Part shown: positions 1 to 64,000 of the stretch, piece by piece | How positions within the stretch are numbered: position 1 is the stretch's first letter | How the letters are laid out: each line of letters begins with the position of its first letter | Assembly: GCA_017545525.1 (NCBI GenBank) | Contig: JAFWMT010000007.1 | Span: forward strand, 1 to 64,000 | Reading direction: 5' to 3' | Origin: Candidatus Saccharimonadota bacterium | Lineage (GTDB): Bacteria > Patescibacteriota > Saccharimonadia > Saccharimonadales > Saccharimonadaceae | DNA length: 64,000 nucleotides | Translations under genes and position numbers: made by a program | Notes under the pieces: model-generated | What the model was told of the DNA's origin: nothing | Database searches by the model: none | What the model saw: only the letters and a program-made list of their open reading frames with translations

Positions 1-1
1 A

Positions 2-1525
2 GCTCATAAAACTGGCACTACTGGCTCTACTGCTTCCTCCTTTACTACTACCTATGCTGCCTTTATTAGCGGTACTCAAGCTGCTGATACTTATATAGGT
101 AGAGTTAAATATACTATGGTTCATCCTTATAGTTCTACGGATACTAATAAGCCGCCTACAACACTAGCACAATCTGATTGCCCAGCTAATAATGTCTGTT
201 ATGCCCCAAACACTTACGATACTGTTGGAGCGATGATTTCTACTAGCACTGCTCCAACCCTAGCTTCTATATCTTCTAATGCTCAAGCTGGCAGACAATC
301 TCAAACCAAAAATGATTCAAATTCAAACGTCAATATTTCCAGTAGTTCAGTCATTCAATTAATTGCTCCAAACTATTCTAGGGCCGGCTATGGTTTCGCT
401 GGTTGGTCTACTGACTTTGATGCTGAAGCTACTTATAAAGCTGGTGGGAACCCAGTTATCTTTGGACCAAATGAAACCATTACAAAAGGCAGTGGTTCTA
501 CATATGATGTTGATGTTTCTTCTAAAGGTCTGATTCTTTATCCAGTTTGGATTAAATCTACTGGTACTATTCAGAGTTGGACTGGCTGTAGTACGCTTAC
601 TACTGCTTCTACCGCTACTAGACCTACTTTAGCTAGCGTGACAGCTCTAACCGATGCTAGAGATGGCAATGTCTATACTGTAGCTAGACTAGCTGATGGT
701 AAATGCTGGATGACGGAGAACTTAAGGTTAAACTCAGAGAATTCTTACAACTCCAGCCTGGCTCAGGGTTATTACACGTATCCAGGTTCCGGGACTAATT
801 TTGGGAGCTTTATTGGGCTAGCGAATTCAGAAAATGCTAACTTTTCTACCGCTGCCCCAACAGTAGCTAATAATGCTACTAATAGTATCTATAGTTCGGA
901 TGGTAGCACTACAATAGATATTAGTTCGTACAGCTATCCATATTATCGTATTCCTCGTTATAATAACAACCATACCAATAGAAGCTTAATCCGTGACTAT
1001 AATTCTAGCAATACCGCAAACTATTATCATTGGTATGGTTACGGTAACTACTATAACTGGCCAGCAGCTGTAGCCAATACTGATTATAATGCTTCGGAAA
1101 ATTCATCATTGACGACTACTTCTCTCTGTCCTACTGACTGGAAACTACCTCAAGGTGGTAATAAAACTAGAATAGAATCAAACAATGATAATGATTTTTG
1201 GACTTTAATTGTCACTAATCTCAACGGTGGCACTAACCCTTCTAACTACAGTAGCTCGAATAACCCATATTATAGTAGTAGTGCAGGCAAAACTGTTTCT
1301 AAATTAGTCAGAAAGTTTCCAAATAATTTTATTTATTCCGGCTATTGGAATAGCGCTAACCCCAGTAGTCGTAGCTCACTTGGATATTATTGGTCATCTA
1401 CGCTATATAGCGTCAGCACTGCCTACAGTCTGTATTTCGGTAGTTCGGTTGTCGCCCCGGGGTCGTCGAATAGCTACAGTAGCAAATACTACGGGCTCTC
1501 CGTCCGCTGCATGGCTGGAACGTAG
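2..1525 (+). CDS. FISUMP-domain surface protein, 3' part
   Basis: The 5' end is outside the window; the frame is open from base 2, upstream of the first Met at 116. The visible part has a Ser/Thr/Asn-rich stretch, then a segment resembling a Listeria-Bacteroides (Flg_new/InlB B-type) repeat (GYGFAGWSTDFD ... GLILYPVW, around 355-560), then a C-terminal FISUMP domain (Fibrobacter succinogenes major paralogous domain, TIGR02145-like). The FISUMP marks are DARDGNVYTVARLADGKCWM near 650-710, CPTDWKLP near 1130 and a closing SVRCM. The domain normally occurs in exported surface proteins; its function is not known. No LPXTG or transmembrane anchor is seen at the C-terminus. Three more proteins of this type lie in the window, so it belongs to an expanded surface family. 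Confidence 0.8.
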   Translation, partial: AHKTGTTGSTASSFTTTYAAFISGTQAADTYIGRVKYTMVHPYSSTDTNKPPTTLAQSDCPANNVCYAPNTYDTVGAMISTSTAPTLASISSNAQAGRQSQTKNDSNSNVNISSSSVIQLIAPNYSRAGYGFAGWSTDFDAEATYKAGGNPVIFGPNETITKGSGSTYDVDVSSKGLILYPVWIKSTGTIQSWTGCSTLTTASTATRPTLASVTALTDARDGNVYTVARLADGKCWMTENLRLNSENSYNSSLAQGYYTYPGSGTNFGSFIGLANSENANFSTAAPTVANNATNSIYSSDGSTTIDISSYSYPYYRIPRYNNNHTNRSLIRDYNSSNTANYYHWYGYGNYYNWPAAVANTDYNASENSSLTTTSLCPTDWKLPQGGNKTRIESNNDNDFWTLIVTNLNGGTNPSNYSSSNNPYYSSSAGKTVSKLVRKFPNNFIYSGYWNSANPSSRSSLGYYWSSTLYSVSTAYSLYFGSSVVAPGSSNSYSSKYYGLSVRCMAGT

Positions 1526-1571
1526 ATATAGCAGTCATAGATTCACGCGCCCTTACGGCACAAGTAGGGGG

Positions 1572-1600
1572 TTGAATTATTCTCCCCTCCATGCTACTCT
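1572..1600 (+). promoter_or_regulatory. Promoter of the CdiA-CT-like gene
   Basis: TTGAAT at 1572-1577, a 17-base spacer and TACTCT at 1595-1600, preceded by TG at 1592-1593 (extended -10). The start codon follows after six bases, so the transcript should be leaderless. It gives the toxin-like gene its own promoter between it and the surface-protein gene. Confidence 0.55.
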
Positions 1601-1606
1601 CTCCGC

Positions 1607-1927
1607 ATGAAAAATCAAAAAATCGGAAAAGTCATCATCCCTGCAAACACCAACCCCTGGCCCCATGAAATAAAAGTAGCAACAATCTTGGCTTCAGCCG
1701 GCCATAACGTTATATTTCTCAAAAAGTCCAATCTGCATACAGCAGATATTCTTCTTGATAATATGGAATTTGAGATAAAATCTCCAAAATCAGCCAATTC
1801 AAATTCCCTGGAACATTTACTCAAAAAAGCCCTAAAACAATCGTCCAACATCATCATTGATACGGTTCAGATGAAAAACTCTCGTGATGATAAAGTTAAG
1901 AAATTTCTAATCTCTCAAATTAAGTAG
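1607..1927 (+). CDS. Standalone CdiA C-terminal tRNase-like protein
   Basis: 106 residues. It reads like the CdiA_C nuclease domain (contact-dependent inhibition toxin tip, also found as small free proteins in Gram-positive bacteria and mobile elements). Marks are PHEIKVATILASAGHNVIFL at 20-38, ADILLDNMEFEIKSPK at 46-61, which gives a D47...E56-x-K58 set like a PD-(D/E)XK nuclease core, and KALKQSSNIIIDT at 74-86. Known family members cleave tRNA; activity here is inferred. It lacks a signal peptide and any delivery domain, and no obvious immunity gene adjoins it. There is no Shine-Dalgarno site; an extended -10 promoter ends six bases before the ATG. It could be a toxin, an orphan immunity-escape remnant, or a housekeeping RNase. 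Confidence 0.65.
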   Translation: MKNQKIGKVIIPANTNPWPHEIKVATILASAGHNVIFLKKSNLHTADILLDNMEFEIKSPKSANSNSLEHLLKKALKQSSNIIIDTVQMKNSRDDKVKKFLISQIK

Positions 1928-1974
1928 AAAACAAATTAAAAAACTAATTATGATTACAAAACAAAGTCAAATTG

Positions 1975-2003
1975 TTGATATTTTATCGTTAATTTGATAT
2001 AAT
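1975..2003 (+). promoter_or_regulatory. Near-consensus sigma70 promoter of a short RNA
   Basis: TTGATA at 1975-1980, 17-base spacer, TATAAT at 1998-2003. Transcription should start near 2009-2011, directly in front of the hairpin described next. No open reading frame follows on this strand. Confidence 0.6.
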
Positions 2004-2008
2004 ACAAA

Positions 2009-2062
2009 TATCGAAGCACTCGCACGGCGCCGAAGGTACCTACCGCGAGAGCTTCTTTTTTA
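2009..2062 (+). ncRNA. Putative very short RNA (about 50 nt) ending in a terminator
   Basis: Starting just after a near-consensus promoter, the sequence folds as GAAGC-A-CTCGC (2013-2023) against GCGAG-A-GCTTC (2045-2055), followed by six T. The loop holds two perfect 8-base palindromes, CGGCGCCG (2024-2031 region) and AGGTACCT (2033-2040 region), which could each mediate RNA-RNA kissing. I recognise no known riboswitch or RNA family. The gene to its right is on the other strand, so this is not a leader for a downstream gene. It could also be a transcription terminator that happens to sit after a promoter-like sequence. Confidence 0.4.
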
Positions 2063-2070
2063 ATGTCAAC

Positions 2071-2099
2071 AAAAACCGCCCCAAAGAGCGGTTTTTATC
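2071..2099. terminator. Rho-independent terminator hairpin
   Basis: AAAAACCGC-CCCAAAGA-GCGGTTTTT. T-runs on both sides let it act on both strands; it follows the OB-fold gene that is read leftward and ends at 2112. Confidence 0.7.
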
Positions 2100-2111
2100 T
2101 GCCAAAAACAA

Positions 2112-2597
2112 CTACTGCACCGCCACAAAATCCGGCAAAGTTTTAATCACAAACACCAACGGTTCAGTTTCAACCACTTTACCCGTAATTATGACACGTT
2201 CCCCATCTTCCGGATACCCCTCGTCACCTTCAATAATAAACTTCGTTCCGACGCTTTTACCCTCATCTTCATCTTCCTCAATAATACTATAGTTGGTCAT
2301 CGGATGAGAGACTATCCCTTCAATTTCTACCACTTTTCCGGTCATTTCGCCATTCTGAATCGCTTTCGACAAATCATACATCGCTTCATAATCGCCATAT
2401 TTAACCGTCACATCCACATTATCTAAATCTTCTCCCTTTAATTCTTCGACCACAGTCTGCGAAGTCTCTTCATCGCCCCCCTCTTCACCAGTTTCACCTC
2501 TATTATTGTTGGCAATCACAATCCCCACCACAATCGCAATAACTACCACTACCACAATGCAGATGTAGATTAAGTTGTTGTTTTTCTTGTCTACCAT
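2112..2597 (-). CDS. Membrane-anchored OB-fold (tRNA_anti-like) protein
   Basis: 161 residues. One N-terminal transmembrane segment (about 9-28, LIYICIVVVVVIAIVVGIVI) is followed by an acidic linker and a domain from about 60 on that resembles tRNA_anti-like OB folds: a helix LSKAIQNGEMTGKVVEIEG, then strands ending in ERVIITGKVVETE. The orientation suggests the OB domain lies outside the membrane. The substrate is unknown. A Shine-Dalgarno AAAGGAG precedes the ATG, and an extended -10 TGC-TATAAT lies at 2627-2635 (minus strand). The protein stands alone between two terminators or promoters. The domain call rests on pattern only. Confidence 0.55.
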   Translation of the reverse strand: MVDKKNNNLIYICIVVVVVIAIVVGIVIANNNRGETGEEGGDEETSQTVVEELKGEDLDNVDVTVKYGDYEAMYDLSKAIQNGEMTGKVVEIEGIVSHPMTNYSIIEEDEDEGKSVGTKFIIEGDEGYPEDGERVIITGKVVETEPLVFVIKTLPDFVAVQ

Positions 2598-2662
2598 AAT
2601 AGCTCCTTTATAAGTTAGTTATTTTCATTATAGCATAACGATAAAAGGCTATTCAAACTAAG

Positions 2663-3304
2663 TTATATTACGTTCGCAAAAATCACTAAACGATGCGAGG
2701 CATCGCCATTACCATAAGAGGTCCCCGCGCAAGTCATGAGCGAAATATCATAGACCGCCCCCGTATCTTTATTGGTCGCGTTTGCCACCGCTCGCATATA
2801 ATTCCCACGACCATTTAGTTGCAATCTACCATTATCGGTATTTTTCTCATAAGTAATCACCTCGCGCACCTGATAATTCGTCACTACTCCATTATAAATG
2901 ACCGAAAACGTGCTACCAACACCAAGCCCAGTTAACGCCCCAAATACTCCAGCCGAATTATGCCCGTATAAAAATTTTGAACCATATTTATTAACATGGT
3001 TTCCCGCATTCACCGTCGTATCATTAACATCCACAATGTTGATTGTTCGTCCTAAAAACGAGATCGAATTAGTCGGGACAACCGGTCTAACTGGCGCCGG
3101 TGCTGACGTCAAAACCGATGCCTGCGTAGACAGTGGTTTCGATATTTCAACTACTACTGGCTCAGGTTCAGGTAAAGGCACCGTCTCAACAATACCAGTA
3201 TTATCAATCCCCGTAATACTAACCGTATCTGAAGCCATCAAAAACTCAGGAGAATTAATTATCCCTATTAAACTAACTAAAACCAATAAAAAAAGGCGTT
3301 TCAT
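2663..3304 (-). CDS. Sortase-like cysteine transpeptidase
   Basis: 213 residues with an N-terminal hydrophobic segment (4-18), a Pro/Val-rich linker (about 40-78) and a sortase-like core. The catalytic set is visible: His115 in LYGHN, Cys192 in DISLMTCAGT, and Arg205 in SHRLVIFA. Sortases join proteins bearing a sorting signal to the cell surface or to each other. Compared with classic class A/C enzymes the core is short, and the strand before Cys reads SLMTC rather than TLxTC. No LPXTG substrate is seen nearby. A consensus promoter lies upstream (3338-3366). It is a paralogue, in function class, of the sortase at 15024. Confidence 0.7.
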   Translation of the reverse strand: MKRLFLLVLVSLIGIINSPEFLMASDTVSITGIDNTGIVETVPLPEPEPVVVEISKPLSTQASVLTSAPAPVRPVVPTNSISFLGRTINIVDVNDTTVNAGNHVNKYGSKFLYGHNSAGVFGALTGLGVGSTFSVIYNGVVTNYQVREVITYEKNTDNGRLQLNGRGNYMRAVANATNKDTGAVYDISLMTCAGTSYGNGDASHRLVIFANVI

Positions 3305-3337
3305 CTTAAACTCCCAATAAATGACCTTTCTACCCTC

Positions 3338-3366
3338 ATTATATCACACTTTGCCAATTTTGTCAA
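3338..3366 (-). promoter_or_regulatory. Consensus promoter of the sortase-like gene
   Basis: On the minus strand: TTGACA (3361-3366), 17 bases, TATAAT (3338-3343) with an extended TG motif in front of it. The leader is about 27 bases, with GGGAG just before the ATG. Confidence 0.75.
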
Positions 3367-3431
3367 GATATGATACGATTAGATACAGCTAGGACAGGAG
3401 TACATTTAAAATATAGGGGGTGAACACTTTA

Positions 3432-4283
3432 ATGTTTAGTGATTTTTTAAATATAGAAGACGAAAGAGCAAAAGAGCTTTATCGCGAGATTATCGAAGCA
3501 GAATGGAAATTATCGGGGAGAGATTCTTGGGACGAGAACATCAAAAATGCTGATGAAATCGCCAATATTACAAAACAGATTATGGAATACGCAACACAAT
3601 CGTTAGTCTTAAGAGTCTACACAAGAGACTACAACCTAACCGGAGATTTTGCCGCATACGAGTCTGTTTCGGCACACGTAAATCTCTTAAAATACGTGCT
3701 CGAATGCGCGCTACGTTTTAAGTATCGTGGCAAAAAGCCCAGCGAAATTCCGTTTTATAACGAAATTCTCGAAGCCGCCGGATGGCACGATTTACCCGAA
3801 AATGTTATTGGAGACATTCCAGATAATAAAATCCAAAGTGATGACAGCAAATACCAAAAAGAAGTCGCCTACTGGAAAAAATTCAGTGACTTAAGCCCTG
3901 AATACGACCGTAGTTTCAATCAAAAAGTTAATCAACTTTTGAACGAAATGAGAACGGAAAAAACTCCGCAAGGTCGACTTCTTCGTGTCGCTGATAAAAC
4001 CGTTGCGGTTTTAATAGTATTATGTTATGACTTTAATCATTTCATGCCCTCGATATCCAAAGACAGCGAAAAAGCCTCGAAACTGAATCATAAAGGAATG
4101 CACATCTGTGGTCGCTTCAGACAACGTGACTTCCATGCCAGCGAACTCTGGACGGTTGACTATCTCATACTCCGTAGATTCGATTTACTTGATGATACCG
4201 GCTTCTTCACTGCTATCCTTATTATGGCTACCTTATTGGTCAACGGTGGATGGTATGAATGGCGCACTAAATCTTATCATTAA
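3432..4283 (+). CDS. HD-domain phosphohydrolase, YfbR/HDDC2-like
   Basis: 283 residues from ATG 3432, chosen over the in-frame GTG at 3420 because AGGGGGTGA at 3415-3423 is correctly spaced for it. A metal-binding HD pattern is visible: ESVSAH with His82, HDLPENVIGDI with His119-Asp120, and RVADKTVAV with Asp188. The phrase HD-x-PE-x(4)-GDI matches YfbR-type 5'-deoxynucleotidases. The family dephosphorylates dNMPs; the reaction here is inferred. The gene is followed by a terminator and then thyA-folA-glyA, a context that fits pyrimidine deoxynucleotide balance. The C-terminal hundred residues (HKGMHICGRFRQRDFHASEL onward) are not recognised. Confidence 0.6.
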   Translation: MFSDFLNIEDERAKELYREIIEAEWKLSGRDSWDENIKNADEIANITKQIMEYATQSLVLRVYTRDYNLTGDFAAYESVSAHVNLLKYVLECALRFKYRGKKPSEIPFYNEILEAAGWHDLPENVIGDIPDNKIQSDDSKYQKEVAYWKKFSDLSPEYDRSFNQKVNQLLNEMRTEKTPQGRLLRVADKTVAVLIVLCYDFNHFMPSISKDSEKASKLNHKGMHICGRFRQRDFHASELWTVDYLILRRFDLLDDTGFFTAILIMATLLVNGGWYEWRTKSYH

Positions 4284-4303
4284 CTGTCCTAACTTAAGAA
4301 TGG

Positions 4304-4331
4304 CCTCGAATTTACAAATTCGAGGTTTTTT
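4304..4331 (+). terminator. Terminator after the HD gene
   Basis: CCTCGAATT-TACAA-ATTCGAGG-like hairpin followed by six T, in the gap before the thyA promoter. Confidence 0.75.
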
Positions 4332-4333
4332 CA

Positions 4334-4342
4334 TGCTATAAT
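4334..4342 (+). promoter_or_regulatory. Extended -10 promoter of thyA-folA-glyA
   Basis: TGC-TATAAT ending at 4342. The thyA ATG is at 4364 with GGAGG at about 4355, so the leader is short but has a ribosome binding site. No clear -35 hexamer is present. Confidence 0.55.
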
Positions 4343-4363
4343 TTATTTGAATATGGAGGCTAT

Positions 4364-5329
4364 ATGAGTAAATTCGACGACCAGTATATTGATTTATGTC
4401 GCAGAATTTTAGATCACGGCGAAAAAATCACGAATTATCGGAAAAACGATACGCGCTCTTTAGATGTCTCTGCCGCCATTCCTGACCATACCGCCCAAGG
4501 CGCCTCAGAAGCTAGCACTATCCGCCTCCCCCACCAAATTCTCCAATTCGACCTCGAAGAAGAATTCCCGATACTGGTTTCAAAAAAAGTCGGTTTTAAG
4601 ACCGCCGTACTCGAAATACTTTGGATTTATCAGGTTGCTTCGAACGATGTCGAATGGCTAAAAGAACGTGGCGTAAAAATTTGGAACGAATGGGAAATCG
4701 ACGAAAAAGGCAATTACCAGGGTCGTAATCTTAACGAAATTTTCGCCAAAAAACATCTAACCGAACCTAAAACTGATTTTAAACATACTATTGGAACAGC
4801 CTATGGTTGGATTGTTAATCGCTATCAACTAATAGAAAATCTCATCGAGACTTTAAAGGTTAACCCCGGCAATCGCCGCATGGTTCTTTCTTTATGGCAA
4901 AACGAATGGCTAGAAACCGCCGCCCTGCCGAGTTGCGTTTGGAACTCAGAATGGAATTTAATCGATGGACGGCTTAACCTGCTCGTTACCTCTCGCTCCT
5001 CGGACGTTCCGCTTGGCCTTCCCTTCAATATTGTCCAATATGCCGTTCTTTGTCATCTTATCGCCCGTACGGTTGGTGCTCGCCCAGGCCTATTCACCTT
5101 TATGACCAACGATGCACACATCTACGAAAACCAAATTGATGGCATTAAAGAACAAATCAAGCGATATGATGAAGCTGTGAAGAACAATTCCCTACCGAAA
5201 GCTCCGAAACTATGGCTAAACCCGAAAGTTAAAAACTTTTATGATTTTGATAATTCCCGCGAATTAAAAGATATTAAATTAGAAAATTATGAACACCTCG
5301 GCGTAATTAAAATGCCAGTAACGGAGTAA
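4364..5329 (+). CDS. thyA: Thymidylate synthase (ThyA type), divergent active site
   Basis: 321 residues. The enzyme methylates dUMP to dTMP with methylenetetrahydrofolate, which becomes dihydrofolate. Family marks: the catalytic Cys191 in ALPSCVW, RSSDVPLGLPFNI at 211-223 (Arg211, Asp214, Asn222 matching the dUMP-binding QRSxDxFLGxPFN motif) and NDAHIYENQ for the C-terminal His/Tyr. The usual PCH around the nucleophile is SCV here, so the conserved His after Cys is Val, and the usual Gln-rich strand after it is NSEW. GGAGG precedes the ATG. The stop is directly followed by folA, which recycles the dihydrofolate made. Function as ThyA is likely; divergence in the active site is real. Confidence 0.9.
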   Translation: MSKFDDQYIDLCRRILDHGEKITNYRKNDTRSLDVSAAIPDHTAQGASEASTIRLPHQILQFDLEEEFPILVSKKVGFKTAVLEILWIYQVASNDVEWLKERGVKIWNEWEIDEKGNYQGRNLNEIFAKKHLTEPKTDFKHTIGTAYGWIVNRYQLIENLIETLKVNPGNRRMVLSLWQNEWLETAALPSCVWNSEWNLIDGRLNLLVTSRSSDVPLGLPFNIVQYAVLCHLIARTVGARPGLFTFMTNDAHIYENQIDGIKEQIKRYDEAVKNNSLPKAPKLWLNPKVKNFYDFDNSRELKDIKLENYEHLGVIKMPVTE

Positions 5330-5330
5330 T

Positions 5331-5804
5331 ATGTTTACGATTATTGCAGCTATTGGAAAAAATAACGAACTCGGTAAAAACAACCAACTTATTTTCCATC
5401 TAAAAGAAGATATGCAATTTTTTCGCGCTAAAACTACTGGGCATAAAGTCGTCATGGGCCATAAAACTTGGGATTCTTTACCGAAGAAATTACCCGGACG
5501 AGAGAATATCGTTGTCTCTAGGCATGATTTTGAAGGACCAGATTTAATCGTACACGACTTAAAGCAATTTATTTCAGAAAATAAGGACACCGATGAAGAA
5601 ATTTTTATCATCGGCGGCGGGACATTATATTTCGCTTTTCTTCCTTTCGCAAAAACTCTTTATCTCACAGAAGTTGATGCTTCAGATGAAAAAGCTTCGA
5701 CCTTCTTCCCTGAATTTGACCATAAAAAATATCATACTGAAATAATTAAGAAAGGTTCAGAAAATGGTTTAAACTATGCCTTTAAAAAATATGTTAAAAA
5801 ATAA
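5331..5804 (+). CDS. folA: Dihydrofolate reductase
   Basis: 157 residues, normal length. It reduces dihydrofolate to tetrahydrofolate with NADPH and so regenerates the cofactor spent by ThyA. Visible marks: IIAAIGKNNELG at the N-terminus, the acidic active-site Asp27 in HLKEDMQFFR, KVVMGHKTWDSLP (NADPH-binding strand and helix), PGRENIVVSR, and the IIGGGTLY motif near 96-103. The start codon lies one base after the thyA stop, with GGAG in the thyA end as ribosome binding site, so translation is probably coupled. The gene is followed eight bases later by glyA. Confidence 0.95.
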   Translation: MFTIIAAIGKNNELGKNNQLIFHLKEDMQFFRAKTTGHKVVMGHKTWDSLPKKLPGRENIVVSRHDFEGPDLIVHDLKQFISENKDTDEEIFIIGGGTLYFAFLPFAKTLYLTEVDASDEKASTFFPEFDHKKYHTEIIKKGSENGLNYAFKKYVKK

Positions 5805-5812
5805 GGAGTTAT

Positions 5813-7168
5813 ATGAAAGATCCAGTATTTGATTTAATCGAACAAGAAAAAATTCGCCAAAGCGAAGGATTGGAACTTATCCCAAGCGAAAATTACGTCT
5901 CAAAAGATGTTTTAAGCGCCATGGGAACAATTTTAACTAATAAATATTCCGAAGGATACCCGAGTTTCGAAGGCATACCAGGTTGGGATGAAGCAAAAAT
6001 CGCTCAAGAAATATTACCAAATTACCGCTACTACGGCGGGCAAACCAATATCGATCGCATCGAACGCCTCGCTATCGACCGCGCCTGCCGTCTCTTTAAT
6101 GCCGACCACGCCAATGTCCAACCTCATTCCGGGGCAAACGCCAACGAAGCCGTCTATTACGCTTGGTGCGAGCCGGGTGATAAAATTCTAGCCATGTCCC
6201 TTCCTGCCGGTGGTCATTTAACTCATGGCTCGCCCGTTACCCGTAGCGCGAAAATCTATCATTTTATCGACTACGGCGTCGACGAAAATGGCGATATCGA
6301 TTATGATGAATTAGAGAAAAAAGCCTTAAAAGAACAACCAAAAATCATCTTAATTGGCTATTCTGCTTTTATGAAAATTCCAGATTTTGAACGGGTCGCA
6401 AAAATTGGTGCAAAAATCCCAAATTGTCTCCTCATGGCTGACATGGCTCATGTCGCTGGCTTAATCGCTGGAAAGGCACATCCCAATCCGCTCGATTACG
6501 GTTTCCATGTTATGACCACTACGACTCACAAAACCCTGCGTGGTCCTCGCGGCGGTCTTATTCTTTCTCGCGGCAATGTCGCTTCCCCGCTTAAAAAACC
6601 CGAAAAAACTCTAGAAAATATCCCAATTCTTATCGATCGTGCAGTCTTCCCAGGTACCCAAGGCGGCCCATTAGAACATATCATCGCCGGTAAAGCCGTC
6701 TCTTTCGGCGAAGCTTTAAAACCCGAATTTAAAACTTACGCGAAAAATATTGTTGAAAACGCTAAAACTCTTGCTAAAGCTTTAAAACAAAAAGGCTTAA
6801 TTTTACAGGGTGACGGGACCGAAAACCATTTGATTTTAGTCAATATTAAAGCCAGTTTCAATATCGACGGTAAATTCTATGAACGCGCTCTCGACGAAAT
6901 TGGTCTAACCCTTAATGCGAATGCTTTACCTTCTGATAAAGGCGGAGCCTTCCGACCTTCCGGCGTCCGTCTCGGCACCCCTGCCATTACTACCCGTGGT
7001 TTCGGCCAAAAAGAAATGCAAATTATCGCAGATTGGATGAAAGAAGTTGCTTTGATTTGTCAAAAAGCTGAAAGCGAAGAAAATTTGAAAGACTACAGCG
7101 AATCTCTAGCTAAACTACGTAACGAAGTCCGCGATTTAGCTCTTAAATTCCCAGTCCCTAGTATCTAA
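5813..7168 (+). CDS. glyA: Serine hydroxymethyltransferase
   Basis: 451 residues. PLP enzyme that makes glycine and methylenetetrahydrofolate from serine, which feeds the folate cofactor to ThyA. Marks: LIPSENYVS, the PLP-binding Lys240 in TTTTHKTLRGPRGG, DMAHVAGLIAG at 210-220, and FPGTQGGPLEH. Between the conserved NKYSEGYP and RYYGG there is an insert of about 20 residues (51-70, SFEGIPGWDEAKIAQEILPN) near the substrate/dimer region that is absent from common bacterial GlyA. Last gene of the thyA-folA-glyA operon, with AGGAG before the ATG. Confidence 0.95.
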   Translation: MKDPVFDLIEQEKIRQSEGLELIPSENYVSKDVLSAMGTILTNKYSEGYPSFEGIPGWDEAKIAQEILPNYRYYGGQTNIDRIERLAIDRACRLFNADHANVQPHSGANANEAVYYAWCEPGDKILAMSLPAGGHLTHGSPVTRSAKIYHFIDYGVDENGDIDYDELEKKALKEQPKIILIGYSAFMKIPDFERVAKIGAKIPNCLLMADMAHVAGLIAGKAHPNPLDYGFHVMTTTTHKTLRGPRGGLILSRGNVASPLKKPEKTLENIPILIDRAVFPGTQGGPLEHIIAGKAVSFGEALKPEFKTYAKNIVENAKTLAKALKQKGLILQGDGTENHLILVNIKASFNIDGKFYERALDEIGLTLNANALPSDKGGAFRPSGVRLGTPAITTRGFGQKEMQIIADWMKEVALICQKAESEENLKDYSESLAKLRNEVRDLALKFPVPSI

Positions 7169-7191
7169 AAAATAAGCCTCGGAAGGCTTAT
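7165..7191 (-). terminator. Terminator of the tRNA unit
   Basis: Read on the minus strand: ATAAGCCT-TCCG-AGGCTTAT followed by a T-run. It lies directly after the tRNA-Pro CCA and directly after the glyA stop on the other strand. Confidence 0.75.
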
Positions 7192-7193
7192 AG

Positions 7194-7270
7194 TGGTCTG
7201 GGTGACTGGACTTGAACCAGCGGCCTCGACTTCCCAAAAGTCGCGCGCTACCAACTGCGCCACACCCAGA
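7194..7270 (-). tRNA. tRNA-Pro (anticodon UGG)
   Basis: Acceptor stem TCTGGGT/ACCCAGA, D arm GCGC-AGTTGGTA-GCGC, anticodon stem CGACT with loop TTTGGGA, T arm CTGGTTCAAGTCCAG and encoded CCA (7194-7196). The loop gives anticodon TGG with G37, as expected for proline. Confidence 0.93.
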
Positions 7271-7275
7271 CGGCG

Positions 7276-7351
7276 TGGTGGAGTGTACGAGATTCAAACT
7301 CGTGACCTCTGCAATGCGAATGCAGCGCTCTATCAACTGAGCTAACACCCC
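7276..7351 (-). tRNA. tRNA-Ala (anticodon CGC)
   Basis: Acceptor stem GGGGTGT/ACACTCC has the G3-U70 wobble pair that identifies alanine tRNAs. Anticodon stem CTGCA with loop TTCGCAT gives anticodon CGC (reads GCG). The T arm is intact and CCA is encoded. It lies five bases upstream of tRNA-Pro and is probably co-transcribed. Confidence 0.92.
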
Positions 7352-7429
7352 GCATAAACATTATACCACAATAACCCAAAATCGCCAAGCAACTCTTAAT
7401 TATAATATAAAAATTAGTAATTTCAATAC

Positions 7430-7458
7430 TTGCATTAATAATTAAGCTCTAGTATAAT
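7430..7458 (+). promoter_or_regulatory. Promoter of the 1068-residue surface protein
   Basis: TTGCAT (7430-7435), 17 bases, TATAAT (7453-7458). The ATG at 7473 is 14 bases further, so the 5' UTR is only about 7 bases with no Shine-Dalgarno site. Confidence 0.65.
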
Positions 7459-7472
7459 AAAACTACAAAACT

Positions 7473-10400
7473 ATGGAGTGGCTAAAGAAATATCCGTTTT
7501 TTGTAAGTGATGGCGACAAGCGTAAGCTAGGTCTATTCAGTGTTTTTCTGGCAGTTTTATTCTGCCTTTTCAACGTAGTTATTTTTAGCCATAATACTTA
7601 TGCATTAGACTGGATTTATATAGATTTAAGTACCAACAATCTCACTTTAGACATCTATGCAAATTCTCCATCCGGAACCTTCAAAAAGTCTGAAGACATG
7701 ACTATATCAGTTGCAACTAATAGTTATTCTGGCTATACCCTTAGTCTAGTCGGGCCTTCAAGTACAAATCTTACCAATGGCAGCAATAGTATTACGTCCA
7801 TTAGCTCAGCTATCACGGAAGCAGCTTTTTCTAACAGTTCAAACACTAGCTATAATAATAAATGGGGGTATAAACCCAGCCAAATCGCTTCCGGCAGTTT
7901 TACTAGTACTTATACCAACACCGCCAATTCCAATTTCCGTTCGCTCCCCGGAACCAGTGGCGAATTACTAGCTATCACCAATGCCTCTAATATCACGACA
8001 GCCGATACTTACACAATTTCTATCGGTGCTAGAATAACAGCCTCTACTCCCCCTGGAAGCTACATTTCTGACACCTTTACCATCACTGCCACCGCCAATA
8101 TCTGGCCAATCACCATGCAAAACATCAATTCTGCCACCTGTACTACCACCCCAACAGTTGCGACAGATATTAGAGATGGAAAAACATATACTATCCAACG
8201 CCTTAGTGATGGTGCTTGCTGGATGCTTGACAATCTTGCTCTAGATCCAACTGCAGTTAGCCTTGAAAAACTCCAAGGGAACACCAATGCCTCAAATGAA
8301 GCACTCGCCTATCTGAAAAATGGTGGTGGAACAACAAGCGATCAATACGCTATTAATGGCGTAAATAAAACTTGGTCCAGCGCTTCAGATGATGTATACA
8401 GTGAACCAAAAGTGTACACTAATGCAATGGACACAGTACCGACCAATTACGAAGGTACTATCGGCAACCACAAGACCGGCGTGTATTATAATTATTGCGC
8501 CGCCAGTGCTGGCACATATTGCTACGGAAATGGAACCAACCCAGGCACTTCTTATCGTGAAACTGCATCTGAAGACATCTGTCCCGCCGGATGGAGATTA
8601 CCAACAAATAATGATTTTGAAACATTTGAGGAAAAATCTGAATATGACGATTTGAGCCAAGCTTTTACTGGCATTTTCGTATCTGGTTCGATAAGTGAAC
8701 AAAATGAATACGCTGATTTTTGGACATCATCATTCTCAAAAGGTTATAACCCATCTTTGCAAGAAGATAGAGGTGTATATGAAATGATATATATGACAAC
8801 AAATATGACAATGGGGTTAAAAAGAAAAAATGGCACAACTATCCGCTGCGTCTCAAATAACGCACTCTACGACAAAGTCGCAGCCCAAACCAAAGGTACT
8901 CTCGCTGGTAACAGTGTCGCTCTTACCGATACCATCACTGCCGCAAATTCCGGAGTTTATACTTACGCCCCAGGCACCTATGGTGCATCCAGTGATACTT
9001 CTAACGATTATCCTATCTACTTCTATCGTGGCATGATTGATAGCACTTATTCCGGCTCTTACGGCTCTACTGGCGATGGCGTCACTTATCCTAATTATGT
9101 AAAGCTAGTCACCGGAGTTGATCATGATCATGAAACTTGCTGGCGCATCTTTAGAACTACTGGTTCAGGCGGAGTAAAAATGATATATAACGGGCTCTGG
9201 AGCGACGGTACTTGCGCAAAAAGCGGAGCCGATACTCAAGCTATTTCAAGTGTTTATTTCAACCGCCCAAGCGCTTATGCTTCTGAAACTACATGCAACA
9301 CTAGCAACGCCTATTGTGGTACTCAAGGCTTCGTAGTATATGTAGGCTATAATTATAATAGCACTTATGGCTATAATAACACTGGCTATACATCCGCTGT
9401 CGCTAATACCACCGTTCTTCGAAATGGCACTTCTTCAAATATTAGAACTCAAATAGAAGACTGGTTCGATAATATCCTAAGCAGCCGCAGTCGTATTATG
9501 TTTGAAACAAGTGCAGGGTATTGTAATGACCGTACCACAAACGGAACAAATACCGGCGGTTCTGCCACTACAACTGTGCCATACAAAACCGCCTCCGCCG
9601 CAACACGATTTGCCCCTTATAACCGCACCGTTACTGGCGCAACAGTCTCTCTAACTTGCCTAAACACTTCTGGATATGATCTATTATCCAATGCTAACCG
9701 ACCAATATTCCTTATCACTGCAGATGAAGCAGCTCTTTCTGGAAACGGCAATGGCACAGCATATAACTCCCAAAGTTTTCTCGCTGCTGGTTCACCCTAT
9801 TGGACCCTCTCACCGATGTATAGAAATAATGCCAACGGCCTCCCCCGAGTCGCCGCCATTAATGGTTCTGGACAACTTGTCGCATATGAGGTGTCAAACA
9901 AATATGGTGTTCGCCCTGTCGTTTCTTTAGTCGCCGGAACTGAAGTGAGTAGTGGTAGCGGCACCGCCACTGACCCATGGGTGGTCGAGCAACCACCAGT
10001 TATGCAAGATTACACCCTTGAGCAATGCGCCAAAGAAGCTTCCCGAAATAATGTTAATGTAGTTGACTGGCGCGATAAAATAACTTATTCTGTTCGTTAT
10101 ATCGAAGGCGCTTGTTGGATGACTAGTAACTTAAGGTGGACTAAAACTACCGCTTATGTCACCTCTTCCAATGTCACTTCTCAAACTAATATGACCTGGT
10201 ATGATCTTAGCACCGATAGCCAATGTAGAAGTGGCAATGGTTATAATAATGCATGCAAATATGAAGGTACCGATAACAACGGCAATCCTTTCGTCTTGTA
10301 CAATTTTGCCGCTGCTTCAGTTATGAGTATTACTGGAGAAAGTAATTCTACCACTACGGCTAGTCAAGATATCTGCCCGCTTGGTTGGCATCTGCCAGAT

Positions 10401-10679
10401 TATGTTAACGCTACTGGCTTTCCAAACATAACTGGGAACATCAATGAAATAAAAAGTGGTTATTCCCCAAGTAACGCTTCTGATTTCTCTCCAACCTATT
10501 ATGGGTATTGGGATACAGATGCTAACTCTCTTACAACCACACGCGGAGATTATTGGTCTAGAACTTATTCTGCGAGTGGTTCTAGAAGATCTTTAACATA
10601 TACTAGCGGTGGTGCTTTAAACGTTATCAGTGGTGGGCGCCAATACGGTCGTTTAGTCCGCTGCGTCAGAACTGAATAA
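7473..10679 (+). CDS. Large multi-domain FISUMP surface protein
   Basis: 1068 residues. An N-terminal membrane/signal segment (about 20-45, ending near NTYALDW) points to export. After a Ser/Thr/Asn-rich region with SVATNSYSGYTLSL (about 85-105) come a first FISUMP domain (about 225-470; RDGKTYTIQRLSDGACWM, CPAGWRLP, IRCVS) and a middle region (about 500-845) that resembles DUF6273-type modules with CWRIFRTTGSGG, PYWTLSP and YGVRPVVSL. A second FISUMP domain (about 850-1068; CPLGWHLP, RLVRCV) closes the protein. No LPXTG is found, so anchoring is probably by the N-terminal segment or non-covalent. The gene stands alone with a near-leaderless promoter and a downstream terminator. Role in host attachment is a guess. 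Confidence 0.8.
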   Translation: MEWLKKYPFFVSDGDKRKLGLFSVFLAVLFCLFNVVIFSHNTYALDWIYIDLSTNNLTLDIYANSPSGTFKKSEDMTISVATNSYSGYTLSLVGPSSTNLTNGSNSITSISSAITEAAFSNSSNTSYNNKWGYKPSQIASGSFTSTYTNTANSNFRSLPGTSGELLAITNASNITTADTYTISIGARITASTPPGSYISDTFTITATANIWPITMQNINSATCTTTPTVATDIRDGKTYTIQRLSDGACWMLDNLALDPTAVSLEKLQGNTNASNEALAYLKNGGGTTSDQYAINGVNKTWSSASDDVYSEPKVYTNAMDTVPTNYEGTIGNHKTGVYYNYCAASAGTYCYGNGTNPGTSYRETASEDICPAGWRLPTNNDFETFEEKSEYDDLSQAFTGIFVSGSISEQNEYADFWTSSFSKGYNPSLQEDRGVYEMIYMTTNMTMGLKRKNGTTIRCVSNNALYDKVAAQTKGTLAGNSVALTDTITAANSGVYTYAPGTYGASSDTSNDYPIYFYRGMIDSTYSGSYGSTGDGVTYPNYVKLVTGVDHDHETCWRIFRTTGSGGVKMIYNGLWSDGTCAKSGADTQAISSVYFNRPSAYASETTCNTSNAYCGTQGFVVYVGYNYNSTYGYNNTGYTSAVANTTVLRNGTSSNIRTQIEDWFDNILSSRSRIMFETSAGYCNDRTTNGTNTGGSATTTVPYKTASAATRFAPYNRTVTGATVSLTCLNTSGYDLLSNANRPIFLITADEAALSGNGNGTAYNSQSFLAAGSPYWTLSPMYRNNANGLPRVAAINGSGQLVAYEVSNKYGVRPVVSLVAGTEVSSGSGTATDPWVVEQPPVMQDYTLEQCAKEASRNNVNVVDWRDKITYSVRYIEGACWMTSNLRWTKTTAYVTSSNVTSQTNMTWYDLSTDSQCRSGNGYNNACKYEGTDNNGNPFVLYNFAAASVMSITGESNSTTTASQDICPLGWHLPDYVNATGFPNITGNINEIKSGYSPSNASDFSPTYYGYWDTDANSLTTTRGDYWSRTYSASGSRRSLTYTSGGALNVISGGRQYGRLVRCVRTE

Positions 10680-10720
10680 ATTATATAATTAGTTACATTC
10701 ATTCTAAATATATACAACAT

Positions 10721-10751
10721 AAAAATAATCCCCTTCAAGGGGATTATTTTT
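10721..10751. terminator. Bidirectional terminator between convergent genes
   Basis: AAAAATAATCCCC-TTCAA-GGGGATTATTTTT. It serves the surface-protein gene from the left and the ribosomal operon ending with rpsI from the right. Confidence 0.85.
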
Positions 10752-10766
10752 AATTCTAGACGTCTT

Positions 10767-11168
10767 TTAACGCTTCGAGAATTGTTCTTTACGTCTCGCC
10801 GAACGTAGACCGTACTTCTTACGTTCTTTCTCACGCGGATCACGCTTCATCATTCCAGCCTTCTTCAACACTGGACGAAGATCTGGCGCCTCGATTACTA
10901 ACGCTTTCGAAATCGCTAGTTTAATCGCATCAACCTGCCCCGCTAATCCCCCACCTTTCACGATAATCGTAATATCATATTCTTTTTGCTTCTCCGCAAG
11001 CGCTAAAGGATCGGTAATTTCCGCTAGATAAGTTTTATTCCCCGATAAATATTCGAGCGCCGGCTTACCATTAATCGTAATCTCACCTTTTCCTTTATAG
11101 AGACGCGCAGTTGCGGTCGCCGCTTTTCGACGGCCTAATCCATAGGTATATTTTTTCGTCGCTACCAT
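10767..11168 (-). CDS. rpsI: Ribosomal protein S9
   Basis: 133 residues. Small-subunit protein whose basic C-terminal tail reaches the P-site tRNA. Marks: YTYGLGRRKAATATARLYKG at the start, VKGGGLAGQVDAIKLAISKAL, and the tail ending KKYGLRSARRKEQFSKR. The usual final Lys-Arg is present. The start codon overlaps the rplM stop. Last gene of a long minus-strand run, followed by a terminator. Confidence 0.97.
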   Translation of the reverse strand: MVATKKYTYGLGRRKAATATARLYKGKGEITINGKPALEYLSGNKTYLAEITDPLALAEKQKEYDITIIVKGGGLAGQVDAIKLAISKALVIEAPDLRPVLKKAGMMKRDPREKERKKYGLRSARRKEQFSKR

Positions 11169-11593
11169 TATTTAATCTCCTTTGGGGTTTGCGCAGTGTG
11201 CGTATGCTCCGCGCCATCGAAAATTCGTAGTCGCTTCAACCGCTCTCCCGCCAATTTATTTTTCGGAAGCATCCCTTTAACCGCTTCACGAATTGCTCGT
11301 GCCGGTTCTTTTTCAATCACTTCCTCTAATTTTAATTCACGCATCCCACCAGGGTAACCACTATGATGATAATATTTCTTTTGGGTCATCTTATCACCAG
11401 TCACGACAATCTTTTTTGCATTTGTAACTACTACGTAATCACCATTATCGATATGCGGAGTATAAGTAACTTTACTCTTCCCCATTAATTTATCTGCGAT
11501 TACTACCGCTAATTTACCTAACGGCATACTCGAAGCATCGATTAAATACCATTCACGCTTAATTTCGGCACTTTTTTGAGAATAAGTTTTCAT
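11168..11593 (-). CDS. rplM: Ribosomal protein L13
   Basis: 141 residues, normal length. Large-subunit assembly protein. Marks: REWYLIDASSMPLGKLAVVI, GDYVVVTNAKKIVVTGDK, YYHHSGYPGGMRE and AVKGMLPKNKLAGERLKRL. It overlaps both neighbours by single bases in the order rplQ-rplM-rpsI, which is the common bacterial order. Confidence 0.97.
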   Translation of the reverse strand: MKTYSQKSAEIKREWYLIDASSMPLGKLAVVIADKLMGKSKVTYTPHIDNGDYVVVTNAKKIVVTGDKMTQKKYYHHSGYPGGMRELKLEEVIEKEPARAIREAVKGMLPKNKLAGERLKRLRIFDGAEHTHTAQTPKEIK

Positions 11594-12042
11594 TATTTAT
11601 CCTCCTTTTTTTCAGCCTTTTTCGCTGGTTTTTTCGCCGCCGCTTTCTTAGGCGCTTTCTCTTCCTTTTTCCCGACTGTGAAATCGATCTCGTCTACGAA
11701 AGAAATCGTACCCATTTCCGCATGATCACCTCGTCTATATCCAGCATGTTCAATTCGTAAATAACCCGAATCACGCTTGACTTGCGGAGCAATCACATCT
11801 ACTAGAAGCGTCGCCGATTCTAAATCGTTTAATCGTGCAATTATTAATCTCCGATTTGCTAAACCACCTTTCTTAGCTATCGTGATTAACTTTTCCGTAG
11901 AACGACGAATTTCTTTCGCTCGCGCTAAAGTCGTCGTAATACTCGTATTCTTAATCAGAGAAATCTGAAGCGAACGCACTAGCGCTAGCCTCTGATCTTT
12001 CTCTCGGCCAAACTTTCGGCCCTTATAACCATGACGATGCAT
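11593..12042 (-). CDS. rplQ: Ribosomal protein L17 with Lys/Ala-rich tail
   Basis: 149 residues. Marks: MHRHGYKGRKFGREKDQRLALVR and TTTLARAKEIRRSTEKLIT. After the core (about 115 residues) it has a Lys/Ala/Glu-rich tail (from about 125, EEKAPKKAAAKK). Similar tails occur on S5, S16 and KhpA in this window. It follows rpoA directly, the classic alpha-operon arrangement. Confidence 0.96.
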   Translation of the reverse strand: MHRHGYKGRKFGREKDQRLALVRSLQISLIKNTSITTTLARAKEIRRSTEKLITIAKKGGLANRRLIIARLNDLESATLLVDVIAPQVKRDSGYLRIEHAGYRRGDHAEMGTISFVDEIDFTVGKKEEKAPKKAAAKKPAKKAEKKEDK

Positions 12043-12043
12043 A

Positions 12044-12994
12044 TTAAATATTCAACTCCGTTAACTTTTCCTTAACTTCGTCTAACGCTTTCTGCCCAAA
12101 TCCTTTAAGATCTCGAAGATCGTTTTCCGAAAGGGTTACTAAATCTCGAATCGTCCTAATATCATTGTTTAGCAATGCGTTAGCTGTTCGAGCCGATAAA
12201 TCAAGCTCTTCAATTGGAAGCCTTAAGCCCGAATCATCATCTTCTTTCGCTGTCCCAGGCGCCGGAGTTTGTTCGACCGTCGTTCCGCCCGCAAGCGCCG
12301 TATATTGATTCACGAGAATCGCCGCCGCTTCCTCGAAAGCTTCTTTTGGCGTAATCGTCCCATCCGTATCAACCGTCAGCGTTAACTGTTGTAAATTCGT
12401 ATCTTGCCCAACCCGCGTATTTTCCACTTTATAGCGTACACGTAGCACTGGCGTAAAGACCGCATCAATCGCAATCATGTCGCTATGAACTCGCTCTTCG
12501 CTCGCCTTCTCGATAGTCAAGTAGCCTCGACCACTCTCAACAATTAAGTGCATCTTTAAAGTGTATTTTGGATCATCGATGTGGCAAATCGTTTGATTCG
12601 GGTTTGCAATCTCAACTTCCGCTGGAAGTTTAATATCACCCGCAATTACACGTTTGTCGCCATCTTTTTCAGATTGCTTATCGCCCTTCATTTCAAGCGA
12701 AAGTTCAATCGGTGCATCCGTGTGAACCTTAAAACGAATATTCTTAAGATTCAACATAATATCTATTACATCTTCGCGTATTCCAGGAATCGCTGTATAT
12801 TCATGCGTCGTCCCTTCAATCGAAAATGCCGTAATTGCCGCTCCCTTAACGCTTGAAAGTAGTACTCTGCGCAAAGAATTGCCTAGAGTATTACCATAGC
12901 CAGGGTAGAGTGGCTTAATTACAAATTCCGCACTATTCTGGCCTAGTTCCTTTACACTCGCCAATTCCGCTTCGTGAATATTTTTTGTAGTCAT
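12044..12994 (-). CDS. rpoA: RNA polymerase alpha subunit
   Basis: 316 residues. The N-terminal assembly domain shows FVIKPLYPGYGNTLGNSLRRVLLSS (about 21-45) and IPGIREDVIDIMLNLK. The C-terminal domain with EELDLSARTANALLNN...TIRDLVTLSENDLRDLKGFG (about 247-305) contacts promoter DNA and activators. Length is normal. It lies between rpsD and rplQ as in most bacteria. Confidence 0.97.
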   Translation of the reverse strand: MTTKNIHEAELASVKELGQNSAEFVIKPLYPGYGNTLGNSLRRVLLSSVKGAAITAFSIEGTTHEYTAIPGIREDVIDIMLNLKNIRFKVHTDAPIELSLEMKGDKQSEKDGDKRVIAGDIKLPAEVEIANPNQTICHIDDPKYTLKMHLIVESGRGYLTIEKASEERVHSDMIAIDAVFTPVLRVRYKVENTRVGQDTNLQQLTLTVDTDGTITPKEAFEEAAAILVNQYTALAGGTTVEQTPAPGTAKEDDDSGLRLPIEELDLSARTANALLNNDIRTIRDLVTLSENDLRDLKGFGQKALDEVKEKLTELNI

Positions 12995-13008
12995 ATTCTT
13001 CTTTCTCC

Positions 13009-13626
13009 TTAACGTGAGTAATACTCAACAATTAATTGTTCATTAATACCAGCTTCCGCTTCTTCGCGTTTTGGAAGACCAGCTATTTCGATTTTCATTT
13101 TCTTCGCATCGACCTTCATCCATGATAACGGCGTTACATTTGCCGCTCCGATGACATTGGGAAGATTCTTGAAATATTCGGTTTTAGCCGATTTCGGACG
13201 AACCTCTAGAACATCACCCGGGTTTAGTCTAATCGAAGGAATATCAATTCGACGACCGTTCAATAGAAAATGTCCATGCGAGACCAACTGTCTAGCTTGT
13301 CGGCGAGTTAATGCAAAACCAGCTCTAAATATTACATTATCCGCTCGTCTTTCGAGAAATTCCAATAATTTCTCACCCGTCAACCCTTCTGACCGTTGCG
13401 CCTCTTTCATTAATTTTGCAAATTGTTTCTCTAGTAATCCATACATTCGACGTACTTTTTGCTTTTCACGTAGTTGCGTTAAGTAAAGACTCCCGCCTCT
13501 TACTCGCATATCACCATGTTCGCCAGGAATACCGGATTTTTTCGCCATCACTTTATGGGCTTTCGGCGCAAGCGCGAAGCCTTCGCGACGGCTTTGTTTC
13601 ACTATTGGAGCTTTATCTCTTGCCAT
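13009..13626 (-). CDS. rpsD: Ribosomal protein S4
   Basis: 205 residues. Primary 16S-binding protein and often an autogenous regulator of the alpha operon. The S4 RNA-binding domain is visible (RADNVIFRAGFALTRRQARQLVSHGHFLLNGR, about 92-124). The N-terminal region has no cysteines, so this is the zinc-free form of S4. Its start codon overlaps the rpsK stop. Confidence 0.96.
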   Translation of the reverse strand: MARDKAPIVKQSRREGFALAPKAHKVMAKKSGIPGEHGDMRVRGGSLYLTQLREKQKVRRMYGLLEKQFAKLMKEAQRSEGLTGEKLLEFLERRADNVIFRAGFALTRRQARQLVSHGHFLLNGRRIDIPSIRLNPGDVLEVRPKSAKTEYFKNLPNVIGAANVTPLSWMKVDAKKMKIEIAGLPKREEAEAGINEQLIVEYYSR

Positions 13627-14066
13627 TACGGTTTCCTTTCTCCCTTCGGCCTTACACCACCATGCTGAATCGGGGTTACATCAGTAATACTATCAATTTT
13701 AATTCCCACTGTTGAAATTGCGCGAATCGCTGCATCACGCCCTAAACCAATTCCCGATACATATACATCGACTGAATTCAAAGCATGATTCTTCTTCGCT
13801 ATTTCTAGCGCTTTTTCCGCTGCTACTCCAGCTGCAAAAGCTGTTCCTTTCTTCGACCCACGAAAACCATTCGCTCCCGCCGAAGACGCCGCTAGCACTC
13901 CGCCAGTTTTATCAGTTACACTAATAATTGTATTATTAAATGTTGCCTGAATATGCACTGCCCCCGCGTTGACAATTCTTTTACTCTTTTTTGCCGCTTT
14001 AGACTTCGGAGCTTTCGCTTCACCAGCGTCAGCGACAGTAGTATTTTTAATTTCTTCTTCTGCCAT
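13626..14066 (-). CDS. rpsK: Ribosomal protein S11
   Basis: 146 residues with an Ala/Lys-rich N-terminal extension (about 1-28) before the core. Core marks: GAVHIQATFNNTIISVTDKTG, FRGSKKGTAFAAGVAAEKAL and TPIQHGGVRPKGERKP. Forms the mRNA exit region with S7 and S18. Thirteen bases separate it from rpsM. Confidence 0.96.
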   Translation of the reverse strand: MAEEEIKNTTVADAGEAKAPKSKAAKKSKRIVNAGAVHIQATFNNTIISVTDKTGGVLAASSAGANGFRGSKKGTAFAAGVAAEKALEIAKKNHALNSVDVYVSGIGLGRDAAIRAISTVGIKIDSITDVTPIQHGGVRPKGERKP

Positions 14067-14078
14067 TTTTTATCCTCC

Positions 14079-14465
14079 CTAAGTCTTACTCGCTGCTTTA
14101 GGTTGTGTACCACCGACCGCGATCGCCTTACCCTTACGAGTACGTGCATTCGTACGAGTACGCTGGCCGTTGACTGGTAATTTAGCCTTGTGGCGGACAC
14201 CTTTGTAAGAATTGATATCCTTTAATCGTTTAATATTATTACTCACAAGGCGACGCAAATCCCCTTCAACGTGATATTTCTTCGCGATAATATCATTTAT
14301 TTTTTGCTCGTCAGCCTCGGTGAGATCTTTCACCCGAGTGGTAGGCTCGATTTTAGCCTCCGCAAGGATTTTCTTTGACGTAGTGCGTCCAATCCCATAA
14401 ACATAAGTGAGTGCAATCCACACTTGTTTTTCGGACGGAATTACTACACTAGCTATTCTAGCCAT
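14079..14465 (-). CDS. rpsM: Ribosomal protein S13
   Basis: 128 residues. Marks: [23 protein letters not shown], the H2TH region, and the C-terminal [22 protein letters not shown], which contacts A- and P-site tRNAs. It follows rpmJ, the usual start of the alpha operon. Confidence 0.96.
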
Positions 14466-14470
14466 ATATT

Positions 14471-14587
14471 TTAACCCTGCCTTTGCTTATTCTTAGGTTT
14501 TTTCTTATTGATGACCCTAAGTACACCCTTCCGGCGCACAATAATGTCATCAGGTGATATTTTTTTAACACTTGCACGTACTTTCAT
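14471..14587 (-). CDS. rpmJ: Ribosomal protein L36, cysteine-free
   Basis: 38 residues: [17 protein letters not shown] at the start, [14 protein letters not shown] in the middle and KNKQRQG at the end. The start, the RRKG core and the KQRQG end match L36 exactly. The four zinc ligands of the common form (CxxC...C...H) are replaced by SPDD and by INKKKP, so this is a zinc-independent L36. It sits between infA and rpmS/M as usual. AAAGGATATTTTGACACT precedes the ATG. Confidence 0.92.
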
Positions 14588-14734
14588 AGTGTCAAAATAT
14601 CCTTTCCCGTTATATTTTTAAGTTTTTAAATCATATTATTATGTTTCGAAATCATAACAATAAGATTTTACGATTTTTACCCCTGTTTTTCCTCGCAGTT
14701 AAAAATCATAGTTTCAAACCTAAAAATGTTAATA

Positions 14735-14959
14735 TTAATCTTTCAGTCGAAAGCTGATTCTACCCTTTGTCAGATCGTAAGGGGTTAACTCAACTTCGAC
14801 CTTATCGCCAGGAACGAGTCGGATGTAATTTTTTCGCATCTTCCCGCTCATATGGGCGACAATAACATGACCATTCTCGAGTTCAACCCGAAACTGGGTA
14901 TTTGGCAATGCTTCAACAACATTACCCGTGAGCTTAATCACTTCCTTTTGACTAGCCAT
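14735..14959 (-). CDS. infA: Translation initiation factor IF-1
   Basis: 74 residues, a single S1-type OB fold. Marks: [59 protein letters not shown]. Binds the 30S A site during initiation. Its own promoter lies just upstream (14973-15001). The 147 bases between infA and rpmJ hold no gene; I see only AT-rich sequence with no convincing hairpin terminator. Confidence 0.96.
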
Positions 14960-14972
14960 AAATTACTTTTCC

Positions 14973-15001
14973 ATTTTAGCACAAAAATCCATGTTTGTAA
15001 A
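14973..15001 (-). promoter_or_regulatory. Promoter in front of infA
   Basis: Minus strand: TTTACA (14996-15001), 17 bases, TAAAAT (14973-14978) with TGC before it. The ATG is 13 bases further, so the leader is only a few bases long. Confidence 0.55.
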
Positions 15002-15023
15002 GCTTAAAATCAAAACTTTTCTT

Positions 15024-15722
15024 TTATTCTTCAACTAATACTGCTCTTGTAAATTGTCTAGAAAGATAAGTACCTTGCGTCTGCGACCATTCACCAGTAC
15101 AAGTAATTAACGTAACCGATTCTTTACCTTCTTCTGGCGATCTTCCTGCCGTCTTCATATATGAGTCAGCCTCACTCAGCAAAATCGATACATTTTCCAC
15201 AACTTTATAACGATAAACCACCCCATCCCCTCGTTCAACCGTGATTACATCTCCGTTTACTAAATCTGGCAATCTCTTAAAAATACCATACACATGCGGC
15301 CCACCATTATGGCCATCAATAATCATCGTTCCGCCCTGTCCAGGTTTACCCGAACCATTATACCATCCTACATCAAACACGTTTCGCGGAGTGTCTAATT
15401 CCCCCTTCGTATTCACTCCCATCTCTAAAATTCGCGCATTATGAATTCCTAACTTTTCAATCGTTAAATAACGCGGATGATCCGGAGCTACCGTATATTC
15501 TCTTACTTCCTCCTCCGTCGGTTCTTCCTCAATCAACTCCTCTTCTTGCGTGTTAGTTTCTTCTACTGCTACCACTCGTTCCGAACCCTCCTTCTCATTA
15601 TAATAGTTCGCCTCAAACACCATTACTTTGATCAAAAAAACTGAAAACAAAACAATTACGACCGACCAAATCGCCCACTTAACTATCCATCGCCACCCGT
15701 TAATCTTTAAGCTCATTCCCAA
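15024..15722 (-). CDS. Sortase, membrane-anchored
   Basis: 232 residues. N-terminal transmembrane segment (about 15-36), acidic Glu-rich linker (44-75), then a sortase core with His138 in IIDGHNGG, Cys208 in VTLITCTG and Arg222 in LSRQFTRAV. The TLxTC form is classical, in contrast to the sortase-like protein at 2663. Sortases act outside the membrane on proteins with a C-terminal sorting signal. It overlaps the 3' end of secY by 23 bases (an in-frame Met two codons later would shorten this), so it is co-translated with the translocase. In most bacteria adk and map occupy this place between secY and infA. Confidence 0.87.
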   Translation of the reverse strand: MGMSLKINGWRWIVKWAIWSVVIVLFSVFLIKVMVFEANYYNEKEGSERVVAVEETNTQEEELIEEEPTEEEVREYTVAPDHPRYLTIEKLGIHNARILEMGVNTKGELDTPRNVFDVGWYNGSGKPGQGGTMIIDGHNGGPHVYGIFKRLPDLVNGDVITVERGDGVVYRYKVVENVSILLSEADSYMKTAGRSPEEGKESVTLITCTGEWSQTQGTYLSRQFTRAVLVEE

Positions 15723-17133
15723 AATCGTCGTAAGTTATCATTAATGCTCTAGAATCCACCGACCTTAGATTCTCTAGCGCCACCGTCACCACAATGAGAA
15801 GTCCAGTACCAGAAATCGAAAGCCCAATCGGCGCACCAGTCACGACAATAAAGATATAATCAGTGATAAACGGCAACATCGCAACTAAGCCTAGCGCCAA
15901 AGCACCGAACAAATCGAGATGGTTCACTACTTTCGAAAGATATTTTGCCGTCGCAATTCCTGGTCGTACTCCTTCGATAAATCCGCCCTGTTTTTGTAAA
16001 TTGTCTGCAATTTCTTTTGTATTAAAGATAATCGAAGTATAGAAATAAGTAAACATAAATACTAGAATGAAATAAAACGCCGGATAAACAAACCATTGTC
16101 CCGTAATCCCATCCGGATACATCGTCGCAAAATTATTTGCCGAAGGCGCCGAAAAAATCGCCACTAAATTCTTCCCAATTTCGTTCCCTGAATCAAATGT
16201 CGTAATTACCTGACCAATTAAAGCCGGTAACGAAAGGAACGCTGTCGCGAAGATAACCGGAATTACGCCCGCCGCAATCATCTTAATCGGCAGAATTGAT
16301 TTAATTCCACCATAGGACGAATTCCCATGCACCCTTTTCGCATAATTAATTGTAATAATTCTCTGCGCTTCGTTCAACTTTACCAAGAAGTAAATTACAA
16401 TTAACATCGCTATCGCAAATCCTAGTACAATCCAAAAAGTCGTCGGGTTAAATGGTAGTTCTAGCCAACCGAATAAGTTCAAAGAACCATTCGAGGTATC
16501 CATTAATGAAGCTCCAAGCGTTGCCATCGTCGTTGGTAGCTGCGAAATAATCGAAGCAAAAATCAAAGTCGAAATACCATTGCCGACGCCTTGTTCCGTA
16601 ATTAACTCACCCATCCACATCAAAATCACCGAACCCGCCGTCATCGCCGTTACCGACAAAGCCCAATCGCCAGCCGTCGGCGTAAAGTCAGTCGCGATAT
16701 TCGCCGAAACTGTCGACTGATAAAGAATAAAGATGTACGCAATCGATTGCACGATCGCTAGCGGGACCGTCAACATTCTCGTCCACTGATTGATTTTCCT
16801 TCGCCCAGTTTCCCCATCGTTCGACAGCTCTTCCAAACTTGGAATCGCTTTCGTTAATAACTGCACTACGATCGAGCCAGTAATATATGGAGACAAACCA
16901 ACTAAAATAATACTAAACGAGGCCAAACCGCCACCTGAAATTAAATTCAAGAAATTCGAAAAATCAGATTTCTCTAGCAAATTTGAAACTGCTTCCTTAA
17001 AAGTCGAAGCATCTCCCATCGGCACCGGAATTTGCGCCAATAATCTATATGCAACAATAATTCCGAGTATAATTAATACTCGTTTTAACATATCTTTATT
17101 TTTTAGGGATTTGAAAATCGTCTTAAAATGCAT
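15700..17133 (-). CDS. secY: Preprotein translocase subunit SecY
   Basis: 477 residues with ten membrane segments expected. Marks: RLLAQIPVPMG at the start, SNLLEKSDFSNFLNLISGGGLASFSI for the plug region, GITGQ, and the C-terminal LRSVDSRALMITYDDF. Forms the protein-conducting channel with SecE/SecG. It follows the rpoC terminator and has AGAGG before its ATG, so it probably has its own promoter in the AT-rich gap at 17134-17180. The sortase overlaps its end. Confidence 0.96.
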   Translation of the reverse strand: MHFKTIFKSLKNKDMLKRVLIILGIIVAYRLLAQIPVPMGDASTFKEAVSNLLEKSDFSNFLNLISGGGLASFSIILVGLSPYITGSIVVQLLTKAIPSLEELSNDGETGRRKINQWTRMLTVPLAIVQSIAYIFILYQSTVSANIATDFTPTAGDWALSVTAMTAGSVILMWMGELITEQGVGNGISTLIFASIISQLPTTMATLGASLMDTSNGSLNLFGWLELPFNPTTFWIVLGFAIAMLIVIYFLVKLNEAQRIITINYAKRVHGNSSYGGIKSILPIKMIAAGVIPVIFATAFLSLPALIGQVITTFDSGNEIGKNLVAIFSAPSANNFATMYPDGITGQWFVYPAFYFILVFMFTYFYTSIIFNTKEIADNLQKQGGFIEGVRPGIATAKYLSKVVNHLDLFGALALGLVAMLPFITDYIFIVVTGAPIGLSISGTGLLIVVTVALENLRSVDSRALMITYDDFGNELKD

Positions 17134-17180
17134 ATAACCTCTTAAATCACTATATATAATATATCATACCATAAATAAAA

Positions 17181-17206
17181 AATAAAGGGCTTTAAAGCCC
17201 TTTATT
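17181..17206 (-). terminator. Terminator after rpoC
   Basis: Perfect palindrome AATAAAGGGCTTT/AAAGCCCTTTATT followed on the minus strand by T-rich sequence. Marks the end of the rpoBC unit, three bases after the rpoC stop. Confidence 0.85.
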
Positions 17207-17208
17207 TT

Positions 17209-20200
17209 CTAAAGATTTTCGAGATCTTCCTCAGTCGGAATTTTCGAATCCGGCGTCTCAAAATCCGCTAAAGGCGCCACGCCCGTTCCTACCGGAATCT
17301 TGCGACCAATAATCACATTTTCCTTTAGGCCTCGCAAGCGGTCTACTCGTCCATTAATTGCCGCGTTAATTAATACGCGTGTTGTATCCTGGAACGAAGC
17401 TGCCGAGAGGAACGAATCCGAGAAGATAGATACTTTCGTAATCCCAAGTAGCAAATTCGTATAAGTCGCCGGGGTTTTACCCTTCGCCTCCAATTCACGA
17501 TTGGCTAACGTTACGGCTGCTCTCGAAGTAATATCGCCAGTTACAAATTCCGAATCACCAGGTTCGTTTACTTGTACCCTAGAGAACATTTGACGTACCA
17601 AAATCTCAAGATGCTTTGGCGAAATCTCATGGCCTTGCGCTGCGTAAACATTTAGAACATCGTTCATGATGTAGCGCTCAGTCGTTTCGATACCTTTGTA
17701 CTTCAAAAGATCTTGCAAGTTAAGCGAACCAGTCGTAATTCTATCTCCCGCTTTTACGGTGTCATTCGACTTTACCACTAATTCCGCATCGCCAGGAATT
17801 TCAAGTTTCACTGGCGCTGAAGCCGAAGCGACTAGAATAATCGCGCCTTTTACTAGCTCGACAATTCCGTCTCTTGGAGCCTTAATCGCTTTATCATTTC
17901 CGTTCTTCTTCACCAATGTAGCGCCAGCTTTTACGCTTTCACCATCTTTTACAATCGGTTTACGTTCGCCAATTTCGAATCGCTCAATCTCACCAGATTG
18001 TGGCGAAATCTGTACAATGTAACGATTGCCATCTTCCCAAACTTCAACTACGCCATCGATTGGTGAAACATAAGCTTGACCTTTCGGCGTGCGTGCTTCA
18101 AGAAGCTCCTCAACGCGTGGAAGACCTCGAGCAATTGCACCCGAACCAGCTACACCTGAACCGTGCTTCGTATCGAGTGTCAGCTGAGTACCAGGTTCAC
18201 CGAGTGACTGCGCCGCAATTACACCTACTGGCTCATTTGCCGCCACCAACGCACGAGTCGACATATCTACTCCATAAGCACGGCGTGGAATTCCTTCCAC
18301 CGCAGTAGTCGAAAGAATCGATTGAATCTTTACTGATTCGATTTTCTCATCCGCTTCGATTTGTTCTGCCATCTCTTTCGTGATTAACTCATCCGCCTCA
18401 AGATAACCAGGCACCGCCTCTGCTGTATAACGGCCATTGATTCTCGCTGCAAACGGAATACCCGAAAGTTCAGTTTCATTTCGATAAACCATAAATCCAG
18501 GATCTTCCGCTTCCTCATCGGTCGTAAAGACATCTTGCGAAACATCTACCAACCTACGAGTTAGGTAACCCGAGTCAGCCGTACGTAGCGCCGTCGAAAC
18601 CTGGCCCTGACGTGCGCCTCGCGTCGCGATAAATGATTCTAGCGTATTCAAACCTTTCTTATAGGAAGATTTGACTGGAAGCTCGATTTCATTGTTGTTA
18701 ATATCTACCATGATACCGATTTCCGCCGAAGCTAGCTTAATATTCGAAATATTACCACGCGCTCCAGAGTTCACCATCACCGCGATATCAGTATCCATTT
18801 CCGATAATTTACCCTGTAAGAATTCCGAAATTTTCTTATCAATATCACGCCAGTTCGCAATCGTTAACTTATAACGCTCTTCGTCAGTCACTAAACCTTC
18901 GTTAAATTGTTCCTGGATTAACGCTGTCTTTGCATCGCCTTCCGCGATAAACTCGTCAATCTCATCATAAGTCGGATAATCATCCTTCGCTGTCGAAATT
19001 GAAGCAATCGTTTCGTATTCGAACGCCAAATCTTTCAAATCATCCGCCGTCTTGACCATTACTTCCGCACCATAAAGGTCAAAGACGTTTGCCATTACCT
19101 TCGATAAGTGCTTCTTCGTTTGTACTGCATTATCGTATGGGTAGTCTTTCGGCAAAATCTCATTAAAGATCACACGCCCTAAAGTAGTATCTCGAATTTC
19201 TTTCTTCGCAAACACTCGAATCGGAGTTTGTAAGGAAATAATTCCCTGGTCATAGGCCATTTCTGCCTCATAAACCGAAGAGAATGCCTTTGGCTCACCC
19301 GTATCCGTACCTGGCTTATCATAAGTTAGATAATAAGCTCCGAGTACTACGTCCTGGTAAATCGCAAGCACTGGAGAACCATCCGCCGGCTTTAATAAAT
19401 TCTTCTGCGCCGACATTAATTCGCGTGCCTCTGCTTGTGCCGCATCTGACAATGGTAGATGTACCGCCATTTGGTCACCATCATAGTCCGCGTTAAACCC
19501 AGATGCTACCAAAGGATGTAGTTTAATCGCCTTACCTTCGATTAATCTCGGTTGGAAAGCTTGCACTGATAATCTGTGTAGCGATGGAGCACGGTTGAGT
19601 AATACATATTTACCTTTAATTACCTCATCCAAAGCATCCCAAACTACCGTTTCTTTCGCTTCAATTAAACGCGATGCCGCGCGAATATTATTCGCATACT
19701 CATTACTGATTAACCACGAAATCACAAATGGTTTAAATAATTCAAGTGCCATTTGTTTCGGTAAGCCACATTCGTTCAATTTCAACTCTGGACCTACTAC
19801 AATCACCGAACGGCCAGAATAGTCAACACGTTTACCAAGTAAGTTCTGGCGGAACCGACCTTGTTTACCTTTGAGCAAATCAGAAAGTGATTTTAGTTTT
19901 CTGCGCCCATTAGTCGAATTAGCCCCTCTATTTCCATGTGCTGCCGAGTTGTCAATCAAAGCATCTACCGCTTCTTGTAACATTCTCATTTCGTTTCGGC
20001 AAATCACCTCTGGCGCATTCAAATCCATCAACTTCTTCAACCGATTATTACGGTTAATTACTCGACGATAAAGATCATTTAAGTCCGAAGTCGCAAACCG
20101 ACCGCCAGGAAGTGCAATCATTGGACGTAAATCTGGTGGGATTACTGGAATTACCGTTAGAATTAAATCTTCTGGTCGAATCCCTGCCGCCTGCATCCCC

Positions 20201-21042
20201 TCTAGTGTCTTCAAGCGTTTTTGAATCTTCTTTTCTTTTTGGCCTCTCGCCTCAGCCTCTTCTGCATGTAATTTCTCAATCAATTTATCCAAATCAATTT
20301 CATCGAGCATTTTCTTAATCGCCGTCGCCCCCATCTCAACTGTGATCAAGTCTTCATACTCTTCCGGAAGATTGCGATAATCAACTTCAGAAATTACCCC
20401 GCCTTTTCTAAACGAATCAAGCATTGCTTTACGGCTTGCATAATCAGATTCTAATTCCTCAAGCTCTTTAGTTTGGGCTTCCGCCAACGCCTTCACATCG
20501 GCACCTTCAGCTTTTACTTCTTTTTCATAACGCAGTTTAATTGCATCACGTGCTGCATTAGTTTGTCCCTCAAGCGACTCCAAAGCTTTTTGAATTTCAG
20601 CCGTCTTTGCATCAATAATCAAATATGTTGCAAAATAGACTACTCGCTCAATGTTCTTGACTGTGATATCAAGCAAAAGCGACAACGCCGAAGGAATGCC
20701 GCGCATAAACCAAATATGTGCAACCGGGGCTGCGAGTGCAATATGTCCCATTCTTTCCCTACGCGTAATCGATTTTGTAACTAAATTACCTTCCTTATCA
20801 ACCGCCGCTTCACGCGAACGCACACCTTTTAACTTCGAATCATGCGGATTAATATCTTTCGTTGGACCAAAAATCCTTTCACAGAACAACCCATCTCGTT
20901 CTGGTTTTTGAGTTCGATAGTTAATTGTTTCTGGTTTTGTGACTTCACCATAACTCCAATTTAGAATATCGTCACGGCTCGCAACCGATAATCTAATCGA
21001 GTCAAAGTCCGAAGCGCTGATAAAATTATCCATCCACGCCAT
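17209..21042 (-). CDS. rpoC: RNA polymerase beta-prime subunit, zinc sites lost
   Basis: 1277 residues from ATG 21042, chosen over an upstream Met at 21087 because it lies one base after the rpoB stop with GGAG nearby. The catalytic NADYDGDQMAVH is intact, as are the bridge-helix region and EPVGVIAAQSLGEPGTQLTL. The N-terminal zinc ribbon (normally four cysteines before the conserved RRERMGHI) reads PTKDINPHDSKLKG...KEGNLVTKS (about 59-91) and has no cysteine. The second zinc site before VGVIAAQS also lacks its cysteines (STTAVEGIPRRAYGVDMST). The polymerase therefore appears to be built without structural zinc in beta-prime. Transcribed with rpoB and closed by a terminator. Confidence 0.97.
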   Translation of the reverse strand: MAWMDNFISASDFDSIRLSVASRDDILNWSYGEVTKPETINYRTQKPERDGLFCERIFGPTKDINPHDSKLKGVRSREAAVDKEGNLVTKSITRRERMGHIALAAPVAHIWFMRGIPSALSLLLDITVKNIERVVYFATYLIIDAKTAEIQKALESLEGQTNAARDAIKLRYEKEVKAEGADVKALAEAQTKELEELESDYASRKAMLDSFRKGGVISEVDYRNLPEEYEDLITVEMGATAIKKMLDEIDLDKLIEKLHAEEAEARGQKEKKIQKRLKTLEGMQAAGIRPEDLILTVIPVIPPDLRPMIALPGGRFATSDLNDLYRRVINRNNRLKKLMDLNAPEVICRNEMRMLQEAVDALIDNSAAHGNRGANSTNGRRKLKSLSDLLKGKQGRFRQNLLGKRVDYSGRSVIVVGPELKLNECGLPKQMALELFKPFVISWLISNEYANNIRAASRLIEAKETVVWDALDEVIKGKYVLLNRAPSLHRLSVQAFQPRLIEGKAIKLHPLVASGFNADYDGDQMAVHLPLSDAAQAEARELMSAQKNLLKPADGSPVLAIYQDVVLGAYYLTYDKPGTDTGEPKAFSSVYEAEMAYDQGIISLQTPIRVFAKKEIRDTTLGRVIFNEILPKDYPYDNAVQTKKHLSKVMANVFDLYGAEVMVKTADDLKDLAFEYETIASISTAKDDYPTYDEIDEFIAEGDAKTALIQEQFNEGLVTDEERYKLTIANWRDIDKKISEFLQGKLSEMDTDIAVMVNSGARGNISNIKLASAEIGIMVDINNNEIELPVKSSYKKGLNTLESFIATRGARQGQVSTALRTADSGYLTRRLVDVSQDVFTTDEEAEDPGFMVYRNETELSGIPFAARINGRYTAEAVPGYLEADELITKEMAEQIEADEKIESVKIQSILSTTAVEGIPRRAYGVDMSTRALVAANEPVGVIAAQSLGEPGTQLTLDTKHGSGVAGSGAIARGLPRVEELLEARTPKGQAYVSPIDGVVEVWEDGNRYIVQISPQSGEIERFEIGERKPIVKDGESVKAGATLVKKNGNDKAIKAPRDGIVELVKGAIILVASASAPVKLEIPGDAELVVKSNDTVKAGDRITTGSLNLQDLLKYKGIETTERYIMNDVLNVYAAQGHEISPKHLEILVRQMFSRVQVNEPGDSEFVTGDITSRAAVTLANRELEAKGKTPATYTNLLLGITKVSIFSDSFLSAASFQDTTRVLINAAINGRVDRLRGLKENVIIGRKIPVGTGVAPLADFETPDSKIPTEEDLENL

Positions 21043-21043
21043 C

Positions 21044-24000
21044 TTAGAACTCCTCTCCGAGATCAACGGTACCATCATCCTCGTCAATCTCCGTTATTTC
21101 AATCCCCTCGTCTGCCATCATTGCTTCTGCCTCCGCATCATCGAGGTCAAGAATCTGTGGCTCCGTTTCCTTTTTGTGTTGATCATAGATGGATTGATCG
21201 TCTTTGTCTTTTTCCATTTCTCTTGAAGTTTTCTCAATTACATCCCCCGCATCTGCCGATTCACCGTGGTCAAGTAAGTCTACCTTAAGCCCTAAGCCCT
21301 GCAATTCTTTAACTAGAACGTTAAAGCCTTCTGGCAACTTCGGTCCTTCAATCGGTTCATGTTTAATAATCGCCTCATATGCCTTTGCTCGTCCGTAAAC
21401 ATCATCTGACTTAATCGTTAACATCTCTTGCAATGTAGTCGCTGCGCCATAAGCTTCAAGTGCCCAGACCTCCATCTCCCCGAATCTCTGACCACCATTC
21501 TGTGCTTTACCGCCTAACGGCTGCTGCGTTACCATCGTGTAAGGACCAGTCGAACGTGCGTGAATCTTATCTTCAACCATGTGGTGAAGCTTCAACATGT
21601 GCATTACGCCAACCGAAGTCCTTTCATTAAACGGTTCACCAGTCAAACCATCATATAATTGTACTCTACCATCTCGCGCATATCCCGCTTTCTCTAATTC
21701 GTCCGAAATTACTTCATCCGGCACCCCGTTAAATGATGGAGTCGCTACCTTATAGCCTAAGGCTCGTGCCGCCATCCCAAGATGCGTTTCATAAAGCTGG
21801 CCAAGATTCATACGTGAAGGCACGCCCATTGGCGAAAGTACGATATCAATTGGTGTCCCGTCTGCCATAAACGGCATGTCTTCTACCGGCAATACTCGCG
21901 AAACCACACCTTTATTTCCGTGTCGTCCTGCCAACTTATCACCTACGCCAATCTTGCGCATTTCCGCTACGAAAATCTTAATCTGCATAATCACGCCAGC
22001 CTTAAGGTCATGTCCCTGCTCACGTGTATAAACGCGTACATCAACTACTTTACCCGTCGATGAGCCATTCATTCTCACTGATGTATCACGTACATCCTTC
22101 GCTTTCTCACCAAAGATAGCTCTAAGCAAGCGCTCCTCGGAGCTTAATTCCTGCTCACCTTTCGGAGTAATCTTGCCAACTAAGATATCACCATTCTTTA
22201 CTTCTGAACCTATCGTTACGATACCATCTTCACCGAGATGCCTTAACGAATGTTCTGATACATTCGGGATGTCCCTAGTTACTTGTTCTGGACCCAATTT
22301 AGTCTCACGTACCTCAACGTCGAAATCTTTAATATTAATTGAAGTCAAAGTATCATCTTCTACTAATCGGTTCGAAATCACAATCGCGTCATCCATGTTG
22401 TAACCACGCCATGGCATAAATGCTACTAAGAGATCTCGTCCTAACGCTAGTTCACCATCATTAATTGAAGCACCTTCAATTAAAATGTCGCCCTTCTTGA
22501 CTTTCTGACCTCTCTTAACAGCACAACGTTGGTTATAGCATCTATCATCATTTGTCTTTTCAAAATGTTGTAATTTGTATTCTTGATCACCGCCTTTATC
22601 ATAAGTTACGATAATCGATTGGCCATCGGCTTTCTTTACCACACCACTGCCAGAGGCCACCACTAACTGTGAAGTGTTTCTCGCGACTTCACGCTCGATT
22701 CCCGTTCCTACGACTGGGTTGTCTTGACGTAGTAAAGGAACTGCCTGTTTCTGCATTGCGCAAGCCATCAAAGAACGGTCAACCCGGTTCTTTTCTACAA
22801 ATGGAATCAACGAGGCCGAAACTCCTAGAATTTCCTTATGCGCCGCATCAATATGTGTCACTTTTTTCGCTTCAACCTGCGACGGTGCACCATGTACACG
22901 CGCCGAGACCCAATCTTCTACGAATTTACCATTCTTATCCAGTTTAACCGATGCATCCGCGATAATCATATCGTTTTCCGTATCAGCATCCATGTAAACT
23001 ACTTCGTCAGTCACTTTGCCATTCTTTACTACTCGATAAGGCGCTTCAATGAAACCATATTCATTGATTCGAGCATAAGTTGCAAAGTTAAGTACCAGAC
23101 CAACGTTGCCACCTTCCGGCGTTTCAACTGTACAAATTCGGCCGTAATGCGTCGGGTGCGCATCCCGCACGTCAAATCCAGCTCGCTCCCTAGTTAGACC
23201 ACCAGGACCCATCGAACTTAGACGCCTCTTGTGCGCTAATTCCGAGAATGGGTTTACTTCATCCATTAATTGCGAAAGCTGTGAAGTTGCGAAGAATTCT
23301 TTCACTGCTGCCACGACTGGACAAGAGTTCAAAAGCTGCGAAGGTGTTACGTCCTCTAAGCTTGCCATTGACATTCGATCTAGAATATTACGCTGTAAAC
23401 GAAGCATACCAAGACGGAATTGCCTCTGTACCAATTCTCCTACCAATTTCACCCGTCGGTTCGACAAAGAGTCAATATCATCCGGAGCTTCTTGCGTATT
23501 ATTTAAGCGAATAATTTCCGTAATAATCGCCACTACATCTTTCATTTGTAGGGTTCTAAATTCCGGTTTATTCGGTGTATCAAACCCGAGTCTACGATTT
23601 AACTTGAATCGTCCTACGTTCGAATAATCATAACGCTTCGGATCGAAGAACATACGCTCAATCATCGATTTCGCGTTTTCAACCGTCGCTAAATCGCCTG
23701 GGCGAATTCTACGATAAACTTCCAGCAAAGCTTCACCTTGGTTCGAAGCTGTGTCTTTTTCGAGCGTTGCCTCGATGTAGCTTTTCTCACCTGTGTCAAC
23801 TTTCTCAAAAGCTTTCTTAATCTCAGATTGTTTCATTCCTAATGCTCTTAGGAACGTTGTTACTGGGATTTTTCGGCGTCGGTCAATTTTAACATAAATT
23901 GCACCATTTCCCGCCGTTTCAAATTCTAGCCACGCTCCTCGTCCAGGAATCACCTTCGCGCCATAAAAACGCTTCAGGCCAATCGTCTCCGCATTGAAGA

Positions 24001-24424
24001 ACACCCCCGCCGAGCGAATTAACTGCGAAACTATTACACGTTCCGTACCGTTAATAATAAAAGTCGCTCTTTCCGTCATCCACGGATAGTCCCCGAAATA
24101 GATATCCTGTTCTTTTTTCTCGCCAGTCGTCTTATTCTCTAGCTCGACTAGAACATGCAAAGGCGCTTCGTAGGTCGCAAGATTATATTTTGCTTCCTGC
24201 TCCGTCTCCTTTGGATCCTTAAAATAATAATCTTTGAACCTTAAAGATAATTTCTGCCCGGTATAATCGTCAATCGGATTAAGCTCGGCAAAAACCTCCC
24301 GCAGTCCATTTTTGACAAAGTCTGCCCACGAATCTTTTTGGTGTGCCGTTAGATCCGGAATTGGCAAAGCTTGGTCACCTTCGGTGAAAAATACTCTCTC
24401 ACCTGAACCTGGTTTTTTAGCCAT
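21044..24424 (-). CDS. rpoB: RNA polymerase beta subunit
   Basis: 1126 residues. Marks: the rifampicin region SQLSQLMDEVNPFSELAHKR followed by RLSSMGPGGLTRERAGFDVR (around 385-425), HPTHYGRICTVETPEGGNVGL, and KLAGRHGNKGVVSRVLP with SPMGVPSRMNLGQLYETHLG near the C-terminus. Acid-rich C-terminal tail. In the rifampicin region the usual Phe after SQLSQ is Leu and DQxN is DEVN; I do not predict resistance from this. First gene of the rpoBC unit with GAGG before the ATG and a leader of about 100 bases. Confidence 0.97.
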   Translation of the reverse strand: MAKKPGSGERVFFTEGDQALPIPDLTAHQKDSWADFVKNGLREVFAELNPIDDYTGQKLSLRFKDYYFKDPKETEQEAKYNLATYEAPLHVLVELENKTTGEKKEQDIYFGDYPWMTERATFIINGTERVIVSQLIRSAGVFFNAETIGLKRFYGAKVIPGRGAWLEFETAGNGAIYVKIDRRRKIPVTTFLRALGMKQSEIKKAFEKVDTGEKSYIEATLEKDTASNQGEALLEVYRRIRPGDLATVENAKSMIERMFFDPKRYDYSNVGRFKLNRRLGFDTPNKPEFRTLQMKDVVAIITEIIRLNNTQEAPDDIDSLSNRRVKLVGELVQRQFRLGMLRLQRNILDRMSMASLEDVTPSQLLNSCPVVAAVKEFFATSQLSQLMDEVNPFSELAHKRRLSSMGPGGLTRERAGFDVRDAHPTHYGRICTVETPEGGNVGLVLNFATYARINEYGFIEAPYRVVKNGKVTDEVVYMDADTENDMIIADASVKLDKNGKFVEDWVSARVHGAPSQVEAKKVTHIDAAHKEILGVSASLIPFVEKNRVDRSLMACAMQKQAVPLLRQDNPVVGTGIEREVARNTSQLVVASGSGVVKKADGQSIIVTYDKGGDQEYKLQHFEKTNDDRCYNQRCAVKRGQKVKKGDILIEGASINDGELALGRDLLVAFMPWRGYNMDDAIVISNRLVEDDTLTSINIKDFDVEVRETKLGPEQVTRDIPNVSEHSLRHLGEDGIVTIGSEVKNGDILVGKITPKGEQELSSEERLLRAIFGEKAKDVRDTSVRMNGSSTGKVVDVRVYTREQGHDLKAGVIMQIKIFVAEMRKIGVGDKLAGRHGNKGVVSRVLPVEDMPFMADGTPIDIVLSPMGVPSRMNLGQLYETHLGMAARALGYKVATPSFNGVPDEVISDELEKAGYARDGRVQLYDGLTGEPFNERTSVGVMHMLKLHHMVEDKIHARSTGPYTMVTQQPLGGKAQNGGQRFGEMEVWALEAYGAATTLQEMLTIKSDDVYGRAKAYEAIIKHEPIEGPKLPEGFNVLVKELQGLGLKVDLLDHGESADAGDVIEKTSREMEKDKDDQSIYDQHKKETEPQILDLDDAEAEAMMADEGIEITEIDEDDGTVDLGEEF

Positions 24425-24531
24425 TTTACCTCTTTTTTATTAGTGTTGATAATCTTTTTGATAATTAGTAAATTATCTCAGCGCCGAAGATTACTGCCCT
24501 ATCCCCCTCTCCAGCCTCGCTAATTCTAGAG

Positions 24532-24537
24532 ATTATA
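24532..24537 (-). promoter_or_regulatory. -10 element upstream of rpoB
   Basis: TATAAT on the minus strand about 107 bases before the rpoB ATG, without a clear -35. The 333-base gap 24425-24757 holds this element, the terminator at 24619-24649 and the promoter at 24720-24747; there is no open frame of note. Confidence 0.4.
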
Positions 24538-24612
24538 CAAAAATAGGGCACACTACTTCTTATAGCCAAGTTTATCACACTTTTGCTAATGTGACAATAC
24601 CTATTTTAAACA

Positions 24613-24714
24613 AAATCCAAAAAAGCACCTCAACGGAAGGCGCTTTTTTAAACATATATAAAACTCTCAACTATTGTATTATCTTGTAAGCAAACTCGCA
24701 GTTAGTTAGCTTAA
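24613..24714 (-). ncRNA. Putative ~100-nt RNA upstream of rpoB
   Basis: A consensus promoter (24720-24747) directs minus-strand transcription that would stop at a terminator (24619-24649) before reaching rpoB. The transcript has no start codon with a ribosome binding site. It could be an independent small RNA, or an attenuated leader of rpoBC. The terminator also serves khpA read-through, so the unit may simply be an extra promoter for rpoB. Confidence 0.35.
24619..24649 (-). terminator. Terminator between khpA and rpoB
   Basis: On the minus strand: GCGCCT-TCCGTTG-AGGTGC flanked by A and T runs of six. The G-U wobble makes it better on the minus strand than on the plus strand (A-C mismatch), so it acts on the leftward transcript. 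Confidence 0.75.
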
Positions 24715-24719
24715 GAACT

Positions 24720-24747
24720 ATTATATACATTTTAGTCTTATTGTCAA
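24720..24747 (-). promoter_or_regulatory. Consensus promoter between khpA and rpoB
   Basis: Minus strand: TTGACA (24742-24747), 16 bases, TATAAT (24720-24725). It begins 11 bases after the khpA stop codon. Confidence 0.65.
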
Positions 24748-24757
24748 GACTTTTTTT

Positions 24758-25189
24758 CTAAATGTCTAAATCATCTAAATCAGCTAATTCTGCACGGGTT
24801 TTTTCCGCTAGCTCCGAAGTCTCTTTTTCTTCTACTTCTTCGTCTTCATCCTCATCATCAATCTCTTCCTCGACTTCTTCTTCAACCGCCTCTTTCTTTT
24901 CTTCTTTTGCCGGCTTTTCTGCTCGCTTTTCGCCCTCTTCTTCGTCCGTATTCACAATCTTTAAGTTATATCGTGCATCTTGTTTTGTACCTAATGCTCG
25001 AAGTAAAACTCGGATTGCTTGCGCCGTTACTCCGCGTTTACCGATTACACGCCCAACATCAGCCGGATCAACTGTCAGCGACAAAAGCACACCTTTTTCA
25101 TCAATTTTTCGATCTACTGCTACCTTCTCAGGATTGTTGACTAAGGTTTTTACGATGTATTCTACGAATTGTTGGTCAATAGTAGCCAT
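24758..25189 (-). CDS. khpA: KH-domain RNA-binding protein, KhpA-like, long acidic tail
   Basis: 143 residues from ATG 25189, chosen because GGAG lies seven bases upstream; an in-frame Met 33 bases earlier has no site. The single KH domain (about 1-78) shows the GxxG loop in VGRVIGKRGVTAQAIRVLLR. KhpA proteins bind structured RNAs and affect cell-division and envelope genes in Gram-positive bacteria. The family normally ends near residue 80; here an acidic and Lys-rich tail of about 65 residues follows (EEEGEKRAEKPAKEEKK onward), like the tails on S16 and L17. Co-transcribed after rpsP, the usual pairing. Confidence 0.88.
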   Translation of the reverse strand: MATIDQQFVEYIVKTLVNNPEKVAVDRKIDEKGVLLSLTVDPADVGRVIGKRGVTAQAIRVLLRALGTKQDARYNLKIVNTDEEEGEKRAEKPAKEEKKEAVEEEVEEEIDDEDEDEEVEEKETSELAEKTRAELADLDDLDI

Positions 25190-25268
25190 ATTTTTCTCCA
25201 TTTTTAAAGTTATTACTAACAATAATTATAGCACAAGAACATTTTTAGAAGCTACAAAAATACTATTT

Positions 25269-25655
25269 TTATGCTTCGGTAGTAGTTTCTTCAGCTGGAG
25301 TTTCTTCAGCAGCTTCCTCAACTGGTGCCGGAGTTTCCTCTTTTGGCTGATTTTTGCGAAGTTTATCTGCGTGCTTTGCAGTCTTTTTCTTCGCCGGAGC
25401 TACCTTTACCCATTTCGGTAATTTTACTCCATTTTTCTTTAAGATTAGTGCTACTCTCGACGACGGCTGCGCCCCGTTCGAAAGATATTTTTCCACCGCT
25501 TTTTTATCTAAAGTCAAAGCCTTAGTTGCGGGATTATAATTGCCGACCATAGCCACAATACGTCCCGAAAGCGGATGACGCTGTGATTCTTGGACGACTA
25601 TCCGGTACGTTGGATAATGTGACCGGCCATTACGTTGCATGCGAATCGCTAGCAT
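25269..25655 (-). CDS. rpsP: Ribosomal protein S16 with Ala/Glu-rich tail
   Basis: 128 residues. Marks: MLAIRMQRNGRSHYPTYRIV, GYNP-like MVGNYNPATKALTLDKKAVEKYL and NGAQPSSRVALILKKNG. The core ends near 83 and a Lys then Glu/Ala/Thr-rich tail follows. AAGGAG precedes the ATG and TGA-TATAAT lies at 25686-25694 on the minus strand. Heads the rpsP-khpA unit. Confidence 0.95.
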   Translation of the reverse strand: MLAIRMQRNGRSHYPTYRIVVQESQRHPLSGRIVAMVGNYNPATKALTLDKKAVEKYLSNGAQPSSRVALILKKNGVKLPKWVKVAPAKKKTAKHADKLRKNQPKEETPAPVEEAAEETPAEETTTEA

Positions 25656-25712
25656 TTTTTCTCCTTAAAATTAATTACTCTCGCCATTATATCATAATTT
25701 CAATAAAAAGAA

Positions 25713-25732
25713 AAGGGACTTTTCAGTCCCTT
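25713..25732 (-). terminator. Terminator overlapping the stop of the 198-residue gene
   Basis: Minus strand: AAGGGACT-GAAA-AGTCCCTT then TTCTTTTT. The 5' arm contains the last codons and the stop, so the hairpin is part of the gene end. Confidence 0.75.
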
Positions 25733-26319
25733 AATACTACAGAATTCCGACGTTTCATCAAAACCAGGATTTCGACATCCTGCATTGACATCATTCTTCC
25801 GTACTGTTCTAAAAGAACTTTTAGTTCTCCCCAAAATTCCCTCCGATTTCTGTCGGAGTCAAAGGTAATAATGGGAAAGCCAAACGGCTTCTCAATCACC
25901 GGATTGCCTTCGTAATCCTTCTCGACCTCATAGTTGAAGGTCAACCAATCAAGAAACCTATCTGGCTGGGCAATGGTCCGTAGGCCATTGTTTTCGAGTG
26001 AATGGTTCAGCTCATCAACCAGCCTTTCACAACGTTTTTTGCAGCCAACATGCGCAGCCGCAAAAAGTCTTTTTCTTGCTTCTTCTAGCTCAGCTTCAGT
26101 TGCTTTGTTCATCGGTTTCCCGTTCAAGAAACGTCTTGAAAAGTAACCTCGGACTGATTTCGGGATTTCTTTGATCTCATACCCGGCCTTATTATGTTCA
26201 TTCCATAAGGAAATCTCATACCAAGCTATGCGAACTTTCGCATATTTTTCAAGTGCCGCATCGCGGCCTTTAAATAACTCCTCTAAAATTTCTTTAACAC
26301 TTCTAAGTTCCTCTGCCAT
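25723..26319 (-). CDS. Unknown protein, 198 residues
   Basis: Not recognised. The protein is soluble, charged and mostly helical in appearance: a Glu/Lys-rich N-terminus (EELRSVKEILEELFKGRD), KSVRGYFSRRFLNGKPMNKA near 55-75, an Arg/Lys helix with two cysteines (HVGCKKRCERLVDEL, about 90-105), and a C-terminal part with FDWL-like and FGFPIITFDSDRNRREF (about 145-165). Strong ribosome binding site GGGGAGGTGAT and its own promoter (26369-26397). It ends in a hairpin terminator overlapping the stop. The same control layout is found at the unknown gene 52892-53392. Codon choice seems richer in G/C-ending codons than the ribosomal neighbours, an impression only. Confidence 0.6.
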   Translation of the reverse strand: MAEELRSVKEILEELFKGRDAALEKYAKVRIAWYEISLWNEHNKAGYEIKEIPKSVRGYFSRRFLNGKPMNKATEAELEEARKRLFAAAHVGCKKRCERLVDELNHSLENNGLRTIAQPDRFLDWLTFNYEVEKDYEGNPVIEKPFGFPIITFDSDRNRREFWGELKVLLEQYGRMMSMQDVEILVLMKRRNSVVLRD

Positions 26320-26368
26320 TTTATCACCTCCCCTACGGTTTCGGCAGCAAAAATAACCTGTTAACTAC

Positions 26369-26397
26369 ATTATAGCACAAAATACCAAAAAAGTCAA
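26369..26397 (-). promoter_or_regulatory. Promoter of the 198-residue unknown gene
   Basis: Minus strand: TTGACT (26392-26397), 17 bases, TATAAT (26369-26374) with TGC in front. Nearly the same as the promoter at 53450-53478, down to the bases after -10 (TATAATGTA). Confidence 0.7.
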
Positions 26398-26413
26398 CTA
26401 TATCCCCTTAAAA

Positions 26414-27127
26414 CTACTTTTCTATTTTAGCTTTATTCGCCTTATACTGTCGAATTCCCTCTTTTGCCGCTTCTGTCTGTGCCTCTTGTTTTGAATGGCC
26501 TTTCCCTGTGCCCTTTAAAGCTTTACCGACATAAACACCAACCGTAAAAGTCTTATCATGATCCGGCCCTTCTTCTTGCAAAGTACGATATTCCGGAGTC
26601 ACACCATCATATTTCTGGGCAAGTTCCTGCATATAAGACTTCGGATCTCGCCACAAATCTTCCTCAATCACCATCTCTGTTTTCGACAAAATATGCTTCG
26701 CAATAAATTCTCGCGCCGCCTCGTACCCTTGGTCTAGATAAATCGCCCCAATTACCGCTTCAAAACAATCCGCCAAAATCACATCATGCGCCCGTTCCGA
26801 ACCCATCTGCTCACCCCTAGACATTCGTACTAATGGCGCATAGCCTAATTCCTTCCCCGCTTCACCAATCGATTCTGTTCTTACCAACGCCGCCCGAATC
26901 GCCGTCATCGTCCCCTCTGGATAATCATAATTTCTAAACAAATAATCTGACGACACCAACTCTAATACCGCATCTCCTAAAAATTCCAACCTCTCGTTAT
27001 GTTCATGTGTCTTCTTATGCTCATTCACATAACTCCGATGCGTCAACGCCGTTACCAGTAAATTAATATCACTAAACGAAAAGCCTAATTTCTCCTTCGC
27101 AAATTCTTGATATGCACTATTTTCCAT
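26414..27127 (-). CDS. rnc: Ribonuclease III
   Basis: 237 residues from ATG 27127, which has AGGAGGAAAAT in front. The nuclease domain carries the signature NERLEFLGDAVLELV (about 40-54) and the second acidic pair in DCFEAVIGAIYLDQG (about 110-125). A double-stranded RNA-binding domain fills the C-terminus (DPKSYMQELAQ ... KGHSKQEAQTEAAKEGI). Processes rRNA and structured mRNAs. It ends the rpmF-nusB-NUDIX-rnc unit; L32 and RNase III genes are often linked in bacteria. Confidence 0.95.
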   Translation of the reverse strand: MENSAYQEFAKEKLGFSFSDINLLVTALTHRSYVNEHKKTHEHNERLEFLGDAVLELVSSDYLFRNYDYPEGTMTAIRAALVRTESIGEAGKELGYAPLVRMSRGEQMGSERAHDVILADCFEAVIGAIYLDQGYEAAREFIAKHILSKTEMVIEEDLWRDPKSYMQELAQKYDGVTPEYRTLQEEGPDHDKTFTVGVYVGKALKGTGKGHSKQEAQTEAAKEGIRQYKANKAKIEK

Positions 27128-27208
27128 ATTTTCCTCCTTTATCACTAAAACCCGCATTTTTAATAAAAATCATTTTTTAATAAAAACCCGTTTTTTAATG
27201 TCTATTTT

Positions 27209-27787
27209 TTAATAATCCCCTGCACGAATCTTTTTCTTCGCAATTAGCATTAATTTTTCAATATCTTCATATTCAATCGCCTCTAGAGCCTCCGTAAACG
27301 AGAACCACTTAATCCCCTTCATCCACTTCTCCGGCGTCGGCCGCTCATGACTGTCTAAAGATTGCACCAAATACACTTGCGTTGTCATTAAAACCAGCTT
27401 GTCTAATCTGCGATATTTAAAGTGAATCTTCCCTAGCCAAGCCAAAATCGACAGGTTCTGCAACCCAGTCTCCTCTTCAATTTCTCTTCTCGCCGTTACC
27501 TTCGCCGTTTCCCCAGGTTCAATATGACCCTTAGGGATAGTCCATCGTTCTTTCGAATCTTGAATCAATAAAATCTCAATATCTTTTTTATCTTTCGTAA
27601 ATCGAAAAACAATCCCACCTGAAGTCGGCTCCCGCACAATCTCTTGGATTGCCGTTTTCTTACGAAAAACCGCTGATCTAATCTTATCGAAAGCTGACTC
27701 TTTAATTCTCTCCGTCGGCAGTGCTTCCGGAACTTTCAGAGCCCTCCTTGCCGTTGGTTCCGCCAACGGTCGTATGTCTTGTTCCAT
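27209..27787 (-). CDS. NUDIX hydrolase
   Basis: 192 residues. The NUDIX box GHIEPGETAKVTARREIEEETGL (positions about 92-114, G-x5-E-x7-REI-x-EE-x-GL) is complete. SGGIVFRF at 55-62 is the strand that starts the fold. An N-terminal extension of about 50 basic residues is unusual. The substrate cannot be read from sequence; diadenosine tetraphosphate-type and RNA-cap-type enzymes share the look. The first 29 codons overlap the nusB 3' end in another frame, so the true start may be further in, though no better site is visible. Confidence 0.85.
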   Translation of the reverse strand: MEQDIRPLAEPTARRALKVPEALPTERIKESAFDKIRSAVFRKKTAIQEIVREPTSGGIVFRFTKDKKDIEILLIQDSKERWTIPKGHIEPGETAKVTARREIEEETGLQNLSILAWLGKIHFKYRRLDKLVLMTTQVYLVQSLDSHERPTPEKWMKGIKWFSFTEALEAIEYEDIEKLMLIAKKKIRAGDY

Positions 27788-28232
27788 GACTTTTTTCTTC
27801 TGTAATACCTAACTTCTTATAAGCAGTGCCGAGCACACCATTCACAAATTTCGAAGAATTCTCACTTCCAAACGCTTTTGCGAGCTCAACTGCTTCGTTG
27901 ATTGCCACTTTCGGCGGGATTGTCTCTCCGCATTCCGAAAGTTCATATAGCCCCATCCGTAGGACATTGCGATCAATTGCGGCGATTGACTCAATCGGCC
28001 ATTCCGGCGCCATCGGCGCTAGAACCTGGTCTAGAGTCTCAAAATTTTCTGCTACTTTATGCGCTAGATTATAAACAAATTCGGTATCTCCTAACGCTTT
28101 CTCATACGGTTCAATATTCTTCGCTACAATCTTGTCCAAATCGACTTCGGGGTCTTTCGCTAGAGTCCTTAATTCATATTCATACAGACTCTGCAGAACA
28201 ATTACTCTTCCTAAATGTCGATTACTTGCCAT
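27702..28232 (-). CDS. nusB: Transcription antitermination factor NusB
   Basis: 176 residues. Marks: ASNRHLGRVIVLQSLYEYEL, APEWPIESIAAIDRNVLRMGLYEL, PPKVAINEAVELAKAFGSENSSKFVNGVLG. With S10/NusE it binds boxA RNA during rRNA transcription. The core ends near 140 and a Thr/Ser/Gly-rich tail of about 36 residues follows, which lies in the overlap with the NUDIX gene. It follows rpmF. Confidence 0.93.
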   Translation of the reverse strand: MASNRHLGRVIVLQSLYEYELRTLAKDPEVDLDKIVAKNIEPYEKALGDTEFVYNLAHKVAENFETLDQVLAPMAPEWPIESIAAIDRNVLRMGLYELSECGETIPPKVAINEAVELAKAFGSENSSKFVNGVLGTAYKKLGITEEKSHGTRHTTVGGTNGKEGSESSGSTADGEN

Positions 28233-28250
28233 ATTTTTTAATCTTCTCTT

Positions 28251-28412
28251 TTACTTTTTAATAGTTTTAACTTTTAAATTCGGGGTCTTCTTCTTCGTCT
28301 CGAAAGCTTTGACCGGAGAATTCTTATTCACACTCCGAGCTAGCTTCAACCTAAGATGACTCCGCCTTAGTCCGGTTTTTCTTGGACTACTCTGTTTCTT
28401 CGGTTCAGGCAT
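28251..28412 (-). CDS. rpmF: Ribosomal protein L32, cysteine-free
   Basis: 53 residues, translated from the sequence: MPEPKKQSSPRKTGLRRSHL at the start, which matches the L32 signature (MAVPKKxTSxxRxxxRRSH), then a Lys-rich tail ending KVKTIKK. The common CxxC...CxxC zinc ribbon is absent. AAAGGAG precedes the ATG, and a promoter lies at 28446-28474. First gene of the rpmF-nusB-NUDIX-rnc unit, a typical place for L32 next to RNase III. Confidence 0.85.
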   Translation of the reverse strand: MPEPKKQSSPRKTGLRRSHLRLKLARSVNKNSPVKAFETKKKTPNLKVKTIKK

Positions 28413-28445
28413 TTTACTCCTTTAGTTTAATAGATAATTTTGTCC

Positions 28446-28474
28446 ATTGTATCATCATCTTGAAAAATAATCAA
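28446..28474 (-). promoter_or_regulatory. Promoter of rpmF-nusB-NUDIX-rnc
   Basis: Minus strand: TTGATT (28469-28474), 17 bases, TACAAT (28446-28451) with TGA in front. A leader of about 27 bases carries AAAGGAG. Confidence 0.6.
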
Positions 28475-28478
28475 GTTA

Positions 28479-28507
28479 TTGACTAATTTAAAGAAATATG
28501 ATATAAT
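28479..28507 (+). promoter_or_regulatory. Orphan promoter facing the glutaredoxin gene
   Basis: TTGACT (28479-28484), 17 bases, TATAAT (28502-28507) with TGA in front, on the plus strand. A small hairpin AGCTC-TTTTC-GAGCT with T-run lies at 28517-28536, right after the expected start. No plus-strand gene follows. Confidence 0.45.
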
Positions 28508-28514
28508 GAAAATA

Positions 28515-28724
28515 TTAGCTCTTTTCGAGCTTTTTTAATGCCTTTTTAATCGCTGGACGGTCAAATCCTACAATCCGTTCGTCCCCTATAATCGTAACCG
28601 GTACCGTCGAAATATCCTTTTCTTTTGTCGCATCTAATTCTTGATAATAAATGCCCATTGAATCTAACCAATCCATTAAAGCGTGGCAATATACGCAAGT
28701 TGGCGTTGTATAAATCTTTATCAT
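28515..28724 (-). CDS. Glutaredoxin-like thiol-disulfide protein
   Basis: 69 residues, a minimal thioredoxin fold. The redox motif is TPTCVYCHALMDWLD with Cys10 and Cys13, the cis-Pro is in STVPVTIIG, and GFDRPAI closes the substrate groove. Similar in length to NrdH-type glutaredoxins that reduce ribonucleotide reductase; partner unknown here. The start overlaps the end of the TrmH-type gene, so the two are co-translated. Confidence 0.88.
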   Translation of the reverse strand: MIKIYTTPTCVYCHALMDWLDSMGIYYQELDATKEKDISTVPVTIIGDERIVGFDRPAIKKALKKLEKS

Positions 28725-29221
28725 AAATTCATTATACCATACATCGCGATTCCGGCCGCTACCGAAACATTAAACGATTCTTTTTTACCTTTCATCGGTA
28801 TTTCTATAAATAAGTCAATTATCTCATACAACGAATAATCAATCCCATTTACTTCCTCCCCTAATACCAGTACCATCTTATCTGTTAATTCCGTTTTTAA
28901 TTTTGAATCATTTAAAGCGTAAATTGGTACATTTTCGATATTATTCTCTAATCCAACAATTTTCCACCCCTGTTCGTGCAGTTTCTTTAACCCCGCTAAT
29001 ATATCACCACATGAATAAATGTCGAGCATGTCCTCCGCCCCCAGTGCAGTTTTATGAATCTCTTTATCCAATTTTTCCCTTAAATGAGGTAAAGCATTCT
29101 CATCGTGAACCCTCGGCGTATAACCTGACAAAATTACTCTTTCAACACCAAACCCCTCCGCCGTCCTTAAAATTGCCCCGACGTTATAAGCTGATCGAAT
29201 ATTATGTAAAACTAAAATCAT
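28721..29221 (-). CDS. TrmH/SpoU-family RNA 2'-O-methyltransferase
   Basis: 166 residues. SPOUT fold marks: LHNIRSAYNVGAILRTAEGFG (motif 1, with the catalytic Asn/Arg), VLVLGEEVNGID (motif 2) and IEIPMKGKKESFNVSVAAGIAMY (motif 3, knot). Such enzymes methylate ribose in tRNA or rRNA with S-adenosylmethionine. Which RNA is modified cannot be read. The ATG directly follows the leuS remnant stop, so its expression depends on that gene's promoter. Confidence 0.9.
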   Translation of the reverse strand: MILVLHNIRSAYNVGAILRTAEGFGVERVILSGYTPRVHDENALPHLREKLDKEIHKTALGAEDMLDIYSCGDILAGLKKLHEQGWKIVGLENNIENVPIYALNDSKLKTELTDKMVLVLGEEVNGIDYSLYEIIDLFIEIPMKGKKESFNVSVAAGIAMYGIMNL

Positions 29222-30022
29222 TTATACCACCAAATTTATCAATTTATCTTTTTTTATAAAAATCGTTTTTTTCACCCCGCCCTTCAAATATTTTTGCAAT
29301 CTCTCATCATCTAATACTAACCCTTTGATTTTTTCTTCATCCTCTAAATCATTTGTCGAGACCTTAACCTTCGCTCTCAATTTTCCATTTACTTGTACAA
29401 TTAGCTCTGTCGTATCCGAAATTAAAAATTTTTCTTCCCATTTTGGCCACTCATCATCCGCCCCTAACTTTTCCAGCATTTCCGAAGCCAAATGCGGAGC
29501 AAACGGTTTCAACAACTTTGCTAGAACCACCAAATCTTCCTCGCTCGCTCCAGTTTTATAAAGTTCATTCACATATTCCATCAACGCCGCCACCGCCGTA
29601 TTGAAATTATATCGAAGTATATCTTCTGTGACTTTTTTAATGGTTTTATTCCTTATCATGACATTTTTCTTCCCTCTCGAACCGCTTCGCGCCGGCCCGT
29701 CGTTACGGGCGGCGCTCGCTAACTTGCTCCCGTCGTCGCAAATGTTCTCGAGTGAAGAAAAATCGTCATTCTTAAAAACTAACGTCCAACATCTATTCAA
29801 AAACCTATACACCCCTCCAACCGAATATATATCCCACTTTGTATCCGTATTATATGGCTGAACGAACATCACATAGACCTGTAAAGTATCCCTACCGTAT
29901 CCATTATTGACTATACCTAATGGGTCGGCCATATTCTCATCTAACTCCGGCCTTTTCTTTTTATCTGCTTCCCAAATTTTTTGCCATTTATGTTCAATTT
30001 TTAATGGTTCATATCTGTTCAC
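29222..30022 (-). pseudogene. leuS: Leucyl-tRNA synthetase remnant lacking the catalytic core
   Basis: An open frame of 266 codons beginning with GTG. Residues 1-20 (RYEPLKIEHKWQKIWEAD) are the LeuRS N-terminus. From about 36 (GIVNNGYGRDTLQVYVMF) it joins the LeuRS C-terminal part: anticodon-binding helices (GGVYRFLNRCW, NKTIKKVTEDILRYNFNTAV, LLKPFAPHLASEMLEKLG) and the C-terminal domain (ELIVQVNGKLRAKVKV). Everything between, including HIGH, the editing domain and KMSKS, is missing. A palindromic 101-bp insert supplies residues 87-120. It still has an extended -10 promoter seven bases before the GTG. A full leuS must exist elsewhere. It could survive to carry the promoter for trmH, or as a tRNA-binding protein. 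Confidence 0.8.
29663..29763. repeat. 101-bp palindromic GC-rich element inside the leuS remnant
   Basis: Ends are a perfect 10-base inverted repeat, ATTTTTCTTC (29663-29672) and GAAGAAAAAT (29754-29763), followed inward by TCGA on both sides. The centre has a strong hairpin, GCGCC-G-GCCCGT / ACGGGC-GGCGC with loop CGTT. The element is far richer in G+C than the gene around it, stays open in the gene frame (about 34 residues), and lies at a point where LeuRS has no such segment. It looks like a small palindromic mobile element comparable in concept to Rickettsia palindromic elements or REP sequences. No second copy was found in this window. Confidence 0.55.
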
Positions 30023-30029
30023 AATTTAT

Positions 30030-30038
30030 ATTATACCA
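30030..30038 (-). promoter_or_regulatory. Extended -10 promoter of leuS remnant-trmH-grx
   Basis: Minus strand TGG-TATAAT; seven bases (30023-30029) separate it from the GTG start, so the transcript is leaderless. Confidence 0.6.
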
Positions 30039-30067
30039 TAATCTAGCCATGCCCTCAAGCCAGTAAA

Positions 30068-31312
30068 CTACTTCTCCTTGATCACTCTATTATAAATATT
30101 AATAAACTTATCCAAAGTCCTCTCGAAATCATGTTCCTTCGCAATTTTCACAGATTCTTCACTAAAACGCTTTCTTAAATCCGCATCCGATAGGATTTTT
30201 ACCATCGCCTCCGCAATTTCCTCTACCGAACCAGGCGTGCATAAATATCCATTCACTTCGTTTATACAAACTTCCGCAACTGCACCTTTGTCTACTGCAA
30301 TCAAAGGTAATCCCGTCGCTGCCGCTTCAATTAGAACTATCCCCTGCGTCTCAATTTCCGAAGCGGTCGCGAACAAATCCCCAACTTTGTAAAGTTCATA
30401 CAAATCTGGCGGCAAAACTCTCCCCAAAAACTTCACCGCATCCGTTAGTTCTAATTTTTCCGCCTCTTTCTCTAATCTCAACCGATCCACTCCGTCCCCA
30501 ACTACTACTAGCATCGCTTTCGGAACTTGCTCACGCGCTTTTTTAAAGGCCAAAAGAACTGTCTCAACTCGTTTTTCCGGATCAACCCGACCCACATACA
30601 GCACTATCGGCCTATCTTCCGGTAAATTATACTTTTTATAGATCTCCGCCTTCGCTCGCCCCGGTTTAAAATGCGATAAATCTACCCCGTTCGATACCGC
30701 TGCAATCGGCACTCCAAACTCACGTTCCTCTAGTAAGTCTAGAATCGCCTGCTTGGTCGGCATCGTCACAAAATCACTTTTACTTTGACGATTTCTAAAA
30801 TAAACATTAAGCAACGCCCCTACCGGTTTTTTCACCAATTTAGGCATTTTCATCGGATCAGTTATCACGTCCGGCTGATTATGCTCCGTCATCACGACCG
30901 GTATATCATTTTTTCGTGCATACGAAACCACCGAAAGCCCAATTGGGTCCGAAACTTGAACATGCACTACATCAGGCTTAAACCCATCTAAAACTTCCCG
31001 CACTTCCCGCGCCGGAAAAACCGAAACTTTAAAACCATTCCTGTAAAACAGTCTTGGCCATTTTACCCCCAGGACCTTCTTCTTCTCCGGCACCGCATGA
31101 ATCTGATCCGGATAAACTTTCGTATCTACCGATTTTAAATAAACCGTCAAAACTCCGTCTATTGTCCGCTTATACGAATGCCCCGTTTGCGATGGGCAAA
31201 TTACCATCACCTCATACCCTCGCTTCGCTAAACCTACCGCTAAATTATGCGAAAATACCGCCACCCCGTTAATTTGTGGATAGTATACTGCTGTTGCTAT
31301 TGTAATTTTCAT
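30068..31312 (-). CDS. Glycosyltransferase family 4 protein
   Basis: 414 residues, GT-B fold. N-terminal acceptor domain begins MKITIATAVYYPQINGVAVFSHNLAVGL. The nucleotide-sugar half shows VLYVGRVDPEKRVE (about 220), VGDGVDRLRLE and the E-x7-E element ASEIETQGIVLIEAAATGLP (about 316-335). It resembles diacylglycerol or phosphatidylinositol glycosyltransferases that make membrane glycolipids, so a role in lipid or lipoglycan synthesis is likely; acceptor unknown. Follows ctpA with AAGGAAAAGAG before the ATG, so it is probably the last gene of the division/wall unit. Confidence 0.85.
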   Translation of the reverse strand: MKITIATAVYYPQINGVAVFSHNLAVGLAKRGYEVMVICPSQTGHSYKRTIDGVLTVYLKSVDTKVYPDQIHAVPEKKKVLGVKWPRLFYRNGFKVSVFPAREVREVLDGFKPDVVHVQVSDPIGLSVVSYARKNDIPVVMTEHNQPDVITDPMKMPKLVKKPVGALLNVYFRNRQSKSDFVTMPTKQAILDLLEEREFGVPIAAVSNGVDLSHFKPGRAKAEIYKKYNLPEDRPIVLYVGRVDPEKRVETVLLAFKKAREQVPKAMLVVVGDGVDRLRLEKEAEKLELTDAVKFLGRVLPPDLYELYKVGDLFATASEIETQGIVLIEAAATGLPLIAVDKGAVAEVCINEVNGYLCTPGSVEEIAEAMVKILSDADLRKRFSEESVKIAKEHDFERTLDKFINIYNRVIKEK

Positions 31313-31362
31313 CTCTTTTCCTTAATAAAGCGCCTAGCTTTTTCCCGAAAAACCCCTGTTAT

Positions 31363-32562
31363 TTATAATTTTTTCGCTTTATCCAATTGCGGATCTTTCA
31401 TTGCATTAATATCTTCGTAAGTTCGCTCTACCTCTATATCTGGCTTAATTCCTTCTCCGTTAATCGAACGATCTTTCGGCGTGTACCATTCCGCAGTTGT
31501 TACTTTAAGTACCGAACCGCCCGACAAATCGAATAACTGCTGCACTACACCTTTACCGTAAGTCGTTTCCCCTACTATGGTCGCTTTTTCATAGTCCTGT
31601 AGCGCTCCTGCCACAATTTCCGAAGCTGAAGCTGTTGAACCATTTACGAGTACTACCGTTTTCATATCTTTTAATATTGCTTTTCCAGAAGAAGTCTTAG
31701 TGGTCGAATCTCCGAAATGTTTCGATTTCTGCGCCAGTATCACGTCATTATCAATCCACAAACTTAGCAAATCTTGCGCTGCCGAAACATACCCTCCGCC
31801 ATTCCCTCGAAGATCCAAAATCACTTTTTTAATCCCTCGACCGCTAAATTCTTTCGCAAATCCCTGAACCTTGGTCCCAGTATCGTTATCGAATCGCGTT
31901 ATCGTCACGATCGCCGTCGAGCCATCATATTCCACATACGCCGAAACATTGTTAATCGTCTCTCTTTTCATCGTAAACGATTTTTCCTCACCATCCCTTA
32001 CGACCGTTACTGTTACTTCAGTTCCCTCTTCTCCGCGAATTCTTTTCGAAATTTCATCCGCTGAAAGACTATAAACTTCTTCGCCATCTACTTTATATAA
32101 GATATCTCCTGCCAGAAGCCCCGCCCTTCGTGCTGGATTATCCGGCAAAGTCCTAAGCACTCTTACATATCCGTCTCTCATTCCCATTTCCACACCAATT
32201 CCCGAACCAACATTTCCATGCAAATCATCATAAAAGTCCGACGACTCTTCCGCGTCCATGTACAACGTATAAGCATCACCTAACGACTCTACCAGACCTT
32301 TTTTTGCACCTTCAACCGCCTGTAGAGTCGAAATCTCCCCGTTATATGTATTATTCAATTTATTGTAAACTTCATCCAGCCCAGACCAATCTACCCCAGA
32401 CGTTTGGCCAGACTCAATCCCAAGATATGGCAAAAACCCCGAAAACCACGTTCGCGAATTCGCCCCTACTATTAACCCAATAATCAACATTACCCCAGCA
32501 ATAACAATTGCATTTCCTAAACTAGTTTTCTTTTCTTCCCACTCTTTTTTTTCTTCATCCAT
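31363..32562 (-). CDS. S41 C-terminal processing protease, CtpA-like
   Basis: 399 residues. A transmembrane segment (about 15-35) anchors it, facing outward. A PDZ domain (about 115-200) shows GSGIGVEMG and LRTLPDNPARRAGLLAGDIL. The S41 catalytic core has LDLRGNGGGYVSAAQDLLSL, the nucleophile region NGSTASASEIVAG (Ser near 312) and Lys337 in TTYGKGVV. Such proteases trim exported proteins and regulate wall hydrolases. It sits right after the CHAP hydrolase gene and FtsEX, a plausible substrate neighbourhood. Leaderless start: TGG-TAAAAT seven bases before the ATG. Confidence 0.92.
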   Translation of the reverse strand: MDEEKKEWEEKKTSLGNAIVIAGVMLIIGLIVGANSRTWFSGFLPYLGIESGQTSGVDWSGLDEVYNKLNNTYNGEISTLQAVEGAKKGLVESLGDAYTLYMDAEESSDFYDDLHGNVGSGIGVEMGMRDGYVRVLRTLPDNPARRAGLLAGDILYKVDGEEVYSLSADEISKRIRGEEGTEVTVTVVRDGEEKSFTMKRETINNVSAYVEYDGSTAIVTITRFDNDTGTKVQGFAKEFSGRGIKKVILDLRGNGGGYVSAAQDLLSLWIDNDVILAQKSKHFGDSTTKTSSGKAILKDMKTVVLVNGSTASASEIVAGALQDYEKATIVGETTYGKGVVQQLFDLSGGSVLKVTTAEWYTPKDRSINGEGIKPDIEVERTYEDINAMKDPQLDKAKKL

Positions 32563-32569
32563 ACACTTT

Positions 32570-32578
32570 ATTTTACCA
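32570..32578 (-). promoter_or_regulatory. Extended -10 promoter of the S41 protease gene
   Basis: Minus strand TGG-TAAAAT, seven bases from the ATG; no Shine-Dalgarno site. Confidence 0.5.
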
Positions 32579-32624
32579 TAAAAATTTCATTCCCACATCA
32601 TTTTCTAGATTTTTTTAGCTTATT

Positions 32625-33776
32625 TTAATCAAAGTGTAAGAAGCTCATGCCGCGACTTCCAACATTATTTCTAGAACAGAAATCCCCTAAATAACAGCCA
32701 ATTGATGGCCAGTTTACATTATATTCTGTTACATTTATCGAACCATCTGCATTCACGCTCTCTACCCACATCACATGTCCGTATGGTGAACCAGCTGTCG
32801 CCGGCGAAATCGCAATTGTATTCGGCGCCGGACTTTGATCAACATAGGTCTTTATCCCAGAATTTGGCACATAATAACCTACTGCATAAATATATTTATA
32901 GGCGTGGCCGCCCCAAGTATTCGTAATTCCCCATTTTTCATAAGCCTTATAGCTCGCATAACTTGTACACTGGCAAACTGCCCCACCATACGCCGAATAG
33001 GCCACGTTATCCTGCGGACAATTATTTCTTAAAGGATAAGTATTTGAACTTCCGTCCCATCGATTACCATACCCTGTTGAATTCGAAGGCGGAGTCCAAG
33101 CTAATGCTTTCAACTGATTTTCCCAATATTCCGCTGCCGCTGCCGCATCATCTGCGTTCTGTTCATATTTCGCCATCAGTTCTTTCTGGTCTTCTCGCTT
33201 CGAAGCAACAATCGCTCTGTCATCTTCATTTGCCTTCAAAGTTGCCTCTACTTCGGACTTTTGTTTGTTTAATTCTTCTTTTACTTCTTTTACTCTCTCG
33301 CTCGCCGCCGCAATTTCCTGTTTTGCAACTTCTTCGCGCGCTTGTTTCTCGGCATAATCCGAAATTGACTTACTTCCAGCTAAAATCCGAATCGGCTCCG
33401 AATCATCACTAAAATGCATTTTTACTAGCATCTCCGCCAACGCTGACTGCTCTTCTTTTAGTTTTATTTCAGTCTTCTCAATTTCCTTATTCAATTTTTT
33501 AATTTTCAGCTCATTTGCCGCAATCATATCATTTAAATCGCTAATTTCTTCACTCAGCTGTTGGATAATTTCACCTACTGTATTCGCCTTCTTAATATAC
33601 TCGCTAGCTTCATTCTGATTTTTTTGCATATTTTCCTTCGCTTCCTCACAAGCCGTATCTCCAGGTTTACAATTATATGCTTTCACAGTTGTACTGATTA
33701 AACCGCCCAAAAATCCTATCGCCATCGCTAAAAGTACTACCCACATTTTTACATTTTTGTTTCTAAGTATTACCAT
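32625..33776 (-). CDS. CHAP peptidoglycan hydrolase with coiled coil, PcsB-like
   Basis: 383 residues. An N-terminal signal/membrane segment (about 10-32) and a long coiled coil (about 40-225, with ISDLNDMIAANELKIKKLNK and EVAKQEIAAASERVKEV) are followed by a CHAP amidase/endopeptidase domain (about 265-383). Its nucleophile Cys is in AVCQCTSYASYKAYEKWG, its His in PYGHVMWVESV, and an acidic/Asn partner is in NVTEYNVNW. This build matches PcsB of streptococci, where the coiled coil is moved by FtsEX to switch the hydrolase on during septation. ftsE and ftsX lie just upstream, which supports that role. Leaderless start. Confidence 0.9.
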   Translation of the reverse strand: MVILRNKNVKMWVVLLAMAIGFLGGLISTTVKAYNCKPGDTACEEAKENMQKNQNEASEYIKKANTVGEIIQQLSEEISDLNDMIAANELKIKKLNKEIEKTEIKLKEEQSALAEMLVKMHFSDDSEPIRILAGSKSISDYAEKQAREEVAKQEIAAASERVKEVKEELNKQKSEVEATLKANEDDRAIVASKREDQKELMAKYEQNADDAAAAAEYWENQLKALAWTPPSNSTGYGNRWDGSSNTYPLRNNCPQDNVAYSAYGGAVCQCTSYASYKAYEKWGITNTWGGHAYKYIYAVGYYVPNSGIKTYVDQSPAPNTIAISPATAGSPYGHVMWVESVNADGSINVTEYNVNWPSIGCYLGDFCSRNNVGSRGMSFLHFD

Positions 33777-33782
33777 AACCTT

Positions 33783-33791
33783 ATTGTATCA
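33783..33791 (-). promoter_or_regulatory. Extended -10 promoter of the CHAP hydrolase gene
   Basis: Minus strand TGA-TACAAT, six bases from the ATG. It allows expression apart from ftsEX. Confidence 0.5.
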
Positions 33792-33827
33792 TAAGGAACA
33801 CAAAAAATCAAATTTACCACTACTATT

Positions 33828-34856
33828 TTAAGATTTATGCAGATATTTCGAAACCGCTAAACGCGCCGAAATGCGACCAATAATAATTCCCGCTAAAACA
33901 AATGCTAGAAACACTAAAATCAGTTTATTCGATTCTAAAATATTATTAATCGAAGTTACATCTATTCCATAATTAGCTAATTTCGGTGACATAAATCTAA
34001 AACCGAAATAAGAAACTGTACCCGCCACTACACCAGCAATCACTCCACAGATCTCCGCCTCAATCAAGAACGGCCCGCGGATAAAACTCTTGTCCGCCCC
34101 GACTAATTTCATCATGTAAATTTCTTCCCGCCTCGAGAAAATCGCCATTCGAATCGTCGAGAAAATAATCAATACCGAAATTACCAAGAATACACCGGCC
34201 AGTATAATTCCACCCGTCCGCGCAATCCTCGCCCAAGATGTAATTGTATTAATTTCTGTCCTGTTTACATCATAAGTCGGCGCCATACTCTTATCCGTGT
34301 TCGCTTTAAACAACTCGTCTTCTTCCACAATCGCTTTAATACTATCTAAGTTATCTACGTCATAAACTTTAATTCTCATCGTCGCTTGCATCTTCGAAAT
34401 CATCATCTCCACCATCTCGTCATCTAAAATATTCAAAATATCATCGCTTCCTTCATTCTCAGCCAAAAACTTTTTATACTCGTCTTCCGAAGTCGACGTT
34501 TCAACACTTTTAATATTCGAATCTTGCTTAATTGTTTCCGTCAATTTATCTAAAACTTCTGCCGTCGTATTTGGTTTAAAGTAAATTGTAATATCGATTT
34601 TGTCTTTCATCATCTCCGCCGTGTTTGTTAAAATCACACTCGCGACAATCGTCACAAACAAAATAATCAATGTAATCGCCATCACTACTGTCGCCGCCGT
34701 CGAAAGCCAAATATTTCTGCCGAAACCTTTTACACCATATTTAGTAATTCGCGCTTTTTCGCGAATCACATGACGTTTATGCGTTCTCCGCATCGTCTTC
34801 AAACTCTTTTTCGAAACTTTTTTTAATTTCTTTTCTTTTTCTGCTTTCTCCACCAT
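33828..34856 (-). CDS. ftsX: Cell division protein FtsX
   Basis: 342 residues. A basic cytoplasmic N-terminus (1-50), a first membrane segment (about 52-78), an outer loop of about 120 residues with KDKIDITIYFKPNTTAEVLD, and three more membrane segments in the C-terminal FtsX domain (GGIILAGVFLVISVLIIFST, then REEIYMMKLVGADKSFIRGPF). With FtsE it forms the transporter-like switch that activates septal hydrolases; the outer loop would contact the PcsB-like protein encoded next. Its start codon overlaps the ftsE stop. Confidence 0.93.
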   Translation of the reverse strand: MVEKAEKEKKLKKVSKKSLKTMRRTHKRHVIREKARITKYGVKGFGRNIWLSTAATVVMAITLIILFVTIVASVILTNTAEMMKDKIDITIYFKPNTTAEVLDKLTETIKQDSNIKSVETSTSEDEYKKFLAENEGSDDILNILDDEMVEMMISKMQATMRIKVYDVDNLDSIKAIVEEDELFKANTDKSMAPTYDVNRTEINTITSWARIARTGGIILAGVFLVISVLIIFSTIRMAIFSRREEIYMMKLVGADKSFIRGPFLIEAEICGVIAGVVAGTVSYFGFRFMSPKLANYGIDVTSINNILESNKLILVFLAFVLAGIIIGRISARLAVSKYLHKS

Positions 34857-35623
34857 TATTGTATTACCTTCCTAGTTCTTAAAGCATGTCCAGGCATTTG
34901 TACTTTTCTAGCCGGCATCTTCGGTACCGGTTTTTCGTCTAATTTATAAATACCATTATTCTTCTGGTCATTCACGATTTTCCCGTCTTTCATCGTAACT
35001 ACTCGCTTTTGTAAACTATTTACAATATTTTCATTATGCGTCGTTACTAAAATCGTCGTCCCAAAATCATTAATCTTTTTGAGGAGCTGAATAATTTCTT
35101 CCGTCGTTAATTTATCCAGATTTGCCGTCGGCTCATCCGCAATCAAAATTTTCGGCTGTCTCGCTACGCTCCGCGCAATCGAAACCCGTTGCTGTTGTCC
35201 ACCCGAAAGCTGATCCGGAAACTTTTTCGCCTGGTCCAATAAATCAACTAACTCCAAAACTTTCGGCACCGTTCTCCGAATTTCTTTTCCGCTCATCCCC
35301 GCAATTTCTAACGCAAACGCTACGTTTTCATAAACCGTCCGTCTCGGTAAAAGCTTAAAATCTTGAAACACGACTCCAAGCCTTCTTCTGTATCCCGGAA
35401 TATGGCGCTTTTTTACATAATCAAGGTCAATCCCACCAATAATAATCTTCCCCGAATCCGGATTCTCTTCCTTCGTAATCATCTTCATTAAAGTCGATTT
35501 CCCTGCCCCAGATTTCCCCACTAAAAAGACAAACTCGTTCGGTTCAATATGTAAAGAAACATTGTCTAGCGCCGGCGCCGAATCGCCAGGATAAGTCTTT
35601 GTTACGGAATCTAACAATATCAT
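34856..35623 (-). CDS. ftsE: Cell division ATP-binding protein FtsE
   Basis: 255 residues. ABC ATPase with Walker A GKSGAGKSTLMKMI (about 37-50), Q-loop GVVFQDFKLLP, signature LSGGQQQRVSIARSVA (about 139-154), Walker B ILIADEPTANLD and H-loop THNENIV. A C-terminal extension of about 35 residues beyond the usual FtsE (KPVPKMPARKVQMPGHALRT) is present. Heads the ftsE-ftsX-CHAP-ctpA-GT series. Leaderless start with TGC-TAAAAT six bases before the ATG. Confidence 0.95.
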   Translation of the reverse strand: MILLDSVTKTYPGDSAPALDNVSLHIEPNEFVFLVGKSGAGKSTLMKMITKEENPDSGKIIIGGIDLDYVKKRHIPGYRRRLGVVFQDFKLLPRRTVYENVAFALEIAGMSGKEIRRTVPKVLELVDLLDQAKKFPDQLSGGQQQRVSIARSVARQPKILIADEPTANLDKLTTEEIIQLLKKINDFGTTILVTTHNENIVNSLQKRVVTMKDGKIVNDQKNNGIYKLDEKPVPKMPARKVQMPGHALRTRKVIQ

Positions 35624-35629
35624 AACTTT

Positions 35630-35638
35630 ATTTTAGCA
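35630..35638 (-). promoter_or_regulatory. Extended -10 promoter of ftsEX
   Basis: Minus strand TGC-TAAAAT, six bases (35624-35629) from the ATG. Confidence 0.5.
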
Positions 35639-35677
35639 TAAGTTCAAAAATAGGCAAATTTATTTATACTATATCTA

Positions 35678-37996
35678 TTATTTTATGATATGAAAACTAA
35701 TATTTTTCGTCTTTTGGTCTTTTGCTTGATAAATCGTACTAGGCTCAATCTTCGCTCCCGGGTACTTTTTCTCTACTTCTTTCAAAGTATCTGCATAACT
35801 CTTATCCGTCGTAATCGTCAAATCTTCTGTTTCTTTTTTTGTACAATCAATTCGTTTTTCTCGCGACATATATTTTAAAATTATTCCTAAATCAATTTCA
35901 AATCCCGCAAGATACGGCGCCAATTTAAATTCATTCTTCACTGAATTTTTAAATTCTCCTACCACGCCTAAATATTCACCATTCACAAAAATCTCTACTG
36001 ATCGCTTTGACTCAAATGGCTTTCCCTCGGCCCTTCCTTTCTTAAATGGCAAAAATTCCGCCACAATATTAAACTCTTCCAAAATTTTCGCTACATATTT
36101 TTTCGCTTTATAATACGCCGTTTCCGTATTTTTCCGTTCTGCAACAATAAAGCCTAAAGACATTTTTTCCGCCGGTACATCTTCATCATTTAATCCTAAA
36201 TCTCGTGGATAAACTTTATTCATTTCATAAATCGCAAATTTCTCAACTGGTATCTTCTCATTCATATAAGTTTTTTCTAACAAACTTGGGACAATCGATT
36301 GTCTAACAAACTGTAATTCCGGCGAAATCGAATTAACGATTTTATACGAATTTTTTACATCCTGTCCTACTTTTTCTAATAATTTTTCACTCACAAAACT
36401 ATAAGTTAAAACTTCATTCGCGCCCAATCTTATCATCAAGTTTCTTAAATTAGTTTTTAGCTCCCATGTCAAATTCTTTTCCGCTGTCGCGTGTAATGGC
36501 AAAGTCGGTTCAATGTTGTCATATCCAAGTAACCTCCCCACTTCTTCTATGATATCTTCTTTTATCTTAATATCCGTTCGCCACCTTGGCGCAATCACCT
36601 TAAATCCATTACTATCTTTTTCTAATTTAAAACCAACATTCTCTAAAGTTTTCTTGATTAATTCTTTTTCATAATTTGTACCAAGCAATGTGTTAATTTC
36701 TTCCGCCGAAATAATAATCTCTACGTCGCCACCAACTTTTTTAAACTCATCCGCCACCGTCACAATTTTAAAACCATCTTTTAGCATCTTCGCACATTCT
36801 TCCGCGACTTCTCGCGTTTGATATGGCGGCTGTCCTTTGGTAAATCGTGTAATCGCCTCGCTGAAAATCCCGTGCGCCATTTGCGTTTTTCTTAAGTTAT
36901 AAAGACTAAATGTTGCCGATTCGATAATAATACTTTTAGTTCCTTCGTCAATCATTGTCGACTGTCCGCCCATCGCTCCCGCGAGCGCCACTGGTTTATT
37001 ATTCGACGTAATTACAATATCACTTTCAATTAGTTCAACTTCTTTTTCGTCCAAAAGCACTAACCTTTCGCCTTTCTTCGCTAGTCTCACTCCAATCTCC
37101 GGCTTCTCTGCTCCTCCCACTTTAACGAATTTATCATAATCAAACGCATGCAAAGGTTGCCCGGTCAACAACATCAAATAATTCGTTGCATCTACAATCG
37201 GGCTAATTGGCTTCATTCCCGATTTACTTAAAATCGTATCTACCCACGATAAATATTTCTTTTTCATCTCTCCATGCTTTTCCAATACTACCGCCGTATA
37301 TCGTTGACAAATATCCGCATCAATTGTTATTGAAATAGCACTATTGAAAGTTTTCTTTAAGAAGCCTTCTAGGTTTGGTCTCCGCTCTAAAGTATGTTTT
37401 TCAAACTTTAGGCCCAAAATTCCAGCTACTTCGCGCGCGAATCCGATTATACCGAAACAATCCGGTCGATGCGTTAACGATTTATTTTCAATCTCCAAGA
37501 TTAAATCTTTCAATCCGAAAACGTCCGCCAACAACACTCCAGGTTGTGCCATTTCTGGGTCAATTTCAACAATCCCCGAATGATCATCGCCAAAATCTAG
37601 TTCATCTGCTCCTGCAAGCATACCATTCGAATCATATTTATTCAGCATCTTCCGCTTACCGATTTTAAACGGCGCATCTTCATGTACCGACGCTGGCACA
37701 ATTGCTCCCGGTTTAATCCAAGCCGCCAACATTCCTTCTCGCACATTTGGTGCTCCACAAACCACTTGTATTAGTTCATCCGAGCCATCATTTATTTGGC
37801 ATAAAGTTAAATGTGTTTCCGGAATTTTTTCACATTTTTCAACTCTCACCACATATATATTGTCATATTTATGTGTCTCGTCAATCACTCCTTCTACTTC
37901 AACTAGTCTCGCGCCAATCAACCGAATCAATTCTTCATCCGAAACTGTCTCCGGGATTTCTACATATTTTTTTAACCAGTTCAACGATATTTTCAT
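35678..37996 (-). CDS. pheT: Phenylalanyl-tRNA synthetase beta subunit
   Basis: 772 residues, full length. Domains in order: N-terminal strand MKISLNWLKKYVEIP, EMAP-like tRNA-binding OB (about 45-155, VVCGAPNVREGMLAAWIKPGA), B3/B4 editing region with ENKSLTHRPDCFG (about 190-205), B5 (about 425-510, INTLLGTNYEKELIKKTLENVGF, EVGRLLGYDNIEP), core, and a C-terminal ferredoxin-fold anticodon-binding domain (about 690-772). Charges tRNA-Phe as an alpha2-beta2 enzyme with PheS. GGGAGGAAAAG before the ATG; follows pheS in one unit. Confidence 0.96.
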   Translation of the reverse strand: MKISLNWLKKYVEIPETVSDEELIRLIGARLVEVEGVIDETHKYDNIYVVRVEKCEKIPETHLTLCQINDGSDELIQVVCGAPNVREGMLAAWIKPGAIVPASVHEDAPFKIGKRKMLNKYDSNGMLAGADELDFGDDHSGIVEIDPEMAQPGVLLADVFGLKDLILEIENKSLTHRPDCFGIIGFAREVAGILGLKFEKHTLERRPNLEGFLKKTFNSAISITIDADICQRYTAVVLEKHGEMKKKYLSWVDTILSKSGMKPISPIVDATNYLMLLTGQPLHAFDYDKFVKVGGAEKPEIGVRLAKKGERLVLLDEKEVELIESDIVITSNNKPVALAGAMGGQSTMIDEGTKSIIIESATFSLYNLRKTQMAHGIFSEAITRFTKGQPPYQTREVAEECAKMLKDGFKIVTVADEFKKVGGDVEIIISAEEINTLLGTNYEKELIKKTLENVGFKLEKDSNGFKVIAPRWRTDIKIKEDIIEEVGRLLGYDNIEPTLPLHATAEKNLTWELKTNLRNLMIRLGANEVLTYSFVSEKLLEKVGQDVKNSYKIVNSISPELQFVRQSIVPSLLEKTYMNEKIPVEKFAIYEMNKVYPRDLGLNDEDVPAEKMSLGFIVAERKNTETAYYKAKKYVAKILEEFNIVAEFLPFKKGRAEGKPFESKRSVEIFVNGEYLGVVGEFKNSVKNEFKLAPYLAGFEIDLGIILKYMSREKRIDCTKKETEDLTITTDKSYADTLKEVEKKYPGAKIEPSTIYQAKDQKTKNISFHIIK

Positions 37997-38009
37997 TTTC
38001 TTTTCCTCC

Positions 38010-38969
38010 CTAATTAAACGCTCTTAAGAAATTAAGATTTCCCGACTCAAAATCTCTCACATCATTTAACCCGTAGCGTAACATCACTAACCGATCAATC
38101 CCGCCACCCCATGCAAAGCCATGGTCTTTCTCCGGATCAATCCCCGCCATCTTCAACACATTCGGATGAATCATCCCGCAACCCAACATTTCTAGAAAGT
38201 CCCCCCTCTTCCCGCCTAAACTTTTCGGTTTTTCGATCATAAATTCAAGCGATGGCTCCGTAAATGGGAAATAACCAGGTTGCGTCCGAATATTCAATTT
38301 CTGTTCATAATATTTTTCGAAAAACTCTCGCAAAATCCCCAGCATCTGCCCCATATTGCAATCCGAAGAAACATATACCCCTTCGCATTGATAGAATGTA
38401 TGTTCATGCGTCGCATCCGTATCTTCGTTCCTAAACACCCGCCCCGGCACAACTACAGCTATCGCTTTCCCTTCGTCTAAGTTCTTTTTGTATTGTTTCA
38501 AAACCCGATGCTGCATTGTTGAAGTATGCGCCGGTGGGATTAGCCCTTCTTCCGTTCGAAAAGTGTCATACCCATCCCGCGCTGGATGCTCTTTCGCAAA
38601 ATTCAAAGAATCAAACATATGGTATTCATCGTCTAATTGCCGAGATTCTACTACATTAAAGCCCATCATTTGGTAAATCGAAACTACCCGATCAAGCTCT
38701 GTCATTAATGGATGCGCCGAACCCATTTCTGTCGGATAAAACTCCGGCATCTTTTCATTTACGCCCGACCACGCCGTTACATCAATTTCTTCTACCTCTA
38801 CGTCTAATAACGCTTTCTCCGCTTCTGCAATCTTCTTTAAAATTTCCGTTCTTCGCTCATTGATTTTTCGACCAAACTCCGCTCTTTCCGCGACCGGCAA
38901 ATCTCGAATCTTCCCCGCCTCAGTATTGATTTTTTTCAATTCTTTTTTTAATTCATCCATTTCTACCAT
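38010..38969 (-). CDS. pheS: Phenylalanyl-tRNA synthetase alpha subunit
   Basis: 319 residues. N-terminal coiled coil (1-50), then the class II catalytic core: HPLMTELDRVVSIYQMMGF, TIP-type AHTSTMQHRVL, GRVFRNEDTDATHEHTFYQCEGV (motif 2), and GCGMIHPNVLKMAGIDPE with FAWGGGIDRLVMLRYGL (motif 3). TATAAT lies 11 bases before the ATG on the minus strand; an in-frame ATG three codons on is an alternative start. First gene of pheS-pheT. Confidence 0.96.
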   Translation of the reverse strand: MVEMDELKKELKKINTEAGKIRDLPVAERAEFGRKINERRTEILKKIAEAEKALLDVEVEEIDVTAWSGVNEKMPEFYPTEMGSAHPLMTELDRVVSIYQMMGFNVVESRQLDDEYHMFDSLNFAKEHPARDGYDTFRTEEGLIPPAHTSTMQHRVLKQYKKNLDEGKAIAVVVPGRVFRNEDTDATHEHTFYQCEGVYVSSDCNMGQMLGILREFFEKYYEQKLNIRTQPGYFPFTEPSLEFMIEKPKSLGGKRGDFLEMLGCGMIHPNVLKMAGIDPEKDHGFAWGGGIDRLVMLRYGLNDVRDFESGNLNFLRAFN

Positions 38970-39021
38970 ATATAATATATATTATACCTCTAAAACTATT
39001 TTTTTATTAAAAACCATTCTA

Positions 39022-42000
39022 TTATACAGCGAAAGTACGATTCCTTACGTCCGCAAACAGAATTTCATTCAACAATATCGCATCTTCCGCTAACGTATTT
39101 TCGTTATCAAACATCAAATTTTTTTCTATCTCAACTCTCGGTTCACCAAACGCGTATCTATCGCTTGGGTCATAATTCGCAATATAGTTATAGTATTCAA
39201 TCAAAGCTAAAGTATCCGAAACCTCTTCCTTCGTCATACCAGAAATTCTTGCAATCTGGCCCTCGAACGATCTATCTAACGGATTTTCTTCGTAATATTC
39301 TTCCAAGAAAGCAACTGTAGAGTTCGAAGCTAGTAAACCCATATCATTCCCTACTCGTTGGTCTATATTGTATGTTGAAAAATCTTCCATCATCTTATCG
39401 AATGCCGCATCGCCAGTATTACCAGTACAAGCCAATCCGCTATTCCATTTAAAATTCCTTTCTTGTTCAGCGGCATCAATTGCATCCACAAAACCCTCAA
39501 ACGGGACAAAATTCGCGCCAAAATTCAATAAGCCATTTACAGCAGCGTTATCACTAGTAGTAGCCTTTTGTATATAGCCCTCAACTGCCGCGTTCATAGT
39601 GCCAGGTTGAGTATCACTCGTAACGCATGCAACAATATATTTGGCATAATCCGAATCCGATTTAACTTTAGGATTACCATGAGCATCCTCGCCATCAAAA
39701 CTACCATAACTTTGCATTCTTTGAGCAACCGCATCTGGATCCTCCGTTGTCAATGCATTTACATAAGCTCCGGCATATTTATTACAAGCAAAATCTCCTG
39801 CTACCCCAACCGATTTTAGATAACCACAGTTACTATCACTTGCTATTGAAATAGCATAATGTCCCACTTCGTTAGCCGCGCTCACAGATGGATTCACTAA
39901 CGCAATAGCCGAGTCGCCAGTCAAACTAGCTATAGAAGAAACTGTCGACATTATCGTTCCTCCACTTGACTTATTCATAATCGGCAAAAACGAACTGTAT
40001 AAACTTCCTAGAAAAGTATATTCACTCGTAATATCAAATGGGCTTTTAGTTGTACGTTCATACTCCGCCCATTCTTTTTCCGCCTCATTCGTAAGCGCGA
40101 AAACTTCTATAGCATTTTCTTTGTTTGCATACCTTCCTGAACTCATCTGTAAATTACTACCGAAAATATTCGCTGCTCCACTTTGTAACGAAGAACCGCC
40201 TGGTAAACCAAGAAAAATCTCTGGAAGCTTACTTGAAAACCAATTTGCAATAGTCGGGGTAACTACAGCTATAACTGAGGTAATCAAAACCATAGCACCA
40301 GCAAGTCTAGCTCCGCTCACCGCACCTTTTATTATTTCTTTTACGCCTTTAGCGACCCCAAATGTAAATATCGAAGCGATGTCAGTTATTCCGTCGACTA
40401 AACCTGCTACTGCCTGCACGCCATTGCAAATCTTGAATGCCATTATCCCTCCGCCAAACCCAGCCACTGCAGAAGCAATCTCCGCAAACGCTCCACCTCC
40501 TCCAGATATAGACCTAATTGCACTTTTAGTAGCATACTCACGGTTTACTATCAAAGAACTCGGATCGTCTTCATCAATAATATTTTCCGTAGCAAAAGGT
40601 GCATTAAAACCATCACTCTCAGTAATGGCACCCTCCACTTCTACTTCTTTACCATCTAAATCGTATAATTTTGTCTTTACAGATTTGTTCACATTATTAA
40701 GAGCGAGATTAGTAGTTTCATCGCCATCACCATATTTTGTTTTATCAGCTATCTCCAACATTTTGGACGCATGACTTATCACATTCATTGTTTGTACTGC
40801 GCCAATTGCCATACTGATAGCCCCTATACCTCTCAAGACAGCACAGCTTAACGAAGAGCTCAACATTGCTACTTTTTGAGCCTTAGCACTCAACCCTTTT
40901 GATATAGCATCCGCCTTAGGATTGTCAGTACTGACCTTTCCACTTTCAGCTTCTACTTCAGCATACGTTTTCCCATTAGGAAGCTCGTCACTACCCTCGG
41001 CCGGACGCTGCACTGTATTACCATCTTCATCGGTATCCTCTTTAGTCGCCGATATTTCACTATCTTCAATCCCCTCACTTTTGTTCTTCATCATCATCTC
41101 ATCCACTTTTTCTTGAGTCGGCTCATCTATGTCAGTCTGATTACGAGCGTTATCTCCTACAACTCTCTTTAACATAAGGTCCGCCATATCATCAAACCAT
41201 CCAGCAATCTTACCAGTAAAAGATATTGTTGCTGTATCATAGTTCATTTTAAAATTCTTATTTGTTTTTCTCGCACTAGCCAATGTCGTTCCAGAATCAG
41301 TAATTTTAATTTTCTTACCATCTACATCCACTTCCGTCCCGACAAATTTATTAGCCCTCGACACGTCACCATCATCCCCAACTATTGGTATTACCCTTCC
41401 ATCTGGATCCTCGAAAACTAACATTCTCAATTCATTCCCGTCCGCATCTGTAACCTCAACATAATTTATGCCCTGTGCCTTAAGTTTATTACTTAGCTCA
41501 GGAGTCATTTTCGTCTTAGAACCTCTGCCACTCAACAACTTCTTCATTCTGTAATTAGCTCTCAAACCTATTATGGCACTATTTTGTCCAAACATCGAAG
41601 TAATATTTTCTTTCCATGCAATAATTTGAGAAGACAAATTACCAAAACTTATCATTCCAAATCCAACTATAGCAATAATAATGCCAGCAAAAGTCAGAGG
41701 TGTACTCTTTTTCAAAAGCCCCTTCTTCTTTTTATTCGATTCTGCAGAATTTTTATTTTTTCCATCATTCGAATAAAAACCCCTTGCTTTTTCTTCTTCT
41801 CCACGAGTATTATCAATCCCATCACCAGGTCGATAAAATCCATCGTCATTTATATTGTTTTTACTTGCTCCATCCTCATTAGATTTCAATTCATTCTGCG
41901 CTCCGCCAACCTTTTCTCTCATCCCCTTTTTCTTATCATCTCTCAAGCCCGCTGGTCTATCGCCCCCACCAGAACCGCCCAAAAAACCAGGCGTCACGCC

Positions 42001-42060
42001 CGACCTTCCAGATTCAAGCACGGCACGACTAGGATCGTTTTCTCTCAAACCATCATCCAT
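39022..42060 (-). CDS. Unknown 1012-residue membrane protein
   Basis: Not recognised. A hydrophilic, disordered, Gly/Lys/Asn-rich cytoplasmic N-terminus (1-118) is followed by a first membrane segment (about 121-141, PLTFAGIIIAIVGFGMISFG). After a charged region with acidic stretches (about 300-385) come further hydrophobic stretches at about 398-425, 523-555 and 583-608. A long C-terminal part (about 650-1012) is polar and has scattered cysteines (YLKSVGVAGDFACNKY, YIVACVTSDT, GLACTGNTGD) that could form disulfides outside the cell. Such large polytopic proteins occur in Saccharibacteria, but I know no function. The gene before it (42113-42352) encodes a small membrane protein and may act with it. 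The AT-rich TATATTATATATAATAT directly before the ATG suggests a leaderless start. Confidence 0.75.
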   Translation of the reverse strand: MDDGLRENDPSRAVLESGRSGVTPGFLGGSGGGDRPAGLRDDKKKGMREKVGGAQNELKSNEDGASKNNINDDGFYRPGDGIDNTRGEEEKARGFYSNDGKNKNSAESNKKKKGLLKKSTPLTFAGIIIAIVGFGMISFGNLSSQIIAWKENITSMFGQNSAIIGLRANYRMKKLLSGRGSKTKMTPELSNKLKAQGINYVEVTDADGNELRMLVFEDPDGRVIPIVGDDGDVSRANKFVGTEVDVDGKKIKITDSGTTLASARKTNKNFKMNYDTATISFTGKIAGWFDDMADLMLKRVVGDNARNQTDIDEPTQEKVDEMMMKNKSEGIEDSEISATKEDTDEDGNTVQRPAEGSDELPNGKTYAEVEAESGKVSTDNPKADAISKGLSAKAQKVAMLSSSLSCAVLRGIGAISMAIGAVQTMNVISHASKMLEIADKTKYGDGDETTNLALNNVNKSVKTKLYDLDGKEVEVEGAITESDGFNAPFATENIIDEDDPSSLIVNREYATKSAIRSISGGGGAFAEIASAVAGFGGGIMAFKICNGVQAVAGLVDGITDIASIFTFGVAKGVKEIIKGAVSGARLAGAMVLITSVIAVVTPTIANWFSSKLPEIFLGLPGGSSLQSGAANIFGSNLQMSSGRYANKENAIEVFALTNEAEKEWAEYERTTKSPFDITSEYTFLGSLYSSFLPIMNKSSGGTIMSTVSSIASLTGDSAIALVNPSVSAANEVGHYAISIASDSNCGYLKSVGVAGDFACNKYAGAYVNALTTEDPDAVAQRMQSYGSFDGEDAHGNPKVKSDSDYAKYIVACVTSDTQPGTMNAAVEGYIQKATTSDNAAVNGLLNFGANFVPFEGFVDAIDAAEQERNFKWNSGLACTGNTGDAAFDKMMEDFSTYNIDQRVGNDMGLLASNSTVAFLEEYYEENPLDRSFEGQIARISGMTKEEVSDTLALIEYYNYIANYDPSDRYAFGEPRVEIEKNLMFDNENTLAEDAILLNEILFADVRNRTFAV

Positions 42061-42112
42061 ATATTATATATAATATATTACTTATGTTTAATTTGCAAGC
42101 AAAGCAACTATA

Positions 42113-42352
42113 TTAACGTATCGGTAACGCAATAGATATTAAAGAAATTATTGCCAACACAATTAAAACGACCCACACCCACCCAAATTTACTAGTTTTC
42201 TTTAAATCCTTTAAATATTCTGCATCTTCCGCAAGGTCCGGGTCCTCTCCAGAAATATCTGACGTCTCCATCGCCCGTGCTCTCAAATCCGCATCAATCC
42301 TTCTGGAAAGCTCATTATCCATTTGATTATTTTTATTTACAATTACACCCAT
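42113..42352 (-). CDS. Small membrane protein of unknown function
   Basis: 79 residues from ATG 42352, preferred over an upstream Met at 42403 because AGGA lies just before it and the -10 would otherwise be inside the gene. An acidic and Arg-rich N-terminal part (NELSRRIDADLRARAMET, DPDLAEDAEYLKDL) is followed by one C-terminal membrane segment (about 55-75, VWVVLIVLAIISLISIAL). Tail-anchored layout. Upstream of the 1012-residue membrane protein on the same strand. Function unknown. Confidence 0.6.
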   Translation of the reverse strand: MGVIVNKNNQMDNELSRRIDADLRARAMETSDISGEDPDLAEDAEYLKDLKKTSKFGWVWVVLIVLAIISLISIALPIR

Positions 42353-42389
42353 GTTTTTCCTAAATAAATTATAATTTGATAACTTTTTT

Positions 42390-42418
42390 ATTATATCATA
42401 CAATTTTCATGGTATAAT
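42390..42418. promoter_or_regulatory. Overlapping divergent promoters
   Basis: Plus strand: TGG-TATAAT with TATAAT at 42413-42418, driving the aquaporin-family gene. Minus strand: TGA-TATAAT with -10 at 42390-42395, driving the small membrane protein. The minus -10 sits where the plus -35 should be, so the two polymerases would compete. Confidence 0.5.
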
Positions 42419-42446
42419 AATGTAAATATTATCTAAAGGAGGAATA

Positions 42447-43391
42447 ATGGCGACCAAAAAGTCGAATAAATCGAATAAGTCGACAAAGACTAAATCGACT
42501 AAACCTAAAACTGCCGCGAAGACCGTCAAAAAGACCGAACTCGAGGCTCCTAAAACTCACACGGTGGAAGAAAAAATCACTAAAAAGGAAGAGATTACTT
42601 CCGGTAAGAAGAAATCTTGTCTTTCTGGCTTCTTTGCCAAAAAGTACGAAGAAAAAGAAAGTATTCTTACTGTTTTCAAAAATCATAAATTCTATGGCGC
42701 TTTGCTTGGCGAAATCATCGGAACTATGCTTCTTGCATTACTTCTCTTTTCGCTCACGCTCATGGGAATCGCGAACATCGCAACCTACGCCTTTGCAGTC
42801 ATTGCGGTATTAGTTGCAGTTTATGCCTTTTCTGGTGCTTGCTTGAATCCGCTTATCACGGTCGGCATGATGGCTTCCCGCCGTATGTCCGTCATCCGCG
42901 GCATCATGTATATCATCGCGGAAGTCATCGGTGCCTGGCTCGGTTGGCTCATCTTCAACGGATTCCATCTAGCCGGTGGCGAAACCGCCTACGACATCCC
43001 GACCATGGCAGCTATCGCTGAAAATGGTTTCTGGCCTGTCACTATGGTCGAATTACTTGGCGCCTGCATTATCAGCTTCTTCTTTGCTCGTGCCTTAAAA
43101 TACAAACGCAGCGTCTTTACCTTTGGCGCAATTGTCGCTGGCGGTTTAGCACTTGCTGCAGTCGTAGGATATGTAGCTTCCGCTGCTTTCCTTAGCTTAA
43201 ACAATAACTTCATCTTCAACCCTGCGGTTGCAATGATGTTACAAATCTTCCCAACCGCTGGCGAAAACTTCGGTGAAATTCTTGGCGGTATTTGCCAGGC
43301 TCTCTCAGTTTACGCAATCATTCCAATGATTGGTGGCGTAATCGGGTTCTATCTCTCCGACTTCACCAGCAAACTTTCCGGTGAAGAATAA
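42447..43391 (+). CDS. Aquaporin/MIP-family channel
   Basis: 314 residues. A Lys/Thr-rich cytoplasmic extension (1-60) precedes a six-helix MIP core starting GALLGEIIGTMLLALLLFSL. The two half-helix motifs are FSGACLNPLITVGMM (NPL instead of NPA, about 129-143) and NNNFIFNPAVAMML (NPA, about 253-266). Such proteins conduct water, glycerol or other small neutral solutes; the selectivity is not clear. AAAGGAGG is before the ATG. A strong terminator follows at 43427-43463. The gene is monocistronic. Confidence 0.85.
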   Translation: MATKKSNKSNKSTKTKSTKPKTAAKTVKKTELEAPKTHTVEEKITKKEEITSGKKKSCLSGFFAKKYEEKESILTVFKNHKFYGALLGEIIGTMLLALLLFSLTLMGIANIATYAFAVIAVLVAVYAFSGACLNPLITVGMMASRRMSVIRGIMYIIAEVIGAWLGWLIFNGFHLAGGETAYDIPTMAAIAENGFWPVTMVELLGACIISFFFARALKYKRSVFTFGAIVAGGLALAAVVGYVASAAFLSLNNNFIFNPAVAMMLQIFPTAGENFGEILGGICQALSVYAIIPMIGGVIGFYLSDFTSKLSGEE

Positions 43392-43426
43392 AACTCAGGA
43401 TTTAAAACTTAATTTCTGAAACATAT

Positions 43427-43466
43427 AAAAATATAATGCCAAAAAAATGGCATTATATTTTTTTAA
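43427..43466 (+). terminator. Terminator with a 14-bp stem
   Basis: AAAATATAATGCCA-AAAAAA-TGGCATTATATTTT followed by T-run. The T-run leads straight into the promoter of the next gene. Confidence 0.8.
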
Positions 43467-43472
43467 TACTTA

Positions 43473-43481
43473 TGCTATAAT
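43473..43481 (+). promoter_or_regulatory. Extended -10 promoter of surface protein A
   Basis: TGC-TATAAT ending at 43481; seven bases to the ATG at 43489. This placement decides the start, because an in-frame Met at 43447 lies inside the preceding terminator. Confidence 0.6.
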
Positions 43482-43488
43482 AGAACTT

Positions 43489-45759
43489 ATGATAGGGTGT
43501 GTGTGCCTAAAAAATAAAAAATTTAAGGCAATCTCCATGATTTTGCTATTCATCTTTTCCATATCATGTTTTTCCAATAAACCAACCAGCGCTCTAACCT
43601 ATACAGACCAGGTAGGAGTCAAGTTTACTTTTAATACAGCCTTATCTATGACGGTATCTTCTTCTAATATAAATATATATAATCTTTCGCCAAATGATAC
43701 TAGTGATAGTAATTATGTATTAATAAATGTAGCCACTAATTCAGTAGCTGGTTATACTGTTACTGCTTCAGTAGGTGACTCTTCTAATGCTACGACTGAT
43801 TTAAAGAATACAGCGAACAACTCTTATACTTTTACTAGTTTAGCTACTACTGACAACCTAGCTTCTATGAGTAACGCTAATGCTACTTCTAATGGTAGAT
43901 GGGGATATTCATTTTCATTAGACAACGCCTCGACATGGTCTAACTACAGAGGTTTACCATTATATACTGCTACTGCTGCTACTATTTATGATACTAATAC
44001 ACCATTAGATAGTAAGTTAATTTACTTTAAGATTGGGGCTAAAGCTTCAGCTAGTCAAGTATCTGGAGTCTATCAGAATACGATTAATTTCTATGTGGTG
44101 TCTAAGGGAGGTGGTAACACTGGCATCAATGGACTAGTAGAATATATGCAAGATTTTGCAACGCTTAGTTCTTCTCAATATGACGCTGTTAAAAATAGTA
44201 TGGTAGTAGGTGAACAATACAAATTAATTGATAATCGTGATAATAATACTTATTGGGTAGCTAAACAAGCTGATGGTAATATCTGGATGACCCAAAATCT
44301 AGACCTTTGTATTGGCTGTACTGGTGTAGCTACTTTGACTTCTAATAATACTGATCTTAATGTGTCTGGGACAGCTCCATATACTACTGGTTATTCTACT
44401 TCTGGTGGTGTGATTACATGGACACCAGATTGGGCAACTTCTGATTATGTCATTTCTGGAACTGATACTCAAGCCAGTGGATTCACTGCAGGTGGTTCTA
44501 TAGAAGGTTCGGACGTCTATGTATATACTTCAAATTCTACTGCGAATGACACGATTTACACTTCTTTATCTGAATGTACCACTGCTGGACATACTGAAGA
44601 CGAATGTGAACATTATCATAGAGGCAACTATTATTCCCTTATATCTGCAACGGCTGGAAGCACTAGTATAGATCAGACATTAGATAATTCCATTTGCCCA
44701 GCTGGATGGAAATTGCCAGATTCTTATGGGGACCTCCTTCTCCACTCCAATATTGTCACCGATATAAGTAGTTCTTCTTATACATATGCTAGTAATGGGT
44801 TAAATAATATCAGAACGAATCCTTTGTATTTAGTGCGAAGTGGACAATTGTCAGGCAAAAACCTTGGCAGTAGATTAGGAAATGTAGCATTTTATAATAC
44901 TAATGTAGGGGAATGGTTTGAATTTAACGATTCGGAAATAGGATCGGTGACTATTTATATGCCACAAGCACTAGCGTATTTTAATTCGGTGCGATGCGTT
45001 GCGCGTGAATCAGGAGGTTCAATTTCGGCCGATGATATTAATGATCTAACTTATCTACAAGATTTTAATCTGCTCAGTTCTAGCGATAAGGCAGCGGTAA
45101 AGTCTAGCATGGCAAGCAATACGGTTTATACTTTAATAGATAGTCGCGATAGCCAAAGTTATCAAATTGCGAAGTTAGCAGACGGGAACATCTGGATAAT
45201 TGATAATTTAAATCTTGGGTATTCTACTATTTCTACGGATTTAACTAGAACCAATACAAATCTAAATACTACTGTTACTGCAGCTACATTTAATGGTTGG
45301 AAAAAGACAAGTGGATCAGCTACTTATACTAATGGAGAATATATCTCAAGAAATGGTACAGATTCTACTTCTGGAACAAAATATGGAACATTATATAATT
45401 ATTGCTCTGCTTCAGCTGGGACTATCTGTACCGATTCTAATTCGTCTGATGCACAATACGATCTTTGTCCGGCAGGGTGGAGAATGCCTACAGGTGAAAA
45501 TGACGGTGAGCTTTATAATTTAATGATGTCTTATTCAAATGTGAGATATAATGCCTCGTTGAATAATGGCGGACCAGCCTTTGCTCTTGCTGGAGAGTTT
45601 TACTCTAGCACCATTAATTCGAATGATATAGGAAACTATTGGAGTTCTACTCGCACTGATACTACCAGCATGTGGATATGGTTTACTGATGGTTGGGAAG
45701 TAGATTACGGTGGCGCAAATCGTCGTTATGGCTATTCAATTCGTTGCATATTGAAATAA
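43489..45759 (+). CDS. Surface protein with two FISUMP domains (copy A)
   Basis: 756 residues from ATG 43489 (the upstream Met lies in the terminator hairpin and ahead of the -10). Signal peptide about 1-35 (KAISMILLFIFSISCF then TSALTYTD). A Thr/Asn/Ser-rich N-terminal domain (about 36-215) with NVATNSVAGYTVTAS is shared with the other copies. First FISUMP domain about 220-515 (YWVAKQADGNIWMTQNL, CPAGWKLP, VRCVAR), second about 520-756 (YQIAKLADGNIWIIDNL, CPAGWRMP, SIRCILK end). No LPXTG. Closely related to the inverted gene 50577-52814. Leaderless promoter. Probably exported to the surface; ligand unknown. Confidence 0.85.
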   Translation: MIGCVCLKNKKFKAISMILLFIFSISCFSNKPTSALTYTDQVGVKFTFNTALSMTVSSSNINIYNLSPNDTSDSNYVLINVATNSVAGYTVTASVGDSSNATTDLKNTANNSYTFTSLATTDNLASMSNANATSNGRWGYSFSLDNASTWSNYRGLPLYTATAATIYDTNTPLDSKLIYFKIGAKASASQVSGVYQNTINFYVVSKGGGNTGINGLVEYMQDFATLSSSQYDAVKNSMVVGEQYKLIDNRDNNTYWVAKQADGNIWMTQNLDLCIGCTGVATLTSNNTDLNVSGTAPYTTGYSTSGGVITWTPDWATSDYVISGTDTQASGFTAGGSIEGSDVYVYTSNSTANDTIYTSLSECTTAGHTEDECEHYHRGNYYSLISATAGSTSIDQTLDNSICPAGWKLPDSYGDLLLHSNIVTDISSSSYTYASNGLNNIRTNPLYLVRSGQLSGKNLGSRLGNVAFYNTNVGEWFEFNDSEIGSVTIYMPQALAYFNSVRCVARESGGSISADDINDLTYLQDFNLLSSSDKAAVKSSMASNTVYTLIDSRDSQSYQIAKLADGNIWIIDNLNLGYSTISTDLTRTNTNLNTTVTAATFNGWKKTSGSATYTNGEYISRNGTDSTSGTKYGTLYNYCSASAGTICTDSNSSDAQYDLCPAGWRMPTGENDGELYNLMMSYSNVRYNASLNNGGPAFALAGEFYSSTINSNDIGNYWSSTRTDTTSMWIWFTDGWEVDYGGANRRYGYSIRCILK

Positions 45760-45833
45760 AATAGTGTCTAGTTAATTTTTCGTAAATATAATATATAAAA
45801 ACAATACTTTATTAATTTATACAAGATATGTAC

Positions 45834-47249
45834 TTAATTCTTCGGAAATAGTGGCGTAGTTGGAGGAGTAATTGGATTTTTGAAGACCTCAAAAATCTTT
45901 TCTGTAGTCGCAGGAATAAATGGCGAAAGTTCGTAATTAACTGATAATAAATCGGAAATTAAATTCGAAAGACATTCTTTCAATTCTTCAGTTTCCCCAT
46001 TTTTCGCTAAACTCCAAGGTTTTTCTTCATCAATTCTCTTATTTAAATTCTGCACCTTTTCCCAAACTAAATCAAATGCTTTCGAAAACTGAAACTTTTC
46101 CATCAGCTCTTTATATTCACCTGAGAAATTCCTAGTATTGTTATCCTCAATTTCAATGCCATTTTTCGACGCTAAAGTTGCAAGTCTTTGCACTAAATTA
46201 CCTAAATCATTCGCGAGTTCATTATTGTAAGCTTCTTCAAACTTCGCCCAAGTAAAATCAGAATCCGAAAATGTATCAATATGACGTAAGAAGTAATATC
46301 TAAACGCATCTAAACCATATTTATCAATTACTTCTACTGGATCAATTACGTTTCCAATCGATTTAGACATTTTTTGCCCGTCCGCCAGTATCATGCCATG
46401 CGAAACAACTGTTTTCGGTAAAGGTAGACCTAACCCGAGTAACATTGCCGGCCAAATAATTGCATGAAACCTCAAAATATCTTTACCGACAAACTGCGCC
46501 ACTGCCGGCCACCATTCGCTAATATCTTTTTCTGGATAACCTAAAATTGTAATGTAGTTCGAAAGCGCATCAATCCAAACATACATTACTTGAGTATCAT
46601 CATCCGGAACTGGTACGCCCCAAGTTAGTTGAGTAGTCGGTCGTGAAATCGATACATCCGGCGATTCTTCTAATAACCTTAACATTTCTTTTTTGCGGAA
46701 TTCTGGTAAAATAACCATCTCGCCATCTATAATCGCTTTACGAATTTTATTCTTAAAATCCGCAATCCGAAAATAATAATTTTCTTCTTCTAGTTTTTCA
46801 TATGGTTTTTGGTGATCCGGACAAACTCCATCATTTTCATCAAATTCCTTTTTCGTCACAAATCTCTCGCATCCTGTACAATAATAACCTTCATATTTTG
46901 CTAAATAAATGTGGTCCGATAGTTTTCGCCATATTTCCTGACATCTTTTTTCGTGTTCCGTATCAGTTGTTCGAATAAAATCTGTATAAGAAACACCTAA
47001 TTTATGTATAAAATCCTTAAACTTTTCTGTATTTTCGGATGTGTATTCTTCTACCGAAACCCCCAGCTCTTTCGCCTTCTGGAAGATTTTATTACCATGT
47101 TCATCCGTCCCAGCTTGAAATTTCACTTCTTTACCAGACATTTGAAAATATCTAGCTAAAACATCCGCCAAGCAATAATCCATCGCATGCCCAATGTGCG
47201 GATTACCATTTACATACGGAATCGCCGTTGTAATATAAACTTTATCCAT
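45834..47249 (-). CDS. metG: Methionyl-tRNA synthetase
   Basis: 471 residues. Class I marks HIGH at 18-21 in NGNPHIGHAMDYC and KMSKS at 293-297. The zinc knuckle Cys124-x2-Cys127 ... Cys143-x2-His146 is kept, in contrast to the zinc-free RNA polymerase and L32/L36 of this window. The C-terminal OB dimerisation domain found in many MetRS is absent; the protein ends soon after the anticodon-binding helices. Leaderless: TAAAAT lies six bases before the ATG, and its -10 includes the stop codon of the gene upstream. Confidence 0.96.
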   Translation of the reverse strand: MDKVYITTAIPYVNGNPHIGHAMDYCLADVLARYFQMSGKEVKFQAGTDEHGNKIFQKAKELGVSVEEYTSENTEKFKDFIHKLGVSYTDFIRTTDTEHEKRCQEIWRKLSDHIYLAKYEGYYCTGCERFVTKKEFDENDGVCPDHQKPYEKLEEENYYFRIADFKNKIRKAIIDGEMVILPEFRKKEMLRLLEESPDVSISRPTTQLTWGVPVPDDDTQVMYVWIDALSNYITILGYPEKDISEWWPAVAQFVGKDILRFHAIIWPAMLLGLGLPLPKTVVSHGMILADGQKMSKSIGNVIDPVEVIDKYGLDAFRYYFLRHIDTFSDSDFTWAKFEEAYNNELANDLGNLVQRLATLASKNGIEIEDNNTRNFSGEYKELMEKFQFSKAFDLVWEKVQNLNKRIDEEKPWSLAKNGETEELKECLSNLISDLLSVNYELSPFIPATTEKIFEVFKNPITPPTTPLFPKN

Positions 47250-47255
47250 GAATAT

Positions 47256-47284
47256 ATTTTACAATGTATCGTCTTCTAAGTCAA
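47256..47284 (-). promoter_or_regulatory. metG promoter inside the end of the upstream gene
   Basis: Minus strand: TTGACT (47279-47284), 17 bases, TAAAAT (47256-47261); six bases to the ATG. The stop codon of the Pro-rich gene (47259-47261) is part of the -10. Confidence 0.6.
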
Positions 47285-48158
47285 TTTCAGTTTCATCTTC
47301 GTCAGTTTCATCATCTTCTATTTCCTCGTCCGTCGTATCTTCTATGTCTTCATCTTCTTTAGTGCTAGTGCTGGTATTAGTACTGGAATTTGTATTTGTA
47401 TTAATATTAGTATTAGAGTTGGTGCTAGTTTCGTCCTCTATATCTTCCTCATCAGGTTCTATAATCACCGTATTACTCGTACCTTGACCAGAACCAGACG
47501 TCGAACTACCTCCGCCAAACATTCCGTCAAATGCTCCCGTAGTGTATAACAAAACCCCAGCTAACGCAATTACAACCATCACCGCTACAATAATTAAAGC
47601 AATTAGAGTATTTTTGTTAGTTGGTTTTTTTGTTGGTTGTGATGCCACACCAGCATTGGCCGCTGGCTGTGTTGCTGGATCGTTAAAAGCTACGCTTGGA
47701 GTTTGACCTTTATCCGTTGCGAATGGATTATCAGTCGGAATTGGGGCTTCATTTGCCATTGCGTCCATATCGGTCGGACCGGATACTGCTGAGCCAATCG
47801 AACCAGGGGCCGGCGCTGCCGCCTTCATTGGCGCTTTCAATTCTTCTTCAATCGGATCCGGAGCCTTTGGTTGTTCAGGCATCATAATTGGATCAGTCGC
47901 CGCAACGCTTGCCCCGGTTGGTTGAAAAACTGGATTTACTGGTGCTGGAGCTGGACCCGCTCCTGGAGTTGGATTAACTACCGGAGGTTCCGGAGCTACT
48001 GGTGGAACCGGTACAGCTGGTTCTGGGGTCACAGGATTAACTGGCGCGGCTGGCTCGCTTACTGGCGCAGCTGGTTCTGGTGCCGGAGTCGGTTCTAGCA
48101 CTGGCGTCGGATTTGGCGCCGGAGTTGGAGTTGGTGTTGGGTTATTCATTGGATCCAT
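47259..48158 (-). CDS. Pro-rich membrane protein with acidic outer tail
   Basis: 299 residues. The N-terminal half (1-170) is low-complexity Pro/Ala/Glu/Val sequence with PEPAxP-like repeats. One membrane segment lies at about 184-210 (LIALIIVAVMVVIALAGVLLYT). The C-terminus is Gly/Ser, then Asn/Thr-rich, then strongly acidic (EDEDIEDTTDEEIEDDETDE). This inside-Pro-rich/outside-acidic build is common in CPR bacteria but no function is known; it may be a scaffold or surface spacer. AAGGAAT precedes the ATG. It is read divergently from ldh across 116 bases. Confidence 0.75.
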   Translation of the reverse strand: MDPMNNPTPTPTPAPNPTPVLEPTPAPEPAAPVSEPAAPVNPVTPEPAVPVPPVAPEPPVVNPTPGAGPAPAPVNPVFQPTGASVAATDPIMMPEQPKAPDPIEEELKAPMKAAAPAPGSIGSAVSGPTDMDAMANEAPIPTDNPFATDKGQTPSVAFNDPATQPAANAGVASQPTKKPTNKNTLIALIIVAVMVVIALAGVLLYTTGAFDGMFGGGSSTSGSGQGTSNTVIIEPDEEDIEDETSTNSNTNINTNTNSSTNTSTSTKEDEDIEDTTDEEIEDDETDEDETEIDLEDDTL

Positions 48159-48259
48159 TTTCTATTCCTTATCATTTAGTTTATATAAAAAACACTACTT
48201 CCATTATACCATACAAATCAAAAATAACCATAAGAATTTTTAAAAAAACAAAATTCTTA

Positions 48260-48268
48260 TGTTATAAT
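48260..48268 (+). promoter_or_regulatory. Extended -10 promoter of ldh
   Basis: TGT-TATAAT ending at 48268; six bases to the ATG at 48275. No Shine-Dalgarno site and no clear -35. Confidence 0.6.
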
Positions 48269-48274
48269 GAAAAC

Positions 48275-49189
48275 ATGGATAATAATAAGATTATGATTGT
48301 TGGGACTGGAAATGTTGGCGCTAGCATCGCTTTTTCTCTAATGAACCAACGTACTGTTATTAACGAAATTGTTTTGACCGATATTATCGCGAAAGACGCC
48401 GAAGGCGAAGCAATGGACCTTCGTGACGCGCTTTCAATGGCCCCGAGTTATTTGAAAATCAGTAGCGGAACTTATCAAGATGCAAAAGATTGCGACGTTG
48501 TGGTTATTACCGCCGGTGCTGCTCAAAAACCGGGCGAAACTCGCATGGAACTCTTAAAGAAAAACGTCAATATTTTAAAGGGCATGGTCGAACAAATTAT
48601 GGCTTCCGGTTTTAATGGAATTTTCCTCGTCGTGACCAATCCTATGGACGTTTTAACTTACTATACTATGAAATTCTCTGGTCTCCCTGCTGAAAAAGTA
48701 ATCGGCTCAGGAACCGTACTCGATTCCGCTCGTCTCCGTACTCGTATCGCAGATTATCTCCATCTTAATCCTAAATCTGTCCACGCATATCAAATTGGTG
48801 AACACGGCGACAGCGAACTAACTTTATGGTCGCTTGCCGATGTAGGCGGACAAAGAGTAACCGAACTACTTCCAAAAGATGTTCGTAATGATATTTCCGA
48901 TTTTGTCAAAAACGAAGCTTACGACATTATCGAAAAAAAAGGCGCAACCTATTACGGTATCGCAACTTGCGTAGCAGAAATCCTAAATTGTATCTTAAAC
49001 GACGAAATGCGCGTTCTTCCCGTTTCTTCCTACGATTACTTTTCCGATACTGCCTTTGGTTTTCCTTCAGTCGTCGGACGAGAAGGTATTATCCGCCGTC
49101 TCGACCTAAAACTCTCCGAACACGAAGGCGTCGAACTCCAAAAATCCATCAATACATTGAAAAAAGCGATTCGCACAATTAAACTATAA
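48275..49189 (+). CDS. ldh: L-lactate dehydrogenase
   Basis: 304 residues from ATG 48275; a longer frame to 48080 runs antisense through the Pro-rich gene and is rejected. NAD-binding GTGNVGASIAF (10-20), TAGAAQKPGETR with Gln84 and Arg90 (Gln here marks pyruvate rather than oxaloacetate use), TNPMDVLTYY, the substrate Arg153 in LDSARLR and the proton-relay His177 in IGEHGDSE. Reduces pyruvate to lactate and restores NAD in fermentation. Leaderless promoter. It converges with sbcB and overlaps it by six bases. Confidence 0.92.
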   Translation: MDNNKIMIVGTGNVGASIAFSLMNQRTVINEIVLTDIIAKDAEGEAMDLRDALSMAPSYLKISSGTYQDAKDCDVVVITAGAAQKPGETRMELLKKNVNILKGMVEQIMASGFNGIFLVVTNPMDVLTYYTMKFSGLPAEKVIGSGTVLDSARLRTRIADYLHLNPKSVHAYQIGEHGDSELTLWSLADVGGQRVTELLPKDVRNDISDFVKNEAYDIIEKKGATYYGIATCVAEILNCILNDEMRVLPVSSYDYFSDTAFGFPSVVGREGIIRRLDLKLSEHEGVELQKSINTLKKAIRTIKL

Positions 49190-50509
49190 TAACGATTGCA
49201 TATATAATAATAATTCTTCTTTTATAAAATCGTCTGTCACTTTTTCTAGCTCTTCCATAAATTTCGGCGCTAATCGTTCTAGCCGATTTTTACGGTATTC
49301 TTCATATTTTTCCATTTCCGTTTCTGAAAGCGATTTTGGAAAATTACGTCCTTTATAATGCAATAATAACTCTGGCAACCTCGCATCATGAAAATCCGGA
49401 TGAAAATCTGCCAATTTGTTTTCGTCCGCATTCCTTACTGCCGAAACCTTTACGCGATCAATGTCGTCCAAGAATCCTTCGTAAATTGCCTCCTCCGGTT
49501 CTAACGCCGGCGGAAATTCCGGACGATTTTCAAATTCGCTTCGCATTTTCTCCGCAAACTCCGGATGCTCTAATAAAGTTTCTAAATTTCGGGCTACCGT
49601 TTCTTTATCTAATTTTATTTTTTCCCAACCGTTATTTACGTCTAAAACTGATAATGGCGCAACCGCAGGGCATCGATTAAAACAAAGTTCCTTTACCGGC
49701 GGTCTATCCTCTTCATTTAAATCTTCTAAATTATATCTTAAATCATACACTAAAATATTACCATTACGCGAACTAGTTAACGGAAACGCAACAGTTGTTT
49801 TATTATACGCATTTTCATATCTACCACTCGCATAAACAAACGGCTTTTTCTCATCCAAATTGATTATCTTTTTAATCTCGTTCTTCTCGCGCATTCTATA
49901 TAAATATTCAAACAGTTTCGGTTGTTTTTCACGAATTAATTTCGCTACCGCAATTGTCGCGTAAACATCCGAAAGCGCATCGTGCGCATGTTCATGCGAA
50001 ACGCCATTTAGTTTCGTAATTAGTTCTAGCCGATTCGTTGGCATACCATCATCTCGGAATGGCCATTCTATTCCTTCCGGACGAATCGCTCGCGTTAAAC
50101 GCACGACGTCTAAAATATCCCACCTTCCCCGTCCATCTTTCCATTCAAATTCATACGGATCATAAAAATTTCGCCAAAACAATGCTCGCATAAATTCATC
50201 GTCAAACCTCACCGTATTATAGCCTAATGCAATCGTATCCGGCGTAAAGATTTCTTCTGTTACAAACTGCGCAAACTCCGCCTCGCTCATTCCGTCCATT
50301 AGAGTCTGTTGTGGCGTTATTTTTGTCACCTGAATCGCCGAAGGACTAGGTAAAGCATCATCCGTCATTTTTACCAAAACATTCACCGGTTCATCGATCG
50401 GTTCCAACTCTAGCGTCGTCCTTTGCCCCGCGAACTGCATAATCCTATCTTCGCGCGGTCTTAATCCCGAAGTTTCTAAATCATAAAAGAAAAAAGTCTT
50501 TTTATTCAC
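49184..50509 (-). CDS. sbcB: Exonuclease I-like 3'-5' DNA exonuclease
   Basis: 441 residues, GTG start. DEDD-family nuclease: FFYDLETSGLRPREDRIMQFAG (Asp10-x-Glu12), GYNTVRFDDEFMRALFWRNF (second Asp), and HDALSDVYATIAVAKLI (His/Asp of motif III). The SH3-like and C-terminal helical regions follow (GSRNGNILVYDLRYNLEDL-type, then LPELLLHYKGRNFPKSL). Length is close to E. coli exonuclease I. Degrades single-stranded DNA in repair and recombination. It converges with ldh. A GGAGGGG element lies 20-odd bases before the GTG, so the exact start is less sure. Confidence 0.9.
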   Translation of the reverse strand: MNKKTFFFYDLETSGLRPREDRIMQFAGQRTTLELEPIDEPVNVLVKMTDDALPSPSAIQVTKITPQQTLMDGMSEAEFAQFVTEEIFTPDTIALGYNTVRFDDEFMRALFWRNFYDPYEFEWKDGRGRWDILDVVRLTRAIRPEGIEWPFRDDGMPTNRLELITKLNGVSHEHAHDALSDVYATIAVAKLIREKQPKLFEYLYRMREKNEIKKIINLDEKKPFVYASGRYENAYNKTTVAFPLTSSRNGNILVYDLRYNLEDLNEEDRPPVKELCFNRCPAVAPLSVLDVNNGWEKIKLDKETVARNLETLLEHPEFAEKMRSEFENRPEFPPALEPEEAIYEGFLDDIDRVKVSAVRNADENKLADFHPDFHDARLPELLLHYKGRNFPKSLSETEMEKYEEYRKNRLERLAPKFMEELEKVTDDFIKEELLLYMQSLL

Positions 50510-50576
50510 GGGCCCTCACTTATCTTAATTTCTCCCCTCCTATATATCATACCCTCACGAAAATTTCAACTAGGCC

Positions 50577-52814
50577 TTACTTCAACACACAACGAATTGA
50601 ACCACCAACATAGCGATACATCACATCAGGCTCATAGAACTCACCATCAGTCAAGCCAATTTTCATACGTACATTACTTCCACTATCTCGTACCGAACTC
50701 CAATAGTCTGTATAATTATCTACATCTTGCGCTCCAGACGTGTTAAAGAAGCCAGAAAGGGCAACAGCAGCTCCACCGCTAGATATAGAAGCATGTATTT
50801 TATTATTGTTGTAAGCACTATTATTCAGTAATGTAGCAAGTTCATTGTCAGTCGGCAATCTCCATCCTGCCGGGCAAATATCATAGGCCGCATCGGAACT
50901 ATTGGAAGCGGTACAAATAGTTCCAGCTGAAGCAGCACAGTAATTATATAATGTACCATATCTCGTTCCGGAAGTAGAATCTGTCCCAGAAACTGGAATA
51001 AATTCACCAGACGTATAAGTTTGTGAACCGCTTGTCTTTTTCCAACCATTAAATGTAGCTGCAGTAACAGTAGTATTTAGATTTGTATTGGTGCTAGTTA
51101 AATCCGTAGAAATAGTAGAATACCCAAGATTTAGATTATCTACTATCCAAACATTACCGTCAGCTAGTTTTGCAATCTGATAGCTCTGACCATCACGATT
51201 ATCTATTAATGTGTAAGTTGTATTACTTGCCATACTATTAATAATCGACGATTTTTCACTTGAACTTAATCCGTTGAAATCTTGTAGATACTTTAATCCT
51301 GCAAGCCGCGCAACGCACCGTACTGAATGTGGCATAGTTAATGCTTCCGGAATAAAATTTTTAACAAATGAAATACCAGAGCTGTCAAATATTAACCAAT
51401 TAGAAGCGGCAGGAAAATAGTAGCCGCCACTTGCTAATTGGCTCAGTTTTTTTCCATTCATTCGACCACTTCTCACTAAATAAAGCGGATTATTTCTCAT
51501 TTTTATAAAACCATTACTAGTATATGCATAATCAACAGTATTCGTAATAACATCAGAACTATATAATAAACTAGCATATTGAGAAATACTTGGCAACTTC
51601 CATCCAGCTGGACAAATAGAGTTCGCTGAAGGATATTCCATACTAAGACTACCTGGGAATCCGGCAGTTGCCGCTCGATAGGTATAATAATTACCTCTAT
51701 GGTAGTGAGCGCATTCGTCTTCAGTATGTCCAGCGGCAGTACAAGCGGATAAGGAAGTGTAGACTGTGTCATCTGAAGTAGAGCTAGAAGTATAAACATA
51801 AACATCAGAACCTTCTATTGAACCGCCTGATTTATAGGCATTAGCTGAAGTATCGGTACCTGAAATGACGTAATCCGAAGTTACGTGGTTTGGTGTCCAA
51901 GTAATCACATTGCCAGAGGTAGAATATTCTTGCTCACCTGAAACATTTAAATCAGTATTCTGAGAAGTCAGCGCGGCCACACCAGTACAACCAATACAAA
52001 GATCTAGGTTTTGTGTCATCCAAATATTGCCATCAGCTTGTTTAGCTACCCAATATTCTCTACCATCACGATTATCAATTAGTTTATATTGTTCGCCTAC
52101 TACCATACTATTCTTTACTGTGTCCAGTTCGGATGATGTTAGCGAAGCAAAGTCCTGCATATATTCTACTAATCCATTAATACCAGAATTATTTACCGGA
52201 TTAGTTACTAAATAAAAATTTACTGTATTGGCATAGGTTCCAGCAACCTGTTCAGCAGAAGCCTTAGCTCCAATCTTAAACCAAATATTCTTATTCTCAG
52301 CAGAATCAGTGCTATATAAAGTTTTTCCAGTAGCAGTATATAAAGGTAGGCCAGAATAATTAGACCAAGTAGAGCCATCATTAGTAGAAAAAGAGAAACC
52401 CCATTTACCATTAGAAGAGACATTAGCATTATTCATAGAAGCTAGACTATCTGTCGTAGCTAGACTATTTAATGTATATGAGTTATTAGCTGTATTCTTT
52501 AAATCAGTTGTAGCATTACCACTATTACCTACTGTAGCAGTTAGAGTATAGCCATTAACTGTATTAGTAGCTACATTTACTATAATAATGTTACTGTCAC
52601 TATAATCGCCTGTTGCTAGATTTGATATTACTAGATTATTAGAAGACACTGACATACTTACGGCTGGATTAAAGGTAAATTTTACATATACTGAGTCAGT
52701 GTAGGTTAAGGCATTCACTTGTTTACTAGAAAAGCATGACATAAAAAAGATAAATAACAAAATACCAAACACAATCCTAGTCGTATTACCTCTTAGGCCT
52801 TTGCACCTTACCAT
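50577..52814 (-). CDS. Surface protein with two FISUMP domains (copy B)
   Basis: 745 residues from ATG 52814; a Met further upstream (52877) lies ahead of the -10 and is rejected. Signal peptide about 10-36 (RIVFGILLFIFFMSCF, VNALTYTD). Domain order is as in copy A at 43489: a Thr/Asn-rich N-terminal domain, FISUMP 1 (YWVAKQADGNIWMTQNL, CPAGWKLP, VRCVAR) and FISUMP 2 (YQIAKLADGNVWIVDNL, CPAGWRLP, SIRCVLK end). It lies in opposite orientation to copy A with metG, the Pro-rich gene, ldh and sbcB in between. No LPXTG. Leaderless promoter. Confidence 0.85.
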   Translation of the reverse strand: MVRCKGLRGNTTRIVFGILLFIFFMSCFSSKQVNALTYTDSVYVKFTFNPAVSMSVSSNNLVISNLATGDYSDSNIIIVNVATNTVNGYTLTATVGNSGNATTDLKNTANNSYTLNSLATTDSLASMNNANVSSNGKWGFSFSTNDGSTWSNYSGLPLYTATGKTLYSTDSAENKNIWFKIGAKASAEQVAGTYANTVNFYLVTNPVNNSGINGLVEYMQDFASLTSSELDTVKNSMVVGEQYKLIDNRDGREYWVAKQADGNIWMTQNLDLCIGCTGVAALTSQNTDLNVSGEQEYSTSGNVITWTPNHVTSDYVISGTDTSANAYKSGGSIEGSDVYVYTSSSTSDDTVYTSLSACTAAGHTEDECAHYHRGNYYTYRAATAGFPGSLSMEYPSANSICPAGWKLPSISQYASLLYSSDVITNTVDYAYTSNGFIKMRNNPLYLVRSGRMNGKKLSQLASGGYYFPAASNWLIFDSSGISFVKNFIPEALTMPHSVRCVARLAGLKYLQDFNGLSSSEKSSIINSMASNTTYTLIDNRDGQSYQIAKLADGNVWIVDNLNLGYSTISTDLTSTNTNLNTTVTAATFNGWKKTSGSQTYTSGEFIPVSGTDSTSGTRYGTLYNYCAASAGTICTASNSSDAAYDICPAGWRLPTDNELATLLNNSAYNNNKIHASISSGGAAVALSGFFNTSGAQDVDNYTDYWSSVRDSGSNVRMKIGLTDGEFYEPDVMYRYVGGSIRCVLK

Positions 52815-52821
52815 AAACAAT

Positions 52822-52830
52822 ATTATATCA
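52822..52830 (-). promoter_or_regulatory. Extended -10 promoter of surface protein B
   Basis: Minus strand TGA-TATAAT, seven bases (52815-52821) from the ATG; same spacing as copy A. Confidence 0.6.
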
Positions 52831-52880
52831 TAACCATGATGAGAAAACACTAATGTTTTTGATTTTTTCCACAACAAAAA

Positions 52881-52904
52881 TTCCCGGACCTTTAGGTCCG
52901 GGAA
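52881..52904 (-). terminator. Terminator overlapping the stop of the 166-residue gene
   Basis: TTCCCGGACC-TTTA-GGTCCGGGAA, then TTTTTG on the minus strand. The stop codon (52892-52894) lies in the loop. Confidence 0.8.
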
Positions 52905-53392
52905 GTGTGTTTTTTGACATATTCCCTAGCGTTACCGCTACGATCTATGCCGGTTTTCAGCATTTCCTTTATGTCTTCCTCTCGCTCCAGACTGATGTTC
53001 TCCAACCTTTCATGGCTAATATAGCCGGCCAGTTTCATCAGCAGAAACAACAAGAAGCCATAAAGGAGCCCTAAGGTCACAACGATTAACGGTACTCCGA
53101 TGATATATGCATATATCGGATTGTCGACACCATTCAAGCTGTCTAAAGCCAGCTGGAGGATACCGGTGATCCTTTCATACACTATCATCAAAGTGACTAT
53201 AACTGCCATCAAGATAGCAGACCAGTACAGAATCGGATCTTTGAATCTTCTTCTTACTATGAAGATAATCCTGCCATTTCTCCCAACGACGTAATCGTCG
53301 TCAAGCTTATACTGGCAAAATCCGATTACGACTGCCAACGCCGCAAAAACAAATGCCACAAGCAGCCACCAGCTAAACTGTATACCATTCAT
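52892..53392 (-). CDS. Unknown membrane protein, 166 residues
   Basis: Start ATG 53392 is chosen because GGGGAGGTAG lies six bases before it; a Met at 53428 lacks a site. Three to four membrane segments are expected: about 5-25 (WWLLVAFVFAALAVVIGF), 55-75 (ILYWSAILMAVIVTLMIV) and 95-125 (YIIGVPLIVVTLGLLYGFLLFLLM). The C-terminal 40 residues are charged and cytoplasmic-looking (EREEDIKEMLKTGIDRSG). Not recognised. Promoter, strong ribosome site and stop-overlapping terminator follow the same plan as the unknown gene at 25723. Confidence 0.6.
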   Translation of the reverse strand: MNGIQFSWWLLVAFVFAALAVVIGFCQYKLDDDYVVGRNGRIIFIVRRRFKDPILYWSAILMAVIVTLMIVYERITGILQLALDSLNGVDNPIYAYIIGVPLIVVTLGLLYGFLLFLLMKLAGYISHERLENISLEREEDIKEMLKTGIDRSGNAREYVKKHTSRT

Positions 53393-53449
53393 TTTTCTAC
53401 CTCCCCATGATAAGAAAAACAAAAACACACTTTTTAAGGTACTCCTTAC

Positions 53450-53478
53450 ATTATATCACACTTATGTTAAAAAGTCAA
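53450..53478 (-). promoter_or_regulatory. Promoter of the 166-residue membrane protein
   Basis: Minus strand: TTGACT (53473-53478), 17 bases, TATAAT (53450-53455) with TGA in front. Matches the promoter at 26369-26397. Confidence 0.7.
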
Positions 53479-53499
53479 GTTTATCCCTGTTATATCAAC

Positions 53500-54231
53500 T
53501 TATTCGTCTTCTGCTGCTTCGTCATAATCCATGCCGTAATAGGCATACTGCAACTTCATAAATGCCGTATCCAATTCACTCGCCAAACTCTTTAAGGGGT
53601 CTTCTTTCGCCACTGTCATAATAATAAACTTCAAAGGCTTTTTATACCCACCACAAATTTCCATCGAATCACCATATGCATATTCTTGCGAAACTGTCAC
53701 TTCTCTTATCCCTCCAATTTTCATTCCTTCAACACCCATATTCCAACCATCAATCATTCCAAGCGCCGGATCTAGGATCTTACCGAATTTCGTCGGATTA
53801 TCATTATCATCAAATGACGAATCAAACACCGACTCATCCGCACACCAACCTACATAATATGCTAAATAATTCGAACCATCTTCTGCTACCGTCGCCCCTG
53901 AGCCACTCTTCAAATCACGCTTCTGCACCCCATTTTCGTTCGCTGATGTTTCATTATAAGCCTTAATTTCCGACTTATACTTTATAAACTCATCATAGTC
54001 ACTCTTCGTAGCCTTCGAAAACTCATCAAGCTTCTCTTCATACGCTTCAGTCAACTCCGCAACCTTCTCTTCATCTACCTCCACATTCTCAGATGTATCC
54101 GTCGCACTTGATTTTCCCCCATTAATCACAATCGCCGCATAACTCGCAATAATCGACCCTAGCATAATTATCGCAATTAAAATGATAAAAAATCTTTGCT
54201 TCCCACTCGTTTTTAACTCTTTCTCTTCCAT
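53500..54231 (-). CDS. Membrane-anchored FKBP-like peptidyl-prolyl isomerase
   Basis: 243 residues. One membrane segment (about 13-35, RFFIILIAIIMLGSIIASYAA), a charged helical linker (about 50-95), then an FKBP-type domain (about 105-215): YYVGWCADESVFDSSFDD, MIDGWNMGVEGMKIGGIREVTVSQEYAYG (positions split here by the usual hydrophobic pocket) and LKFIIMTV. The pocket residues are only partly conserved, so activity is likely but not certain. It would face outward and help fold exported proteins. Leaderless start: TGG-TATAAT nine bases before the ATG. Confidence 0.8.
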   Translation of the reverse strand: MEEKELKTSGKQRFFIILIAIIMLGSIIASYAAIVINGGKSSATDTSENVEVDEEKVAELTEAYEEKLDEFSKATKSDYDEFIKYKSEIKAYNETSANENGVQKRDLKSGSGATVAEDGSNYLAYYVGWCADESVFDSSFDDNDNPTKFGKILDPALGMIDGWNMGVEGMKIGGIREVTVSQEYAYGDSMEICGGYKKPLKFIIMTVAKEDPLKSLASELDTAFMKLQYAYYGMDYDEAAEDE

Positions 54232-54240
54232 AATATCTTT

Positions 54241-54249
54241 ATTATACCA
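54241..54249 (-). promoter_or_regulatory. Extended -10 promoter of the FKBP gene
   Basis: Minus strand TGG-TATAAT, nine bases from the ATG; no ribosome binding site. Confidence 0.5.
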
Positions 54250-54267
54250 TAGCTCCCTTAAAATTAT

Positions 54268-54306
54268 CTAAAAAATAATAGGAACCAGATGATGATTCCT
54301 ATTATT
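54268..54306 (-). terminator. Terminator after rplO
   Basis: AATAATAGGAA / TTCCTATTATT with loop of 11 bases, then TTTTTT on the minus strand. Closes the L6-L18-S5-L15 unit. Confidence 0.8.
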
Positions 54307-54318
54307 ATTTTTTACTAA

Positions 54319-54780
54319 TTATTTTTCCGCTTTAGCCTTTTGTAAAATTCCCACCTTCTTAAAGCTTCCACCAGCTTTCTTAATCGCTTCTAAAGCTGAT
54401 TTAGAAATAAATTGAGTCTCTAAATCAACTTTCGCGGTTAATTCACCTCGAGAAATTACTTTTACCTTTACAAATGGCGACGAAATTAAACTCTTTTCCG
54501 CAAGTTTGTAGTTATCCACCTTACCAGAAAGCCCGTTTAATCGGTCAGTATAAACTACTTCAGCTTTCGCATGGAAAGACTTAAAACCTTTCAACTTCGG
54601 TACAGCTTGCATAATTGCTCGCTGACCGCCCATGAAGCCCGCTGGCATTTTGTGATGACCAGCTCGTGCTTTCTGACCCTTCGTTCCGCGTCCAGCAGTT
54701 TTTCCCTGGCCCGCCGAAATTCCTCGCCCTTTTCGCGTAGGACGTGCATTTTTTTCTACTACTAAATCATTGTATTTCAT
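54319..54780 (-). CDS. rplO: Ribosomal protein L15
   Basis: 153 residues. Marks: the Gly/Arg/Lys-rich N-terminus RKGRGISAGQGKTAGRGTKG, GHHKMPAGFMGGQ, and the C-terminal SKSALEAIKKAGGSFKKV. Normally followed by secY; here a terminator closes the unit and secY is 37 kb away. Its start codon overlaps the rpsE stop. Confidence 0.96.
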   Translation of the reverse strand: MKYNDLVVEKNARPTRKGRGISAGQGKTAGRGTKGQKARAGHHKMPAGFMGGQRAIMQAVPKLKGFKSFHAKAEVVYTDRLNGLSGKVDNYKLAEKSLISSPFVKVKVISRGELTAKVDLETQFISKSALEAIKKAGGSFKKVGILQKAKAEK

Positions 54781-55535
54781 TACTTCTTCTCCTTCTTCGC
54801 GGCCGGTTTAGCAACTTTAGCTTTAGTTGTAGTTTTAGTAGCCTTAACGACCTTTTTCTCCGCATCTTTCTTCGGAGCTGCTACTTTCGCAACCGTTGCT
54901 TTCGGAGCTACAGTTTTCTCTTCCGCCTTCGCATTAATCCACTCTTTGCGTGGCACTTGCTGCTTCAAACCTTCAATTACTGCATAAGCAATGTTTACTT
55001 TATTAGTCGAACCAAGCGATTTCGAAATCAAATTCTTTACGCCAGTTAGACCCATAATCGAACGTACCGTTCCACCTGCGATAATACCAGTACCAGGCGC
55101 CGCCGGTTTCATCAAAACAGACGCACCAGTTACTTTCGTCTGGGTTTCGTGCCAAATCGTTTCGCCGTTCATGTTAAAGGTAATCATTGCTTTTTTTGCT
55201 TTACGACCAGCTTTTGCAACCGCCGTCGTTACATCGTTACCTTTTGCAACGCCAACCCCAACTCGATTTTTATGGTCGCCGATCGCAACTAATGCTTTAA
55301 ATCGCATTCTGCGACCGCCAGCCACCGTTCTCGAAACGCGATCAACCGCAATTGTAATTTCATCAAATTCTTTCTTACCAGTATCAGCACCGCGCGCTCT
55401 ATCGCGACGATTACGCTTTTCCATTTTGCGCCCAGAAATATCTCGAGTCACCTTTGTTTCGGCAACTTTGTCATCCATCTTAAGCGTACCGGACTTATTG
55501 ATTACTCTCGGAGCTTTTTTATCAGTTTCAGCCAT
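54780..55535 (-). CDS. rpsE: Ribosomal protein S5 with Lys/Ala-rich tail
   Basis: 251 residues. The double-stranded RNA-binding half and the C-terminal half are visible: FDEITIAVDRVSRTVAGGRRMRF, GVGVAKGNDVTTAVAKAGRKA, PGTGIIAGGTVRSIMGLTGV. A basic N-terminal extension (about 1-50) and a Lys/Ala/Thr-rich C-terminal tail (from about 205) make it much longer than the usual 165 residues. The usual rpmD (L30) gene between rpsE and rplO is absent. Confidence 0.95.
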   Translation of the reverse strand: MAETDKKAPRVINKSGTLKMDDKVAETKVTRDISGRKMEKRNRRDRARGADTGKKEFDEITIAVDRVSRTVAGGRRMRFKALVAIGDHKNRVGVGVAKGNDVTTAVAKAGRKAKKAMITFNMNGETIWHETQTKVTGASVLMKPAAPGTGIIAGGTVRSIMGLTGVKNLISKSLGSTNKVNIAYAVIEGLKQQVPRKEWINAKAEEKTVAPKATVAKVAAPKKDAEKKVVKATKTTTKAKVAKPAAKKEKK

Positions 55536-55537
55536 AA

Positions 55538-55867
55538 TTAGAACTCCAATCCTTCCTTACGAGCGGCATCTGCTAATGCTGACATCCGTCCCGCATATAA
55601 TTTCGATCCTCGATCGAACACTACTTTTTTAATCTTAGCGGCCTTCGCCTTTTTCGCAATTTCTGTACCAATCTTCTCTGCTTTTTCTGTCTTCGTACCA
55701 GTCATTTTACTACCGACTGTCGTCGCGTAAGCGATAGTCTTTCCGTCATCATCATTCACGATTTGCGCAATAATGTGTTGATTCGAGAAAAATACCGAAA
55801 GACGCGGTCGTTCTTTAGTACCATGAATTTTCGCGCGAGTTCTTTTCGCTCTAAATAACTTATTCAT
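55538..55867 (-). CDS. rplR: Ribosomal protein L18
   Basis: 109 residues. Marks: TKERPRLSVFFSNQHIIAQIV, DDGKTIAYATT, VVFDRGSKLYAGRMSALADAARKEGLEF. Binds 5S rRNA with L5. The N-terminus is shorter than usual. Start overlaps the rplF stop; two bases to rpsE. Confidence 0.95.
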   Translation of the reverse strand: MNKLFRAKRTRAKIHGTKERPRLSVFFSNQHIIAQIVNDDDGKTIAYATTVGSKMTGTKTEKAEKIGTEIAKKAKAAKIKKVVFDRGSKLYAGRMSALADAARKEGLEF

Positions 55868-56403
55868 TATTTCTTACCCGCCTTTCCTGCCTTACGAAGA
55901 ATTACTTCATCGACATATTTTATACCTTTACCTTTGTATGGCTCTGGCTTCTTCAAGCTTCGGATTTCTGCGGCTACTTGACCGACTTTTTGTTTGTCGA
56001 TTCCTGAAACCGTAATTTCCATCTTATTCGTCGTCAACGTTACACCTTCCGGCGCTTTATATTTTACTGGGTGCGAAAAACCAAGCGCCATTTCAATCGC
56101 TTGACCTCCACCAGAAAGCCGGAAACCAACTCCGTTAACTTCTAGTTTTTTCTCGTAGCCTTTGGTTACACCGGTTACTGCATTATTTAATAATGCTCGC
56201 TGTAAACCATGCCAAGCTCGAGACTTTGGTTCGTCATCCTCACGGGTGACTGTCGCTGTCGCACCCTCAACCGTCACTTTCGTTTTCGGCTGGACCGGTA
56301 CATTCAGCGTCCCCTTCGGTCCCGCGACAGTAATCTCACTCTCGCCGACCGTGATTGTCACTCCTGCCGGAATTGCGACAGGCTGTTTTCCGATTCGACT
56401 CAT
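55867..56403 (-). CDS. rplF: Ribosomal protein L6
   Basis: 178 residues, normal length. Marks: MSRIGKQPVAIPAGVTI, LNNAVTGVTKGYEKKLEVNGVGFR, GFSHPVKYKAPEGV, KPEPYKGKGIKYVDEVILRKAGKAGKK. AAAGGAG before the ATG and TGA-TATAAT upstream (about 56430). It heads the detached spc-operon piece L6-L18-S5-L15. Confidence 0.96.
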   Translation of the reverse strand: MSRIGKQPVAIPAGVTITVGESEITVAGPKGTLNVPVQPKTKVTVEGATATVTREDDEPKSRAWHGLQRALLNNAVTGVTKGYEKKLEVNGVGFRLSGGGQAIEMALGFSHPVKYKAPEGVTLTTNKMEITVSGIDKQKVGQVAAEIRSLKKPEPYKGKGIKYVDEVILRKAGKAGKK

Positions 56404-56515
56404 TCGTCTCCTTTTTTAATTTATATCCCAATTATTATATCACGAAGTCCCTAAGATGTAAACCCCTAGTTCTTCTAAAATCTCTTGAAAATTTCTTAAA
56501 GAACCCCCAAAAAAA

Positions 56516-57223
56516 CTATTTCGCTAAAATCTTCTTCGGATTCATTACAAACAGCTGATTCATTTCGCGCTCATTGTAATATTTCACTAATTTTTTCTGT
56601 GCCAACGCGAAATATTTTTCCATTCTTAAATGATGCGTATCGCTCCCGAACGCAAAAACTAACTTATCTTTCGCCATCTTCTTCATCGTTTTTTGAGCCT
56701 TCTTACCATATTTTCCAATTATACTTCCAAGATTACACTGGAAAAGTACACCCATCTCATGTAAACTCTTTAAAATTTCATAATTTTCATGCACAATCAT
56801 ATATCTTTCCGGATGCGCCAAAATTACTTTATAACCCTTATCCATTAAATCAACTAAGATATCATCATAATTTGGGAGTTCATCATCTAGCGGCAATTCC
56901 ACCAGTAAATAATTACTATCTGCCAAAGTCGATATTTTCCCATTATCAATCAATTTAATAATACTATTATCAATATAGATTTCGTTTCCTAAATATACCC
57001 TGGTTTTAATCCCCTCGGTCTCCATCCACCTTTTTAGTTCTTCCATCAACTCCAAATTTTCTTTTCGCGTAGATACAAAATTCGTCTCATGCACATAATG
57101 TGGAGTCATAATCACATCAGTTACGCCCTGCTCACCTAGCCAACGTAAAATTTCCAAACTTTCTGTCAGATTTACCGCACCATCATCTATACCAGGTAAA
57201 ATATGTGCATGTATATCTATCAT
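56516..57223 (-). CDS. CpsB/YwqE-like tyrosine-protein phosphatase
   Basis: 235 residues. PHP-fold metal phosphatase: DIHAHILPGIDDGAVNLTES (His4, His6 and Asp13-Asp14 as metal ligands), VIMTPHYVHE, GNEIYID, YKVILAHPERY, FGSDTHHL. It removes phosphates from the tyrosine kinase of the capsule pathway. Its start overlaps the end of the kinase gene by four bases, the same pairing as CpsB-CpsD or YwqE-YwqD, but with the order kinase-phosphatase. Confidence 0.92.
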   Translation of the reverse strand: MIDIHAHILPGIDDGAVNLTESLEILRWLGEQGVTDVIMTPHYVHETNFVSTRKENLELMEELKRWMETEGIKTRVYLGNEIYIDNSIIKLIDNGKISTLADSNYLLVELPLDDELPNYDDILVDLMDKGYKVILAHPERYMIVHENYEILKSLHEMGVLFQCNLGSIIGKYGKKAQKTMKKMAKDKLVFAFGSDTHHLRMEKYFALAQKKLVKYYNEREMNQLFVMNPKKILAK

Positions 57224-58590
57224 CGTTGTTTCGCATCACCATAATAATAGTAATTATAGTATTTAGACGATTTACGATTTACCATGTTAAATACAACACC
57301 AGCCACATTCGCGCCTACTTTTTCCAGCGTATCTTTCGCCAAAATCAAATCATTTTTCGCCGTATTCGCATCTTTGACAACAATTAACGTCTCATCCATA
57401 AAGCTCGACAGAATCACCGAATCCGCTAATCCGCCAACTGGCGCCCCATCGAATATCACTACATCATAATGATCACCTAATACTTTAATTAGCCTCTTAT
57501 TCTTCTGCGAAGCTAAAAGTTCACTCGGGTTTGGCGGATAAGTCCCACAAGTAATTAAATCCAAATTTTTTACTTTTGTTGAACGCACAAATTTTCCCAA
57601 ATTTCTCAAATCGCCCATCAAAAGATTAGACAATCCTTCCGTATTCGGGATATTAAACACTCTATGTAAACGCCCCTTCCTTAAATCGCAATCTACTAAT
57701 AAAACCTTCTTATCGGTCTGCGCAAACGAAATCGCAAGATTAGCCGAGACGAAACTTTTCCCTTCGCCAGCATTCGTGCTGGTTACTAAAATCGTTTCAA
57801 TTTCCTTATCTATAGCTGTAAACTGCAAATTCGTTCTTAAACTCTTAATGTTCTCGCTTACAATTGCCTTCGGCGAGGTTTCTACAATCAACTCGCTTCC
57901 CGCTCGCTTCGTCTTTACATCGCTCTTCAAAATCTGGCCAGTAATTGGTAGACCAACCATTTTTTCTACATCATCACCATGTTTAATAGTGTCATCAAGA
58001 TAAAACCTCAAGAATGCAAATCCAGTTACACCAACCACCGCAACTACAACTGCCAAAATTAAATCACGCGAAAGCGTATTGTTCGCAGCCGTTTCCGGCG
58101 CCACCGCAACACTAAGTTGCGTTACGTTCTCAACTTTATAAATCGTTTTAACTTCTTTCGCGAATACTTCTGCAATTTCGTTCGCAATTGTCGCCGCCAA
58201 TCTCGCATTTAAATCTTTTACCGCGATACTCAAAATCGCTGTATCATCTACTTGCTTAATGGTTAAATTCTTGCTCAATTCTTTTACGTTTACATGCAAT
58301 CCTAAGTTTTCAATCACTTGATTTAATACCAATTCACTTTTCGCAATCTCGCCATAAGTCGAAACTAATTTTTGACTCGCGTTAATATCATTTAGAGTCG
58401 CTGCCGAACCGCTTAAATCCGTATTATCAGATTTCGCAATTACAATCGTAGTTTTCGCTTGATAAATTGGTTTTTTAAAAGCCGTGTCATAAATTAGAAC
58501 TACGCCTACTGCAGCTACTACCAAAATCACAAACGCTAAAATATAATGTCTTAAATAGCTAAAAAAATCTTTGATGTTTATTTCGTCCAT
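57220..58590 (-). CDS. Wzz-BY-kinase fusion (polysaccharide co-polymerase/tyrosine autokinase)
   Basis: 456 residues. The Wzz-like part has two membrane segments (about 17-34 and about 175-195) around an outer domain. The bacterial tyrosine kinase part shows Walker A TSTNAGEGKSFVSANLAISF (about 268-287), Walker A' VLLVDCDLRKGRLH and Walker B YDVVIFDGAPVG. The C-terminus has a run of tyrosines (SSKYYNYYYYG) for autophosphorylation. It sets the chain length and export of polysaccharide, switched off by the CpsB phosphatase encoded next. Gram-positive bacteria usually have the two parts as separate proteins (CpsC/CpsD); here they are one, as in Gram-negative Wzc. AGGAG before the ATG. Confidence 0.92.
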   Translation of the reverse strand: MDEINIKDFFSYLRHYILAFVILVVAAVGVVLIYDTAFKKPIYQAKTTIVIAKSDNTDLSGSAATLNDINASQKLVSTYGEIAKSELVLNQVIENLGLHVNVKELSKNLTIKQVDDTAILSIAVKDLNARLAATIANEIAEVFAKEVKTIYKVENVTQLSVAVAPETAANNTLSRDLILAVVVAVVGVTGFAFLRFYLDDTIKHGDDVEKMVGLPITGQILKSDVKTKRAGSELIVETSPKAIVSENIKSLRTNLQFTAIDKEIETILVTSTNAGEGKSFVSANLAISFAQTDKKVLLVDCDLRKGRLHRVFNIPNTEGLSNLLMGDLRNLGKFVRSTKVKNLDLITCGTYPPNPSELLASQKNKRLIKVLGDHYDVVIFDGAPVGGLADSVILSSFMDETLIVVKDANTAKNDLILAKDTLEKVGANVAGVVFNMVNRKSSKYYNYYYYGDAKQR

Positions 58591-58647
58591 AAATAACTCC
58601 TGCTCACATTATAACACAAGCAATTCAAATGTAAACTCATGTTTATT

Positions 58648-60150
58648 CTACTCTTTTTCATTGTTTTCACTTTCCACTATTCCCTCACTATTTAAATATT
58701 CCGTAATTTTATTTTTAACTTCCGCTACCGACGCCTCGCTCGGAATCATGACATAAAGTGGCCGATTCGCGCCCATACTATAAGTCGGCTGCATCGAGCC
58801 AGTTCCATCTACCGCAATCGACTCAACTTTCCAATCCGTTCCGTTCGCTAGTTGCATCCGAATAAACTTTGCGATGTCTTCTCGTGGGATCGACGTTTCA
58901 AAAGAGTCTGCTGCTACTTCTAGAATCGTCGGTACTTTTAATAAATAATCTCTCGAACCCGCTAACCGCCCAATAATACTCGTAATTACTTGTTGTTGGT
59001 TTTCACCACGATGTCTATCTCCAGTTTTATACGCCTTTCGCTCGCGTGCAAACCTTAAAGCACAATCTCCATCGACATGCTGAGTTCCAACCGTAAATTC
59101 GCAGACTTTATCTTTACCTTCAGCTCTCAATTTCATCGCTTGATCCGACGTAATATCAATTCCATCTAATTCATCCACTACTTTTACTACTGTCTCGAAA
59201 CTAACTTTAATCGTATAATCAATCGAGATACCTAGAAAATCTTCAATCGTCGTTTTACTCATATTAATGCCATACACCCCCGCATGCGTCAACTTATCTT
59301 TTAATCCCGTCGTATCATGTAACTGTACATAAGTATCTCGCGGAATCGACGCTAATAAAATCTTCCCGGTCTTCGGATTAACTACTACAATAATATTTAC
59401 ATCCGAACGCGCCGTCGCTTTTATCCCATTCCGCGAATCACTCCCCGATATATAAACGATAAACGGTTCAGTCGTCACTTCTTTTTCACTAATCGGAATA
59501 TCTTCGCTTTCTAATTCAATCTCGAAAGTATATATAATATTTATCTTTTCCTCAAGACCTTCCATTTCTTCTTTCAATATTTCAATCCGGTCAGTTTCTA
59601 AAACAATCGCATCCGTCATGCTTCCGTCTAACATACTTACCATTGTGTCAATATCATCATAAAAATCCGCATCAATTTTTACTAAACTTTGTAAATATTG
59701 TTCCGCATTCATTGCTTTCACATCAGTTTTTAAGAAACCTACACTATGTTGCGCTAACTGCGATAACTCCTTAACACTACTATCATTTTTTACTACCACT
59801 CCATATTCTTTCGTCTCCGGTTTTTGTTCCGTTACTTTACTTAAGAAATTGTTAAACGAATCCGTATAACGCAGAGCAAAAATTCCGCCAATTATAATAA
59901 TTAAAGCTATTACGCTTCCGATAATCTGCGTCATCATTGAAGATTTTTTTCTAATTACTAGAAAAACCAAATTTAAAATTAAGAGTATCAATAAAATAAT
60001 AATAACTGGCACAATTATTTCAGTCCCAACTATGTTAGTATGAATAATCGACAGAACCAACATTATCGAAATCGCCGCCTGTGCGATTACTAAAATCACC
60101 TTAAGAAAAGTCCACCAGACCCTATTCTTTTTCGTCTTAACTTCCGCCAT
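58648..60150 (-). CDS. LytR-CpsA-Psr (LCP) family protein
   Basis: 500 residues. Three N-terminal membrane segments (about 13-35, 42-66 and 75-97) are more than the usual single one. The LCP domain (about 230-420) shows GKILLASIPRDTYVQL, DKLTHAGVYG, DGIDITSDQAM and ALRFARERKAYKTGDRHRGENQQQVI with the conserved arginines. LCP enzymes transfer lipid-linked polysaccharide to peptidoglycan. Between the kinase and sugar-precursor genes this would be the attachment step of the capsule. GGAGGG precedes the ATG. Confidence 0.92.
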   Translation of the reverse strand: MAEVKTKKNRVWWTFLKVILVIAQAAISIMLVLSIIHTNIVGTEIIVPVIIILLILLILNLVFLVIRKKSSMMTQIIGSVIALIIIIGGIFALRYTDSFNNFLSKVTEQKPETKEYGVVVKNDSSVKELSQLAQHSVGFLKTDVKAMNAEQYLQSLVKIDADFYDDIDTMVSMLDGSMTDAIVLETDRIEILKEEMEGLEEKINIIYTFEIELESEDIPISEKEVTTEPFIVYISGSDSRNGIKATARSDVNIIVVVNPKTGKILLASIPRDTYVQLHDTTGLKDKLTHAGVYGINMSKTTIEDFLGISIDYTIKVSFETVVKVVDELDGIDITSDQAMKLRAEGKDKVCEFTVGTQHVDGDCALRFARERKAYKTGDRHRGENQQQVITSIIGRLAGSRDYLLKVPTILEVAADSFETSIPREDIAKFIRMQLANGTDWKVESIAVDGTGSMQPTYSMGANRPLYVMIPSEASVAEVKNKITEYLNSEGIVESENNEKE

Positions 60151-60176
60151 TAACGCTACCCTCCATTTAATAATTA

Positions 60177-61361
60177 TTAATCTCGCGAGAACAAATCACG
60201 CGTATACACTTTTTCTTCAACATCTTCAAGTTCCGGCGTCATCCGATTCGCTACGATAATATCGCAATCTTTTTTAAATTGCTTTAAATTATTAGTTACT
60301 TTAAAACCATTATATTCATTATCTTTTAAGGTCGGTTCATAAATCAAAATATTCTTATTCTTTTTCTGAATATTTTTTATCACATCATGAATCGCCGCAT
60401 CTCGGAAATTATCCGAGTCCGATTTCATCGTCAAACGATAAATCCCCACTAATTTCGGATCATTCGCTAGTACCTCATCCGCAATGAACTGTTTGCGCGT
60501 AATATTCGCTTGGACAATTGCCTTAATTAAATCTTGCGGCACATCTTTGTAATTAGCCAATAATTGCTTAGTATCTTTCGGCAAACAATACCCGCCATAT
60601 CCAAACGATGGATTATTATAATGTGTGCCAATTCTCGGGTCTAAAGAAATTCCATTAATAATACTTTTCGGGTTAATTCCTTTTACTTCAGCATAAGTAT
60701 CAAGCTCATTAAAGTATGCTACTCGTAACGCCAAATAAGTATTTGCAAATAGTTTTACTGCCTCAGCTTCTTTGCTATCCATCGTTAAAACTTGCACATC
60801 AGTCGCAAGCGATGCTTCGCGCAAAAGCTCTGCAAATTTTTGCGCCTCTTCTGAGTATGAACCGACAATAATACGCGAAGGATATAAATTGTCATATAAT
60901 GCCTTCCCTTCTCGCAAAAATTCCGGCGAAAAGAAAACATTGTCAATCTCATACTTTCGTCGAATCATGTTCGTGTAACCAACCGGAATAGTCGATTTTA
61001 TCACAATCGTCGTCTTCGGATCATCCAAAGAAATCACTTTCTCGATAATATCTTCTACGGAACTTGTATTAAAATAATCTTTTTCCGCATCATAGTCCGT
61101 CGGCGTTGCAATTATGACGTAGTCAGCGTCCCGAAAAGCTTCCTCCCAATCCAGCGTCGCCTTTAAGTTTAAAGCCCTCTCGCCTTTTTCAGCCTCATCA
61201 AAATACTTCTCTATATACTCGTCTCGAATTGGCGAGATAAGTTTATTTACCATTTCCACTTTTTCTGGCACGATATCTACCGCTACGACTTCATTATTTT
61301 GGGATAATAATACCGCGAGCGAAAGCCCGACATATCCAACCCCAGCTACAGCAATTTTCAT
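60177..61361 (-). CDS. ugd: UDP-glucose 6-dehydrogenase
   Basis: 394 residues. NAD-binding [18 protein letters not shown] at the start, [29 protein letters not shown], the substrate region [15 protein letters not shown] and the catalytic Cys in [14 protein letters not shown] (about 258-271). Oxidises UDP-glucose to UDP-glucuronate, the substrate of the epimerase encoded just upstream. GGAG before the ATG. Sequence is of the short, Gram-positive/Streptococcus capsule type. Confidence 0.94.
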
Positions 61362-61434
61362 TTTTTCTCCACATTAAAAATTATAATAACCTACACATAT
61401 TATATATTATAATAGCCTCAAGGTCAACTAACCA

Positions 61435-62475
61435 TTACCCGTAAAACTCTTTATACCACTCCGCAAATTTTCTTAGACCTTCACGTAAAGAAGTGTGCGG
61501 TTTAAATCCAAAATCTTTTTCAAGAGCCGAAGTATCTGCATATGTCACCGGCACATCGCCCGGCTGCATCGGCACTAATTCTTTGTGCGCCTCAAAATCG
61601 TAGTCTTCCGGTAGAACTTTCGCTCGAATTAATTCTTCTTGCAAAATTTGTACAAAATCCAATAAGTTCTCCGGATTTGAATTACCAATATTATAAACTT
61701 TATATGGCGGAATCGGTAAACCATCCTCACCATCTTTTTTCTCCGGCGCCTTCGCCATTACCCGCATTACACCTTCTACAATATCATCAATATAAGTAAA
61801 ATCTCGCTTACATTTTCCAAAATTGTATATCTGAATTTTCTCGCCTTTTATTAGTTTATTCGTAAAACCAAAATATGCCATATCCGGCCGCCCCGCCGGA
61901 CCATAAACTGTAAAAAACCGCAACCCTGTCGACGGTATATTATATAGTTTCGAATACGCATGCGCGAGCAGCTCGTTAGATTTTTTCGTCGCCGCATAAA
62001 GACTTACTGGATTATCAACTTTATCTTCTACCGCGAACGGTACTTTTTTATTACCACCATACACCGACGAAGACGAAGCATACACTAAATTCTCTACTGG
62101 ATAATGCCGACAAGCCTCCAATATATTGTAAAAACCAATCAAGTTTGATTCTATATAAGCGTCAGGATGATCAATCGAATACCTCACTCCAGCCTGCGCA
62201 GCAAGATTAACTACGATTTCTGGATGGTATTTTTCAAACAACGCATTTACAGCTTCCTTGTCCGCTAAATTACCTTTAATAAAAATAAAATTAGGGTACT
62301 TTTCTAACTCTTTGAGGCGATACTCTTTTAGTTTTACGTCATAATAATCATTAACGCTGTCGTAGCCAATAACTTTAGCTTTGGGGTTTTCTTCGCAAAA
62401 ACGCTTAACCAGTGCCGAACCAATAAACCCCGCTGTACCGGTAACTAAAATTGTTTTTTTATCAAAATCAATCAT
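61435..62475 (-). CDS. UDP-glucuronate 4-epimerase-like SDR enzyme
   Basis: 346 residues. Extended SDR: NAD-binding VTGTAGFIGSALVKRF, GYDSVNDYYDVKLKEYRLKEL (a mark of the glucuronate epimerase branch), AQAGVRYSIDHPDAY, catalytic YAATKKSNELLAH (Tyr-x3-Lys), FTVYGPAGRPDMA. Converts UDP-glucuronate to UDP-galacturonate, which fits the adjacent ugd. Substrate is inferred from motif and context. Leaderless: TGG-TACAAT seven bases before the ATG. Confidence 0.88.
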   Translation of the reverse strand: MIDFDKKTILVTGTAGFIGSALVKRFCEENPKAKVIGYDSVNDYYDVKLKEYRLKELEKYPNFIFIKGNLADKEAVNALFEKYHPEIVVNLAAQAGVRYSIDHPDAYIESNLIGFYNILEACRHYPVENLVYASSSSVYGGNKKVPFAVEDKVDNPVSLYAATKKSNELLAHAYSKLYNIPSTGLRFFTVYGPAGRPDMAYFGFTNKLIKGEKIQIYNFGKCKRDFTYIDDIVEGVMRVMAKAPEKKDGEDGLPIPPYKVYNIGNSNPENLLDFVQILQEELIRAKVLPEDYDFEAHKELVPMQPGDVPVTYADTSALEKDFGFKPHTSLREGLRKFAEWYKEFYG

Positions 62476-62482
62476 AATGAAT

Positions 62483-62491
62483 ATTGTACCA
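62483..62491 (-). promoter_or_regulatory. Extended -10 promoter of the epimerase-ugd unit
   Basis: Minus strand TGG-TACAAT, seven bases from the ATG. Divergent from the glycosyltransferase promoter 80 bases away. Confidence 0.5.
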
Positions 62492-62562
62492 TAAAAACCC
62501 TATTATAATACACCATCGGCTCATATAAGATAACAAAAAATATAAGAAATCTACACCTATCA

Positions 62563-62571
62563 TGCTATACT
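62563..62571 (+). promoter_or_regulatory. Extended -10 promoter of the glycosyltransferase
   Basis: TGC-TATACT ending at 62571, six bases from the ATG at 62578. Confidence 0.5.
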
Positions 62572-62577
62572 ATTAGC

Positions 62578-63612
62578 ATGAAATTTGTATTACTATATAA
62601 TTGTCCACTAAAAAAATGCGACAAACTATGGCTGTATAACGGCCTTAAAAAATATGGCGACGTTAAAATAGTAGGCACCCTAACGAATAAGACATATTTC
62701 AGGATCTCAAGATTCATACCCAAATTAAGAATAGGTAAAATATTGGTACTGATACTAATTTTTATACAAAGTATCCGAAGTATAGTTGTCTCCAATAAAG
62801 ATGACATTATTATTACTTGGGCTAGCAAACAAGGTTGCATACTTAACAATATCTGCAATAAACTCCATATAAAAAGAAAAATTGTTTCTTTTATGTGGAT
62901 CGCAATACCGTCCAAAAACAAAAAAATGATTTATCGCTCTTTTAATGATGATAACTTTTTGCCGATTATTAACAACGAGCTATTAAAGGGTCAGTTTATT
63001 AGTTTATTTAATTTAAAAAAATGGAATGGTTTATTTTTACCAGATGTATTCGACGACAGTCAATCCTTCAAAAAACCCGTATTTCAAACTGATAATAGAT
63101 TCGTTTTTTCCGGTGGTGTCAATAACAGGGATTGGGAAACATTGCTACGAGTCGCCCAAAAAACTCCAAATATTCAATATATAATCGTCAGCGACAAAAA
63201 CAAAATAAAGAATACTATACCAAAAAATGTGACACTCAGAGAAAACCTATCCGCCAAAGACTATTATTCCTTAATGGAAAAATCATTTATAACTATATGT
63301 CCACTCAAAGAAAATCGAACATCTGGACTTATAAATATACTCAAATCATCCCAATTTGGAATTCCATGCATAAGTGCTGAATTTGAAATTACTAAAACAT
63401 ATTATTCAACAAGCCTAATGAAGATTTTGCTCTACGAAAAATGCAACACAGAAGACCTAAAGCAAAAAGTGGAATACATATTTAATTTAAACAAAGACGG
63501 ATATCTCAAAATAGCAAGCAATTTTCAGAATAATATTCGCGAGAAGTTTAACCCAGAAAATAATATAAAAATGTTAATAAAAGAACTAAAAAATAGAAAT
63601 TGGCTCACGTAA
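62578..63612 (+). CDS. GT-B type glycosyltransferase
   Basis: 344 residues. N-terminal half MKFVLLYNCPLKKCDKLWLYNGLKKYG and a hydrophobic helix (about 57-75) that may touch the membrane. C-terminal half FVFSGGVNNRDWETLLRVAQ (about 180), VTLRENLSAKDYYSLMEKS and ICPLKENRTSGLINILKSSQ followed by GIPCI, which is the donor-binding end of a family 4-like enzyme (the second Glu of E-x7-E is weak). Lys/Asn/Ile-rich and clearly more A+T-rich than the genes to its left, so perhaps recently acquired. Likely adds a sugar to the surface polysaccharide. Leaderless start, divergent from the epimerase gene. Confidence 0.75.
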   Translation: MKFVLLYNCPLKKCDKLWLYNGLKKYGDVKIVGTLTNKTYFRISRFIPKLRIGKILVLILIFIQSIRSIVVSNKDDIIITWASKQGCILNNICNKLHIKRKIVSFMWIAIPSKNKKMIYRSFNDDNFLPIINNELLKGQFISLFNLKKWNGLFLPDVFDDSQSFKKPVFQTDNRFVFSGGVNNRDWETLLRVAQKTPNIQYIIVSDKNKIKNTIPKNVTLRENLSAKDYYSLMEKSFITICPLKENRTSGLINILKSSQFGIPCISAEFEITKTYYSTSLMKILLYEKCNTEDLKQKVEYIFNLNKDGYLKIASNFQNNIREKFNPENNIKMLIKELKNRNWLT

Positions 63613-63621
63613 GCAATCACT

Positions 63622-64000
63622 TTAAAGACTTATTAATTCGCCCAGCTTACCGTCCCACTCTTCTGGCACAAATTTTTCAAACCCAGATGCAGGGAAAAAA
63701 GTTATTTCACCAAAATAAACTTTATTATTTACAACATAAAAATCAGTCCGTACGAAAGGTATATTTTTAGATAAAGCTCTTGATAATTTTATCATTTCGC
63801 CTAATTTTTCAGGAGTTTTTATGTCGGTATCATTCAAATGACCACCCTCGACTATATCCAACTTTCTAAATTTTTCATCAAACCATGTTTCTCGTAAACC
63901 TATGCTGCGATTCGTGCAAACCAATATTATTTTTGGTTCACCATTAAAATTGAAAAACTTATAATCTGTTAGCTCATTGTCATTTTTGTTAACCATATAT
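63622..64000 (-). CDS. TupA-like ATP-grasp protein, C-terminal part
   Basis: The frame runs off the window end (open past the Met at 63996). Marks of TupA-like ATP-grasp proteins: DYKFFNFNGEPKIILV, RTDFYVVNNKVYFGEITFF and PASGFEKFVPEEWDGKLG at the C-terminus. The family occurs in polysaccharide loci, where teichuronic acid-type (TuaA/TupA) peptide or amino acid ligation is suspected. Here it closes a capsule region with galacturonate precursor genes. It converges with the glycosyltransferase gene ten bases away. Confidence 0.75.
   Translation of the reverse strand, partial: YMVNKNDNELTDYKFFNFNGEPKIILVCTNRSIGLRETWFDEKFRKLDIVEGGHLNDTDIKTPEKLGEMIKLSRALSKNIPFVRTDFYVVNNKVYFGEITFFPASGFEKFVPEEWDGKLGELISL

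Follow-up and report, generated by a model that had tools for sequence, protein, structure and literature searches.

Leaderless transcription from a −10 element adjacent to the start codon is already known from Deinococcus, Actinobacteria and Lactococcus. According to the available text of a 2025 paper on Deinococcus radiodurans (PMC12340547; de Groot 2014 cited therein), nearly one third of the genes give leaderless mRNA, the ORF following a −10 element at ~6-7 bp, and other genes carry a Shine-Dalgarno (SD)-type motif. The adjacent −10 and the SD motif of other genes recur in the Saccharibacterium (TM7, CPR) analysed here, for which leaderless mRNA is predicted, and the 6-7 nt spacing that the earlier note on this DNA had singled out as striking is therefore not unique to it. 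The Deinococcus motif is TANNNT, most often TACACT, whereas a strong TRTGNTATAAT is found here, in a different phylum; the main text of that paper uses none of the terms 'divergent', 'bidirectional' or 'extended'.

In the available text of Zheng 2011 (PMC3160421), leaderless genes are described for Lactococcus, Mycoplasma and other groups. The Lactococcus signal, TATAAT with a strong TG peak that was interpreted as a −35 replacement, is common to our genome, whereas shared divergent promoters, proposed here, were not seen in that text, which also lacks the terms 'TM7' and 'candidate division'. Bidirectional promoters were described in E. coli and Salmonella by Warman, Grainger and co-workers (available texts of PMC12825309 and PMC10268837). 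Our literature search found no report of the leaderless mode for CPR.

Promoters adjacent to start codons

The window, the whole 64,000-nt stretch of DNA analysed here, has a GC content of 35-44%. Inspection of the motif at each start codon named in the earlier note recovered all twelve promoters listed there (Table 1), the weakest being that of 1607, where the −10 reads TACTCT. One leaderless-type gene had been missed, the ORF at 28724, whose glutaredoxin-like label rests on by-eye resemblance to the L126 protein, itself a Pfam Glutaredoxin match. The listed genes lack SD sites, as had been claimed: none was found at the nine starts covered by our gene caller, and none by eye upstream of 1607 and 48275, which were not called, or of 62578, which was given a later start at 62926. 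The window also has likely first genes with an SD, at 4364, 24424, 42447 and 56403. For the FKBP-type isomerase gene at 54231, the spacing predicts a 3-nt leader.

Table 1. Start-codon-adjacent promoter elements in the window
Element	Sequence	Positions (strand)	Distance to start codon	Gene or remark
Weak extended −10	TGCTACTCT	1592..1600 (+)	6 nt to ATG 1607	106-aa ORF with CdiA_C domain
Extended −10	TGGTATAAT	28731..28739 (-)	6 nt to ATG 28724	69-aa glutaredoxin-like ORF
Extended −10	TGGTATAAT	30030..30038 (-)	7 nt to GTG 30022	Anticodon-binding domain protein
Extended −10	TGGTAAAAT	32570..32578 (-)	7 nt to ATG 32562	S41 peptidase
Extended −10	TGATACAAT	33783..33791 (-)	6 nt to ATG 33776	CHAP domain protein
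Extended −10	TGCTAAAAT	35630..35638 (-)	6 nt to ATG 35623	ABC ATPase, then FtsX-like gene
Extended −10	TGCTATAAT	43473..43481 (+)	7 nt to ATG 43489	756-aa Fib_succ_major protein
metG −10, without TGN	TAAAAT	47256..47261 (-)	6 nt to ATG 47249	metG; TAA stop of upstream gene lies within the element
metG −35	TTGACT	47279..47284 (-)		Spacer 17; within coding sequence of upstream gene
Extended −10	TGTTATAAT	48260..48268 (+)	6 nt to ATG 48275	Lactate/malate dehydrogenase (ldh)
Extended −10	TGATATAAT	52822..52830 (-)	7 nt to ATG 52814	745-aa Fib_succ_major protein
Extended −10	TGGTATAAT	54241..54249 (-)	9 nt to ATG 54231	FKBP-type isomerase
Extended −10	TGGTACAAT	62483..62491 (-)	7 nt to ATG 62475	NAD epimerase/dehydratase
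Extended −10	TGCTATACT	62563..62571 (+)	6 nt to ATG 62578	344-aa ORF, no Pfam match

Of the 19 TATGNTANNAT sites in the window, eight are followed by an ATG at 6 or 7 nt, compared with 0-2 at every other distance up to 39. Genome-wide rates are based on 344 of the 721 kb (48% of the genome) together with whole-genome pattern searches. Within these 344 kb, the positional peak predicted earlier is sharp: an ATG follows at 6 (34) or 7 (10) nt in 44/98 TATGNTANAAT sites, 38 of these 44 open a reading frame of at least 60 codons, and the reversed motif, which occurs seven times, has no ATG at 6-7 nt. Genome-wide, TATGNTANNAT-N4-10-ATG has 96 matches, against 3 for the reversed pattern, and at internal ATGs the leaderless-type motif was found at a rate of 0.5% (T=7; 1848 ATGs). 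The spacing is nevertheless not as rigid as had been proposed, since most genes have 6-7 nt but others have 8-9 nt (7/89 and 11/89 sites of the genome's own sample; 21/57 dnaG loci).

Across 294 Saccharibacteria sites, the bases preceding the required TG are T (74%) and A (70%) or G (28%), and the −35 region is weak and T-rich, which is consistent with extended −10 promoters; metG is the exception. A single match to sigma-70 region 2 was found in the genome, and the protein has regions 1.2, 2, 3 and 4 by Pfam. Its region 3.0 sequence VHMVE (RTIRIPVHMVETINK) is present in 80/80 sigma loci and contains the His and Glu residues that, from work in E. coli, contact TG. The features of extended −10 promoters are thus found together, namely TGN directly 5′ of TATAAT, a weak or absent −35 and the region 3.0 His/Glu. 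On the ribosome side, IF3, which disfavours leaderless mRNA, is present; this counts against the leaderless mode and rules out loss of IF3 as its cause. A search for 16S rRNA in 25 genus genomes, our own included, did not find it.

At least one match to TGNTATAATN6ATG was found in 351/379 genomes of the phylum, but because controls mostly gave 0-2 per genome, single matches may be due to chance. Four genus genomes have 86-102 sites (reversed control 0-1) and elsewhere the number is mostly 0-20, so that the trait is extreme in this genus and equal strength across CPR can be ruled out.

Two probable start modes and their conservation

Leaderless-type and leadered promoters alike mostly have an A as the 7th base past the −10. 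At 6 nt spacing the base preceding the ATG is T (67%) or C (29%; the same 294 sites), at 9 nt spacing the 7th base is A in 79% of 38 sites, and at leadered promoters it is A in 82% of 28 sites in our genome and 81% of 89 sites in the wider set. It is this base through which the putative start point can be read from the sequence.

The following first-gene rates are approximate, because our gene caller is crude and failed to call both ldh (48275) and the ORF at 1607. Among 76 divergent, and therefore surely first, genes in 48% of the genome, 37 have a leaderless-type promoter, 18 an SD match, none both and 21 neither (T=7). The split initiation strategy suggested in the earlier note is borne out by these counts, but its suggestion that first genes are nearly all leaderless is not. 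As controls, internal pseudo-starts gave 0/266 leaderless-type cases (T=7; 5/266 in another draw), and 100 kb of E. coli K-12 gave 1/30 divergent genes. Motif and SD coincide at the called start of only 1/284 genes (T=7). The leaderless-type promoter is not confined to first genes, since 17/94 closely spaced downstream genes have one; an SD is found at closely spaced later genes about half the time.

Leadered promoters lie ~17-31 nt from the start codon, with few at distances between the two modes in our genome. An SD accompanies 25/28 of them, compared with 109/300 of all genes, and in the wider set 67/89, compared with 662/1802 genes, after 7/35 and 18/107 sites, respectively, had been dropped for having another start codon 5-10 nt past the −10. 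Outside our genome the gap is less clean (in the wider set, 20 ATGs lie at 17 nt and another 11 lie at 16 nt), ATG counts beyond 12 nt being partly background.

Among orthologs of dnaG, metG and ldh the 6-9 nt spacing is mostly kept. In dnaG, TGN-TANNNT lies 6-9 nt from the start in 52/57 loci, the exceptions being one locus at 10 nt, one at 11 nt and three without TGN (one of 58 loci was left out because its alignment starts late). For metG, the TTGACT-N17-TAAAAT arrangement described in the earlier note represents the reverse case; the −10 is at 6, 7 or 9 nt in 28/30 orthologs and TTG at spacer 17 in 23/30 (own included in both). The four metG orthologs with TGN before the −10 all lack TTG, and one (L218) has neither; this TTG-or-TGN pattern points to promoter behaviour. 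In ldh, the −10 is at 6-7 nt in 22/30 orthologs (own included; in two others the first match, at 13 and 14 nt, was counted as such), and orthologs switch between leaderless-type and leadered modes.

Leaderless transcription is thus well supported as a prediction by the spacing peak, the start-site signature, the ortholog spacing and the near exclusion of SD sites, and about half of the transcript-initial genes appear to start their RNA on the first codon or only a few bases ahead of it. As an overall explanation, one promoter type with two start modes and shared palindromes is highly probable. Both modes would arise from this one type, presumably read by the single detected sigma-70 factor. 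In the first, a −10 that is usually TRTGNTATAAT and sometimes −35-assisted precedes the start codon by 6-7 nt; RNA polymerase would start at the 7th-8th base after this −10, which is the start-codon A, and the resulting leaderless mRNA would be translated from its 5′-terminal AUG; a spacing of 8-9 nt would give a 2-3 nt leader. In the second, the same −10 at ~17-31 nt would yield a short leader that just holds the SD site, leaders of ~4-10 nt being rare.

Putative palindromic promoters between divergent genes

An extended −10 does not need a −35, which allows a pair of divergent leaderless genes to use a single palindromic double −10 in common. Divergent genes, the dnaG pair among them, indeed appear often to do so, an arrangement that is absent from the earlier note; all of the cases found lie outside the window. 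In 28/47 loci, dnaG and its divergent neighbour are separated by one such element (for example CATATGCTATAATTATAGCATATG), with starts 14-20 bp apart, whereas in the other 19/47 the start codons of the same pair are 38-183 bp apart and both genes have a separate adjacent −10. At 47/47 loci, TGN-TANNNT precedes the start of the neighbour by 6-10 nt. A single dnaG switch between shared and separate promoters was not supported, as the tree requires nine changes, at least seven of them forced by well-supported branches.

The palindrome core is present in 70/78 genus genomes, with 208 sites compared with one control site (summed). Our sampled loci contain 68 distinct palindromic sites with a symmetric −10 on both strands, an uneven sample because loci were mostly fetched around dnaG-rpoD or by the palindrome itself; start codons flank 38 on both sides, 25 on one side only and five on neither. 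Four of the 38 two-sided palindromes have 10-11 nt on one or both sides. Putative sharing pairs include the dnaG-rpoD operon with a gene for a 204-aa protein, thymidine kinase with uracil-DNA glycosylase, and others.

Each palindrome holds two full TATAAT boxes that overlap by 2 bp, and from this overlap and the start-site offset the start sites would be 15 bp apart. It is likely that in the 14-20 bp gaps the overlapping extended −10 pair makes up the whole intergenic region and yields two leaderless or near-leaderless mRNAs. In the most compact version, the TG of either promoter would have its T paired with the leading A of the start codon of the opposite gene. Like the promoters of Warman and co-workers, in which one pseudo-symmetric −10 drives transcription both ways, these have a symmetric −10 on both strands. 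In those promoters the two start sites mostly lie 18 bp from each other and the −7 and −11 positions coincide, which differs from the 15 bp predicted here, although this value falls within the 7-25 bp range used in PMC10268837. Both products here would be leaderless or nearly so, whereas 'leaderless' and 'start codon' are absent from the main texts of PMC12825309 and PMC10268837.

We consider it less likely, indeed improbable, that in divergent gaps the palindrome serves as the operator of a regulator and not as two overlapping promoters. The symmetry follows from the 2-bp overlap of the two −10 boxes, although dimeric regulators typically bind perfect palindromes of such length and 30/68 sites are not flanked by start codons on both sides. 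Against an operator, the palindromes precede unrelated genes, and the 19 dnaG loci with widely spaced start codons have separate adjacent −10s.

A distal promoter that makes a leadered mRNA, with the adjacent AT-rich motif merely keeping the start region unstructured, is very unlikely, even if AT-rich initiation regions without an SD occur in other bacteria. At gaps of 14-20 bp any distal promoter would sit within the opposite gene, and the motif is a strand-specific extended −10 of 9-11 bp with reversed controls near zero in the genus, a start-site signature at fixed offset and, in metG orthologs, a TTG at spacer 17 that the TGN-containing ones lack. Misplaced start codons, with true starts downstream preceded by an SD and ordinary genes with short leaders, are highly improbable: gene-caller starts are uncertain (those of 43489, 52814 and 62578 differed) and some Deinococcus genes were re-annotated to starts downstream of the −10 (available text of PMC12340547), but for dnaG, metG and ldh the alignment of most orthologs begins at the first residues and the spacing is kept, and motif and SD almost never share a called start. 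Chance is almost certainly wrong, as TANNNT is common at the GC content of the window but the reversed patterns and the internal-ATG rate reject it.

Implications for Saccharibacteria and CPR

A large part of bacterial diversity belongs to the CPR, whose signals for gene starts have received little study. Leaderless starts would change how genes are called, promoters designed and expression modelled in this group. Transformation and the use of reporters are possible in Saccharibacteria (available text of PMC10633639), so the hypothesis of leaderless starts and two-way promoter activity is testable. The near either/or choice of leader length, together with ldh orthologs that flip between modes, offers a natural series in which to ask why both are retained in one genome. 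If the shared palindromes act as proposed, one polymerase site would serve and couple two genes, leaving no leader and no space for other control, and they would rank among the smallest two-gene promoters.

Two classes of -10 spacing before start codons

The earlier note had placed promoters 6-9 bases before the start codons of twelve genes, and all twelve are present in the window at these distances. An ATG lies 6-7 nt after 8 of the 19 TATGNTANNAT sites in the window, and across the whole source genome (720,812 bases, 9 contigs) the pattern TATGNTANNAT-N4-10-ATG matched 96 times versus 3 for the same pattern read backwards. In a 344 kb sample of this genome, consisting of the window and 14 further stretches, ATG followed the 98 TATGNTANAAT sites at 6 nt in 34 cases and at 7 nt in 10, compared with 0-7 cases at each other distance up to 59.

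Coordinates of the features in the window
Feature	Position	Strand	Observation
Genes with named promoters	1607, 30022, 32562, 33776, 35623, 43489, 47249 (metG), 48275, 52814, 54231, 62475, 62578		
Small ORF	1607-1927		CdiA C-terminal domain match
Start region of the glutaredoxin-like ORF at 28724 (69 codons)	28721-28739	-	TGGTATAAT 6 nt before ATG, in the terminal part of the SpoU methylase gene ahead of it
Large protein	43489-45759		C-terminal Fib_succ_major domains; separate leaderless-type promoter
metG	47256-47284 (promoter region)	-	Upstream gene's stop codon inside the -10; -35 within upstream coding sequence
Large protein	50577-52814		C-terminal Fib_succ_major domains; separate leaderless-type promoter

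For 190 first genes of the sample with starts called blind to the signal, TGNTANNNT was located at 6-9 nt in 56, 10-18 nt in 3, 19-31 nt in 30 and 32-35 nt in 2. An alternative count that accepted any ATG opening a frame of 60 codons gave 89 at 6-9 nt, 5 at 10-11 nt, 5 at 12-18 nt, 43 at 19-31 nt and 13 at 33-39 nt; because of these last 13, the 19-31 nt class is partly background. Leadered sites of the source genome, with the -10 about 17-31 nt upstream, carried a Shine-Dalgarno (SD) sequence in 25/28 cases versus 109/300 for genes overall, and in 67/89 cases in a wider set of Saccharibacteria sites, 13 of which were at 17 nt. At the shortest leadered site of the source genome (17 nt), the predicted leader would open with the SD itself.

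Among orthologs in the genus, the -10 of ldh is located at 6-7 nt in 22/30; six of the remaining eight have it at 18-33 nt together with a G-rich SD-like stretch, and in two the first -10 match is at 13 and 14 nt. For metG, the distance is 6 (24), 7 (2) or 9 nt (2) in 28/30. TTG at a spacer of 17 occurs in 23/30 metG orthologs and is absent from the four that have TGN, the extension of the -10; the -35 and TGN seem to substitute for each other in this set. A single sigma-70 was detected in the source genome (RpoD, 341 aa), and its region 3.0 reads VHMVE.

Proportion of first genes and predicted position of the transcript start

When only coding signal was used to call starts, the TGNTANNNT peak lay at 6 nt: it covered 23 of 147 genes counted as first (those that are divergent or have a gap >60), 14/50 genes with gaps of 21-60 and 9/87 with smaller gaps. 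Leaderless-type promoters, with the -10 at about 6-9 nt, were scored with a weight matrix whose training loci came from other genomes (T=7, nearby alternative starts permitted; SD matches counted from 4 or more bases), using a crude gene caller that missed 2 of the twelve genes of the window. Such a promoter was found in 37/76 divergent genes, 30 of them at the called start itself; 18/76 had an SD match, 21/76 neither signal and 0/76 both. About half of these genes therefore fit, and the expectation that first genes would be nearly all leaderless was not borne out. Genes <30 nt behind a co-directional neighbour had the promoter in 17/94, an SD in 47/94 and both in 1. Internal pseudo-starts used as a control gave 0/266 (5/266 with another draw), and 100 kb of E. 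coli K-12 gave 1/30 divergent genes.

Among 294 Saccharibacteria sites with 6 nt spacing, T (67%) and C (29%) predominate directly ahead of the ATG. The same holds at 7 nt for 16 sites of the source genome (T 69%, C 25%), and the preference is weaker in 66 wider-set sites (T 50%, C 20%, A 23%). A occupies the seventh position past the -10 in 82% of 65 sites with 8 nt spacing, many of them palindromes, and in 79% of 38 sites with 9 nt spacing, where T precedes it in 61%. In leadered promoters, where the start codon puts no constraint on this position, it is also A (82% of 28 source-genome sites, 81% of 89 wider-set sites). On the basis of this signature, we predict that transcripts of 6-7 nt genes start at the start codon and that those of 8-9 nt genes begin 2-3 nt earlier.

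Probable palindromic promoters at dnaG and other gene pairs

Upstream of dnaG, TGN-TANNNT was located at 6-9 nt in 52/57 loci (30 at 6, 1 at 7, 17 at 8 and 4 at 9 nt); two loci have it at 10-11 nt, and three have a -10-like box lacking TGN. The divergent neighbour, for which no Pfam match was found, has TGN-TANNNT at 6-10 nt in 47/47 loci. Many of these regions are palindromic, e.g., CATATGCTATAATTATAGCATATG, in which each strand has its own start codon and extended -10. Where both genes were located, the -10 boxes overlap and the start codons are 14-20 bp apart in 28/47 loci; in the other 19/47 the start codons are separated by 38-183 bp, with none intermediate. The source genome has the 17 bp form. 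A 48-row dnaG tree requires 9 switches between the shared and the separate form, and at least 7 of these are forced. The long intergenic forms at loci L042, L052 and L061 contain inserts, with the adjacent TGN -10 retained by both genes; the inserts in L052 and L061 have GGCCGAACGGCC within a hairpin-like stretch.

The palindrome core TGNTATAATTATANCA occurs at 208 sites in 70/78 genus genomes (control, 1 site) and at 16 sites in 16/216 genomes elsewhere in the class (control, 3 sites). In 68 distinct palindromic sites, from loci chosen mostly around dnaG or by the TGNTATAATTATANCA pattern itself, start codons lie on both sides in 38, on one side in 25 and on no side in 5. Four of the 38 have 10-11 nt spacing on at least one side. 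The two-sided sites comprise 29 at dnaG and 9 at four further gene pairs, named by Pfam: thymidine kinase/uracil-DNA glycosylase, AAA-domain/APH-type, SpoU methylase/glutaredoxin, and a Mur ligase paired with a protein that appears membrane-like by eye, outside the Pfam scan. At locus L126, the SpoU methylase and glutaredoxin families diverge about a shared palindrome, unlike their arrangement in the window.

Distribution and proposed mechanism

Every one of the best 80 relatives of RpoD carries a Saccharibacteria or TM7 label, with ruminant gut as the source of many and one oral strain (HOT-351) among them; the organism is therefore a CPR bacterium, as the earlier note had suspected. No 16S rRNA match was found in 25 genus genomes (the source genome and 24 others), several of them 97-100% complete. 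The motif TGNTATAATN6ATG has at least one match in 351/379 phylum genomes. Four genus genomes have 89, 100, 86 and 102 sites (controls, 0-1 each), and other members of the family have 1-55. In a second family (f81) the count is 15-37, and for the bulk of the rest it is 0-20. Few leaderless promoters were found in small samples of other CPR genomes; the samples from two of them, G209 (loci L174-L178) and G145 (L179-L183), are almost devoid of both SD and leaderless promoters.

A search that fell short of many subscription papers and bioRxiv preprints found no report of leaderless promoters in Patescibacteria or leaderless mRNA in Saccharibacteria. The CPR literature matched has 'leaderless' and Shine-Dalgarno solely in reference titles, where 'leaderless' concerns protein secretion; the candidate-phyla literature matched has 'leaderless' solely through citation of the GeneMarkS-2 paper, whose title names leaderless transcription. 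Published work describes -10 boxes about 6-7 bp from gene starts in Deinococcus (PMC12340547), TG-extended signals at leaderless genes in Lactococcus (PMC3160421), and two-way promoters of E. coli and Salmonella, whose start sites are most often separated by 18 bp (PMC10268837).

That the adjacent -10 is a promoter is strongly supported. The -35 is dispensable for an extended -10, so the space from a start codon to the neighbouring gene is enough for the promoter. A 6-nt discriminator would let the transcript begin at the start codon, and the -10 boxes of two promoters facing away from each other could overlap by 2 bp, which would shrink the intergenic region to 14-20 bp. Polymerase would be expected to bind a shared palindrome facing one way or the other, but not both ways at once. 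We infer leaderless translation and two-way firing of the shared palindromes. Overall, it is very probable that these bacteria have two start modes, one of them leaderless from an adjacent -10, and probable that some divergent genes share palindromic promoters.

Follow-up and report, generated by a model that had tools for sequence, protein, structure and literature searches.

The window (the whole 64,000-nucleotide stretch of DNA analysed here) holds a minus-strand open reading frame related to LeuRS (29222..30022), which carries a palindromic insert in frame. The earlier note had reported a 101-bp palindrome in this gene; we confirm it at that place on the coding (minus) strand, with a longer true span of 112 bp including both locus-specific arms (29658..29769, minus strand), a bulge and a mismatch. 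The '+' strand of the element core coincides here with the minus, coding strand. A 73-bp core, common to other copies (29677..29749, minus strand; GAGAACATT...GGTTCGA on that strand), contains hairpin 1 (29724..29741, minus strand; TTGCGACGACGGGAGCAA) and hairpin 2 (29689..29715, minus strand), whose invariant GCCCGTNNNNACGGGC centre lies at 29695-29710. On the hairpin-1 side the core is flanked by a 5' arm (29750..29769, minus strand; GAGTGAAGAAAAATCGTCAT on the plus strand, with one extra base at 29764), and on the hairpin-2 side by a 3' arm (29658..29676, minus strand; ATGACATTTTTCTTCCCTC on the plus strand). The arms, 19 and 20 nt long, pair around the core if the bulged base and one mismatch are allowed. 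Protein comparison with empty leuS genes suggests that the 3' arm is the native flank (..KNVMIRNKTIKKV), and the 5' arm is probably its inverted copy.

The arms alone are not significant at leuS, because a stretch of 64 kb will contain ten-base arms at such spacing by chance: ten pairs of 10-12 nt are listed within the window. The inner hairpin is perfect, with one exact match in the window (0.73 expected even at <=2 mismatches). What shows the palindrome to be real is the recurrence of its core, with 10 copies in this genome and some 1,400 across the genus.

The earlier note had taken the host gene for LeuRS, and the relationship stands; the gene is, however, a truncated second copy, with a product of about 266 aa that is missing the catalytic and editing domains. 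A normal, full-length LeuRS of 811 aa, divergent from the window copy, is encoded elsewhere in the source genome, G000 (G000:C3:168416-170800), which suggests that the old leuS has been replaced and is decaying. The same insertion is found in the full-length LeuRS of a relative, G054, and is therefore older than the truncation.

A first DNA search of the source genome returned one weak second match, in truB, and a third insert, in recX, was seen on reading around it. The central hairpin CCCGTNNNNACGGG has 11 exact matches, and ten of them are inserts of the same architecture; the eleventh match (C9:8665) has no arms and was set aside as a chance match. The arm pattern that the earlier note proposed as a search, ATTTTTCTTC-(80)-GAAGAAAAAT, would match solely the leuS locus and its orthologue, and the ten-base terminal repeats do not mark the ends of the element: the arms are locus-specific and different in every copy. 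From our reading of the translations, the ten host genes are polA, leuS, obg, rluB/rsuA, nifS (cysteine desulfurase), recX, truB, der, tsaD and tlyA. Both orientations and several reading frames are represented among the inserts, and all ten are in frame within these conserved genes, as had been proposed for leuS. The obg gene of the source genome (locus L005) also has a second insert-like segment, GIRSHDEVERAGPVTTGAGDAPRERI, near the element site in obg of G043 and G004.

Across 174 genomes of the genus, the core hairpin pattern has 1,416 matches, compared with 29 for a reversed-pattern control; it is present in 155 of these genomes, at 0 to 39 copies per genome. In 252 other genomes of the order the pattern shows no enrichment over the control, and the loop sequences are unrelated. 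A longer core pattern was found at more than 80 loci in 84,980 species genomes. Among the 80 matches listed, 78 belong to Candidatus Saccharibacteria, many of them from the gut of goat, sheep, cattle, buffalo or deer, and the two from Burkholderiales are without arms. The core was not found in 2.9 million viral contigs, nor in the phages or plasmids searched, and a phage, plasmid or viral origin was rejected on this absence of matches. A search of Rfam gave no family, its sole hit being a chance one outside the core (E=3.9). Most stem-bearing copies (182/198) sit in open frames 80 aa or longer. The core itself shows no avoidance of stop codons, with 65% of frames open compared with 70% in shuffled cores.

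A homologous gene without the insert is available for 107 sites. The safer figure for empty orthologues is at least 100, as some of the compared genes carry an insert of their own or one copy of a pair (sites 113 and 191 are examples). The earlier note had proposed a dispersed mobile element, to be given up if the copy were single and no relative had an empty site; with ten copies in the genome and at least 100 empty orthologous sites, mobility of the element is supported by these gene comparisons.

The clearest empty site is that of recX in G027, CTCAGAGCGTCTTCT^GAGTTTTCT. The filled G000 gene shares this left sequence, continues with the core and an inverted copy of the left sequence with one added T, and resumes at the matching GAATTTTCT. 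This shows the left arm in recX to be native and the right arm to be its inverted copy, re-joined at GARTTTTCT. In tsaD of the empty genome G003 the left arm alone is present, in obg and fmt the right arm reads into conserved protein, and the L250 gene keeps both conserved flanks and has an added 18-nt inverted copy. The LeuRS of L247, compared with L337 at 93% protein identity, was also counted in support of the explanation favoured below. Overall, of 80 sites compared, 42 have one or both arms in agreement with the empty allele, where 8 would be expected, and at 18 both arms agree. At the best sites, native target sequence makes up one arm and its inverted copy the other. The first sites had suggested that the native arm is always on the hairpin-2 side. 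This was not borne out by PheT or by the wider set, in which, among the part of the sites where the native arm is decidable, neither side is significantly preferred (18:10, p=0.18). The net gain in length is variable and often just that of the core, which implies loss of some target sequence or drift of linkers. Elements also decay through internal deletion, as shown by arms with little or no core that look like remnants (L080 in tsaD of G018, L103 in tlyA of G005 and L063 in truB of G035).

The consensus architecture is arm - GAGRNC.T - hairpin 1 - about 6 nt - hairpin 2 - NCCGA - inverted arm, with a CCCGT/ACGGG centre in hairpin 2 and a core of 71-82 bp across copies. The pairing of the arms is specific to each copy: the basal stem scores at least 12 in 89% of 222 copies, compared with 4% when arms are swapped between copies. 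We found 54 pairs of copies with cores at least 97% identical and unrelated flanks, all with good stems; polA and der in the source genome and two copies within one L247 leuS gene are examples of near-identical cores with unrelated arms. Several of the 54 pairs, the two copies in that leuS gene among them, have 100% identical cores with full-length arms. Since identical cores carry unrelated but complementary arms, the arms belong to the target and exist early. Under strict scoring they end 19-22 nt from the core in 74 of 112 non-redundant copies. Both arms share a positional bias, roughly GRA-N5-AAA-N3-TCTTTC toward the core, with a spacing of about 10 bp, which suggests either a favoured target or protein recognition of a structure. 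The extra bases are not randomly placed, and at least one bulge at a preferred position is found in 81 of the 112 copies.

The arm design is shared by a second core family (GTCCTGCGGGACATGAAGACTTGGCCAGAGCGGCCCGGAGCGTGCCCGAAGGGCAC and relatives), which is unrelated to the main core, has several hairpins, and lies in tsaD, leuS and other places. It occurs seven times in the loci examined (L125 ~489, L086 ~1796, L282 3953, L301 435, L317 1716 and 6624, L198 3261), and all seven copies have long locus-specific inverted arms. The reaction that builds the arms is thus not tied to one core.

The element is dispersed, resides in frame in genes, has empty sites, and combines identical cores at unrelated loci with locus-specific inverted arms. 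We propose that it is probably a non-coding, non-autonomous mobile DNA of about 75 bp with two hairpins, and that most likely one target flank is copied by fold-back as the element inserts; this coupling is the inferred part of the explanation. The core would insert beside a preferred target, roughly GRA-N5-AAA-N3-TCTTTC^core, in a reaction coupled to DNA synthesis on a folded strand. The end of the core would fold back, and the adjoining target strand would serve as template for about 20 nt, after which the copied product would be re-joined to the other flank, often at a chance match of a few bases. Survival would favour copies that preserve the frame and lie in surface linkers, so that nearly all visible copies would be in-frame inserts in housekeeping genes. 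The acting enzyme may be the replication and repair machinery, or a recombinase. Simple copying does not predict the defects of the arms, in which about 5% of positions are mismatched and 5-6% gapped, the bulges falling mainly at positions 7-14.

Quasi-palindrome template switching is a known process that 'corrects' imperfect palindromes, and the arms could have grown by it: the core would insert in the ordinary way with short ends, and replication would later copy one flank onto the other, so that the arms lengthen and co-evolve. Orthologous inserts at the same codon have arms that diverged between species yet stayed complementary (leuS G000/G054, nifS G000/G003, L026/L221, L257/L265), as would be expected either if the palindrome is corrected in concert or if separate insertions hit one target and each copied its own host; the net length near that of the core alone at many sites likewise looks as if a flank had been overwritten. 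Gradual growth is nevertheless unlikely, because arms of full length are already present where cores are 100% identical, the arm ends cluster at 19-22 nt with no spread with age, and some sites retain both native flanks and gain an arm. Another proposal is that the insertions chose targets that were already palindromic, as for the Yersinia YPAL repeat, with both arms native. The empty recX site does form a near-perfect inverted repeat of 11 bp, partial symmetry is seen at some others, and the 18 sites matched on both sides agree with this proposal, but 227 empty sites fold into hairpins no more readily than control positions taken within the same genes (-9.7 vs -10.0 kcal/mol), and just one arm is native in recX, tsaD and L250; we consider it highly improbable.

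The defects of the arms bear on two further explanations. Selection for a stem in the mRNA (for ribosome bypassing, RNA excision or mRNA protection), like that on translational bypassing elements, would agree with the residence of most copies in genes and with the strength of their stems. In the coding sense, however, G.U pairs are not in excess over A.C (41 vs 57 under strict scoring; 228 vs 229 with looser arms), and therefore mRNA folding does not maintain the arms. Copies in both gene orientations and in intergenic DNA have equally good arms, and the frame is open, so bypassing is not needed; such selection is scarcely to be expected. On the '+' strand of the core, G.T-type mismatches exceed A.C-type (68 vs 33, copy-level p=0.002), an excess confined to the inner 7 bp (35:8; further out 33:25). 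This tolerance of G.T on one strand would suit an IntI/attC-like or HUH TnpA-like recombinase that mobilises the core and binds single-stranded DNA when folded with extrahelical bases, the bulged basal stem being its binding site. So would the positional target motif with its ~10-bp spacing and the preferred bulge positions, since positions 8-14 take 69 of the 102 extra bases of the 5' (hairpin-1) arm, and positions 7-8 take 25 of the 40 found on the 3' arm. Such an enzyme is still very unlikely, as TnpA is found in few genomes of the genus and not in the source genome, the element lacks attC-type R boxes, and its arms are specific to each locus.

Profile searches of 170 genus genomes for TnpA and reverse transcriptase found no dedicated enzyme. 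PF01797 (Y1 transposase, TnpA) is present in 8 of the 170 and absent from G000, so the REP-type transposase suggested in the earlier note was rejected as mobiliser. Reverse transcriptases (RVT_1, type unassigned) are common in the genus, with 95 of 170 genomes positive; G000 has none, and the copy number of the element is not linked to their presence (8.5 vs 7.7 copies, p=0.47), on which grounds a reverse transcriptase was likewise rejected.

The palindromic elements of Rickettsia (RPEs) are closest in behaviour, in agreement with the likeness drawn in the earlier note. RPEs are palindromes of ~105-146 bp, present in tens per genome and in frame in conserved protein genes, by a mechanism that is unknown (PMC2229807, PMC10969869). 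The Saccharibacteria element is also a dispersed palindrome of 100-150 bp (ten copies in this genome and 1,416 core sites across the genus) that resides in frame in protein genes. The lineage is a different one, and the likeness is one of behaviour. In the published description, terminal inverted repeats form part of the RPE itself, target duplication being unknown (PMC2229807), whereas in Saccharibacteria no family-wide terminal inverted repeats are found and the arms are target-derived. With respect to a link with dyad symmetry, Yersinia YPAL/RU-2 is the closest system, a foldable, target-dependent small repeat tied to dyad symmetry at its target (PMC2229807). YPAL lies between genes and generates target duplications of 3-26 bp; the duplication in Saccharibacteria is inverted and within genes. 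REP/BIME sequences mobilised by TnpA are likewise short, GC-rich and foldable, but REPs are 20-40 nt long and extragenic, and the genus is nearly without Y1 transposase. The arms of integron attC sites fold over about 20 bp and contain extrahelical bases. Folded arms of that length with bulged bases also occur here, but the element has no conserved boxes (the consensus contains no R-box-like end), its arms are locus-specific, and no cassette arrays were seen. Fold-back copying also gives rise to inverted repeats in quasi-palindrome template-switch mutation, which is a type of mutation, whereas the element is dispersed and has a conserved core. Unlike a MITE, it has neither element-specific terminal inverted repeats common to all copies nor a direct target-site duplication, the flanking repeats being inverted, and the copy number linked to reverse transcriptase that would mark a retroelement is not seen.

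In the literature searched, inverted, target-derived arms are not described for RPE or YPAL, and a mirror-image copy of the landing site as a flank signature was found described for no mobile DNA. The earlier note knew of no such element in Saccharibacteria; we also found none reported in that literature, coverage of which is incomplete. The element is new for this lineage and has an unusual insertion footprint. We see about an even chance that it represents a class of mobile DNA in which insertion is inherently coupled to an inverted target duplication of ~20 bp, each copy has a basal stem built from its host, and the machinery is common to unrelated cores.

The carriers are tiny gut- and animal-associated Saccharibacteria, with hundreds of copies of a foldable element of ~75 bases, and form a second lineage with massive in-frame insertion of palindromes into essential genes, in minimal genomes. 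Short selfish DNA can thereby give housekeeping proteins extra loops of 25-40 residues. How RPE-like palindromes move is a long-standing question. The target-copied arms would be the footprint of the insertion reaction, so that this movement becomes testable by comparative genomics, with some 1,400 copies and over 100 filled/empty pairs now available for it. The same test may be applied to the Rickettsia and Wolbachia elements.
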